Program-made: the position numbers and the translations under genes
Part shown: positions 1-64,000 of the stretch, one piece after another
Layout of the letters: each line of letters begins with the position of its first letter
Numbering within the stretch: the stretch's first letter is position 1
Notes under the pieces: generated by a model
The model's database searches: none
Told to the model about the DNA's origin: nothing
The model's input: only the letters and a program-made list of their open reading frames with translations
Source of the DNA: Ananas comosus
Lineage: Eukaryota > Streptophyta > Magnoliopsida > Poales > Bromeliaceae
NCBI RefSeq assembly: GCF_001540865.1
Contig: NC_033640.1
Span: 7,665,306-7,729,305 of the forward strand
Direction: 5' to 3'
DNA length: 64,000 bases

Positions 1-2405
1 TGCATGATAAGAAAAATTATACCGAACCTCAGACCAGTCGCTTCCCATTCGTACAGGAAACGTTTGATCATCCTCAGTAAGTAAGTTTTCTAAAAAGACG
101 TCAATACGTAGTCATCATGTAAAACAAGATTACACCGAAGATGTAGAATTTATGAGAACACCATATCATTACATTCAGAATACCAAGCCATATACACTTA
201 AAAAAAGCGACATTGATGGTTAATCTTCTACATACCCCGAAAATCAAAAACATCGGTTTTAAACCGGAAGAAAAACGTAATCTTGAAAGATGAAGTAAAA
301 AAGAGAGAATCACCGTATAACTAAAGAGACCATACCGTGTTTAACGTCCCATAAAGAAGCTCTCTTATTATACGAGTGTAAACACTATAAGAATCGACCT
401 CCTAACTACACGACAAGTACCTTTCGTATAAAAACAAAGTGGACCTTAACTCTTTAACGTTCAAAAATACGTTAATTACTGTTAACTTTGGTTTATAATG
501 ACCTAGGACCTAGAATCTATACCGACTACATGTAGTATTTGGAAATGACGACCAACCCAATTTGGAATGTCAAAAGGAGCTCTCAGCGAAATACAGCTAA
601 ACTTGACAGACCTAGTACTGTGAAAAGGAGTAATGTACGAACTTAAGTAGATTTCTGAGAAAGAAAAGAAACAACGAGGGGGAGAACCGTGGAACACTTG
701 TATGAAATTTGACTCAAAAAAGCAACAAGGTAGTACAGGTCAACAGGTCAGGGTAGAGGGGTGAGGGGTAAGGACGGGGAAGAGTTCCACTTACGTAAAA
801 CTAATAACCAGATAGATAACTAGAAGGACAGAACAGGGGAACAGGCGAGGATAGAAAACTACGTAGTCTACTACCAATAATAATAAAAAAAGTACATAAA
901 AAATGGAAAAAATTAGTACAAGAAAAAAATAGTACGAAGGTGTGGATAAAAGGGAGTAAAGAGAAGGAGAACACTCTTTGCTTCTCTTTTCGTTTTTTTC
1001 GTGGACTCTTTTCCTTAAGGAGGGATACTAAAATAAAAAATAAACTGACACGACATGATTGTAATAAGAATACTATAATGAAGCAATTTTCCTGTAGAAA
1101 GAAAAATCATGACTATGCAACAAATGGAGGATATGTAGAATAGTAAATATTGAGACGTCATTTAATTTTGTACTGTAGACATTTTGGGAGAAGAGGTACG
1201 AATCCCCAAAAATCGATTGTCTAACGATCGACGGCGTAAATATCCTTTCATGACATGATTAATTGTGTACTTGCCTCAAGATACATTGAGTATGATAAAA
1301 AAAAGTTACACAAAATAAACAACGTATCGTTCAAGAATGCCGACATGGAACCATTGCTCCTACTTCCTCTAAAACATTACTCAGCGAGTCAAAAGATCTT
1401 AAAGTATAAGACTCATCTCTACTAAAGAAGAGTCAAGTGTTCTGATACGCATACAACGGAAGGGATAAAAGGTTACGAAGTGTACAAACTTAATATATTT
1501 CGAGAGTTATAAATCTGAATGAGTAGTAAAAAAATGTACGGTTTCGTTAAATCCTCTCGTCTAGGTAGTATGATGCAGAAGTTTACTCTTTACAATGGAG
1601 TAATCAAGTAAATACTTTATCGTAAGTATCCGTCACTTAATGTTCTCAGGTACCCTCTACCTATGTAGTAGATCATCTACAGTGTGCAGATTAGAATAGG
1701 AATATCTCACCACAAAGGCCTAAAGACCTCACCGTTTACGGCGACCTCCCGTAATAAACCAGTTTCTTAACTACACCATCAAGCGTTAACTGTGTAGATT
1801 AACGATATCAATCGTGAGACTGTTGTAAAGACGTCTTCTAAGAAGCTTACAAAAAGTGGACCCTTCGACGTAAGGAAACCATTCCTCAAACGATCGTATA
1901 TCGGACAAAACAAACAATTATGCCGACATCAATGACGATTCACAGAAACAAAACGTACGCAATTATATTGAAATTCAACAACAATTTTGTTCAAAGGTAC
2001 ACTAGAATCCAAAATATGTATCGTCACGACGTCTTTTTACCAAACCAATAATCAAGAAAGAAATCAACTACGAAAATTCAAGACTACTGAACTTTTAAAA
2101 ACGAATAATCAAAGGATGTACAAAGTCCGAAGCCTCAAGAGAGACCGAAGTCAAGTTCGGGGTAGTATAACGACGACCTCGACGTAAGGAACGGCGATTC
2201 AAGGATTTAATACTAGAAAGAAAAAAAGGATTGAAAACCGTACTCAAGGTCTGCTGTGGTAGATAATAAGTTCCATTCAGATGAATAAAGTGTTTAAACA
2301 CCAACGATTCGATCTAACCAAACATAACAAAAACTTTGTAGAGTACAAAAAGGAACGAAACGCAAGTAACGTCTACAACAGGTCGTCAACTACCTCGACA
2401 AAATT
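1..2405. CDS. Cyclin-T (P-TEFb cyclin), 3' part, mirrored
   Basis: C-forward, partial: the 5' part lies left of the window. Exons are 1-45 (ends MAWSLVSEG, donor gtaagc), 2128-2273 and 2374-2405, and phases match at both joins. The second exon encodes a stretch containing LQFKPHHIAAGAAFLAAKF, the conserved second-cyclin-fold segment of plant cyclin T. It is followed by WHEFQTTPSIIQDVVQQ and a terminal LMELF before TAA at 2403-2405. Cyclin T pairs with CDK9-type kinases (CDKC in plants) and promotes RNA polymerase II elongation. The first intron is long (about 2.1 kb) and T-rich in the corrected reading. The protein ends soon after the cyclin box, as in short cyclin-T members. The first exon's 5' limit is cut by the window edge. 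Family is fairly sure; subtype is not assigned. Confidence 0.8.
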
Positions 2406-5289
2406 TCTCTCAACGAATGTACAACATACTTTCCAAGCGATCAAGAGAAATTGTTACAAATACCAGTATTATAGTATTATAAAATTCTAGTGTTTGGGAT
2501 GGGACCCAAATCGGTGTTGGAGCCGTATGTACCGTTTAAAGATATAGTCATCGTTTACTACTCGTAAAAAATTATAAAAGTTAAAATGAGAAGGTCAAGA
2601 AAGAAATCTAAAATAGTCGATGCACGTTTACAACTATCATTCACCACAAGGTGATACATAAGAAGGTAATACTTCACCTTGGGCAAACTTTACTTATACG
2701 ACTAACTGACCCAATACCGACCCACATCGAAAATAATCAAATACTTGCGTCTACAGCACTCTAGTCAACTCGTACTACTGACTTTCCCACAAAAAAGAGT
2801 GCACTTTTGAACGAACCGGGACGTTTTACCTTCTAAACATAAAGCTAACTCGTCACTTCAAACTTTAACCTCCGTACCTAGTGTTACACATACCCGACAC
2901 TCATTGTAAGCGCTTGAACGTATGATATGCTTGAATGTTAAAGCAGGACACCTTTCGACTACGACTCAAACGCAAATACCGTGCTCGAGAGCGGTCAATA
3001 CGACTGACGTCAATAAAAAAAATGGTTTGCGCAGGATTCCAGGTTAAATCTACAGCTTGATTCACCATGCCAACATCGATCACGAGACACTCCCAAACCA
3101 GACCACTAACAGCGAACCTTTCAACTCAAAATCATACAACACTGAACACTCCAGAATCGATAGTTCCTGAAGAGTCGTTTCATCTAAGGTGACTGCTCAG
3201 TTAGTTAGGTTTGGACTTATTAATCCTTAATAACTAGCTAAATATATAGATGTCTGTAAAAAGAGTACGAAAAATTGTTTGGTTTATGGTTTTACGACGA
3301 ACTGTTCGTACTCTCCACGACTTGTCGTAACTTTGTAAAACCTCCAAAATACCCTATACAACAACCATAACTTACTATTACGCGCATACCTAACTGACTC
3401 CTCTACTCGTCAAACGTCAACTGGATCTCTTATGGACGTAATGGTTAGATGTACTCCCGGTTCATACTAAACTTAGATTATCATAAATATTTTGTACAAT
3501 TCAAGTTTCAAGTGATGGACTTAAGGTTGTCACCTATGACGATATTAACGAGGTTACTATAACCAACCAAACATTAAGACATACTTTTTGAGACAGTTAA
3601 ACGCAAGTGAACTAAAATACCCTAAATCTTTTCTCCACCTATAGAAAGACTCAAGTGACCACCCAGAGTACAAAATAACGGACCATATAGAAAAAATAAC
3701 CACAAGCTTGAACAAAGTGAAAGAATTGAAACCAAAGGAGAGAGGTTGAATTCCTAAATAGAACATTATAGAACGACTAAACTCGACATTAAGGAAACCG
3801 TGGTTGAACATTATAGATTGCTCTTACAGTAGAACACCTACAAAAACTGTGTAAACTACTAAAGCTAGTTCTCTTAAAACTAAAGTACACAAAATTCTAC
3901 ACAAAAACTAAATACGAAGACTAAAAATCAGTTAAATATCAACATCTTTCCTAGATACCGTTTTACTTACCAACCGGGGGGACAGGAAAACGCTATCACG
4001 TCTAATCAGGGACTTGAAAAGTGATTTTACTAAATCAGGAACTTGAAAGTATATAAAACGTTAATGTAGAATTGGGACAAAAAGTCAGATTCTTTTGAAC
4101 CGAATACGGTGCGACACTACTACGACAAGGTCATTTTACGGAAGAATTTAGGTTGGTGTAGAGGGCCAATAAAATTTTGACCGGTAAAATTAGTATATTA
4201 ACTGGAAAAAGAAAACAAGTAACAGCGGCACACTATTAGAGTACGACCCCACCTTAACACCTTTACCAGTACAATGTCCTTTTACGTGTGCGCATCGTGC
4301 ACCGCATTACTTGCTTGTAGCACAAAGAACTAAAACTTTTGCCCTGAGTTACTACACTAACGCTTTACATCCTTTCCAGTACTTGATTTAGAAGATCACA
4401 CTTCGAAAATACTTGATTTCATAGATCACACTTCGAATCCCTGGTCAATGACATAGTCGTCATTGATTTAGTAGACCATACATACGTCAAAAATCATTAC
4501 ACGTATAAAAGAGACTAAACTACTTGAGATCTGTTACCAGATCAGAGAAGACCCGGAAAGTTGACAATCAAAATATTAGGGGCCATATCTCATTAAACTA
4601 TTCATAAAAAATCCTCAATAACAAAGACTTACTACCGATACTACGACTCCTAACTTACTTGTAAAGACTTCGTTTTTAATAAACTTTTCCGTGTATCTTC
4701 CCAGAAATTCTAGAACTCTCTCTTACCTTACAAGTATAAATTCTTGTAAAATACGAGTAGGACAAAACACGAAGTTAAAAATGACAAATAAATTTTTAAC
4801 TTTACTCAAACACGGCTAATCTGCCGCTTCTAACTCCATACTCTACCATTTTAAATACTTACCTTTTACTCTAGCTCTTAGCCGAATCAAAGTGTGAAAA
4901 TACGTAAACTACCAATTTGTGTGACGAAATTTTACATGATGTAAGTTTACGATAAAACCAAGTTAAAGTATTAGATCTCATATTAAACATGATTAATCTT
5001 TGATTAGTATGCGTAGTGTTCTTATTATATAAACTGAGATTTACTCGAGAATGAGATACAAATTCTTCGACTAATAATTAACTGTGACGGAATTAGTGTG
5101 AACTACGTATCAATTTTTAATAGGTTTATTAAGTTATTCGTTGATAAAAATCTTCACAATTGGTGTTTGTTTGGACCACTTCCTTGAACTTTTTGTTCGA
5201 TACTTGTGGACGTTTTCGTGTAGAGTAACGTCCACGTAACAATAAGGCGTTGAAGACTCTTTTCTTTGTGAGTTTAGAGGTTTTGTTCA
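2406..5289. other. Mirrored intergenic region, cyclin-T to dirigent
   Basis: No exon chain was found in either corrected reading. The first few hundred bases after 2405 are probably cyclin-T 3' UTR. Around 3.9-4.1 kb the C-forward reading resembles repetitive plant intergenic DNA, with paired phrases of the type ttagtccctgaacttt. Two near-identical 30-bp units lie at about 4380-4440. The rest is AT-rich and featureless to me. Confidence 0.5.
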
Positions 5290-5835
5290 AATCACGACGT
5301 GCATCTGTAGCTTGAGCTTCTACGGCAGCGGCCAGAAGCCTAGCTGCCGCATCCAGAACAGCTGCTGGGTCGGCGCGCGGTCGGCCTTGCTGGGCGAGGG
5401 AGGCTGCTGGCGTTTGAGGGCACAGCAGAGCTCGTGGCGCAAGGCCGGCTGGTGGCGGTCGCACGACGGCAACATGAGGGGGGCCTCCTCGTGGTCCAAG
5501 TGGTGGTAGAGATCTCGTTACGGAAGGCAGCTGCGCACGTGCATCTTGGGGACCCGGGACGGCTGCTCGCGACTCGACTACGAGCCCGGGAGGCAGTCGC
5601 CCAGCAGCTGGTGCTGCTGCAGCGGCTTGGGCTCCCTGCAGCAGCAGTAGCGCAAGAAGCCGCTCTCGGGGCGCTGCGCCTGGCGCCTGCCCGCGCCCGG
5701 CGAGTCCCACAGCACGTCCATCTTCACGTCCACGCACTCGGAGCGTAAGAGGCTAAGCGGCCTCAAAAAGTGCCGTTTTTGTACGCCGTTTTCCTTTTCC
5801 TTACGTTTCTAGTCCAACACTTTCCTCCTCCGGTA
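5290..5835. CDS. Dirigent protein, secreted, mirrored
   Basis: R-leftward single exon, ATG at 5835-5833 and TAA at 5292-5290, 181 residues. Dirigent proteins steer stereoselective coupling of phenoxy radicals in lignan and lignin formation in the apoplast. The N-terminus has a hydrophobic signal peptide (residues 1-21, core FAFLFLLPHVFA). Family landmarks follow in order: THLHFYLHDTLSG, TSLGFGDVVVVDDPLTEGP, GRAQGFYVHAS, EYNGSTLAVVGRN (with an N-glycosylation sequon) and GGSGSFRLARGW, then a C-terminal FEFDVYVQH. Length and motif order match the family. The exon is strongly GC-rich against its AT-rich surroundings, typical of monocot intronless genes. A TATA-like stretch (actatata, R-leftward) precedes the start by about 40 bases. 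Because of the mirror error, standard gene finders would instead call spurious GC-rich frames here. Confidence 0.93.
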
Positions 5836-6982
5836 ACACAACACCTCCAGTTCCTTTGTTTTCTCATATATCACAATATCTAGAGAGAAGTGGACGTACA
5901 TTAAAATACCCGTTTAATGTGAAAAACGGGAGGTTGATTCTGCGAACTATAAAATCGAGAGCTTGAAAATCAAAAGAATGTCAAAGGCCGAGCGTGATAC
6001 TCTATGCATTATAAAATCAGGAGTTTATATAACAGAGTTATAATCATTATTAAGTAATTATGAATGAGATTTTTTAACTAAACATACTGAATTAACTTTG
6101 TCAAGTCTTAATTATGAATGAGTTTTTTTAACTAAACATACTGAATTAACTTTGTCAAGTCTTTCAAACTCGTAATTTCATATTATACGGAAAATTAAGC
6201 TCAGTTTTTAATGTTGATTAATTTTACGCTCCTGATTGCACAAGGCGGAGACCATTAAGCTCAGTCTTTAATGTTGCTTAATTTCAAACTCCTGATTCCG
6301 CAGTTAACGGAATAGCCGACTCCTGGTTTTCACATTAAATGGTATTAAAATTCATCTCTTTAATCAATAATTAATCACCTTCAAATTGACAAATGTACCT
6401 CGAAAAAGAACCACTTAATTACTTTCACTGTCGATCCTTATCAAGTTTTCATCATATTACATTGTGAAATTGATGTTGAGTATATTTTATTATATAATTA
6501 ACACCCGATACAACCAAGTTCGAAGTCAACCAATAAAAAATAAAAAAGTAAAAAAAATATAAAATATATAAAAATATAAAAAATAAAATCAAAAACAGCA
6601 TCAAACGAATTAGATATCTCTGGTGAACTGTAACCATACAAATACATATATTTCGCAAAACTAGGAAAGAAAAACCATACAAATACCTAACCGTAAATAA
6701 AAAAAACACGTTCAAATCAGGATGTTAAAATGTTACCACTAAAAAATTCTCTTCTACGTGTTTTTTTTCTTTTTTTCTTTTTTTTTTCTGTGGACTTAAG
6801 TACAACGATAAGAGGAAATTAACATGTTTTGTTTGGTTGTTTACATTAACGTTACCATTAATGTGTGGTTTACATTCATACATTGTGAATTTTGAAAGAG
6901 TATTTTATACAAGTCGTATTTACATTGTACATTTTAGAAGACAGAGACAGAGGAGACCGCGCCGCGGCTGTCTACAACCATA
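5836..6982. other. Mirrored intergenic region, dirigent to ABCG
   Basis: AT-rich DNA between the start of the dirigent gene and the stop of the ABCG gene, both read R-leftward; it should hold the dirigent promoter and the ABCG 3' UTR. Two near-identical direct repeats of about 50 bases lie at 6050-6165 (the tatgaatgag unit), and another pair around 6190-6290. A/T-only low complexity occurs at 6530-6600. No coding signal was seen. Confidence 0.5.
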
Positions 6983-9900
6983 AATACCGTCACCTCTCCA
7001 CTCTGGAAGGACCTGTCGGTCACTTAAGACTCCGACTACAGAAAAGCTGTCGCATCTGTAGAAGGAGACCTTACTACCGAAGAAGTATTCTACAAAGTGG
7101 CAGCGGCGTCGCATCTAACAAGCCTTCTCGCCCCTCCGAGAGAGAGACTTAAAGTCCTGGTCTTTCTTACGTTAGGACATCGTTTTGTCATACTCCTTGT
7201 GTTAACGGTCTAGGTCGGTGAAGCTTACCAGCTAGAAATAAGGCATTTAGGCGAGCTAATACATAAAAGGTCAGTTAAAACCTGACGGCCCGTCGTCCCC
7301 TAGCTTGAGCTCGGGCTAGTTCAGCAAGAACATCGAAGGGACATTTCACCTCTAGTAGTGGTAGCTACTGCAGTAGTAATTCTTGTTTCCTTTGGATTTA
7401 GTACAGCTTCATGTTGGCTGTTCGAATCCATTTTATAGGCTACAGTTCATACTAGGATAGCTTCTAGAAGCATAGCAGCCATGCAGTAAATAAAGCCAAA
7501 GTTAAGTTCTTAACTAACTTCTGTTAGTCTTTTTCTTTTTTTTTCTTTATTTGTTCGAAACCGGTTTAACATGAAGTGTTAGTTTTGTGTTTTAATGCGT
7601 GTATTACCTATATCTTAGATGTCAACTAACCACGATTTGGATACAACGAGTGTACATCCAAACTTTTCAGCCTCTGAAACTTACAGGTCATCAACTTTCT
7701 AACCTTTTCGAATAGAGGACCTGTATTTTTTGTGTTTCAAGCAACTTACATTTTATAATTTTATGGCAAGAGACCATCGAACTCAAAAGTCTCTATTCGT
7801 CAACAAAGCGGTTTCAAGGTGACTTCTAATTTGAACGTAAATGAGCTTGTTTTATCTTTCGGTCGATACAAAAATTCTAATGACCGTGGTATTGCTCATT
7901 AAGAATATGCCTACAAAGCGAGACGCGACTTCTTATCGATTTATGTGCCAGATAAGCAAACATTATAATCAACTTCACCGGCGTGGAGTTTAACATATAC
8001 GTCATATCAAATGAGCTTTTCTTTTTCATATGTGTTATATGTGGTTAAAACTCAAAGGTAGGACACTTTATGCCACGCATTTTGCTACATTTCCTTCGTA
8101 CAACTGTTTAATCTATTCTCATTTGGTCATCCGATTCGTTTAGCGCTTAAAAAATAGTTAGATACATTCTACACCCTCCTCGATGGACGTTACGGGTTCT
8201 GTACATACACTATATGCTTTGTCCCATCGCGGTCTTGCCGAATCCTTCTAGGCCTTCGTTCGCCTTCTTGGGCCGACAGTAGTAGTATTAAGGGACGTTT
8301 CGGTACAACGCCGTATTTGTATAGTGTTAAACCGTTACTTATTCTAAACAAATGATTTGTTATCGAGAGTGAATGTTACTGTGGACGAGGACACTAATAA
8401 GGGTAGTCCTTTAACCCGTGTTCGCTGCGCTACTAGTAGTACTCCGAGAGATGGTGGCTCTAAGGCGGTATCTCCGAATTACATTTCATCCGTATCACAA
8501 GCTTTGGCCCCGCTTTGAAGTGGTACCCCATTCGATATCTAGGTCAATTTTAGCTGTGACACTCGTTCTTTCCCTCACTCCTATCCTTTAACCTATTATA
8601 CATGTGACGTTGTGGCATTACGGGCAAGACGGAGAGCGCCCACTTGTGAAAGTAGAGAAGCTACTTCCTGCCCTTCGGAGGATATCTGTACTTCCAGTAC
8701 TTGGGCCTGTGCTTCGGAGGCGTTCTACGAGATCGGTTATACCGGCACATCGAGCAGGGGTGCAGCATTATCTACGAGGGCTGCCTGTGGCGCTCGTAAT
8801 ACATATACTAGTAGGAATCGGTCATCATTGGCATCAGAGAGCTGTACAAGTGTTTACTAGAGGAACAATCACAGGAGTCGACAAAGTTGGTTGAACGAAC
8901 CGAAGGAAATAGACTGAGACGTCATTCGGGAAGGACGTTCCATTACTCATCGCCTTTGTATTTAGTTTCAAACCAATTACGAAAGTAAAAAGTATTCGTT
9001 ATGTAGTTCACACGTTGTTAAACGTTAAGATATGTTGAAAGAGATAGCTAAGCGAGAAAGAAACTCAACCAGCACACTAAGCTCTCGTGACCGCTAACTA
9101 CGAATGACAGAATCTATAGAGAACTTCGGCAAAGGCTCGATTGTAGCGTATCAGGCTTGAGAACATGAAGAGATATTCGTAGCGGAATTACAGACTCCAA
9201 GACTTGAAGCTGTCTCCCAGACTTTCTCTAAGACGGAGGAAATGTCTTCGTTCTAATTTTTCTTTTCTTTTCTTTTCTTTTCTCTGTTTGGTTACAGTAA
9301 AAAAAACAGCATTTTATGATGGAAGTTCAACTTACGCTAATAAGATATTTTGTATTGATCTTTAGTGTCTTGTATGACGTGCGTCAAAGTTGCTAGGAAA
9401 GTCCCAGCGTCAGTGCTCCAGCTTCAGTCACAACTACGTCGCTTCCTTTACCAGTCTGCCCAAGGAAGACGATCCCGTCCCCTTAGGTCGAAGGCGTTTC
9501 TTGACATGTTTTCTGCTTTAATATACAATCCTATATGAATAGGATTGTGGTGCAATAGATTTTCTAGTTAAACGTAACGGGGTAAGTGTGCGTGCCAGCT
9601 GTACGTACAACCCCGAATCTAACCGACGCTATGGTATAATGTCTTTTTCTAATAAAGACTGTCCTATGTCGTATCCTTACCAGAGTTATACGGTCTATTT
9701 TAACACGGTGTAAGGTCTTTAATTTAGTATACGTTGTCGTCTAATGGAACCAACGGACGAACCGAAGAGGCTTTATCTGTCAGAGAGGCGGCCTGTTCTC
9801 CTTGTTCAGCAGCTTCTCGCGTTTCTGAAGCGACGACCCGACCACCTGCCTCCTCTATTGCCAGAACAACGGCAGTTCGCGGTAGACGAAATCGCAGACC

Positions 9901-11905
9901 TACTGCTTCTTCCGGCTGCGCGACAGCTCCGGCGACCACCCGAGCAGGTTCTTCTCGTCAGCCCCGGCGCAGTCTTAGAGGTCGCGCTACGACTCGGCGA
10001 AGAAGAGCGGCGGCGACTAGGGGGCGTCCACGGTTAACGGCTACCCTGCCAGCCGCGTCAGAAGGTCCGGGTCGAGGAGATAACAGGGGAGATGGCGCGC
10101 TGCGTGAAGAAGGAACGAGTACGACCTGCCGTCGGAGTCTTCACGGCTCATCCACTACCAAAGCGCGTGGCAGTCGCAGGGCTCGTCGTGTAAAAGAACA
10201 CAATGTATACGGACATTGTATGTTACTGTCAGTAAATGTCGTACTTGACTTGTTGTCTAACGTCTTAACTTAGGTAATATGGACAGTCTTAACGTCTTAA
10301 CCTTCGTCTCGTTTACAGTCTTATTATTTGTCAACTGATTTTGTCGACTTAGTTCTTTAGAGTATGTAGGTTCATTTCATTACCTCTGTTTAATTTTTAA
10401 TCAACTTAAACAGGACAATCAAGGTAATGTCGTTTAGTGACTTGTACTTCTTGTAATTAATGGAATTCCTAATATTGTAAAAGATGTGGTAAATGGTGTT
10501 AGAATATTTTTATACCTTAACCCAGTCATTTTCTTTTGTTCGTTGGATTTAATCATCTTGAGATTTCACCTTTTCAATCTCGTTTCTCATTGTTTAATTC
10601 TAACCTTCGTATAGAATGATAACTTCTCTGGGACGTAAAAACAATGTTTAAGGGGTAGACAAGAAAACTTTGATTAAGTCAGTCTTTACACTTCGATATA
10701 AAGCTTGGACTCTTGAGCCTACAGTTAGTAGTTTAAGAATCAGTTGACACAATCCATACTAGTCATTAGTTTATCTTAGAAAAATCATGGTTTAATTCTA
10801 TTTCATTGATTTTACTTCGATCCCAATATTCCCTCTATATAAAGAAACAAACAATATTTTTTTTTTTCTTTTTCTTTTTTCTTCTTTCTTTATCTTTTAA
10901 CCGTTGTATGGTGTTGGGGTATTAGGTTGGAGGAAAAAGAAGGTAACTCCTCGTGGGAGGGTGAGTTGTGTTGTAACCAAGGTTCGGAGGGATGTATATA
11001 TACATATATTAAGTTTGTACTCTCTGGTTTTACATCTCTTTAAAATCGTGTTTTACCTTCAGGGTTGTAGATAGTTACATTGTCTTTATTTCGACGTCCT
11101 CTCTCTTCCTAGAAGGTCAAAAGCGGTGCACCTGCTAAAGATGTTAAATAAACCTTTGAATATTATATTATTATTTATTTATTTATTTATTTATTTTGAC
11201 CTCTCACTGTTCTAAGACAAAGAGGATTGAATAATAAAACAAAAAGAGTGACACACAGACATTTATCCTTATGTAATGTCCACTCAACCCGGTCGAGGAC
11301 AATCCTCGAACAAATAAACAAACTCAACTTTTTCATTCGGACAATAGTCGAACAAATAATTTGACTCACTAGGCTCAAGCTTAGTTAAAGCTCAGCTTAT
11401 GCTCGACCGAGTGCTTATTACTCGATATAACTGACAGCCTAGCAACCGCGATTAGTGATTAGAGTTTTTGAACTCGCCAGTCTTTATTTGTTAGTTAAGT
11501 GAATTTCCTATATCTTTGTCACGGGTGTACAAAGCTAACACTGATCTGGATTGTTCGTGGTTCGGTAAAGCTTGTACTGAACCATCTCGGTCTGAAACGC
11601 AGTAAAGCTTGCATTAAGCCCGGTTAGACCGGAGAGCGGTGTACTGTCTTACAACCTGGATTTTAATTAAATGTATATGTCAAAGGCCCTCGTAGTGGTC
11701 GCTCCCTCAGCTCCTCCCACCTGAACGGCCTCGGCCTCCCGGGGTACTACCGGTTCTAGGCCGGCCCGTTCCGCATCGGCCACTCGGGAACTTAGTCGAA
11801 GGAGCCGCCGGCAGACGGCGGTGGCGGTGGCGGCGGCATCAACCCGTCGTGGCGTCACTCTAGAAGGGTGTGGTTCATCCGCCGGCTGCGGCGGAGGGAG
11901 CGGTA
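6983..11905. CDS. ABC transporter G half-transporter, ABCG11/12/15 clade, mirrored
   Basis: R-leftward, complete, eight exons: 11905-11698, 10990-10911, 10211-9747, 9502-9377, 9238-9107, 8933-8376, 8293-8186 and 7339-6983. Together they give 2034 nt (677 residues) with GT-AG introns and consistent phases. The nucleotide-binding domain comes first: Walker A GPSGSGKST (residues 55-63), signature ISGGEKKR (161-168), Walker B LLFLDEP (181-187) and switch histidine H219. A linker follows, then the transmembrane domain (about 300-630) and a basic tail ending KRHQPQNSLAVQEGLTSPLP, typical of the wax/cutin-exporting clade that includes Arabidopsis ABCG12/CER5. Such half-transporters dimerise in the plasma membrane and export cuticular lipids. 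A (GA)n tract at 11941-11967 sits in the leader or promoter. Family and domain order are certain; the substrate is inferred from the clade. Confidence 0.95.
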
Positions 11906-12196
11906 GATTTGGAGTGGAGGACTTAGTTAGGATACGGGGGAGAGAGAGAGAGAGAGAGAGAGAGAGGGGAAGATAGATATAGAGAGATACCGAGAAGTGA
12001 CGAGCTAGGGATGGACACTAGTATTTATGGTACTGTACTAGTATCCTCCACCACCCAAACGTAATTTCGGTTACTATCACTCTTCTCACTACATTTAGTA
12101 TATATGTGTGTGTATATCATAGTATATGATAGTGTTGAGTTTGGTGTACATCTAGTACTAGTACCGAAAACGTTTCATCCTTTTTCTCAGTTTCCA

Positions 12197-12198
<2 letters not shown>

Positions 12199-12244
<46 letters not shown>
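12199..12244. repeat. (TA)n microsatellite, left flank of MITE
   Basis: An uninterrupted AT dinucleotide run directly abutting the terminal repeat of the 12245-12788 element. Its continuation at 12787-12826 on the other side shows the element sits within a TA tract. Confidence 0.95.
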
Positions 12245-12247
<3 letters not shown>

Positions 12248-12783
12248 ACGCCGATGATACGATAGCCTTCGTGCTTCAGAAGGCACGAAGGTCGAGCAAA
12301 AGCTACAACGCTGAAAGCTTAGCAGCTAGCCGAGGCAATTTAAAGTAGATCTCATAAACCTCATGGATTTTTTATTTAAAATAATAAAAAGCTATAGTAA
12401 ATGGATCACTAGCTTACTCGAGTTTTAGTTGTTTAAAGTTATCAGCATCACTCGGCAAACGTTCAAATTGCCACATCTTTATAGGTTTAATGCACTTTAA
12501 AACTATCTTTTAAGAAATATGATATATTTTGTTCTAGTTATAGAAACTAAATTTTAAAATTACAGTATAATAATGTAAAACATTCTAAAAATAAAAGTCG
12601 GCAACTAAAACTCGGGGAAGTAAGTGATCCGTTTACTATAGCATTTTAGTATTTTAAATAAAAGATCCATGAAGTTTATAAGATCTAGTTCAAATTGCCT
12701 TGGCTAGTTGCTAAGTTTTCAGCGTTGTAGCTTTTGTTCGACCTTCGTGCCTTCCGAGGCACGAAGGCCATCGTATCATCGGA

Positions 12784-12788
<5 letters not shown>
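12245..12788. mobile_element. Terminal-inverted-repeat MITE inside (TA)n, mirrored copy
   Basis: About 540 bases flanked on both sides by (TA)n. The ends form a long inverted repeat: the left end (from 12245, gtcacgccgatgatacgata...) pairs with the right end (...tatcatcggagtgat to 12788) over roughly 100 bases. After in-place complementation the left end reads cagtgcggctactatgctat and runs on to phrases such as gatcggctccgttaaattt, matching the normal-orientation copies at 49084-49620 and 60797-61330. Non-autonomous, no coding capacity. The preference for TA tracts suggests a TA target site. Superfamily not assigned. Confidence 0.85.
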
Positions 12789-12831
<43 letters not shown>

Positions 12832-12861
12832 GTGATCTTACTCTAGGTTCCAAGACGTATA

Positions 12862-12862
<1 letters not shown>

Positions 12863-12902
<40 letters not shown>
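12863..12902. repeat. (CT)n microsatellite
   Basis: An uninterrupted CT dinucleotide tract of about 40 bases, just right of the 12245-12788 element and its flanking TA tract. Confidence 0.9.
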
Positions 12903-12903
<1 letters not shown>

Positions 12904-13015
12904 CAAATGAACCTCTCTTAACTTCTCCGTAAATTCTGTAACTCAACAACCACCAACCTCTCATCCGGAATGTACCCCTACCCTCTCTCCACAGAAATAG
13001 ACCTTATAACAACCA

Positions 13016-13050
<35 letters not shown>

Positions 13051-13892
13051 TACAAACTAACGTTCACAATCATTTAGGGGTCATTTAATTTCTCACACTT
13101 TTCTTCTCGAATCGACGTACCAAAGAATATCTTTCCTTTAATCTTAATTACGTACATCAAAAACCTCGATACGTAAGGTTATAGGGTACGTGGTACAAAA
13201 TAATCGGGAAGTGAATAGAATGAATAAAGGATAAGAAGACCTAAAAACCATAATTTTTCTCTCTTTAAACCTACATTTAGAATACGAATTAATTAAGTTC
13301 TCAACTCTGTTCACAAAATATAAAAATCATAATCTTTTTTATTCTCACCATTATGACCAATGCTTTTTTTACTTGCTTTTCTCATATTTCAAATGTGGAT
13401 GAAATGAAAATTTGTGTGCCCACTATAAAGATTTTTAAATGTGGCTTTAAACTCACAGACCATCTCAACGAGAAAGCACTTACATAATCGTATTGATAGG
13501 ATGCGTAAACTTAGTAATTAATCGTACAATCCGGGTGTGGTGGGTATTTTTCATTAACTCGAATTAATGTTATGGATGAAAGACTTGTATTTGTGTTAAG
13601 GAAAAATTACATAAATTAACCCATAATGTTAATAAGGTCGATTGGTTAGAAGATTACGTGATCCCCCGTTAAACCAACCTACATCAATATTTTTGTCACA
13701 TCAACCTTTATGTACGTCAATATTTATGACGTCAATATTGATGTGGATCAGACAAACCAAAATATGTCAACGTTGACGACGTCAATGCAAAAAAGACAAA
13801 CTATCAGACGTCAACTCTAAACATAAACACTTAGAATAGTGGAGAAATCTATCTCACCACTCTAATGGAAGTGATATGTATTTTATTAATCT

Positions 13893-14141
13893 CATCTCGA
13901 TGATACGATAACCTTCGTATTTCACGAACCACGAAGACTAAAAAATCAGGAATCTACTTGGTGTAATTAGTAAAGATTGATAATCTAATTATAATAATTG
14001 GTTACCCCTGGTGAGTTGGAATCCCCCTGGTGAGTTAGGATTCCCCTGGTGATAGTAGGGTTAGCATCTTAAAAACTAGGTTCTCGATTTTTTAGCTTTC
14101 GGGGTTCATGAAATACGAAGACTATCATATCATCGAGATGT
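13893..14141. mobile_element. Short derivative of the same MITE family, mirrored
   Basis: About 250 bases with inverted ends: catctcgatgatacgata at the left pairs with tatcatatcatcgagatg at the right, related to the ends of the 12245-12788 element. The interior includes three copies of a short ccctggtga unit at 14006-14052. It looks like an internally deleted member of the family. Confidence 0.7.
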
Positions 14142-14560
14142 GTTTATTAATATATTAAAATAATTAGTAAATTTAAATAATAGATATTTATTTATTTACC
14201 TATATATAATGATAGATATTTATTTATTCATCTATATATATTATAAAAATATAAAAAATTATTAAGAAGTTGAATAGTTAGCTGTATAAATTTTTAAAAT
14301 TAAATAAATTAAAATTATACATTTAGTTTGAAATTTTTAAATTTCTTAAGAGAGTAAAAAAAATAGTTTAAATTATTAATATTAATTGATTTTGAATAAT
14401 TCAACTGTATGTGTTAGTATAAGATATTTTTAAATCCTTTATCTAAAATAAAAAATATAAAACTTATTTTATTTAAATTTTTTAAAATAAAAAAACGTGT
14501 TTTGAACATAGCGGATTTTTTAAAATAATCATACTCAAATAAATGTTCATAAAAATAAAT

Positions 14561-14562
<2 letters not shown>

Positions 14563-14602
<40 letters not shown>
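14563..14602. repeat. (TA)n microsatellite
   Basis: An uninterrupted TA dinucleotide tract of about 40 bases in very AT-rich DNA. Confidence 0.9.
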
Positions 14603-14608
<6 letters not shown>

Positions 14609-14904
14609 TTTAAATAAATAAATAAATAATAACAATGAAACATCCACTAGGATAAGGAGTGGTTGACGACGTCAACCTTGACGTCGGTTAAACCTACATC
14701 AAGGTTGACGTCGTAAACCTCGAAGAACACGTCAACGTTAACGTCGTCAACCTGAGTTGACATAATTAGGTTTGTGTCCTTAACTCCAACGTACGTAAAC
14801 ATTGACGTCACATCAACGTTTACGCACGTTGGTTTGTTGGGGATTCTAGAATAAACAAGAACGTCATAGCAAATCCCGGCCAAACTTTTAAGACCTTTTC
14901 ATTA

Positions 14905-15280
14905 AAATTTAAAATTTAAAATTTAAAATTTTAAACTTATAAATTTTAAAATTAAAATTTTTAAACTTCTAATTTTGAACATTAAAATTTAAAATTTTAA
15001 AAATTTTAAATTTTAAATTTAAAATTTTAGATTTTACAGTTTAAAATTTAAAATAGAATTTAAACTTTAAACTTTGAACTTTAAACTTTAAAATTTTAAA
15101 CTCTAAACTTTAAATTTTAAATTTAAAATTTAAAACTCTAAATTTTAAATTTAAAATTTAAAATTTTAGATTTAAAATTTAAAATCTAAACTTTACAACT
15201 TTAAATTTTTAAGTTTATACTTAAATTTTAAATTTGAAACGTAGATTTTAATTTTATTTTTAAACTTCAAACTTAGATTT
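14905..15280. repeat. TTTAAA-type low-complexity tract
   Basis: About 375 bases made almost entirely of degenerate permutations of aaatttaaaatt and tttaaactttaaac, with nearly no G. It resembles a degenerate short-period tandem array rather than a transposon. No coding potential. Confidence 0.85.
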
Positions 15281-16093
15281 TAGTTTTAGTTTAAAGTTCT
15301 TCGTTGAAAAAGATGAAGACTAAGACTCCGGAAGTTTTAATTAAAAGATTAAGATTTTTCTTCTTAGTCTAAAAAAATCGTGAACAATGGTTTGTGAAAT
15401 AACTCAAGTTTTAATGAAAACCTGAGTATTAGTAAAGAGTTTTCGTCCTGGTTTGTGAGGGAATCATGATAGATTTTTCACGAAAATCGATCCTCTCGTG
15501 GTTAAAATAATAAAAATAAAAAGGACACGAACGTGGATAGAGTCGAAAGTGGATATTTTGTGAAGGTTATTTTTCATCTTTATAAACCACTTGTTTTGTG
15601 AAACCTTGAAGATTTTACGTCACTTTTCGTTCAATTCTAAAACTCTAACTCTTTATCATCTTGGTAACTAAAACTTGAAAATTTATACGACATCTCTCTT
15701 CGACAACTTTTATTTTGAAGAAAGTTATTGATAAAATCTGTTGTGAAATAATTTATTGTGATGTAGAATTTTGTATAGTTCATATAGTATGAAAGAGGGT
15801 TAACAACGACGACGAGAGAGGTTTCAGATTTGTCTTAGTTTGGAGTTTTAACCTCTAAGACGAAAACCAAGAATTTTATCATTAAGATAAAACGATGTTG
15901 TCCTTGTTGATATTTGAAGAGGCCGTTAGTTTGTTATATCACGCATTGATGTCGACTTTCATTTTTGTTACCATCCCTGTTAATTCGAGTCTACTCGAAT
16001 TGATGACATTCCAACACTAACTTAATACTTTACTCTACTTCTCGACCGCTCACTGTCACCTGCCTACATACTATGTGGTCCAAGTCCGTTATT

Positions 16094-16130
<37 letters not shown>

Positions 16131-19100
16131 CCTACAAGTTCGATGTATGATTATTCTATTTCTCAGGTTCCGTCAACTTTCTACCCTAGTACTTCTACCA
16201 CTACGTCTCCACTCATCAAAGACCTATCCACGGAACATTAACCTTTTTCAATTTTGAATCGAAAACGTCGTTGAATCGTTGAATAACGGTTTTTTAAATT
16301 TTTTTTTTGTTTTGTTTTAAATAAAAATAACATCCACTTCCTTTCACTAAGCTAATAAATCTATCAAAAACTGAATTTTTTTATACTTTCTATTTTTCAG
16401 GAGAAAATAAAATATGTTTTTTTTTTTTTTTTTTTTGATTGAAACAAACCTTGGAGAAAGTGCCTTATAACGTACTTCGTCGGTTTAAGAGGTAATATGA
16501 AGTCGAAACAAGGAGTTTTTCACACCTTGTAAAAAAAAAAAAATTACTTTTACAAAAAAATAATAAAAAACCGGGCAAACTAAACCTCTTTTTGATCGAA
16601 AAAAAGAAGACTAAAAATATCTTTTTATCATAAAAACAAAAAGATTTTTTTTTTTGCTTTTAAGATCAAAAAAATTACTTTAAACTTTTTTTTTTAGAAT
16701 CGTTTTTTTAACTAAAAGTAATCTTGGTTTAATTTGATCTTTTCTTTAAAAAGTACTTAATAAAAAGTCTTTAAAAAAAAAAAGGATGTGAAAAGGTCTT
16801 TAGTTTGTCGGGGTATAATTAAAACTGTTGTTGATGATCCTAAACCGTTCTCTGGATGGATTTACATGATATTAATTTCTATTATTTACTAATCTATATC
16901 TTTTTAGAATCTCTGTGACCACAATATAAAAAGGGAGTTCAAAAAAAAAAAAAATTTCGTTTTAACAATTGTAATTAAACTCTTTGTATTACCCTTGGCC
17001 TTTAACAATAGAAAATTTGTAGATATAAAATGGGGGAGTTATAAAGTTATAAAGTTCAACAACATAAATTAGAAGGAGATAATCCTAAAAGAGTGATAAG
17101 AAAAGTAAAAAATATTAAATATGGTTTTTATGGGAAGTTTTATCGTGTTTATATAATTTTTTAATAAAAAAATAATTTTTTTTCTTATTAAACTAGTAAA
17201 ACGGGAGAAGTAATTGCGGTATGGGAGGCTGTTGTAAAGATTTTAAAATTGCCTCGTTTTTACATTAATTTTTTAAGATATTAAATTAGAAGCTTAAATA
17301 TGAAAAAGAGGATAAAAATAGGACATCAAAACTTCAGACTCTAACCTTAGGGACGATTATACAGGAAATTTTTTCTTTTTTTTTTTTGTTTTAAACCGAA
17401 GACTAAATAACCTAAAGTACATTTACCGTATTCTCAATCAATATATTGGGAGCATCTCCTAAACAAAAAAAAAAAAAAAAAAAGGCTCTTTTCATCATAC
17501 GATAGGTAAAGCAAATAAAGTAAATTTTTATTTGAATCGACTTTTACATTTATTTGATCTTAAGTTTGAACCTAGAGCCTATGGTTGTCGGTTTAGAAAA
17601 ACGGTGAACGCGGCCCTGTCAGCAATGCGCTGTTACGATATCTTTCTTTCCGGTATGATATTTTAACCTTACTCCTAGCTTTTATTAATTTTAAAGTTAA
17701 TAAACCAGCTCTTTTAATAAAGTACGGTACATTAAGGTAAAGATACTAATGAAGCTTAAGGTTTGATCCCTGTTTGTGTAAAAGGGACGTTTTTACTTAG
17801 GTAGTATACGACTCTTACCATTTCTTTTTCATTATTTGATTACGTGATCCATTACGATTACGATTAATATAAATTTATATAAATTAATACTATGATTAAT
17901 AAAAAAATAAATCAAACGTATAAATTTTATACTATTTTAAACTAATAAATTCAAAATAATAAAAGAAGTAAATCAAATATGTAGATTTTATACTACTTTT
18001 GACTAATTAATTCAAAAATATAAAAACATTGAAATATTAAATAATTTTAAAAATTAATATATTTTTATATTAGTATAATAAAAGTAAATCATATAATAAT
18101 AAATAATTCAATAAATAATAAATACGTATTTGCCATCAAAATATAATAAGTGAAAGATGTCTTGTTTGTCGTCTTGAATTCTTGAAGTGAAGATATCGAT
18201 ACTTTGTTTGTCATGTACTCTTCATCAAAAATGGCTTGAGGTTAAGTTAAGTTTCAAATGAAGTTAGGTTTCAAGTTAAAGCCACTTTGTTTGTCTGGAA
18301 ATTCGTCACTAGTCGTTCTATATCGGGTTTTCTGTCATGGCAGGATACGACTATAACGTAGAACTAGAGACATGAAAGTTGAATCTACGAATACAGGGAT
18401 TTTAGTGACGTCATGGACTGTTACCCCATTTTTCTTTTTCTTTTTCTTTTTTTTTTGATTTTAAAAACAATATTTTACTGATAAGATAGGGAAGTGAACG
18501 TTTTACTGAATAAACCATGTCAAAGTTGTTTTTATTTGTGTTTAGAAGTACCATGATTGATTCGACATGGTTTTTTACTTGTACGCCGTGTACCTCTCGT
18601 CGTCCTGTAAGTAAAGAACATGTGTAACGAATGTAAACACATTACGTTCATGTAGTGTACCAAGGATTCTTTTATTAAAATGATTTAAAAAAAAAAGGTT
18701 TAAAATGTTTTTTGGATCACAAGAGTACGAAAAGGCTCCTTGATTTATGGAGGGTGTACTTTAAGAAGCCCATGCTACATATTTATCTAAACGTTGCTGT
18801 TTTAAACCATTCTTTAAATTCCATAATGAATTACTCTCAATTAAGACGTTTGTTACCCTAAAGTGTGAACTTGATATTCTGGTATTACGTCGGTGTTTAC
18901 TAACAACCCTTATTAAATTCTGATAATAGTTACTATTCATCTTATTAATTGGTCATTTTACTGACCTACTAATTGGTCATTTTACTGAAAGTATAGGTCT
19001 TAATTGACGCACGGCTATAGACGCTTAAGCCCAGAACCCAGTGACGTATTAACTTTTCGAAGTAGTCAATTCGAAAACCAATCGATGAACTTAGATTATA

Positions 19101-21374
19101 CTCTATGATTTTGTATTCTTTCGTTTTAAGCCTTTACAACCGGTCAACGGTTCCCTTTTCTTTATTCAGTTTGTATACGTCTTTAAGGTTCACCACATGA
19201 CGTTTATTTAGTCGTGACCTATTAATCTATCACTATATCCACACATTTCCAATTTCCGTTGTTATGTTCTGCCGTTTTAGCATTTGACATAGTACTTTAT
19301 AGCTAAGTTTTGTATCTTCATTCTTCTGGTTTACTGGTATTGTATATACTATTTAGAGGATCTAACCTCTTTCCTAGATTCCTAGGTCCTTGAGACTGTG
19401 TTACACGGGATCTTTGGGGCTTCTTCTACTAATTACAACTATATCTTGTACTAATTACAGCTATGCATATACATGAACGCCCTTCACTCTACCGTTTGTT
19501 GATTGGAGGTGAAGTTCTGTAATTTCCTTTTCGTCACTAGTTCAAGGTACTTTGTATCACAACAATATACTTATAGTATAATATGTGGTTAGATGATAAG
19601 AAAAGAAGTGATTATCGTCTATGCAATAAGTTACACAGAAGTTACCTATGTAGATTGAATATAATTCATAGAAGCACTTTGTAACTAACTTATTATGCTT
19701 TTGACGAGTTAGTCTGAAATGTGTTAGTATGGAAGGATATCCGACAAGCTAGTACGAGATGAGTAAAATCACTTACTGACTTTTGAAAAAAAAACGTTTA
19801 AACTCCAAAGAGATCGGAACGAGATTCCACATAACAACAAACTACTTCATAAATAACTCGTCACAATAATCTTCCTTGTGATATTATTTCATACTTTTCG
19901 AGGTTTAAACTCGAAGATGAAAACTTTGTCTTAAAGTAAAATCAAAAGGTGACGTCGTTTTCGAGGTGTGAAAAATCGACCGATTTACAAGATGATCTAG
20001 AGTGACAAAATTTTTGCTCCAGTTTGTTGTTGGATTTTTATGATGATCCAGTTCTCAGCGGCCAAGTTGGTCACTGATTACTGCAGTCATACTGTAGTAT
20101 TTATAAATTAATAATAAAAATTAAAATAATATATCTTTTTATATGTATATAATAATAAGATCATAGTATGAATTATTGTTTTATAATTACAGATCTGGTT
20201 TAATTCATATATATTCAAAAGTTCAAAGTGTAAAATATTCTGATTAAAAACGATTAGCTATTATGTTAGTCGATTCAATTAGCATTCGGCAACCTAAAAT
20301 TTATACTGAGCCAGTTTTTTTGAACAGACTAAACTAATTTTGGCCTGACCAAGTGGCCAAACTATCAACTTGGCGGTCAAACTTACTAAGTTTCGTCCAA
20401 AAGCTGAATAGGTCAAGTTTCCTAACTTGACTTGACAAAATATCTGATCCAGTGCCAACCTGAGCAGCTTGACCGGTTAAATTGGGTCCAAAATTTAGTA
20501 ACGATCTAGACCGACGTCGACTTTCACCTTAGACTTCGTCCCGGTTTGTCCGTGTACCAAAACCAACTCAGTTTATTTTCTTTTACATTATGTCCTGATG
20601 CATAAGTACATCAAGATTGTAACGTAAAAACGACAAGAAAAGTTTATTTTTAACAGTAGAGGTATCGACCTGGTAAATCGAAAAGATTAGACAAAGTCTA
20701 GCTATAAAGTCTGATGTTTTGGGGATCTTAGTGAAGTTGAAATTCCCCTTTTAATAGATTCTCACGAGCTGTGTTAGATTTGGCGAAGAAAAGTTCAATT
20801 CGTATTCCTAACACTTCATTTAAATAGATTCTGGGGTTTTAAAAGTTGACTTTTGTTTAGTTTTCCGAGCAAAAGTTCAATTCGTATCCAATCGCATGTG
20901 AAATAACAACTGTTTATCATGGTATATTACTTTGGATCATCTGTATCTAACCCAGTTATAGTTATCGATTCAAGTACGACATTCAGAGAAAGGGAAAAAA
21001 AGTCCCACCGTAAATATGGGCAAGGATTAAACGTGAAGTTTCCAGGGCGTTCGTAAAAATCATAGTTCTGAAAGATTGAGTACGTTGAATATACCATGAA
21101 TAAATTAATAATAAGTTAGTCCATGGTACTACCTACGTAAATCTATGTATAACTTTGTCTTTTAACATACTTTGTTTCTGCTTTCATACTACTGCACGTT
21201 GCATGTTAAAGAAATACAAAACGTATGAACAAGGGTACGTTCAGTTTACGTTTAAGAGGTGGTTATTTTCTTTTCTTTTTTTCTCTCTACGTTAAAAGTG
21301 TTAAAGACTTATTTTAAGTTCTAAAATTATATATATATATATATTTTCTAGGTGTTATCCTGAGCGGTCAAATG

Positions 21375-23977
21375 GAGGGTCTCTAAAGAGTTTCAAGAAG
21401 TTAACTTAGTATTTTGGGAGTAAACCTCGATGCACACCGGCAAACGCAGACTGGTCGAGATTTCGTGCACTATCTGACTATACTACACAGAAGTACTCTA
21501 TTCGTTATTGTTAACACTGTGACTTTATATTTATAATTTTTAGGTACATTCTTTCTTTTATTTTCGTTTTAATTCTCAGGAAATGTAGTGATTTTGTCAA
21601 TCAATAAACGTTTCGAACTTCAACTACCTACAAAACAAGACTTCGTCGAAAACCGACTCGGTGAAAAGATGATAATGAAAAGAGTAGGGTGGGGATTGAG
21701 TTGAAAAGAGGTCAAAAGAACATAGAGACGACAATAAAGAGAGATTAAGACGAATATATAGACTATTTGTAAATGGTGAGTAGATTAACATCTTAAAAAA
21801 CATGTACTAGATCACTCTATACAAGATAAGTTATAATGTGGAGTTTTGCAAATCCGGTTCAAAAGATTATGGGAACCCTTCGTATAGAATATCAATCCTT
21901 CAATGCCACTGGAGATTTAGGAGTGTCCTTACCTCTGAATTATGTTATAAACCTTGGTTAATGTGAAATAAAACAAAATAATTTGAGTTTAAAACACGCT
22001 TACTTACACGGGGTCGGTCTGCGTCCTGTCGTATTCAAAAAACTTTTGTTTTATCGCTTTTTTTTCTTCAATGATAATTCAATAAGAAAATAACGGTTTA
22101 TTTTGAACGACCAGATATCTAACGTCTGTTAGACGGTATGGATCACGTAAGTTAGCGTAACTTAAACTCAGTCTTTTCCCCTTTGTATTGGTTTAGTCCG
22201 GAAAAAAAAGCAAGGTACAAAGATTGTTGTCTTATCTTTTAAAATAGTGAAGTTTAAGTTGTGGTCCTATATAGTTGTAAAACGACTTGCATCAGACCTG
22301 CATAAGGTTCTAGTGATTTCTTTTTTTTTGGTAAATCGGTTATGGTTCTGTAGTTTAAAGTAGAGGTGAATACGATTATTTGAATGAAAATAATATGACT
22401 TGGATTTACAACTCGTAACACTCTTACCTCTTACGGTTCCTGTACAATAGTGGGGTCTGTAATGTTTTTGTCCTCTTACAAATGGAAGAACTGGAAGGCC
22501 GTTTCGTTACTTGGTTGTGTAACGGGGGACGAGAAAATCGAAGCAGTTATTTTAACTTTGTAAGTAGTTTCATGAGGAGATTTAACCACAGGCCCGACAG
22601 TTCATGATCACGGTTGGTGTTAGTGTCCTAAGTCAGAATTTTAGTAGATCTTCTTATTTAAAGTGTAATGTGGATCGAATGTTTGATCGTATGATAATAT
22701 TATGCTTAGTTATCCTACTTTAACATTATTCTTGGTTATCCTACTTTAACATCGTAACTCTAAGAGACACTCTGTACCTAGTGTTTTAATTTTTCTTTTT
22801 GAACTGTAATTTTTTTTTTTTTCTTTTCTAAGTTTGCTCAGTTATTAAATCTTCTTCCGTTTTATTACATGTGTTTGGTAGAATGTTTGTAGCCAAAGAA
22901 GGATCAATAGACGTATATTGTTAAATAATCGTATTTGTCGTCATAAACTGAACGGTACGTTGGTTCTGTTCCTTTACGTGAATGTTTATAAGGATAATGG
23001 TTCCTTCTCTTCTAAAACGTACAGTTTGTCGAGTCCGTCGTAATTGCGCTTCAATTATACTGTTCTTTGTAGTTTTGGTGGTTTTCTTTATATTTTACGT
23101 ATTTCGCTTAAGGTGCGTTATCATATTGGTAATCTCATAGGTCTAATCGTACGTATCGAGTTTTGGTTATAAACGTAGTCGTACGTAATTTTATTCAGTT
23201 TTAACACATTTACGAGGATTTGTGTCGATCCCAATAGTAGACTTTTAAAATAATAGTTTTGTTTCCTCTTAGGGTGAGAATTTGAAAGAAAATAGAAGTT
23301 TTCAATCGTCAATTAAAATGATTTTTTTAGTTGACAGTTAACAGAAAGTTTGTCGTTTACTAGATTATTACGTTACGTAAGATATTTCTTTTGAATCTAA
23401 ATAGGGACCACTCGTTTTGTGTTATAAGTTTCTTTTTTTTTTTGGAAACTTCATGTGAACCTACTTATGATTGAAATTTAACCACATGTACGGTTATATT
23501 CATATAGTTCAACGACATTCGTTTTCTCACTTTTTTTAGGGTTACCCTTGTAAGATGTCTTAGGGATATGTTTCGTTATACTGTTGAAGGTGATTTAACT
23601 CTTTTATCTCTAAGTGTATGGTAGTTAGAAGAATATTTACTTTAGTAAACCCTTACCGCCTAACTCACTAAACCGGTGTTAATTCTATACCCACTACAAG
23701 TTCAAGAAGTTCCGGACGAACAAATCACGGCGAGGTTGTCTTGGGTTCATTTCTGGGATGCTGTAATGTTTAGGTAATTCAGCAAGGTATTTTTAGGTAG
23801 TATACACGTTGTACTTCCCCCTCCTTACTTTCTTTTTATTCTCTTCCTTGTCTTCTTGTTCTTTTTTATCGAGGGTTTATGGAGGAGCTAGACCGTCCCC
23901 TGGAAAAGGAGAAACCGTATGGATTGGCGTGTGTTCCGGACTTACTAGCGGCGGAAAAGGTTCAAGTCTATGCTGTA
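21375..23977. CDS. Dual-specificity protein phosphatase (DsPTP1-like), mirrored
   Basis: R-leftward exons: 23977-23882 (ATG at 23977-23975, MSYLNLEKAAIIQALCAV), 23756-23621, 22605-22485 and 21520-21375. Phases agree at all joins and borders are GT-AG. The catalytic loop is VHCFAGRSRS, with nucleophile C111 and R117 in the HCx5R motif; an aspartate-containing stretch (VLDSPDTNLEEYF, about 78-90) sits where the general acid is expected. It ends with KRPHVAPNEGFMIQLKNFE, conserved in plant dual-specificity phosphatases that dephosphorylate MAP kinases. The short terminal exon after 21375 (phase 1, a few codons) was not located with confidence, so the 3' end is open. The 5' leader seems spliced, with an acceptor 11 bases before ATG. 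About 150 residues are recovered, close to the family size. Confidence 0.9.
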
Positions 23978-25335
23978 GTCTATTACAACGACGTCCTTCT
24001 TTATATCTCGATAAGCATCGTAGTTAACAAGAACTTAAATTATCGGAAGAAAAGAAACGATTTCCTTTCTTCCTGTTTCCCTTCCTCATTTAGTAGCTGG
24101 TCCTACTAAAAATATAGAGTCCTTGAATTAATTTTTTTTTTTTGTTTGTCGGGTGATTTCTCGAATTGACGTTTTAGTGACTAAAACTTCCCTAATACTC
24201 AGTTTAAAGTATAGGAATAAACCTCTGTATAAAGCAGATCTAATCCGAACTAGAGGTCAATAATCCTATATAAATTAATGATGTTCGTTTAGTGATAATG
24301 CACGTACGTTTTTTTACCAACTAGAGAGATTTGAAGACTACGGTACAAGTGAATTATGCGGTGGTTAAAGGAGGACTCCATTTTTACGAAAAGATCATAT
24401 CGTTTAATCAAGTTGACGCTTCTTATACGTAGGAACACTGATTATTACCTCTAAATAATGCTTCGAAGGTTTATTAATCTGGTTTCATTCACTATACTTG
24501 AGAAGGTACTTACCGTATCTCCGTTTGTGTCTTAGATGAGATTGTTTCCTTTCCTTGACAGGGATACTATTTTTTAAAAGAACAGTGTCCGAGGTCTCCT
24601 CGGTTAAATTTGAGAATAGACCCGTGTAAATTGTTTCCACTGTGTCTTTACGACTTGTGTCACGACAACAAATCAGCTCGACTTGTGTCTTCTAACAAGA
24701 AGGATGACATAAGAGAAAGATAACACTTCCAATAATTATTCATTTCTAGGTACAATAAGAAATTTTACGAATTCATAGAGCAAGGTGTATAGAGAAGAGC
24801 AAAGAAGTGCCCGGTAAATATTCAATCGTCCGCACCGTGTTTTCTTCAGATACTGACTCATGGTTCTTGGATCTTTGAGGTATTAAACTCTTAAAATTGT
24901 TTACTATTGAATCAGCTTTGTGTGATAGGAATTTAAAACCTTAACAGTTTTAGACAGCTGTAATTTGGATGTTGTTCTTCTTGAAATTTGGATGTTGTTC
25001 TTTTCCTACAACTTAAGTTCATGATCATATGACAAGAGAAAAAAAAAAATATCTCTATTATGTTAATCGTCGTTTTTTACAATGACGTTTCGTCCCTAAA
25101 CAAACACATGTTAAATTGTTGACCCTTTCAAACGGTGCGAGTATACTTTTTTATCCGTTGTCTGATACTCCTATAGTATGTCTACGAGTTGCTCTCTATG
25201 GTTAAACTAATTTGACGGATCTACAATACGTAATGTCCTATGTTCGGAAGAACACATGTTTTTACACGGACGTATTGAAAATTTGACGGATGTTTCCTTT
25301 ATAAGTATTTAGGTTATTGACAACTTTAGTTGATA

Positions 25336-26196
25336 AGTATCAAGTAGTATCTGTACGCCTTAAAGGTGTACTCCTTGACGTAATAGGACCCAAGGGCGAC
25401 GGTTAGAGACCTGTAGAACTTACTGTACAAGTAAACGATAACTTGGACTAGATTATCGTAGGTGTTCAAAGGAAACATTGCAGTTGTTCGGTTAGGAAAA
25501 GCTCTGTTGTATGTTGTGGCGTCTGTTCTTATACTCTTTGGGTTAATGGTCTTACTGGGACAGTTATTGTAGGACTACGACGTAACACCTCTCGTTCGCC
25601 GCCCATGCGTAGTCGTTTCTCGCTACGGGAAACATGAGTGAGAGTCGGAAGGATTCCTGTGAACAACTAAGGAGTTTCCAACGATTACACGATCTTGAAG
25701 AAAGGTGGAGGACTTGGTAGTCGACTGCTCAGGCCGCCTCCGAGAGTCACTATGAAAGACGTCGTCTTCAGTAGGGTCGGAAACAGACATTTAGTGCAGA
25801 CGCCTACCATCTGAGAAGGGGTGGAGGATTTTCGTCGAGAGAAAGAAGAACTCGTCGAAAGGACTACAAGACAAAGCGGACGTCTAAGCGTAAGGAGTTC
25901 GAGTATACGTCGAACAACATGACAAGGAAGGTCCTGAGATCTCACCTAACCGGTGCGACGTGGAGCAGACCACACCCGTTGACGACCCGCTCCTCTAGCT
26001 CGAACGTGACGTAGCTAGACTCGCTCCGCTCGGGCAGGACGCGGCTCCGCAAGTTGGCGCCCTCGCTCAAACGGAGGAAGCAGGGGGAGGGCTTAGAGGG
26101 CGTTGGGAGCTAGCGGCGCTAGGCGAGAGCCTAAACGCGGCGCCAAAGCAGGGTAAGGGAAAAGTCCGGGAGGTGTCGATTGCGTTGGAGCAGGTA
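25336..26196. CDS. SEC20: SEC20-family SNARE, ER-Golgi retrograde transport, mirrored
   Basis: R-leftward, intronless, ATG 26196-26194 and TGA 25338-25336, 286 residues. SEC20 is a tail-anchored SNARE at the ER that receives COPI vesicles returning from the Golgi. The N-terminal part is a charged helical region. The SNARE-like segment contains TSAAESITESLRRTRQLM and SEYKGHRSLLMRTRRLLSTM, and one transmembrane helix follows at about 214-232 (VILVIGFLIFLSAVLYVVS). The lumenal tail of about 54 residues ends in YDEL, a K/HDEL-type ER retrieval signal; yeast Sec20 is known to end in HDEL. The upstream strip holds CTG-type trinucleotide repeats (26216-26240). A leader intron with acceptor near 26250 is possible, placing a 5' UTR exon around 27.2-27.4 kb. 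The DUSP gene lies 1.36 kb downstream in the same direction. Confidence 0.94.
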
Positions 26197-26427
26197 CCGC
26201 TGGAGCAGCCTCTCTGTTGCTGCTGCTGCTGTTGCTGCTACTAATATGACGCCTTAGCGTCACAAGAGATCATCGAATTCGATACGAAAACCTCTTTATG
26301 CCAACAAGGTGCATCATGGACTCAAGCTCGTACATCGGGTAGGGGGTAATTGATTTATTTCTTAGAAAATTTTTCAGTGTTCGGTAATTTTGTGACAAGA
26401 CAACGGCGAATTTCGGGCAAACAAAAC

Positions 26428-26800
26428 CACATTCACCTCACTACCTTGAGTTCAAGGTAGTGAAGGCAATAAACAAAACCACATTCACTTTTTATATAAC
26501 ATTGAGTTCATTGCAATCTTGAGGTGAAGTGGATGAGAGCTGAAGGAGAAGATTTCACAACTTGAACTGAAGGTGGTGTGAGTTGGAGGAGATTTTTTAA
26601 TTAATTTGTCATTTTGGATTTGAGATGAAGAAAATATTACCCAATCTTAATGGAATAAATATTATTTAATCCTAATAGAAATTTATTATTATTTTTTAAA
26701 TTAATATATTATCCAATTTTAAATATCACCATTTAATTATTGATATAAATCCTCTATTACCCTAGGTGAATGAATGTAGTTTTGTTTGTTGCCTTGAGTT
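26428..26800. mobile_element. TIR element with aaacaaaac ends, mirrored
   Basis: Left end gcaaacaaaaccacattcac and right end gaatgaatgtagttttgttt form imperfect inverted repeats. Related end fragments recur just inside (26472) and just outside (26825-26910), so this is a small cluster of nested copies. A diverged relative lies at about 18165-18300. Non-coding, AT-rich interior. Confidence 0.65.
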
Positions 26801-27249
26801 TTTTGATTCAAATGGTCGTGGTCAATATAGTTTTGTTTGTTTTGTTTGTCTTCTTCATTAACTTAAATTGAAAGTCTGACATGCTCAATGCAGTTTTGTT
26901 TGTTGTTTTTTATTAGTATGAAGTCCTTTTGAGTTTATGGTGATGTGAATTGAACGCAACCTAGATGTCTAAGCAGTTAGGTTTGCGGGGAAATTCGAAG
27001 ATATCGTCAACAAAGCGTTGTTAATCAGAGTAGGTCATGTTAAATGTAGTTTGTCTGGGATTTAGGAACAACACGTTTAGGTGTATAGTCGCTAGAATCT
27101 TAGACTCACTTCCTAGTTAGACCAAAGAGTAGTTTCGTGCTACGATCGTTGTTTTCGGGATCTTATCGCGGCATCGAAGTCTAAATGTCCTAGCTAGTAC
27201 GCTAGGATGGTTCAGTTGCCCCTTCCACGCTAGCAAAGTTTCCTTCGCC

Positions 27250-27254
<5 letters not shown>

Positions 27255-27284
<30 letters not shown>
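27255..27284. repeat. (CT)n microsatellite
   Basis: A CT dinucleotide run of about 30 bases beside a run of CTG trinucleotides (27325-27350), within the likely 5' leader upstream of SEC20. Confidence 0.85.
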
Positions 27285-27286
<2 letters not shown>

Positions 27287-27437
27287 ATGGTCTCTCGCTA
27301 CCTCCGCTGCTCCCTCCTCCTCCTTCTGCTGCTGCTGCTGCTGCTGCTACCACGGCGCCGCTTATTTTACCGAGTTTTTCTTTTCCTTCCCTGCCCCTTC
27401 CTGATGCTTTCTCTTTAGTGGTTGTTTAAATGACAAG

Positions 27438-27925
27438 TTAAGCGGGGGAAGCCAAATGAAGTAAAAGTGAACTGGAGAAAACTAAATTTTATAATGTGTC
27501 ATATATAAACTACATTTTTTATTATAATAAAAGATCCACAAACAATTTGTCATTTAAAATCCCATTTGAAATTTATGGTAGGGACGCTAAAGCGAGAAAG
27601 AATGATATTATAAGGCACTAAATTTCATATAGTTAAATCATGTACACTCAAATAAAATAAAAAAAGCAGTTGGAAAAATAATTGAAAAGCAATTTAGTGT
27701 ATGTTTTTTTAAGTCTATGGACTGTATATCGAATGGCTTATAAGTGAAATCATAAGAAATTAAAATTAAAATTAAAATAATAACTAAATAGTTTTTTTTT
27801 AATTATTTTCCCTATTATTTTTTATTTTATTTTAGTATACAATACTTTCACTCTGTGAAATTTAATATTCCATGATTTCACTCTTTCATGCTTTGCTCTT
27901 CCCACTATAAATTTTAAAAAAGTTA
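27438..27925. mobile_element. MITE with gcgggggaagcc ends, mirrored
   Basis: The left end (agcgggggaagccaaatgaa at about 27440) and the right end (tttgctcttcccact, about 27895-27915) are inverted relatives, each followed inward by an aaaagtgaa-type block. The left-end sequence recurs as a direct copy at 27953-28060 (tgggggaagccaaatgaagc and about 100 further bases), so two elements or a partial duplication lie side by side. Confidence 0.6.
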
Positions 27926-28060
27926 ATTTTTTTTATTTTTCATTTGAAGTTAAGTGGGGGAAGCCAAATGAAGCAAAAGTGAAATGGTAAAAAACTAAAT
28001 TTTATAATGTGTCTTATATAAACTACATTCTTTATTATAATAAAAAACAAACAAATAAAC

Positions 28061-29495
28061 TGTCATTTAAAAAAAAAGTTTTTATATAAAAATATTTAAA
28101 CTTTTTTTATCCCGCAAAGATAAAAAACGTTAAAAAAAACTACTTTTTATTTTTAAGTTTCTTAGCCGTCAGGTGTTCTAGGGTACTCTCGAGCACCTGT
28201 CGCACTCTCCTCCAGTGGGTAATAGATTATTTAACAATATATTATAAATGAATCTTTATTTATGTACATATCGTAATGTAAGATCATAACGTATAATATA
28301 ATATAATATAATATAATCAAATAAATTAAAAATCTTTTTTATAATCAACATGTAAAAGTCTTACCCATATACTATATATAAAGTGAGTAGATCATGTTTT
28401 TTTTAAATGTCTAAGATAGCTATACTGATCATTTTTCTATAAAAGTAGTATCTTACTTACTCTATATGTAGTATGTGAGGGAAAACTACATACACATCGT
28501 AACGAATTTCTATTAAATCAGTTAATTAGTAAAAGTAATTGCGGCATTAAGAGAGACTGTTATTAGTCTTTTCTTTTTATTCTTCACTCATAAATGTCAT
28601 TAAAATAACACAAAATCATTTTTATTCATTTTTTTTTGAACTGTTTCTCTTATATTTTAATTAAATCCCGATTAACGTATGTCGAGGAACATTTGTATAA
28701 CTTATTGTTTATATAGAGATATTTCAAATAAAAAAATAGAAATAAGCACGTTTTAAAGATTAATAAAATTTATATAAGGACAACAATCCTAACCAATGTT
28801 TTTATATCAATTAATATTTTGTTAATGGATAAGACCAATCACTTATTCAATTTAACTAGAAAAATGAAGAAAACATAATAATCCATTTCATGGAAAGACC
28901 TTCCTATAAAAATGTATAAAGATTGCCAACCCTGAAAGCTTTCTATATGAATATTCCAGTTTTTACAATAAAATGAATGGACGACATTTTTTAATTTGTC
29001 TCTTACAAATCAAGTACTAACTTTATCTTTATTTTTTATCTTAATCTAACGAAACTTTATCTTTTACCTTACTGCTTAGTAGATTTTTACAAACCAAATA
29101 ATAACCTTACTTTTAGTTTTATTTTTAAATTTTGAAAAATTTTTCTCAAAACTAATTCTCTCTCATTTCACTACTTACCTCTACTCCTTCCACAACCACT
29201 TTTTCTTAAAATTTTTCAAGTAAAACTTTACCTAGTTAGGCTCTAAGTTTCGGTATAACCCGGTATTTATCTAAACTGGTAAAAGTAAGTTTTACCTTAC
29301 TCTTAGTTTTAAGCTGAGGATATTTTGTTTGCTGTTGATAACTTTAATTACTTAATGCAAAGCTAAGGTACCAGATTTTATCTACTTGGTATATATAAAC
29401 GTCACGAGATTACCATCATTTAATCTATTTATTTATACTTATATTTACTTTTCGATTAAAAATATTCTTATCTAAACAATAGGCTATAAAATATA
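28061..29495. other. Mirrored AT-rich intergenic DNA
   Basis: No coding signal. 28140-28215 is a short GC-richer island, possibly a transposon relic. 28580-28990 is similar, in the same text direction, to 36500-36860 (shared cgattaacgtatgt-like core and gtttatat...ggcaatc block), so both are copies of one repeat family. Confidence 0.5.
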
Positions 29496-30017
29496 TCACG
29501 AGATCTCGATCCGACCATATGATAACCGCACGATGATTCAACAAAAGTTACTACAGCGAAGGTTTAGTTGCTAGCCGAGGCAATCTGAACTAGTGATAAT
29601 TTTCATAAACTTTTGATTTAAAGTATTAAAAAGCCATAGTAAATAAATAGTTTGCTTATCAGATTTTTACTTGCTGACTTTTATTTTTAAAGTATTTTTT
29701 TTCTACTATTTTCTAAAATTAAATTCTAGTCATCGAGATTTATCAATTTTCTTAAAAAATATTTTTAAAATAGTCTAAACTTAATAAAATATGCCAATTT
29801 AAGTATTTACGCAGTGTAGATAGTAATTTTAATAGTTAAAACTCAGGAAAACCAGTGATCGGTTTATTATAGCTTTTTAATATTTTAAATTAAAAATTTA
29901 TAAAAATTATTATATCTAATTTAGATTATTTCTTCTAACAGCTAAACTCTCGGTGTAGCAATTTTTATTGAATTATCGTGCCTCCGAAAACACGATGGTT
30001 ACCATGCGGTCGAATCA
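29496..30017. mobile_element. Full-length copy of the (TA)-flanked MITE family, mirrored
   Basis: About 520 bases with diverged inverted ends. In-place complementation of the left arm gives gatcggctccgttagacttg, nearly identical to the normal-orientation copy at 49.15 kb, which proves that this position is still inside the mirrored segment. It lies about 130 bases before the start codon of the Y14 gene and so forms part of its promoter region. Confidence 0.8.
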
Positions 30018-30146
30018 AGAAATGTAGAGAGAACGGAAGCTTTTGGATTTTCTCTCTTGGTGGGTCCTTCCCCTTTTTTTTAAAAAAAAAAAACTAGAGA
30101 AAGAGGCGCCTCTCCCGTGCTCGCTTCCTCTGCTCCCGCTCCCCGC

Positions 30147-33100
30147 TACCGCTGCTTGCGCCTGCACCTCCACCACCTGAAGCTCGGGCTGCTGCTGCTA
30201 GAGTACCTGCTCCTGCGGCGGCGGCCGCTAGGATGAGGCCGACGCCGCCGACGCCGCCGCGGCGGAATGGGCTCCGATGCGAGGCGGTAGTGGCCGCCGC
30301 TGGGGGGGTTCTTCTGCTTCCCGGCGCCTAAGGCGCTGCTCCCGCGGCGGCGGCGGCGGCGGCGGCGGCGGCTGGCGTCGAGGGCGGAGCTGAGGGCGCT
30401 GAAGCTGAGTGAGCGGGGGCTCCCGCCGCCGCCGCCTGGGCCGGGGGTCGCTACATACACCGAGAAGGGGGAAGGAAGAGCAGACTAAGTAAGAGTAGCA
30501 CAGAAACCTAGCCACTTTAATCCCAAATTCGCAAAAGTACCGGAAGTGCCTCTCCGCGTAGAGAGACCCTCCATGGACCCTCCGCTTCTCCCCAATTTGT
30601 GAAGTATAACTACACGATTTTGATAAAGACTCGGACAAGGATAGTCTATTTTGGCACACTAAGAAAAGTAAACGGTAAATCATCCAATTTAAAGTTAATA
30701 AATAGTCAAGGCAATGGAAAGAGCACTTATACGTGTAGTCTCACTCACAATTAAGGCGATGCCCCGAGAAATTAGAAAACCCATTGTGCGTCATCCCGCT
30801 GCGCCTTGAAACCTTTCTCACATCAAAAGAAACAGTTTTGCATTATCAACCACGAAACGTCTCCTTTAATGTTGTTAGGATCACACGAGTATCTTTATCT
30901 GCCCAATAACTACGACGGTGCCAGCAAAACACACTTTTATACCTTCTACGCATAACTCAAAGAGATTTTCAATACCACCAAAAAGCTCCTTTTACCTTCT
31001 CTCAAACGGGAACAGAATGAAATATTACTTAAACCGATAAATAAAGTACTCCTTTTATCTTACGAAGTTCTACTACACGGTATTGTAATTTTACCCTAAT
31101 TGGAACATCTTAAAAAACTACAAGTAGAATTCTGATCTTTTGTAGTATGACCAAACCATAGGGCTTTACCGTATGGCCGAAGAAAGACCTTAACCTTCTT
31201 AATAACGGTAGAAAAAACGGTAACCGTCGAACCCAAATTTCAACAGACAACTAATTATGAGTTTCAAAGACATAAAGAAGAGTGTACACCAACTGGACAA
31301 ACTCATTGGACGAATCAACTCAATGCGATGACCTAAAACGATAAAATTCAAGTATCGACCTCTCACTAAATCAAACTTAGATGCTCGAAGATCTAACAAG
31401 ACAAGAAGCTATATAACGATGTTAACAACACACGTCGACGTCTTTTCGAAAAACCTATTTTAGAGAAACAGCAAATACACGGTAATTATAAAAGAAAACC
31501 GAAGTTTTAAGAAGACGATATAAAGGAAATTAAAACATCTAGAGAACGTGACCAACTATACTACACGAAAAAATAACTTGAGAGAAACGATAGAACAATA
31601 GACGACAATTTCTTTTTGATAAACGAGAAAAAAAATTTCATCGTAGACACTTCACATCTTTTTCTTTTCGAGTATTTCCAGTATACCACAGCTGACAGAT
31701 GAGTATTAACAAGTAGATACGCTGTAGAGGTGAAATTCAAAGAATTTAGCGTCTCTTATCATAAGAGAAATAGAACATAAATGTAAACAGACGTAGAATA
31801 CTAATCGAATGTAGAAAGATGGTTAATTCGTTTGATCACTTGGATAACACCGAGGTAACAGATCGAGAAATACGATAAAGAATAAGAACATACATTAAAA
31901 GAAGAATAAGAATATACATAAAAAAAGGTTTATTAAGGATATCGGTAGCTCCCTACCTATTATGACCAATGACCTCATGTACTTCTCCGTGTTCTTCTAC
32001 TAGAGGTGTTACGAAAAGCACTTAAACCCGTCCACTTCTTGAACGTAGATTTAAACCTGGCGGCTTGACCTAAACAATTCCATTTATTTGTTAAAGACGA
32101 GGAGCATAAAATATTCTACATTTACCACGAAAAACTATGTGCCGACTGTAGCCTAAAGTTTACACTGTTCTACGAAACCAAGTTTTCAGTAATAACTGCT
32201 TGTATTTTTGACACTCTGAATAGATATATACTTCCTGTCCTTTTATTACATTTATCTGAAGAAAAAGGTAACCTTAGTAAAACACCGTATATGATCAAAT
32301 AAAATATATTGTGGGTGAACGTAGAAAAAACTTTATTACTATATAAGATACCTAATTTATAAATCTCTTTTGAATTTTGAAACATACTTCGGTGAAAGAA
32401 GTCAAATGAAAAAAAAAAAAAAAAAAAAAAAAATTTTATCAAGTAACGTCTTTTAACAAGATCTCGATCAAGTAAGTGAGAGACTGTTTTTTTTTTTTAG
32501 ACATGTTTGAAAATATAATAACAGGGTTCAATTTCCTAGTTTTCTGGAGATAACTATTAATTTAATGAGATCTAAATCAAGCTAGAAATAACGACCGAAA
32601 ACTAGTCTTACAACTTGAAATATAGAACACCTAAACCTTACCCTAGTTCCAAAACCCCGAGAGTCAATTAGACTAACAATGCAATGAACTATACCAAGTA
32701 CAACTCGAACCTGAACTCAAGACTAAAAATATCGTCATGAGCACTCAAGAGTTACCTTTGTTGTTTAAAATTGGATAGTTGTGGTGAAGGACATCGAGAC
32801 TTTTATTGAAGACAAGTTTATGATAAGTTGCCAAACTTGAGAACCAGTTTTAGCTTCGCAAAGTGAACTTTAATAGGAGTTACGAACTTATAGTGTTCAA
32901 AGTCAACAAAGTCGCAAAAACCGTCAAGTTTTAAAAGGGAAAATACCAGAACTGTTAAAAATACAGAAATTACCATACATAAAACCACTAAAATCGAAAA
33001 GTAGTCGATCAAAGTCAGTTAAGGTTTACTTCAAACTATATAACCAACTTTAAGTAATTTTTTGTAAAAGATGATACCTCTTAAAACTCGTCTTTGTCTA

Positions 33101-34122
33101 CGACGATCTTTTCTAACTCGTTTTGTGAATGTTTACCATTAAAATACCGGCCATCTATTATGACATCTTTAAAATATAGACAAAAACGCATCTATATATC
33201 AGGGAATAATTAGAATGACGAAAAAACACCGACAATTTATAATTAGGAAAGAATACAGTATCCCTATACGAGAGTAACTCATACTGTCGAAACTCCTCCG
33301 TGTCCGACGTTATTTACGTGACCTACCTTGACTCGAGGAGTGTGTCTAGTAATTACAATTGACCCGTAAATCACAACCTGGATAGTTCGCGTCTTTACGC
33401 TCCTCCTCCAATCAAATGGATTTGATTGAGAAGTCAATAACTGATTTGGAGACTATACAACGGTACACTAATCTGGTGGAAAAACTCTACCAACGTCTTT
33501 CTAGTAGAAAATGTGTACCTGTATGAAAACGGTGCGATAGTCGACTGGAAAACTAACTTTATACGGTAGAAGTCATATTAACGGTTATGAAGGTTGAAAT
33601 TCGGCGGTCTTAATTGTGTCACAAAAATTAGGAATAATAATAAAAAAATAAAAAATTATAATCAACTTATTTTAGTAGACACAGAACCACGAAGCAACTT
33701 GAAATCGGTATCAAACCAACATCGGTTTGACTCTCGACTTCACACACGAGTGGCGATTATGTAACGAGAATTGTTCTACTATCGTATTAATTTCGAAGCT
33801 AAAAAGTTAAGAATAGTAGCAGTAGTGATAGGGTTACGACAATAAATACATAATATTCCATTTTAATATACATCAAGAGTTGTTTGTTATCCTATAAAGT
33901 TTGTTTTTGGGTGACATAGGAAAGAGGTATAATTAAGTCGGTGCTCAAATAAACAATATAAAGAAAAATATTTACGTTAGTAAATTAACACAGGAGTGGC
34001 GTCTACGATACTTTTAATATAACCACCATAGTAAATGTAAAGGGACTGAATCATTGTGTAAAGAGAAGCTGTCTAGTGGTGCGCGAGTAGCTAGTTCCTC
34101 GGGAGGCTCCTCCTCTATAACT
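30147..34122. CDS. Y14: Y14/RBM8A, exon junction complex RNA-binding protein, mirrored
   Basis: C-forward, complete. Exons are 30147-30453, 31944-32080, 33263-33408 and 34074-34122, 639 nt, 212 residues, with GT-AG introns and correct phases. Y14 pairs with MAGO and is deposited upstream of spliced junctions, acting in mRNA export, localisation and nonsense-mediated decay. The acidic N-terminus begins MATNADVEVVDFEPDDDDL, then KKTKGRGFRDE and SRDFDSLAPEG, both conserved in plant Y14. The single RRM spans about 107-185, with RNP2-like WIILVTGV and RNP1 KGYALIEY (148-155). The C-terminus is an RS-type tail ending RSRSPPRRRY. Runs of Ala and Gly in exon 1 (GCC repeats at about 30350-30375) make the N-terminus slightly longer than the Arabidopsis homologue. 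It is convergent with the TSJT1-like gene, with 914 bases between stop codons. Confidence 0.96.
32408..32434. repeat. Poly(A) homopolymer in Y14 intron 2
   Basis: About 27 A with no interruption, in the second intron of the mirrored Y14 gene (poly(T) after strand correction of the coding sense). It may be a polypyrimidine stretch or a retroposon tail. Confidence 0.8.
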
Positions 34123-35036
34123 GTCCAACAATAGTGGCATTTGTCTTTACTTTGAGATTTGTAAACGCTAGGTTCTAAACTCTTAGACCAACAAAAGGTC
34201 TCCTCTTACTAAACCTTAGACTCTAAACCCTTAAACGAACCAACACAATCGCAGCAAATTAAAGGAACATTGAACAAACGGAAGCAGCTTTAGAAGAACA
34301 CAACCTATAGAAATTAGTTGTACACCTAAATACTTGAATAAAACATAGCCACTAATCCTCTTGACGATGAAAAACTAGAAAGTTCAAAGATGCTGTAATA
34401 TGGATCACTGCCACACTAACACGGAGTAGTGTATCTATAAGAGACGAACGTAATTAGAGCACCTAAGCAGAAATTAAAGACTCAGTATAGAACTTCACTT
34501 TCACGGTGGATTCTCTTGTCCCTTGGTTTTTTGAATGACGAAATGTTAATATAAACAATAGTTTAGGTGTGATCCCCGAAAAAGATTACATTCTTACTCT
34601 AATTCGAAAAGAGAAGTGAAACCATACACAAGGTAACCTCTAGTAGGAATTGTTAACAGTGTTGGGAAGAGAAAGTGTAATCTCACCTATTTAAGGTTGT
34701 GTTAACAGTGTTGGGTACCTAAGGTTTTAAGAGTACCTTTAAAGTAGACTGTTGATTTCGAGGTCGTAAATAATCTAAATGTACCCATTCGGTACTACTA
34801 ATTTTTCGTTGTCTCGTGTGTTTGATTCTAATAAACAGTTTAAACAAGAGACTTGAGTTTGTTTTTGATTTTCGCCTCTAGCCGCGCCAATTATGTTTCT
34901 TGTGGTTTCTCTTTCGTTTGAATAACTTCTTGTCATGACGACGATGTGTCCTTCGTGTTTTCTACGTTGAAGATACATGTACTGATGGTGAACGTACAGG
35001 TACTCGTCTCTACTCGTCATTGAATTAAAGGGAAGA

Positions 35037-36242
35037 GATCTAACAACGACGTTGTTTACGAGGAAGGTGGACGTACACCTCATTTGTAACTTACGACACT
35101 CTTTAAACAGCCAGGCTTCTTAAGTAGTGGCTGGCTCGTAAAGCCACGCTAGCCACCGTAAATATCAAAGACTAATTGAAGCGGTTAGTGTGAGGTAAGA
35201 TACTCGAACTCTAAACCGAGATGAGAACAAGCTTTAAAAATGCTTTATTTTGCTGATTTAAGCGGCTTTAAATGGAACTTTCACCGGGGTGTATAGAGAA
35301 GAAGCAGACGCCCCTAGCGCCACTGAGACACGAACCCCAAGAGTTTCGAAGAGTTCGGAGGTACTCTCAAACTCATCTTTGTAGGACACTAAGTTTGGAG
35401 TTGTATAAATGTGACTCTTTATCTGATTCTCTATCCCTTTAATATGAACTTAATTTTGTCAATGTCATTAAAAAACAAAACAATTTTTTTTTTTTTCCTT
35501 GATCTGTTCAATCCTTTAAACTAAACCGAGGTGTGTACATTGAACTAGAGTAAACAAACGTTTGAATATGATACCAAAGTATGTGTATATTATTATAACA
35601 CTATACTATTCAACTTTATTTTTTATATGATGTCCTTTGTTCTTTCTTTTAACTATTTGTTATTCAATAAAAAAGAAAAAAGAAAAAATGGAACCCCCTT
35701 AACACGTTCACTAAACGGTGTACTAGGAAACTCGTTCAGGTGTAGTAGTCTTTTTCGTTGTGTGGGTAGACGTCACTAAGGGGTCTTATCTCCCTAGAAG
35801 GGTAAACCTAGGATAATTAACTAACTAACTTGTAGTTATTTTCATCGGGTTTTTTTCTCCTTCTCTCTCTCTCCTAGATTTTAAGTTTTATAATCTTATT
35901 TGAATATATCTAAGATATAAAAACGGGGTTCTGTGGCTTTTCTTAGCTCTTTCTGTCTTCTTATATTGTTCTCTCTCCGAGTGCCTCCGCTGCTCCTCCC
36001 TCCTCCACCTCGCCAGCTTCTCGTGCTTCCGCTTCAGCGGCCTCTCCACGCGCTCGTACTTCCTCCCCCCCATACCGCGGGCCAGTGCGTCGCGGAACAT
36101 CCGGAGCTACTGGTCGTGGCGGAGCAGGCGGCGGCGGCGGCGGGGCGGGAAGCTGCTGTCGGGCATGACGACGGTGTCCGAGGGGTCCAACAGGTCGTAG
36201 GGGAGCTTGTGCGTCTTATAGAGGAGGAAGCGGCGTTTGGAG
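35037..36242. CDS. TSJT1-like / DUF3700 aluminium-induced family protein, 5'-truncated, mirrored
   Basis: R-leftward exons: 36242-35984, 35811-35691, 35384-35275 and 35069-35037 (TAG). GT-AG borders and phases agree throughout. The product belongs to the stem-specific TSJT1 / wali7 group with a glutamine-amidotransferase-like (GATase_7, DUF3700) fold, often induced by stress or auxin; the biochemical role is not established. Visible landmarks are FAAKEEIFCVFEGMLDNLG, EAYKALRDRAPYPPSFM, GKIPLFWGITADGCVAFSDD, CGKSLAQFPQG, GGLRSFENPKHRV and EEEICGATFKVEG. The family normally starts with an exon of about 70 residues beginning MLAVF. The first recovered exon has an acceptor and is in phase 2, so that exon must exist, but I find it in neither reading up to 39 kb. 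It was probably lost or displaced at the orientation switch. Confidence 0.9.
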
Positions 36243-39110
36243 GACGTAGGTACGTAACGTAACGCACGTAACGTGTCTCAGTCTTTTGCCAGCTTATGCT
36301 AGTCTACTTATGTAATGTTCCTTAGTTTTTTGCCAGCTTATGCTAGTCTATTGTTATTTAAACATAAGAATATTGTAAGTGTGTGTGTGATATAGTTAAT
36401 TATGAAATGTACATCTGTGGTTAAGTTATGTTTACAAGTTTGTTATGAACTAAAATAATATTATTAATTAGTTTTACTTAAATTTAATCTAAAAATTACT
36501 ACCTGTCAAAAATGTAATAAGTGAATTTTAACTTCTTTGATATATCAAAGTATTAATAATATGTTTATTTGTTGCCTTTTTTTTAGATTTTAAATTAATA
36601 ATTTTCCTAATTAACGTATGTTCAGAGATGTTGTTATTATTTAATATTTTTATAAGAATGTTTTAAGTTGAGAATATACAACAAGAACATTTTTAGAGTT
36701 ATAAAAGTTTATATGGGGATGGCAATCTTAGGCAATCTTTTTTAATTAATTGGTATCCATTTTATGAATTGGGATCAATTAATTACTCTACTTAACTGGA
36801 AATTGGAGAAAAGTTAATTACAACCCTAAAAACTTCCTTGTATAAACACTACCGTTTTTTCAGTAAAATGAATATTTTATTTGTCACAAAATTGCTATTG
36901 TTTAGTGCCTCTGTATAAACTTTTATAATTCTAAAAATATTTTTGTTGTGTATTTTCAATTTGAAATATCCCTCTACAAACATTAAATGATATAAACAAA
37001 CCTGGATATACTTTAACTCGGGATGAAGTTAGTAACATTTGTAAAATCGAATAAAAACTGCAAACGAAGTAATTAATGCTTCACGAAAAACGTTGTGGTT
37101 CGTTAAATGCTGGTGTTGACATCATGTAGGTGAGGTGACCTCTAATGTGCACAGTGCGTAGGTTCGTTGCAGGGCAGCGACAAAGGGTGGTTTGCTTGCT
37201 ACCTTTTTTTTTTCTTTTTTTGACCCAAACACCACACCTATTCTTGCTCCCCTTAGGCGCCAGGTACCTCGGTGCACTAATACAGAGTTAGCATGGGTAA
37301 AAACCACCTTACTACCCTCCGCTTCAATAAGGGACGTGGTCCACATAGGCATGTTAATTACGCGGCGTTAATAAATAAAACTATTCAATATAAAGATTGT
37401 ATTTAAAAAAAAAAATTTTTTTCATCAGAAATTGAGATGATCTCTAATTGACTATTAATTATAATGGGCTCTTTGAAAAAAAATTTTAAAAAAAAACTAT
37501 TACTCCCAAGCTCAAAGAGTCGAGAATTTATCATTGAGATTTATTATTTATTAAATATTACAAATATATATATAAGAAAATTAAAAAAGGATTTTTTAAT
37601 TTATTAATGTTAATTTATTTTACAGCTATGTTGTTTTTGCCATATATTGCTGTGAAAATTTACAGCCATGTCCAGTTTTTTTTCACGACGATCGATTGAA
37701 TGGCTGTGAAAAATTTTCATAACGATATATACTCCAACGATATCTATCCAGGCGGAATTATAAACCGTGTGTGAGGAGGTTGCTGTACACCGCCTCTCTA
37801 TGCACCATTAACATCGTGAAATGCCAGGGACGCTCTAGGAGCGTCGATTTGAGGTCGGCGGTATTTGGATAGAGCAGTCGACGCCGCCGCCTCCTCCTCT
37901 TCCTCTCTATTACTAGCTAGAAAGAAAAAAGAAAAGAAAAAATAAACATTAGCCCGACTCACCCGACCCACACCAACCGACTCATCTCTTTGAAAAATAA
38001 AAACTAACCTAACTTGAAATATAAATCTAAAATCATCTAAAAATTTTTAAATAACCGTATTTATCCTGTGAATATATTTTCACAGGTGTGAATATATTTT
38101 CACAGGGTTTTTATATAAGGATATTATATTAAGATAACATCGCTACCAGAGGATCCCAACTCTCATCTGCCAACCAACTTATCATATTAAATTGTTTACT
38201 TTTACTAGTTTTTCTATTTAGATTATCACTTTTTGAGGTAGCTATCATGGATTGAGACTATGATAGTTATCATATTATCCGCCTGAGGGAGAGAGAGATA
38301 ATTTGTTGAATAATAGATCGGTCATTCGTTTACTAGGTAATAGAGACAGAGATATATATAATTTTATATATAATTTCTTAAATAATAGATTAGTCATTCA
38401 CTCACCAGGTAAAGTTAAGTAGTGATAGGTTATTACCATATCTCCTGGGGATTATTTAATTTAAGGTTAAATAAATCCCAGGCCAGGTACCACGTGGCCC
38501 ACGTAGGGACAAAAGGTGTGACAACCACAGTTTTCTCCACTCGAAAGTACGAAAACTGAGAACACCGGAACACAATTAAATAAATGGAATAGTTTTGAAA
38601 AAAAATAATTTATAAAATTTTCAAATGGTTGGTTAGTAATATAGACCTCACATTCTACATGTAGGAGATATTTTTTTTTTATATATCTATTTATTATATA
38701 TTACATATAGGAGATATTCTTTATATATATATTTATTATAAAAAATTTTTTATATATATATTCACTACGATAAGAATGTGACAAGTACCCGCATTTTAAA
38801 TGTAAATGTTTTGAAGAACAGTAAATATAATTAGGTGAACAGAATAATAACATAAAAAAAAGAGGTTTCCTTAATATACCCGCGAACTAAAGTTTCTACA
38901 TTCTACATATGCATCGTAAAAAGTATAGTCTACGTATACAATATGGAAAATAGAAAATAGAAAATAAAAAAAAAAAAAAAAACTCTCTCTCTCTCTCTCT
39001 CTCAGGCCCTCACCCAGTCAGGCAGTCACCCTAGCTCACATTTTTTGCAATTATTTTGTATTTTAAACTATTTGACATATTGCATCAAATTGTAGGTAAT
39101 GTTCTATAAA
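36243..39110. other. Zone containing the orientation switch
   Basis: No gene. Up to about 36860 a repeat related to 28580-28990 indicates the text is still mirrored. 37120-37360 (some GC, ACGT-type motifs) and 37760-37900 (hairpin gacgctctaggagcgtc, GC-rich) read plausibly either way. A palindromic repeat cctgtgaatatattttcaca lies at 38060-38105 and a diverged direct repeat of about 60 bases at 38295-38410. By 39130 the text is normal. The breakpoint could not be placed to the base. Confidence 0.5.
38981..39003 (+). repeat. (CT)n microsatellite preceded by A tract
   Basis: A short A homopolymer followed by about 20 bases of CT repeat, close to the point where normal text becomes recognisable. 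Confidence 0.8.
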
Positions 39111-39129
39111 AATTAAACTATTGATTATA

Positions 39130-39325
39130 TAATGTCGAGAATTTCAACCGGCTCGTTTAGAGCTCGAGCTCGGCTCGACTCGAAATTAGGCTCGCTCGAG
39201 TTCGGCTCGAATTAATTTCAAGCCGAGCTTGAGCCTAGATTTAGGCTCGAAATTAATTTCAAGCCGAATTTGAGCTGACATAAGCTCGCTCGAGCTCGGC
39301 TCGTTTCCACCCCTACTCTTATTCA
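39130..39325 (+). repeat. gctcgagctcgg-type dispersed repeat (transposon relic)
   Basis: Repeated gctcgagctcggctcg blocks ending in ctcgtttccacccctactc, a phrase very common in plant dispersed repeats, here in its natural orientation. A relative in the mirrored part (11340-11410) reads correctly only after complementation. This makes it the leftmost firm marker of normal text. Confidence 0.6.
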
Positions 39326-42300
39326 ATTATATTTTGAGATATTTGAAAGACCTAAAGTTTGAAATTGGGTAGGTGATACGTAATCTGGCTAAACTCGTCC
39401 GGCTATCGTTTAGATGGTAATCTGTAATGTTTAAGTTCTGAAGGGTATGGTATTTTTTTTTGTTGTAATTAATGATTTAAAAATTGGGTCGAATTAGCTG
39501 GTCCGACCAGTTCGGTCGTGATCCAGTCTATAAAGTAATTCGGTTCATTTATTTAAATCGGGTGAATGAGAAAGTGGTTGTGAATTGTTTGAACCAGTTG
39601 TTCAACCATTGAATCAGTAAATTAGTTGGATGAAATTTTTTTAATAAAGTTGTATTAAAATCTAATGGTTTATAATTAATTTAGCTGATTTTATTTTAAT
39701 TCACATAGATTAGTTTTATAAAAAATAAAATTTGAAAAATCTATATATATTTAATTTGGTCTAAAAATCAATATTTTATAATTATGTATGATACTAAAAA
39801 TTATATATATATATATATATTAAAATAATAATTAAATATTTATAATGTCATGCTGATGTTACTGATTGACTTTTAATCCAGTAATATTTTCGGATGGTTG
39901 TTTGATCCGATTTTTAAAATATTGAAATATAATATAACGGTTACTAATCTCATCCAGCTAACTTGACTAATTTACATTGGTAAGTGATTCTGACAAATTG
40001 ATTATGTTGGTTATTTATTATTGTGCTAAAATAGATTCAATTTTCTGCTGCATGACAATAGGCCAGAAGACTAATAAGTTGAGTTGGATGAGTCTAATAA
40101 ATTGAGGGGAATTATGGTCCACAAAAGACTTAACGACAAGAAACCAACAATAGATCTAACATGCAGATGGGTTGAATTAGGTTGAAGCCCGTGAGCATTG
40201 TGGTTGAGCCCTTAAGTGCGATGAATGCGCCCTTTCTATTAGCATGTATTTTTGGAATAATTGGTTAGAGCTTACGATCCAAAGATAGTTCAGATAGTGA
40301 ATGAAAACTATTAAAACTTAATGAGGACGACTTCTTAAAGGGTGTTGTCCTTTTCTTTTACTTTTTTATTTGATTCGCAATCACAGTTTAGCGGAGTTGA
40401 TTGTTATCCAAGGCTATACATCTCTTGTATCTTTGTTCTCTGTGATTAACCTTTTATGCCATTCAATAATTTAAAGAAATATTAAGTTTAATAATTTAAA
40501 GAGTAAGCTCTAAATTAGTTTGCTACCCAATGTCTAAAAAAGTCCTAAACATGTTTCTTAAAAAAAAAAAAAAGAAAAAGTCTAAATATGCTTTGTGGAG
40601 TGTTCTAGAAGCAAGCCCACACCAAAGAACAAAGAGATCATGGTACATGCTTTGATGAGTGACTCTCACATGGAATTATTATTATGCTATAAATGAAGAG
40701 GCATCAAATTAAAGTTGCCTCTTTTTATTATTCCACTAACCACTCAAAAAAAGAAAGGGAAAAAGAAAAAAGAAAAAGGGACTCAAACCAAAACTTGCCA
40801 AGTATTAGCTTTCACTGTCACAAAAAAATTTTTTGCCCATTCAAAAGCAATTTTGGGATGAGATTAGGTTGATATAATTGTTTGGTGAAATTTTCCTTTT
40901 GTTGGTGATGTTTACCTTTAGTGCCATTTTGGTTTAAAGTTCATACTATTTTGGTGATAAGAGACAAAACTACATTTAGTAGAAATAAAAGCATTGATGT
41001 GATAAGTGAAAAAATTTAATAATCTTTAATAAATGAAGTGAGTATAAGATGGGCATCCTACTTTGTCGTGTACTAGTAAAATTGCTCATTTACTTTAAGA
41101 GTCCGTTTGGTTCACAGTTTGAAATATTTTGATAATATTTCATATTTTTTATTAAAAATATGCAAATCATTACAATTCAAAAAGGAGTTTTTAGTGCAAT
41201 AGTCTTCTTCTAAACGTTTATTTTAAAAATAAACCTGTTAAATTTTTATTTATAAATATGGTCCTATAAAAGCGATGAATCATTTGTCACTTTCTTTCTT
41301 TTTCCTACTTTTCTATATTTCTACGATGGTAAAAGCGGTGAATAATTCACCGCTTTTATTCTTTTTCTACTCCTAAACAGGAGTGAATGCGGTGAATCAT
41401 TTACCGCATTTAGAGGTTTATTTTTATAATTACTTTTAAAAAAAATTATTTTTACAATTATAAAAATCGATAGGATTATTTATAAAAAAAAATTCATTCA
41501 AAAGTCATTACCATTCAACTCTAGTTGAATAATTGTAAAAGGTGTTACGAAAATAGTAAAATTATTGTAGATTTTTAGATGGTAAAAATACTAAATTATC
41601 ATAGATTAGAAAATATTTTATTTTTGTACTTAATGATAATCATTAATAGTCTATTAATAAGAATATACTAGTTCTTAAAATTATATAACATTCTCGAATG
41701 GGACGAAGCTACGATTTAATCACGAGGGGAGACAAAATATATACAAGTGAAAACTTTAGGGGATAAATAAGATTTTACCTACTCAATTTTTTAATGAAAA
41801 TTTTATTGGTTAGATAATTAATGTAAAAAATATTAATCTAATTATTTTGATTTATACTCGCTTAAGTTCTAATTATTTTAATTGCATTATTCCATTCAAA
41901 TAACATAAAAAATTTTACTAAATCTAACAGTAATTCAGTTAGCAATTTAATTAACTAAAATTATAACAAATTAATGATTATTACTTGAAAGGGCTATTAA
42001 ATATAGCATAATATTTTTTTTTACACCAGAAAACCTTTTTTTCAAGATAGGCCCATTTATTCTAGAAATTAGCAAAAACTTAGTAAGTTACCAATGGACT
42101 ATTAAGTAAATGTTGAATTTTGAGGAGGGCCATGGCCATTTTGGATAGAGCAAAACTACTAGTACATTCTAAAGTTGGTCTATTAAGTAAATATCAACTT
42201 GCTGGTTGATCTCTTCTTCTTTGTTTATATCTGTAGAGTCATTTAATGGTTAGAGAACATTTTCATGAATTGAAGCTATATCTTATTTTATATTCTATTT

Positions 42301-45300
42301 TCAATTATTTGCTGGATATCTGAAAGTTGAGTTGGTTCATTTTGTGAATATTTTGGTGATACGCCGATGGGGTAACGAGTGACTTATTCTACTAAACTCA
42401 TTGTATTGGTGGAAGTGATTGCCGATAGCCTCGCATGTTGAGAGATTGTCTTGATTTTAAAATAGTGCATTAGATGTCTCGACCCACTGGTCACATCTAA
42501 ACTCTTTAATTTGTATAATTTACTGTTGGATGGAATTTGTTCCCCGCTTAGTATAAAACTTCTTACTGCATAACTGAATTTGTTCACTGCAAAGTCCAAT
42601 ACCAAATACTATTTTAAAAAAAAAATTATTCACTGCTTTGTATTAAACTGCTTACTAAACAAAATTTATCCACTACTTAATAAAAGGCAGTTTATTGCTC
42701 AATACTTTTTGTCCACTACTTAATAGATACTAACTTACAGTTTGATAAAAAAAATGTAGTTCACTTTTTACCAAATATTCATAATTTTCTAAAGCACTTG
42801 AAATCTGAACATATTTTTAAACTTTTTAAAAATATTTTCTACTAAAAGAAAGGATTTTTTTTTCCCCCCCTAACACATCACCACCCTTTTCAATCTCCTC
42901 TCCAAAAATAAATTATCTTCACAAGTGGAATCTCCTTTATTTATGGGTGGAGTTGTTTGTAAGTCCCTTTACTCAGTATTTTTAAAGCATGTCCTTTTCT
43001 ATCTCATTAACCTGTCATTCCAAGATCTCAGCACCAAACTATAGGGGGTATCTGATGCTTGTCACATCCATCTTTTCCTAATGGTAATTTAAGTGGTATG
43101 AAGTTTTTTTTTTTTCTTTTTTGTTTTTGGGTGATTGCAATCTATGAATTTAGTTTAGTATCTTATAAGATTGAAATAATTATAATTTTTTTTGGAAAAC
43201 ACTACATCCTATTCAAGAGATGATGTATCATATTATGAGAAAATGAGTTATGAGCTTTGCATGCTATGCAATTAAGGGCATATTTCATACATACTTTCTA
43301 CAATCAATTATTAATAACATTTGGGTAGACAAATAATATATACTGAAGAAGATATTCATACACATAAACGAGTGATATCGATTATTATTCCGATGTCATA
43401 CTCAAGGATTATGCTTATGTTTAATGCTTGATTACTTCCTAATTTTCTGACATCTCAATTCATGTTTGAAGTTCTGAACATGCATTGATATCTTAACTAC
43501 TGTAAGAAAATCTCCATCAGACAAATATTATTATTATCGAATGACTTATTTTGACATTTGACATCCGAATCCGCTATTAAACATTACAGTTTTAATGTTT
43601 AAATAAGCAGAAAATAAATAAAGAGGCTAAAAGGGAGAAAAAGAGAACTGGTGTTATCCTCTCTTTGTATTATTCTGATGAGTTTCAGAATAGGCAAGTG
43701 ACATTTCAAATCAAGTATTGTATCCTTTTAAAATTTTGGTTCACAAGTTTTTTCACAGTGAGTATGACATATCTTGTATCTCCAACAAAGAGTTCAGGCA
43801 AGGAGTGTCATCACTGAGAATTTTCAGATTTGAAGAAAAGTTTCTATCTCTGATAATTTTTCCATACCTATTAAGTTAATAAATGACCATTTGAGCCCCT
43901 CAATCTATAGCACAATCTTTTCTCGTGAAATCAAATTCATTTTATAATATTGTACAGTAACGATCCGATCCTCTAATAAAAATAACTCGTTGGGTTCAAA
44001 TCATTAGCTCAAAATATTTAAACTTTTCGTGACCTTATATATTCTCAATTAGAATTCCATCCCGAAATGAAACTATTGGAGTGTCACAGACCCCAAAAGT
44101 CTCGTATCAGATGAAAACAAAGTTGTGGTTAGGAATATCAGGGATTGTGGATTCTAGTAATAATAACTGAGTTTAAGCATTTTGGGCCGATGGATTAGGC
44201 TCGACAAATTACTATTGCTAGTAGGTCGGGTCGTCGCATGCATTTAGCCAAATTCTATTTCACGCTGACTTTTTTATGTTCAATATACTCTGCTCCAAAT
44301 TACCACCATACTGGTATTAGAATAGAATTGGAAAAGAAATTGTATAATATATATGATTATGACCAGGTCATATATCTCTTTACCTATGGTACAAGATGAT
44401 CATTCCATTAGTAAGAACCACTATAAACAGGAAACAAAACAAAGAAAACTACCTACAAGCAGGGGTATTAAAGTATGGAATGTGCACAAATACAATTGAA
44501 AATGGAGCTACAGTTACAGGTAGTGCCGCCGCAACTTGCATCAGAGGAGGTTTAGGAAATGTTCTTGCTCGAATCGACAGATCAGATCTTTCCATTTTGC
44601 AGCAATTTTTGGCTATGTAGAAGCCCAATCTTTAGTAGGTGTTTAAATTGGTATACCAATTTTCACTAACACTTAAAGAGTAAGTTGTAGCCCCATTAAA
44701 GTTGTTCAATAGTAGGGTGATCCCTTGCTGTAAAATTAATCAAAACAAATGGCTCAAAATATTTTAGTTGGTTTAGTGACTTATTACTGATCCTTTTGCG
44801 CAATATGCATATGCCCTAACCTTGTTTGTGACTAGCAAGTTCGTCGATAGTATGTTTTGGCGGATCAATCGATGCCCTTGTTTAGCTAACACCGCCTCAA
44901 CTTACATTGAAATTTTGAATGAGTACTTTACTAGGTTGGTCATTATTAGAAATTAAGCCCATGAAATTTGATCCTGATGTCAATTGTATTTTGGAGTTTC
45001 AATTGTGACAATCTAGCTCTCGAAGTTCAAGACCAGGATTCCAATTTGGCATCTGAAGTCCTAATCTTTTATGAAGCAAATTCAGAAGATGGTGTTGATA
45101 CTGTGCTTTTTTCCGACAGTAGATCAACAGATAGTCTTACTTGTTATGCAGGGCAAACTTCAAGAAGATTATCATAATCCTAACTACAAACAAAATTGAA
45201 ATTGAGCCACCTAAATTTTCATTATTTGTGCATATTTTCAGGTTAAGATGCAATGAGAGAAACTAGCATATTGAAATTGAGTCAGCGACCGTCGGCAATA

Positions 45301-47785
45301 GCTCTTTGTATCACATTTTGCTGCCACGGTGAACTGATCCTATGTACCTGCCAAATTCTGATAACAAAAGTTATGAACTTCTCGTAGAAGTGCGAAGTTC
45401 AGCTTTACCAGCAGCTAGACACAAATGAGTCGGCAACGAGACGACAACCGATGTTGAAGGAACCTGCATGCCGCCTCGCTGACCCATGCAACAGCACTAC
45501 AGCAGTTGAAGTTCCTGATCCTTTTAGTACACTTAAATTTAGGCTGCTGAACATGCTCACCTCGCGCACCGAGTTAAGATTGGGTCGAGAATTTTCTCAA
45601 TCATTGGTTTTCGACATCTAAATAGGGCCACTGATTGGTGAAAATGATCGATCACACGATGAGATTCAAAATTTATAATTTTTTTTTTACATAAATTTTT
45701 ACGGTATTATAGGTCATATTTATCAGATCTGGTTCTTGGTTTCCAAGTATTAATTATCAAATGTAAGGTGGGATGCTTATTAGAGTGTACATATATAAAT
45801 CTAAAGTGTATATGCATATTTATTGTACATATATTTCAAGGAATAAGCGTTAGGTTTGTGATAACAATCATTAGTCAATTAAAGTCCTTTTCCATATTGA
45901 TGTTGTTTATTATGTAATTAAGCGAACTATCGTTATAATGGAAGTAACGTGTAATATAAATTTATATGGACACATTAAATTTTAAAGGAATATTATTCTT
46001 TTTTTTTCCTATTTTTATTTGTTGATTTGTAGCTACTTTAAGATACGAATAGCCTTTAATTTTTGGGTTACAAAATTGCACCTAGGAAGTTGACCAAATT
46101 TAATCAGCTAGAAAAGTTTGTAGATAAATACTAATAGTAATAAATTTAGGATCTAGTACAGAACATGCTATAGTTGAGGGGGTTTCCATAATTTTTTTAC
46201 CTTTCTTTATATATACAGAGAAAAAAAAAAAAAGAGAGAAAAAATAGGATAATAAGATTGGAAAAGTGAAATGATTCCTCTCAACACCACTGTTGAAAAC
46301 TACATTTCAACAACCATGGAATAAATCCCCCCTCAAAACTTTTTATCTTGGAGCAAAAATGTGCTCATTTTATGAAATGACAGCTATATTCAAGAAAATA
46401 AAATGTTCCTGGGGAATATAAATCAGCCCTTTCAAAAGGAGATAAAAGAAGAGAAGGGGTTACAAAAGCTTGGGTTCTGATCCACTGGGATCTCTTTCTT
46501 AAAAGGGAAAGGCTGTTTCAATCGAGGAATTCTACACTGTCACACTTGCACCACGTCATCAATAACAAGCCAATCACATTCCTTTTTTTTAAACAAAAGT
46601 ACAATAAAAATACTTTTTTACAATTATGATGGGACATATATTCTTAAAAGAATTAATTTGATTGGTTTGTTACGCCACGTCACTAATATACCCGTTGCAT
46701 TCTAGAATTTTTCGTTTCAATCAGAAGCAGAATCAGCAGACTGATGGAAAAGACTCATTTCTGCCATAAAATTAGAAGCACCAAATGCAGGACCAAACTA
46801 GCCCTAAATATCTGGGGATCACCAGCAGCTTTCCCCCCAACCCACAACAAAAACAAAATGATCAAACTAAGAGCTCCTATCTATTATGCCCAACACATCA
46901 ACTGCAACCGACCATCCCTAACGCAAGTGACAAAAAAGTTAATGATTGGTACCTGAAGTCCCAAGCTTGAAGCCCAGTTGCTTCACATTTTCAGTTAAAT
47001 TTATTTCAAAAAAAAATGAACAAAACGGTTAGCATTCAAAATAAAGAAGCTGCTTCAAAAATCAAGAGAAACAAGGAAAATTTAAATTGTAGCAGCACAA
47101 GTGAGTGGCCATAGCCCTCACTTCTACTGAGCTATGAAAAGCTATTTCTATGGACTTGAACTGGAACATGCATGATCAGTTGGGATCATGTTGTGGGAGG
47201 CATAGCTAGAGTGGATTTAATCTTTGAAAAGTAAATTTGTTGAGATTAAATACACATTGTGAAAAGATCCACTTTTCAGCAATATACCACCCCTCAAATC
47301 ATGCACACTAAACTCTGTTTCAAAACCCTAATAACTGGTGTAGCATTTCAGAGCATACATGACATATCATGCAGCAGAGGAGGACAAAGTATCTAATTTT
47401 GAGACAAAGTATCTAATTTTGAGATGTTAAACTCATCCATGCCAAAAAGGAAACACATCTAGCACATACACATAATATTTGATCACTACTAAATATTTAC
47501 TTCCTTACACCCAATATATATGAAACATCTCAGACAACAAAGAGCATAAATGGCCAAAATTTATCTAAATTAAGCCCATCCAGCCATCTACACCTGCTAT
47601 TTTTCCCAACCCACTGAAAAAGGAGAAAAAAAAAGAGACAAATTTTGGTTAAATTAGAATAACATAATGCTCCATACATATATATATATAAAGCATGAAA
47701 GAGATAGCATACCTCAGCAACTCAAACTATTTAAGGTGATAATATAGATAAGGATTAGAGATTATGCTGCTCGCGGGTTGTTCGA
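39326..47785 (+). other. Repeat-rich intergenic region left of the TOPLESS gene
   Basis: About 8.5 kb with no convincing gene on either strand. 39480-40000 carries a gaaccagttgttcaac-type plant repeat. 40730-40780 and 42850-42870 are homopolymer-rich. 41255-41410 has an inverted/direct cluster of aaaagcggtgaa(t) units. 44396-45177 has some open frames, but no splice pattern or family I recognise. 46.2-47.7 kb is AT-rich and includes the likely 3' UTR of the minus-strand gene that stops at 47786. Confidence 0.5.
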
Positions 47786-49034
47786 TCACCTCTGCGGTTG
47801 ATCAGAACTCGAGGCTCCAGCAGGGGGTGGTGTGGACAAGCTGCTTGTCGATCCGTTCTCGGCAGGCGGAGGTACTCCCCATTTGCCTTCGGATTCTAAG
47901 GGCTCCAATACATGCACGCCGCCGTCAGTTAGGCCCAAGGCAAATTGGTTCGGCTCGGATGGATGGGCGGTGATCACAAGTGGATGCACATTCGCGCTGG
48001 AAAACCTAGTGAAATTAATATACTTGTCTTTTCAAAAGACATGAAATAGAATAACTTAATTGTTTACTTTTCTCTGGTTGATTACTTTCTAACAATATTA
48101 CGCATCCAGCTCCAGTTTCTAGTCAAGCTGATTCCTTACCTTTTACATAAATTTGCGTTACCAATTTTGACATTTAACCAAATTAATCAGTTTATCAAAT
48201 TGTTACTTGCCGGTAGTGGTAGCAGAGTCCTGGAAAACCGATGTATCTTGAACTATGACATGCAGAAAATTATATAATTTCGCCTATATAAAACTTACAT
48301 CTACCCAAAAGATTACCTGACATTGGGTGGAAGATAAGCTGCTGGGAGAACTCGGCATCTCAATCTCAGGTGCGATGCATTAAATATGCACACAGTAGCA
48401 TCCAGGAAGCTGGCATATACCAGTTGACTGTCGCATGAGAATGTGGCATGCGAAATTGGTGCAGCATTCTCTCGAACGGACCACTGAAGAATAATGAAAA
48501 AAATCATCAGATTGGCTATAGAGAACCTTCCACAGGACGAAAAAAAATAGAACTACCTGCTTGACGCATTCTAATTTAGTGGTTTCATATATGGCAAGCT
48601 GGGTCTCATGGACAGCAAGGAAGTGTACTTGATCTTGATGGAACTGGACTCGCGTATCAGAAATATTCGACGGGGTGCGGCCAGAAGGAATGGGTAAAAA
48701 TCTGCTCCTTTGCTTCTCCCAACCATCAGTGCTCCACACACAAATCTGCAGCAAGAAATATAATGCAGTTGCATTAGCCCAAGAATCTCCAGTAGCATTT
48801 CCAGTGAAATATGTATTAGACTTTCGCCAAAATAAAATCAATTATTTTTTTTGTAAAATATGTGAGTTATTTCATTTTTGAAACTGTAGCACAGTTTCCA
48901 ATTTTAAAAACCGAACTGATACGCAGGTGTAAGACAACAATGCTCAGTTTTAAATAATCGGTGAACAAGTGTCCGCGATGGTCATGTAGTGGATGATAGT
49001 TTGTTTTTCAAAGTTAAAAGTGAGGCTATAGTTG

Positions 49035-49086
<52 letters not shown>

Positions 49087-49617
49087 TAGGGCTGCTGTGG
49101 CCTCCGTGCTGCTGAGCCGTTTTCGATGATGGAATTTTCGAATTGACGATCGGCTCCGTTAGACTTAATCTAGGGTATTTGAAGTTTCTAGAAAATAATT
49201 TTTGCAATTTTTTGATATCATTTACCTTGTGATCGAAAGGATTCAAAATTAATAATTTTTAATGGTTGATATCTGCCGTTTTCAAGTTTAACGGTGTAGA
49301 AGTATTCAAATCAGATGAAATTTTGATACAAAATTCTTTATACTATCTACAACAAGATCAATATTTCTGATCGAAAATTTTAGTGCTATATCACCACTTT
49401 TTATAGGATTTTTATTTTCAGCCGTTAAAAATTATTGATTTTGAATCCTTTCGATTGCTACGTAAATGATATCAAAAAATCGCAAAAATTATTTTCTAGA
49501 AACTTCAAATACGCTAGATCAAGTCTAACGGAGCCGATCGTCGATTCGGAAATTCCATCATCGAAAACGGCTCAGGAGCACGGAGGCCTCTGTGCCCCTG
49601 AGAGCACAGCAGCCCTA

Positions 49618-49668
<51 letters not shown>

Positions 49669-51847
49669 CTTTTGTGGAGTTTAGAAATAATACAAGTATT
49701 TTATATTTATGCTATAGACAATGTGCTTGTTGATAGGAAGAAGGTCGAGAACAAAACCTGAGCATCAGCTCCAGAAGAGACGAGTACATTCAACACATTT
49801 GAGAAAGCAAGACCAGTAATTCTCTTTGAATGACCTCTAAGTTTGCTCTTAACCTGAGAAAGGTTTGGACATGTTAGTTTCCTCATCGTGCTAATTTCAT
49901 CAAACAATTGACCGAAACAATTTCTTTCATGATTGCCACCATAATACCTCATCCACACGGACATTATAGATTTGAATTGTAGAGTCATCCATTCCTATGG
50001 CAATTATATTGTTGTCCTGAGGATGGAATGCGAGAAATGTTGCTGCCGGCGGTGGAGCCATAAATGTTGTCATTGTCTGCAGTCGAGAAGCATAAAATTA
50101 AATAATCGTGTCTTAACTTTAAGGTCCATTAGAAGTATGAATATTCTTTTATAGTTTTACGGTTTTACTCCTACCTTGAAGGTCATCATATTGAATAAAG
50201 AAATCTTTCCTCCCGAAGCGGACATGACATACGAATCATTCTTGGATAAAGCAAAGCAATGAACTGCTTCTTCAGGATTTGTGTCCGTTATATCATTAGT
50301 CATTAGTATGCCACTCGGTGGTTGCCACAGTTGTGGAGAAACACTCGCAGTTGCCTATAAACAAATGACAGAAGATAACTCATCACCTATTCCAATCTAA
50401 ATCAGTTTAATACTAATATATGAAATAGAATACAGAAGAAAATTGCCAATTGTTAATGTTCAAAGAGTTAAGTCTTCACCTTGCCAGTAGAATTCCGTTC
50501 ATTGCGAGGCCATTTCCAAAGCAAATGAATAGCATTAGATGCTAAAGCCAATATTGCAACACCAGAATTTGTATAAATCAATCTTGAGATCTGCAGTTGC
50601 GATAAAAACTTACAAGGATAATCATCTCTTTCCAAGGTAAGTAAGATGAGATCATTTTGATTATTCTCATAGTTGTCTAAAAATATCCTGGGTTACAATC
50701 TTGTACATGAAAATTAGCACACAAACCATGCAAAGTTAATACAAAGCCTTGTTAAAGGTAAATTACAAACGAGATCATTCTAACCAAGGAACAACGATGG
50801 GATACATTCATTCTGTTTGGCTTCATCTCAAAATCCCTGATTCACACTAATGCCATAAGATCATGCATCTGAACACTTCCAGGTGAAGGTTTAACTTATT
50901 AGTGAAATAGGGCTTACAGATGGAGCCATAATTATTTCAAGAAATTCCCAAGGACAATGTGAATAAAGAAGTCGGATAAATTTAACAGTCAAAGAAATCC
51001 CCAGATGCAACAAAATCCACAACGATAAAAAAAAAAATCACAAATGTCTGCAATTTTAATTTAGAAAAGCAATCTTCAGTGTTGAAAGAGAGATAGGACT
51101 AATCCCTTTCAAACATGAATAAGACAACCTATAGCTCAATATATTTTTTATACATATTGCAAGAAGATTTCCTCTCTTTGGCTGAATTCACGATATACAA
51201 CCTCATATTCACCTTTATGCAAACTTAACAAAATAAAACAAATAAGTGCAATTATTATATGCATTATAGCATACTGTTACAGGAATAATGTCTCAAGTCT
51301 TGATATCCATACATAACTTTCATACAAATACACCTAAAATGAGGAGAATTTAATGTGTTAGAGAGTTTAACTCATGGAAATGGGTTAAAAAGCTCCAAAG
51401 CACCAGCAGCATTGGTTACGAAGGAAACTTTAAGTTAAGAAACTTAGAATAAACTTGCCGATAATATGCATAAAATAGAGAAGCTAAGGGGGAAAATATT
51501 AAGAAATAATCACCTTGCTCGTCCTCAAGTTATCTGCCAGCCTCAAAGATCTACACTGTGTGGGTTCATTGATCTCAGTAAGCTTCCAGATCTTTGATTT
51601 ATCCATCGACTCATCAGTAATTCGAGGTTTTACATCCACCAAGTTTCTGCTGTCACCATTCTGTCAAATTTGATTTCAAACAAGCGACAGCATATTCAGA
51701 TAATTAGAATCATATGGCGCAGATATCAACATCAGATTTATAAATTAAAACAGAAAAAAGAAAAAAACAAAAGTCAACAGGACGTTACAGCTACTGGAAC
51801 CGGAGGGGCATTTCTATCTGTAAATCCTGAACTTGTTGCAACTGCAG

Positions 51848-51882
<35 letters not shown>

Positions 51883-54800
51883 GCGGATAATGGATTTACC
51901 ATAGGCTGCACCATAGAGCATAATCTGTGTTAATTCTTTAAAAGCATAGATGAAGCACCATACGAGGGTTTGAAGGTGTTACCTTTGTCATGGACTCTGA
52001 AACAACCCTAGAAGCATCAAAAGAGCGATTTTCTAATGAGCGCAACAGACGAAGTCCATCAGCATTTGCCAAGATCTTGATGCCATTATCATGAGTAGAA
52101 ACAGCCAACAGTGCACCCTCTTTGTTGAAGCGTATCCTTGGACTCGCCTAGTAAAAAGAAGGCCCAGAACAGAAGGCAATAATTTACATCTTTTTCAGCT
52201 TTCCAAGTGGGGCAATGAAAATATGAAAATTGTACAAATATATATCCCAATAATATCTGAATTTTCAGTTATTCCCTTCAAAAGCTTAATTTCTAAGATT
52301 TATGTCCTTGGATATTAAAAAAAAATGCCCTTCTCCAGAATCAGGCCTCATTTGGTTTCATTGCTATTTTTTTATTTTGTTAAACACTAATTCCATATAA
52401 TTTGATATGTTGGAGGAAAGAGCTTTTTGCCTCATTGTTATAATTGAGCAGCTTACAATGCATCCAGCTAAGTGATAGATGGCAACTTATTTTAAAAGCT
52501 TTTGAAAGCAAAAAAAAAGTTTATTTCAATTCTTTTTTTCGGTTGCAAATAAACATCTTGGATGAAAGGATTGCAAACAATCCGTTATCCACTCTTACAC
52601 ATTTTTTATATAAAAAATTCTATTCAAAAATCCAAAATACAAACACAATACCCAACAAGGCCTAAGTTTTCTGACAAAAAACAAATTCCCATCATGAATG
52701 ACATCCCCAGTGAGATTTTTATAAAAACTGTATTTTCAAAACGTATATATGAAAATTCAGTAAATGGGTACAAACATAAATGGATAAAAGAAAGGATATA
52801 AGTACCGCGGCACGGGGTCGTGCCGGAAACTTTCCGGGACGGTGTGTGCCGGGCCGTACCGATGCGTGCCGGTCACAAAAAATACATGTGTGCCGACACA
52901 TAATGATATGAAATATTTATTTTCTTTAGCAAAAAAATATTCTAATTATTTATTATGTATCTTTATCAAATATTTTATACTTTACTGAGAAAAGTACTTA
53001 CTAATTTAAAAAATAGAGGGTTTTGAGTTATGTCATCGGCACAGAGGCTATATCGTACCGATACCTTGTTGGCACGATATAGCAGAGTCGATACGACTCG
53101 TGCCGATGGGCACTTAAATCCTTGTCATAAAAGGTACATAAATGTGAAATCCCTGAAATGTAATATGGGATTCCATAGAAAACTCACTGGAAGGCCACCA
53201 TCAGCATCGATAGTTGTCAAGAGATTAGTGTTATCCATATCCCAGAACTTGATTAAAAATTCATCACCAGCAGCTAAATACCGGTTTCTGGTAGTATCAA
53301 ACTGCACAACACCCAAAGATCGTTTTCGAAATCCTAGATACGTTCTCTTCACAGCTCCTTCGGTCTCATTCCATTCCACGATATAGGATTCCCCATCTTT
53401 GCTCGTTCCACATGAGAAGAGCCTATAGCATATAAGCAGAAATATAATAAGTCAAAAATAAGTATGAAAAAAAAAGAAGCCCCTAAAATTATCTAAAAAA
53501 TAACCACAAAAACAGAAAATTAACCTGGTGCCATCGGCACTATAGGCCATTGTTGTGCACCAGTGGCCAGGAGCATCATAATCAACCCTAGATCCCAAAT
53601 TGTCGTACAACCAAGCTTTTATCTTTCCATCTAATGCAGTCGAAAAGATGAACTGCAATAAAAAATAAAATAAATAACAGCAGAACAGCATAACATTGTA
53701 AGCAGTAACAGTCATAAAATCAACATTGAAAAATGCGGTTTAACATAACCAAGTGCAAATTCCTCAAATAGATTACCTGGATGCTTTCTTTATAATGTGG
53801 GCAGACAGAGTAAACAGGCGCATCATGACCTTCAAATGTATGCTGCTTGGTTCCAGTAGTGGCATCCCAAACCTGATATCACAAAATACTACTAGTTATG
53901 GTTTTACAACGTGCAATACGAACAATTAATCCATCATAACTGTGCTTGTGTGCCTGACATATGTATTAATAGGGTGTGCAACACCAAAAATAAGAAACAA
54001 ACCTTAATCGTCTTGTCATCTCCACAGGTTATTATGCTTAGCTGCTTATTAGGGTGTGCAAATGCAATGTCATTGACGCCACCAACATGAGCATCTATCT
54101 ACAAATCAGCATTAAGGCAAATAATATGCAACTTAGCAATCAATGAAACGAGTAGAGGAGACATGCTAACAGGTGAGTAGCTTACCTCCAAATGCTGCCT
54201 GATATCATTGCCACCATGATAGGAATATATTTGTACAATATGCTTGGAATAAGCGACCCCTAAAAGATAAAGAGGAATTTTATTACTCTGCAGTAACAAA
54301 AAGTATGAAATCTTAAATAGGGGCTCCGAGTACTATAAATTACCAAACAAGGAGCCATCAGGGCACCATATCACCCGGTTGACTGAAACACCAGGATCCT
54401 TAACTAAAGCAGCCTGAGGTTCATTACCAATTTCTCACCGTTAAGATAAAATAAAAGAAATTTGCAGCACAAAAGTCATACTTCATTCAGTTATAATGTG
54501 AATATATTGGACAAACCTGGAGAATCATGGTACATTGTGCAAGTTCCCAAACTTTGAAATTCCTTGAAACTAATTTCTCCCTTGTACCAACATCCCACAA
54601 TCCAATCTCACCCACATTCGTACCAACTGAAAAAATTTCACAAAAACACAAGATCAATGTTAGTATGAAGAGAAGTGTTGATCTTGAGGGACCTCAATGC
54701 CTGTTTAGCTTGCTCCTGGCACAGCTTCTCATCCTTTGAGAAGCAGATTGATGACGCTTTACTTTGAGGGCAACGGGAAGTTGTTTGGAAGCATTAGTAC

Positions 54801-57800
54801 AAATTTGGTGCACCTCCCAACAACTCTATTCAAACAGACTGGAAAAAGCAAGTCCATAGAGTGAGACGACGCGACATGTATGTAAGATGGGAAGACAAAC
54901 CAAGAAGAATTGTTTGCTGAATAGGATGAAAATCCATGCTCATAGGAGCTGAACCCTGATTTAGTATCCGTGCAACCGTTTTTGGCAAGTCATCTGGTGC
55001 GTACATTGCCTGACTATGACTCTGAGGATAGGTTACTGGCAAAATGTTCACTGGTAAGTTCACCTGTATTAAGAGTTCAATCATCCAAATATGCAATTAG
55101 AATAGCTTGATAAACAAATGTCGATCTACAAGGTCATTATAGAAGGGATTAATTACATATTTACTCCTTAAAGTTTGACTTTAATTTCATTTAGACAGTT
55201 TAAATTGTAACAATTTAGGCAGTGAAGTTTGTTCAGATGACAACTTTGTCCCCATGCTAGTTTACAGTCCAAAAAAGCACCATGTCAAAATCATCGCTAT
55301 TCTTTTCTTTAGTAATACTGAAACAATGAGAACCAAAACTGAAATTGGGCTCAAACTTTCAGGGTTAAATTGTTAAAATTGCAAATTTGAGGACGAAATT
55401 GAAATTTGAGGATGATATTACAATCAAGTCAAATCTCAAGAACTATATTGTTACAAATTGAAACTTGGAGGGAGGAATTGAAATTAAGGTCAAACATAAG
55501 GGACTTAATGTCTAATTAACCCTCTCATATAGTAACAAGTAGAATAAAATGGAAACAGAATTGAAGGAGAAACTTGCAGGATACCTCATCAGATATCCCA
55601 ATAGGCCTAGTTCTTTTGGATACGTGATCAGAATCAGCTGACGGGTAATCTATGGTAGAGTTGGCAGTTGTTGGTGTCCTAGGATGCTTCAATAGTGCAG
55701 CTATGGAAAACATGAGGATAAGTCAGATTATCAAATCAAACGCACTAATTATACAGTGCCATTTTACATCTCCCACAAATAATTTGTTCACATATATACC
55801 CATGCCAAATTGAAACTTCTATATATACACTTCAAAAGTGCATTTTCTTACATAAGAACCATTACCTTAAGTTGAGGAGTCATCCAACTCATAGAGGAAG
55901 TCAGTTTTGTACTAAAAAATGGTTTTGTAGTAGAAAGCACTTTCTTCGGGGCATTTTAAAAGTTAAAAGGTATATATGTAAGAATATAATTATTTGAAAA
56001 GCCCATGCGAAGAATCAGATTCCACATGAGCATATATATAAATAGATAATACTGCAGGGGTACAAAAACTTGTAGTACCAGGATTTGTAGGAGCACCCAG
56101 TCCAATAGCTCCACCAGAGATAGCTGGATGAGTTACAGCTGGAGGGTTAGACATCCAACCAAGGGGAGTAGGAACTGCTGCGGGTGTAGGTTGAAAAGGC
56201 TGAAAACAACAAATCAATTGCTAAACACATATTTCAAGAAAAAAACTTAAAAACAAAAGCTTTTGATATAAAATCAGCTAAATTACCCCATGTGCACCCA
56301 ATGGAGGAAAGCCTCCTGGTTTAGGAATGGATCCAAGAAGCGGATTGTTGGCTGGTGATGGAGCACGAGCACCATTTGGTTGTCCGCAAGAATGATCAAC
56401 AAAAAGGGTTTTAATATCTGGATTCGGCCTAGGATTTTTGCAGAGTTGGTGCTGCCAGTTTAAACTGCCAAACCATTAATTGGTAATTAGATCAATGCTT
56501 GTCGAATAAAAAGTATTGCCTTAACAGATAACAAAGCTAAACATGATCCTTTTAAGGCTAGAAAATATTAGAAATGAAAAATAACTACAGCTACAAGGTT
56601 GCAAGGTACATATGTTAACTTGGGAAAATTTAAACAAATTCAGTATATATATGTGATAGCAGATAGCTGTCCTCATCACATTTGGAGATAGAAGTATTGC
56701 CTATTGGAATACGGGGAAAACAGGCATCACGCAACCTTTCTCAAATAGTTGATGTACTAAATAGATAATAATTCCGCAGACTATCATTCACTTGACATCA
56801 TGCCTAGAGCCCTAAGGGAATCCATTCATTAGAATGATTTCCCTGAAGCTTAAAGCATGCAGAATTTCAAGCTCTAGGATATTTTAAGCTATTCAATACA
56901 TTAGATTGTTTGATATAGTAACCAATAATACACAGCCAAAACATTTTGTAATGTGGAGAGAAATACATAATCCGTATCTGTTGTTTGGGGGAAAAAAGAA
57001 AAAAGCAACCAAAAGAAATGACAATCAAGTTCTCTCTCCAGTTCTTTTAAACCCACATTCGCTAGCTATCCAAGATAAGAGGCATACATATTAAGCATAA
57101 TTTTATTATAAAAATGAAAAGAAGTGTATGGTAAGATGCGCCGTGTATTCTCGCATTCCACTAATTTATGCAATAATTATAATTGTCCTCGAAGATGAAA
57201 GGAACAGAGAATATCTCTCGGCGTCGAATCTTTTAGAAAACAACAACAAGCAGCTTTCAAGAGCCAAAATAAGCAAGTTGATGTGGGAAGTTTCTGTAAT
57301 GGATCTTATGTATAGCGTTGCGCCCATCCTAACATCAATTCTCAAATGGGACCATCTTAAATACCATCCATTGTAACATCAACATGTGGCTGAATTCTCA
57401 GAAACAGTTCCAAGCCGAGTATGGAGTTGATTCACGCCAAAAGGAAAAAGTAAGCAACATCCAGTGGCCAAAACAAACAAGTTGATTTGTCGTTTTTTTT
57501 CCACAACCTTTTACCATATTGCAACAATGAAAGGACTATCCAGCTCATTTAAAACCAAGAAGGAAGATAGCGCCTTGACTTTAAAGGGCTTTCTAAGCTA
57601 ATATCTGTCTGACCAGCTCAATTACTTACCCCACTTCTCCTCCTGCCACCTTACGCACATATAGGCACAAAAACTAGTCAAGCTTCTGAATTAGTATATC
57701 TAAGTGCCAAGTACATAGCCACATTAACTTTACACGTGGTAAATATCTTGCACTCCTATTTAGCACTTGTTGTCACTCGGTTCATTGCAAAGTATAAGCT

Positions 57801-59362
57801 ATAGGTGATTCAGAGTGGTTGCACAAACTTGAGTCATGATGTGAGTTGGTATTAGCTCAAAATATACAAGATAGCCACCTCTAAACAGGATGCACCAAGA
57901 AAGAAAGTAAGAAGTACTCTGGGCACGTAGAGTCTCCCCAAAACAATTAATGGTGAAGAGTAGTTCCTGGATCCAACATGAGAGTGATAAGCCAAAGCTA
58001 GATCATCTGTGTCTACATGCAGTATCTGAGAAGAAAAATTTTTTAGTCTAATGATTCTCTACTGGTTGAATGTACGCATTTCAAAACATTTTCATTCTTA
58101 TTATGTTGTATCCATTTCGCATCATTATTTCAAGATTAGAGTAAGCAAAGATGCCATGAATTTTCCAGCTCATCATGTCCAAACACATTCATCTCCTCTC
58201 AAAGAAGATGATAGTATAAAAAAAATACGAAAAGCATAATTAGTTTGGTTTTTAACAAAATCTTACCTTTGGTTGATGAGAGTACGCAATCTGGAATTCT
58301 TTAAGTTGGGAAACTGCAGTTTGTCACGGAATAGTGGGTTTGCTTCAATGAGCTTCTTTAGCTCAACGAGCATTATCGCTCTCGCTGACTTTGTATCACC
58401 ATATTTGGAAAGCTGTTCGTTTTCCCTAGAAAGACAAAAAATGCCATACATTAGGCGATCATTCATTATCTTAACTAGGATTGTACATGGGAACAAGAAC
58501 ATCTCATACCGGAAATTCTCTAAAATCAAAAGTTGCGTGATTTCCTTAAATAACTCCTCATTAAAAGATGCGAAGACTTTCAAATCCTTCACCAGTATAT
58601 CAACTGCCTTCGCACGGTCATGCCTGCAGCAAAGAAATTCAATCAGCTTATCACATAAATAGACAGAGAGCTCCAACGAACATCATAGGAAATATATTCT
58701 AGTGACTGCTTCTTACTTATCCAATGCCTCGAGATACTTCTGCTTCCGGATTTCAAAGAAGATCTTCATCGAATACCTATTATCATCGACCTTGGTGAAA
58801 CCAGATAGATATTTCTCCACGTCGTCCCAATTGCCATTCTGAACCTCGTCCTCAAAATACTTCATATTAAAATAGAAACCAGATTCCTGCTCGAGCCTGT
58901 ATTACAAAAATATACAAGAGGAAGGTTACTAATTAGGGTTGGTTTGGCTAACTTGCAAGATGTATTGTTGTTTAATGAAGTCCGGGACGTGGCATGCAAA
59001 GAAGCTCTATATTAATCCGCCAATAAATAGTTTCTTGTTACAGCAGAATCAGAAGCTCTATTTGTAGCTTCTGTTTTTTTCTGAACCTCAAAATCACATT
59101 TCTACTTTCTATAATGGCAAGAGATGAGTACTTTTTTTTTATTCTCAAACGCAGACGCACCGTTAGAGGTAACTACAGCTGAAAACAAAAGCAGAAGCAG
59201 GGCAGACACTTAAAAGCATAGAGGTAAACAGTAAACAAATTGAATGAAACTAAAAATTGAATTTTTGACAGAAAGAACATACTTGTGGACAGTCTCTTTA
59301 AACTTCTCCTCATCCAGAAACTGCAGGATCAGAAAAACCAGCTCCCTACTGAGGGATGACAT
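47786..59362 (-). CDS. TPL: TOPLESS/TOPLESS-related transcriptional corepressor
   Basis: Complete, 25 coding exons, 1146 residues. Exon ends, in transcript order: 59362-59283, 58896-58717, 58623-58510, 58425-58267, 56464-56287, 56199-56079, 55700-55585, 55063-54901, 54626-54517, 54413-54344, 54259-54186, 54098-54003, 53872-53777, 53652-53525, 53422-53188, 52147-51983, 51905-51789, 51660-51514, 50590-50480, 50354-50175, 50076-49948, 49853-49758, 48745-48557, 48483-48317, 48005-47786. All phases agree. LisH (about 4-36) and CTLH start MSSLSRELVFLILQFLDEE and bind EAR-motif repressors such as Aux/IAA and JAZ adaptors. A Pro-rich linker (GWMSNPPAVTHPAISGG) and two WD40 propellers follow (about 340-1110). 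Exon 17 has a poly-alanine run coded by GCN repeats. The protein recruits histone deacetylases in the nucleus. Introns 15 and 22 carry insertions. Length is close to Arabidopsis TPL (1131). Which paralogue it is remains open. Confidence 0.97.
48998..49681. mobile_element. MITE in (TA)n within TOPLESS intron 22, normal orientation
   Basis: The element proper is about 49084-49620, bracketed by (TA)n at 49039-49082 and 49621-49666. The ends gagtagggctgctgtg and cacagcagccctactc are perfect inverted repeats and the arms pair over most of their length (gatcggctccgttagac against its reverse complement near 49530). It shares its family with 60797-61330 and with the mirrored copies at 12.2 and 29.5 kb. 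It is intronic, so the coding frame of the gene is intact. Confidence 0.88.
52803..53135. mobile_element. gtgccgg-rich insertion in TOPLESS intron 15
   Basis: A GC-rich left part (cggcacggggtcgtgcc, cgtaccgatgcgtgccgg) and a right part (gtcatcggcacagaggctatatcgtaccgatacc, ending gtgccgatgggcactta) surround an AT-rich centre. The repeated cgtgccg/cggcac units in both directions look like a degenerate dispersed repeat. It makes intron 15 (52148-53187) longer than most others in this gene. Confidence 0.55.
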
Positions 59363-59848
59363 CGCGCCACCCCCTATCCCAGCCTCAAAACCCTAAATCT
59401 TCAAACTGAGACAAAATATTCACAGATCAACCCCAAAAATCACAAAATTTTAACAAAAAAAAAAAAGCCTTTTGAACACATCAAAGACCAGATATACAGT
59501 CGAAAGGCATAATTCGTAATCATCCGCATTAAACCCAAACCAAAACTTCTAAAAAATATCATATAAAAAGAAGAACCCCCAAATTAGAACACACGAAAAG
59601 CCCCTTGTTTGCTCGATCTACCTCAAATACAGTAACCAGCACCTCAAATCTAGGGTTTTAGACCGATCGACGGCGCAAGGGGCCGTTTAAACCGAGGGAT
59701 CCGAGCGAAAAGACACCGGGAAAGGACACGGCTGCTAAAACGGCCAAAAAAGGGGGGTTTTCTGGGGGAAAATCACACAAAAACATAGAAAAATCAAGGG
59801 AAAATCCAAGCTTTTACCTGTGAATCCGAGAGAGAGATAGAGATCGTT

Positions 59849-59900
<52 letters not shown>
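59363..59900 (-). promoter_or_regulatory. TOPLESS 5' leader with leader intron and CT-rich tract
   Basis: On the minus strand a CT microsatellite (59857-59898) is followed by ggattcacag and a donor gtaaaag at 59817. A matching acceptor (tgtctcag) at about 59406 leaves a 43-base exon before the ATG at 59362. A leader intron (59406-59817) is therefore likely. CT-rich 5' leaders with introns are common in highly expressed plant genes. The true transcription start was not identified. Confidence 0.6.
59857..59898. repeat. (AG)n microsatellite in TOPLESS leader
   Basis: An uninterrupted AG dinucleotide tract of about 42 bases on the plus strand, CT on the transcript strand. Confidence 0.9.
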
Positions 59901-59903
<3 letters not shown>

Positions 59904-60739
59904 GACCAGTGGCGGCGAGCTCTCGCAATAATATATGGACTTTAAAAATGGAGGTGAGAAAAAAAGAAAAGGAAAAAGAAAAAAGAAAAAAAAAGTTATA
60001 TGCATCCTATTAGCGATGTAATGGTGTCGGATTTATAAGTGCGAGGAGACCGTCCCAATTGATGATAAGCAGATCACCTTATCATGTGATACCTCAGATG
60101 GCTTATTCATATAATGGTGTGATACGCCGTTTCGGATATCGATAAGGAGTTACGCCTCCCGGGACCACCGTCGTCGGCGACGGCTTTTGTCGACCACATC
60201 GCAGCGGAATCCGGGTACAGCTGATCAGCTGTGTCTTACAAAACATGTAGAGTCATATCGTCCAATGCGAATCTGACACGTGGAGAATGTTGTACGAGGA
60301 GACAACAATGTAGGCGGACCCCCTCATCTATAGGGAGTTTCGAAATTGACCCCTTAACTTTTATTTTTTCTTTTTATTATGTTTCCTCAGCTTCTAACTT
60401 TTTTAATCTATATTTTTATGTTTAGTTACATGGCAAATTTTGTCAAATTTAATAATTTTATTAGTTTTAGTTTTCAACCATTGATTGGACTAGTTTTATG
60501 TTAACTAAAATCATTTAATTTAAAAAGAATAAAAGTTAAAGGGGTCTCAATAAAAAAAAATAAGAAGTCGAGGGATTTCTTTTAAAATGGCTTATAGTTG
60601 AGAGTGTATTTGTACACTTAGCATCTCTTTCCTTTAGAGTTGGTAAAATGAATGGATAGTCCCTGTACTATCCCCAAATGACAACTTATATCCTATTGTT
60701 TTAATACAAAACTTTAGCCCCCAAATTTGTGTGTGTATA

Positions 60740-60800
<61 letters not shown>
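60740..60800. repeat. (TA)n followed by (GA)n
   Basis: Compound microsatellite: about 36 bases of TA then about 24 bases of GA, abutting the left end of a MITE. Confidence 0.9.
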
Positions 60801-61330
60801 TTGAGCTAGAATACTATCGATAGCAAACGGGCTCCGTTGCCATCCATTTGTTTTCGTGATAGAGTCTCCAAATCGACGATCGGCACCGTTGAACATGATC
60901 TATATCACTTAAAGTGTTTAGAAATCAAATTTTAAATCTTTTTTACATCATTTGCCTAATGATCAAAGGGTTTCAAAATTTGTAATTTTAATGATCGATA
61001 TGAGGCGTTTTCTCATTTAACGGCGTAAAGATATCCAAATCAATTGATTTTTGTTTAGAAAATTCTTTAAACTATTTAAAACAAGATTTATACTCTTGAT
61101 CTTGATTACAAGACTCCTATCATCATTTTTTAAAGAATATTTATTTTCAGCCGTTCATTTTTGTGTCCACTCGATGGATAAGAGAACAATATCGAAAATA
61201 TATGAAATTTGATTTCTAAACACTTCAAGTGGTATAGATCATATTCAACGATGCCGATCGTCNCAACATCGAAAACAAGCTGGAAGCACGGAAGGCTCCA
61301 TGCTTCCGATAGCATAGTAGCCTCACTCTA
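60797..61330. mobile_element. MITE of the (TA)-flanked family, normal orientation, contains the only N
   Basis: Inverted ends: gttgagctagaatactatcg at the left against gatagcatagtagcctcact at the right, with (TA)n flanks. The internal arms carry gatcggcaccgttgaacatg and its near reverse complement around 61230-61262. An ambiguous base (N) lies at 61263 in the right arm, at the point mirrored by gtctccaaatcgac in the left arm. More diverged than the copy at 49 kb. Confidence 0.8.
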
Positions 61331-62330
61331 TATATATATATATATATATACCACTATTCAAAGTAAAAAAAATTAAGTATATAAATATTTGCAATAGAAA
61401 AGACAAAAAAAATTTATTTTATAAAACAAGAGATTTTTTTAAACGGTTAGTGAATAAATTGCCTATGCAAAAAAGATATGAATCAAAATAAAAAAAAAAA
61501 GGATAAAAGTATTTGGCTAGCTCACTAGAACAGCTTAAATAAGAGAATTGAAGTAACAAGGACGCCAAAAAAAGTTAAATTTCAAGCATCTTTTCAAAAT
61601 TCTCTATATATGAGGGGTCTCAGTACAAATTTACGTTTGAGATTGTATAGTGTTGTGCATCTGTGGTTACAGAGGGAATCCTGAGATCAATGAGAAAACT
61701 ATTTTTTTCCCAATTTTGGACATGGTAATGCGCATATATTTACGGCAATGCCACTGATCTCGAGGTTGCGGGGCCCACTGTTGCCCACGTGAGGCGCACC
61801 TCGTGGCTTTAATTAGTTGCACGTAATTCATGACATTATATTCAAATTATTATTAGTCTATTAAATATTGGCTAATTTGCAACAAAATCCACCTATTTTA
61901 CGTTTTTTAACAAAACGTACTCTTGTTCTTCTTTCTCTGTCCACGTCGATCTTTCTCGTCCTCGCTGTTCCTTCCTCTCTTTCTCTTCCGGCTTAACTCT
62001 TCTTCTTCCTCCTCTTCCTCCACCACTCCTACGCCGATGTCGTGCTCCTCTCTCTTATCTCGTCCATACTTCCGTTGACTCTGACGGCGATAATGTGGGT
62101 TCAGACATAGTATAGATTACGGAAGTTATCGAGCTGATGCTGAGGACATGATTATGGACGGCGACAGCGACGATGGCACCACAGAATTTGAGGAGAATAG
62201 AAAGGGAGAGCGCATCGTAGCAGGGCGTGGCTGCTGCGGCAAAGGGTAAGATAAGAGGCGCAGTAGCGAAAAAGAATGAAAAGAGTGAAAGAAAAATAAA
62301 AAGAATGAAATATATATATATATATATATA

Positions 62331-63466
62331 TATACTATATATAAAAGCACGTACATTCAAATTTGGGTCTGTCGACGGACCCATTTTTCGGCGGGATCCT
62401 CTTTCCGTACGAAAAATTTTAAATATAAGAATAAAAATAGAAACGGCAATGAAAACGTAAGTTCTCTATAACAGATATGAAAATCCTAAAATATAAATTT
62501 TTCTATTTAATTTCAAAAGTAAGTTCTTTATAACAGATTACAGGTGTGAAAATCCTATAAAAGATATTTTCCTATTTTATTTTAAAATATCTTTTTTTAG
62601 TATATCTATTTAATTTCAAAATATATATTTTTAAGATAACGGATTTATTTTTCTATTAATTTTAAAATTTATTCCCTAACCGATTTTATTTTTCTATTTA
62701 ATTTCAAAAGTAATTTTTGCATTAAAGTTATTGTTAATTATTATCATTTAAAGCATATCTTTTCTATAGCAGTGATTATTATTTTAAATTTTTTTAGATA
62801 CATATTTGCAATCATATAAAATATGGCCTAAATTAAAAAATAATTAAAAAAATTTATAATTTTTCTAATATTATTTAGGTATTTTGCACATCATTTTACT
62901 AGTATATATAAAAGCAGTATATTCAAATTTGGGTCTGTCGACGACCTATTTCGACGAGAAAATTAGCGCTCATTGTTTCTCTTTCCGTACGGAAATTTTA
63001 AACATAAGAAAAAAATAAAATAGAAATCGCAATGATACGTAAGTTCTCTATAACAGATTACTGATGTGAAAATCTAAAATAAATTTTCTTATTTAATTTC
63101 AAAAGAGTAATTTCTATAAGATTACTGGTGTGAAAATTTTATAAAAGATATTTCTATTTTATTAAAATATCTTTTTTATATTATCTATTTAATTTCAAAA
63201 TATATTTTCTTTTAAGATAACGGATTTTATTTTTCTATTTAATTTTCAAAATTTTATTCCTAACGGATTTTATTTTTCTATTTAATTTCAAAGTATTTTT
63301 GCATTAGAGATTATTGTTAATTATTTACATTAAAGATTTTTTCTTAATAGCGTGATTTATTATTTTAAATTTTTAGATACATATTTGGCAATCAAATAAA
63401 TTATGCCTAAATTAAAAAATATTAAAAAATTATATACTTCTTCTAATATATTTTACGGCATTTGCA
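62331..63466. repeat. Tandem pair of about 565-bp repeat units
   Basis: Unit 1 (62331-62895) and unit 2 (62896-63466) run in the same direction. Both begin tatataaaagca, then attcaaatttgggtctgtcg, ctctttccgtacg, gtaagttctctataacagat and tttctatttaatttcaaa blocks, and end in an attttgcac-type AT-rich tail. Divergence is mostly small indels. It could be an LTR pair collapsed to direct contact, or the start of a satellite-like array. Confidence 0.75.
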
Positions 63467-63733
63467 CGTACATTTAACTATATATAATATAATATATAGT
63501 CCAACTATAGTGCTTGTAAAACACACAAGCACTTGGTGCTTGTAAGTTTTTACTGTTAGATCTAATTCTCGGATCAATTTTTCAACTATTAGATTATACT
63601 ATTAACCATACCTTACCCACTACACCCTAGGAGTCCATATCATCTAACCACATATCTCTAATCCAATTGGCTAAAATCTCAAGCACCAATAATCTTAGAT
63701 ACTTTTAAAAGCATAAAAACACAATATTATATA

Positions 63734-63766
<33 letters not shown>

Positions 63767-64000
63767 AGTTATATATATATATCTGAAAAAGGTTCACCAG
63801 CACTATACGTATAGAAAAGTCAAGAAGTGCAAAAAATAATATATAATATATCATGTCTATATAATTTACTTTAATTAAATTAATAATCTTAATAAAGTTT
63901 GAAATTAAACCTTGTAATATTAGTACTCTTCCACCAAAAGAGTAGAATAATTTATCCCAAGCTATCTAGAGATGACCGAAAATACTGCGTACTAGCAGAG

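Follow-up and report, generated by a model that had tools for sequence, protein, structure and literature searches.

Wrong strand polarity in the left 39 kb of a 64,000-nt window of Ananas comosus DNA

The window, the whole stretch of 64,000 nucleotides from Ananas comosus that was analyzed, holds one gene that is readable as written in its right part, and in its left part a series of genes that can be read only on a complemented text. The left block, bases 1 to approximately 38,982, is pineapple-like only once each base is complemented in place, an operation with the same result as reversal without complementing, and the sequence in this block is of wrong strand polarity. At least five genes are hidden from ordinary searches by the polarity error. 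The genes in the window are as follows.

5,293-5,835, minus strand of the complement: gene for a dirigent-like protein, with 181 codons counted from the ATG selected (PF03018, E 1.2e-52)
6,983-11,905, minus strand of the complement: eight-exon gene for an ABCG half-transporter (PF01061 and PF00005; PDB matches to ABCG-family members)
21,328-21,534, minus strand of the complement: one ORF that matches the final part of a dual-specificity phosphatase (DSPc) domain (PF00782, E 1.4e-12)
25,339-26,196, minus strand of the complement: gene for the SNARE Sec20, 286 codons in a single uninterrupted exon
30,147-34,122, plus strand of the complement: Y14 (RBM8A) gene of 212 codons in four exons (RRM_1)
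35,037-36,242, minus strand of the complement: TSJT1-like DUF3700 gene, with exons 2-5 and GT-AG introns between them
47,789-59,362, minus strand: TOPLESS-related gene (pineapple TPR3, P0241), readable as written and serving as the normal-polarity control

The strongest matches to pineapple proteins come from two genes of the left block. All 286 of 286 Sec20 residues align to pineapple P0001 with 97% identity, and exons 2-4 of TSJT1 are 100% identical to pineapple P0121 across 165 residues, with E-values among the pineapple protein matches reaching 3.4e-169. The GT-AG intron ends of TSJT1 sit where the pineapple protein places them, and exon 5 can be joined and ends in a stop. The open frame that holds the dirigent-like gene (5,293-5,874) can be read on the complement's minus strand and nowhere else. 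A preliminary description of this DNA had proposed seven genes that become readable only after complementing; six were identified, the DSPc gene from one exon-sized match, and the seventh was not. The proposed Y14 gene of 212 codons in four exons could be joined as claimed on the complement; it contains a Y14-type RRM with conserved flanks, and residues 54-211 of 212 align to RBM8A (5xjc_w, E 9.5e-45). The eight ABCG exons also join without a stop as proposed, giving 670 codons instead of 677 with the splice sites chosen here, where five of the seven exon joins have two to seven options. For Y14 and ABCG, the anchors were chosen by hand and the joins between them restricted to GT-AG, hence their introns are GT-AG by construction.

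The same contrast is seen in the open reading frames at large. Pfam recognizes no family, plant families included, in the 30 longest ORFs on the two uncorrected strands of 1-38,982, which agrees with the earlier view of these strands as noise. In the complement, by contrast, it matches 4 of the 10 longest ORFs and 8 of 10 picked by hand. Protein homology thus arises only after in-place complementing, and the strong matches foreseen for a protein search of the complemented stretch were obtained, with identity to pineapple proteins of up to 97-100%. ORFs of at least 150 codons number 3 in the block as written versus 10 when it is complemented. The right part of the window behaves in the opposite way: complementing reduces its ORFs of at least 100 codons from 9 to 1, and all 1,146 TPR3 residues are covered as written. 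No Rfam families or tRNAs were found in the window as written.

Nucleotide composition provides a measure of polarity that uses no gene model. The dinucleotide bias is inverted in the left block, with CpG high and GpC low. In 1-38,982, the observed/expected ratio of CpG is 1.17 as written and 0.79 complemented, against 0.69 in the rest of the window, and that of GpC is 0.79 as written and 1.17 complemented, against 1.18 in the rest. The six-mer spectra of 1-37,100 and 37,101-64,000 are correlated at 0.918 when the left part is complemented and at 0.850 as written. In 1-kb blocks, the composition appears normal for 4 of the leading 37 and flipped for 1 of the final 25. The wrong-polarity assignment of bases 1-5,292 was made from composition only.

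At finer scale (250-base blocks), 222 of 254 favor the restored polarity and 32 disfavor it, most strongly those at 26,501 (-9.7) and 7,251 (-9.5). There may be a small island of normal polarity near 26.5-27.0 kb within the block. The block at 7,251, however, lies largely inside an ABCG exon, which indicates that such negative scores arise in DNA that is certainly flipped. The 32 disfavoring blocks, together with 17 as-written ORFs of at least 100 codons, lend weak support to a reading of the left block as ordinary gene-poor or degenerate DNA whose complement genes appear by chance. Against this stand matches to pineapple proteins at 97% identity over 286 residues and 100% over 165, and the TSJT1 intron ends at sites set by a pineapple protein. 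The identity of Sec20 and TSJT1, with the repeat polarity described below, refutes the chance reading, whose probability we regard as practically nil.

Repeats shared within the window allow the polarity of its two parts to be compared directly. The copies that are of most use here are the following, none of which is assigned a strand.

12,199-12,831, no strand: copy of a palindromic repeat, flipped; matches 49,038-49,664 at 78% over 646 bases, only when complemented
38,144-38,236, no strand: rightmost flipped repeat; matches 63,545-63,638 at 75% over 96 bases, only when complemented
39,471-39,938, no strand: leftmost normal-polarity repeat; matches the complement of 19,988-20,501 at 69% over 516 bases
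49,038-49,664, no strand: copy of the palindromic repeat in normal polarity, counterpart of 12,199-12,831

At E <= 1e-6, all 14 repeat pairs with both members on the same side of the switch match as written, and the 11 pairs that cross the switch all require complementing of one side; no cross-switch pair matches as written on either strand. One palindromic family supplies 8 of the 14 same-side and 10 of the 11 cross-switch pairs; the cross-switch pairs thus represent two families (10 + 1), and a third joins them when the threshold is relaxed to E <= 1e-4. Taken with the genes, every testable element in 5,293-38,236 is in the wrong polarity and every one from 39,471 on is in the right polarity.

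These observations bear on whether a natural rearrangement (inversion, transposition, template switch or parallel-strand copying) could have made the block. A chromosomal inversion resembles this case in that the relation of one segment to its flank changes, in an inversion at a sharp point and here at what may be one. However, an inversion yields the reverse complement, in which genes remain readable on the other strand, unlike the block, where neither strand as written gave a Pfam match among the 30 longest ORFs, and the repeats that cross the point here match only with one side complemented. No support for a natural rearrangement was found, its probability is negligible, and to our knowledge no biological process complements DNA without reversing it. 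The earlier claim that only a data-handling step can explain the block is therefore supported, as genes and repeats read only after complementing. Palindromes from missed PacBio adapters were considered as well and dropped, since they give reverse complements.

The preliminary description, right as to polarity by genes, repeats and composition, had ended the block at 37,100, which is about 1.9 kb short. Since 38,144-38,236 is flipped and 39,471-39,938 is normal, the switch falls between them, and the extent of the block is revised as follows.

1-38,982, no strand: wrong-polarity block, based on repeats, genes and composition, with a likely right end
38,237-39,470, no strand: interval that holds the polarity switch, bounded by repeat polarity, with no N or gap

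The bounds were taken from repeat polarity because a change-point in composition gives a loose estimate whose optimum shifts with model order: it falls at 38,940 with k = 4 or 5 and at 38,939 with k = 7, whereas the remaining two of the five orders place it at 39,564 (k = 3) and 37,396 (k = 6). Within the interval, the switch is likely at 38,982/38,983, and the end of the block should likely move to about 38,982. At this position an A17 run abuts (CT)10 as written, and restoring the polarity gives one continuous T17(CT)10 tract. It is the only place in the window where a purine run abuts a pyrimidine dinucleotide run as written; the four other run abutments (two in one tract) are all of the same type. 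Scaffolding often leaves N or a gap at joins; there is none at this join, and the single N of the window is at 61,263. To the left, the wrong-polarity block may extend beyond the window.

The left 39 kb is plant DNA in the wrong polarity, and its most probable source is a script that was meant to reverse-complement one contig, did half of the operation, and was followed by the joining of that contig to the next. The half-done step would be reversal without complementing or complementing without reversal, presumably in scaffolding, merging or manual re-orientation, and the switch would coincide with a contig end in the T/CT low-complexity tract. The bug would be of the "reverse only" type should the two parts be true neighbors, and of the "complement only" type if the left contig properly belongs the other way round. 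The evidence on these two types conflicts. TSJT1 exon 1 was sought in both parts of the window and in both polarities and is absent, which counts against simple adjacency. For the pineapple relatives of Sec20, TSJT1 and TPR3, the longest contig given is 16.78, 7.98 and 10.79 Mb, respectively, and these differing lengths were also counted against simple adjacency. This linkage is indecisive, because the three lengths include two for genes inside one block; the different contigs of Sec20 and TSJT1 may reflect misassembly of the reference or further chimerism.

Alternatively, the error may be absent from the public record, the block having been complemented during cutting, conversion or preparation of the window, either inadvertently or as a planted control. 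The continuous T17(CT)10 tract, restored with no N, is what intact DNA complemented in place would give. On the other hand, an arbitrary cut would rarely land in a low-complexity tract, where contig ends often lie, and the lack of TSJT1 exon 1 speaks against taking the two parts simply as a single intact stretch. We consider this alternative unlikely, and the half-done reverse-complement of a contig remains the preferred explanation.

The nearest known error is the mis-oriented contig, or scaffold inversion error, which resembles the present case in that a contig is misplaced in scaffolding and the switch is probably in low-complexity sequence. A mis-oriented contig, however, is reverse-complemented and its genes stay readable, whereas here only half of that operation was carried out, and the genes vanish from searches. 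Orientation and chimera errors in pineapple assemblies have been manually corrected, with no polarity error noted in the portions of that report consulted (PMC8774480). The same text transformation appears in the consulted part of another study, where reads were reversed "without complementing them" as a negative control (PMC3242753); it was deliberate there and occurs here within supposed genomic sequence. No description of such a wrong-polarity block in an assembly was found among the open-licence papers listed, a weak negative.

Six-frame searches, read mappers and repeat maskers presume a text that is right or reverse-complemented, never half of this. A wrong-polarity block therefore loses its genes silently, passes for novel or non-coding sequence, and would lead to overcounts of missing genes and of orphan DNA. 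CpG versus GpC content, combined with shared repeats that match only when complemented, makes a test that needs neither reference nor annotation and is applicable to all public assemblies. It is conceivable, though rather doubtful, that the error is systematic, with one scaffolding or merging step having flipped many minus-strand contigs of the assembly and similar blocks lying unnoticed in other assemblies. If so, whole tracts of a crop-related genome would carry genes invisible to six-frame search while posing as gene-free, CpG-rich dark matter.

The wrong-polarity claim was evaluated in three ways, by composition, repeats and genes, which are largely independent of one another. Plant nuclear DNA is usually depleted of CpG and not depleted of GpC, and the right part of the window has observed/expected ratios of 0.69 for CpG and 1.18 for GpC. 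From 1 to 38,982 this bias is swapped as written (1.17 and 0.79, respectively) and is restored when the bases are complemented in place without reversal (0.79 and 1.17). The six-mer spectra of 1-37,100 and of the rest of the window compare at 0.918 when the former is complemented and at 0.850 as written, with the identical ordering at k = 2-5. As a control, deliberate complementing of one of two right-part pieces produced a contrast like that between the left and right k-mer spectra.

When 1-kb blocks were labelled iteratively, starting from CpG and GpC only, the flipped label went to 33 of the first 37 and the normal label to 24 of the last 25. The exceptions are 5,001, 26,001, 27,001 and 30,001 in the left part and 41,001 in the right part. 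Furthermore, 250-base blocks were scored with each block left out of training and the two end blocks of the window unscored. The restored polarity is favored in 222/254 blocks (132/154 on the left, 89/99 on the right, plus the block holding the likely switch). Failure rates are comparable on the two sides, and an ABCG exon whose flipped state is certain covers most of the block with the second most negative value (7,251); thus, the dissenting blocks look like noise. The most negative block is 26,501. At 26,501-27,000, two neighboring blocks favor the written polarity by composition, with flipped genes on either side, and this segment could be noise or a small island of normal polarity.

The window was also searched against itself (all-against-all blastn), which involves neither a gene model nor outside sequence. 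At E ≤ 1e-6, all 14 distinct same-side pairs match as written, and all 11 pairs across the switch match only with one side complemented; at E 1e-4, 18 same-side and 12 cross-switch pairs follow this rule with zero exceptions. These pairs are not all independent, as 8/14 of the same-side and 10/11 of the cross-switch pairs are supplied by a single palindromic family, present at 12.2, 29.5, 49.0 and 60.7 kb. The top cross pair (12,199-12,831 vs 49,038-49,664) is 78% identical over 646 bases (E 2e-148). The four long palindromic elements in the 64 kb and the cross pairs outside this family are as follows:

12,199-12,831, left part, palindromic element
29,528-30,001, left part, palindromic element
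49,038-49,664, right part, palindromic element
60,746-61,350, right part, palindromic element
19,988-20,501 with 39,471-39,938, cross pair (blastn)
38,144-38,236 with 63,545-63,638, cross pair at E 1e-4 (blastn)

Three of the four elements are bounded at both ends by (TA)n runs of 22-46 bases, and we take the family to resemble rice Micron-type MITEs, which sit in (TA)n. The window has a single ambiguous base, an N at 61,263, which is inside a repeat copy. A tandem duplication of ~600 bases, with copies 81% identical, occupies 62,333-63,486.

Coding sequences give the same picture. Among the 10 longest, unselected ORFs of the complemented block, four matched Pfam (Sec20, two ABC-transporter pieces and dirigent). 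Hand-picked pieces matched in 8/10 cases, adding a second ABC piece, dual-specificity phosphatase, RRM and DUF3700. In line with the earlier description, Pfam matched none of the 30 longest ORFs of the block as written. On the complement, Sec20 spans 286 codons in a single open exon and shares 97% identity over its full length with an Ananas comosus protein (P0001), with oil palm and Typha as the next-best relatives (75-76%). Over 165 residues, TSJT1 exons 2-4 show 100% identity to pineapple P0121, and the junctions that this protein places among exons 2-5 are GT-AG, with the frame closing at a stop. For Y14 and ABCG, only GT-AG joins between hand-picked anchors were permitted, so the result for all 10 introns is that in-frame GT-AG joins exist, and not that the joins are true. 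Under this rule the 212 codons of Y14 in four exons were reproduced (RBM8A match, E 9.5e-45); the eight ABCG exons proposed earlier also join without a stop, to 670 codons with the splice sites chosen here rather than 677. As written, the right part carries a complete TPR3 gene (47,789-59,362) matching pineapple P0241 across all 1,146 residues. These matches point to pineapple or a near relative as the source plant, and the 97% figure for Sec20 suggests an assembly other than the one that P0001 comes from. Composition, repeats and genes all agree with the preliminary description that 1-37,100 is meaningful only when complemented without reversal.

The block does not end at 37,100, as was initially placed. 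The segment 36,577-36,818 matches 28,644-28,879 as written and has its inverted-repeat partner at 36,914-37,057, so the flipped state reaches at least 37,057. The cross-switch match of 38,144-38,236 extends it to 38,236, and by repeat matching 39,471-39,938 has normal polarity. The optimal composition change-point is 38,939-38,940 at k = 4, 5 and 7, 39,564 at k = 3 and 37,396 at k = 6, with 95% ranges as wide as 3 kb. Inside the switch interval, at 38,982/38,983, A17 directly abuts (CT)10, which as written is the sole mixed homopolymer-GA/CT abutment of the window. The other four (two in one tract) are purine-purine or pyrimidine-pyrimidine, as is this one when restored. Judging from these few cases, the switch is likely at 38,982/38,983.

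To our knowledge, complement without reversal is not a product of recombination, inversion, transposition or replication, and because DNA strands are antiparallel there is no known natural route to it. The block is a data-handling artefact, as originally proposed, and most likely a contig would have received only half of a reverse-complement operation. The restored left part and the right part would adjoin if the contig had been stored as the reverse complement of its correct placement and was then only reversed; they would not be neighbors if it was meant to be turned round and was only complemented. The continuous restored T17(CT)10 tract favors neighbors. Two observations count against this. 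TSJT1 exon 1 is absent from the entire window in both polarities, though intron 1 extends toward the switch. Sec20, TSJT1 and TPR3 also have pineapple relatives whose listed longest contigs differ in length (16.78, 7.98 and 10.79 Mb, respectively).

Exon 1 of TSJT1 is missing from 36,243-38,982 on the complement. The pineapple gene model P0122 (194 residues) likewise lacks it, and its start is the same intronic MHGC; assembly of this locus may therefore be difficult, or its first intron may be long and filled with repeats. Sec20 and TSJT1 are 9 kb apart in the flipped block, yet have differing reference contigs; thus, either the block itself or the reference contigs are chimeric. Chimeric regions in the F153 v7 pineapple chromosomes are reported in PMC8774480. 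There is no new biology in the wrong-polarity block, which is useful as a data-quality case that comes with a simple, general detector.
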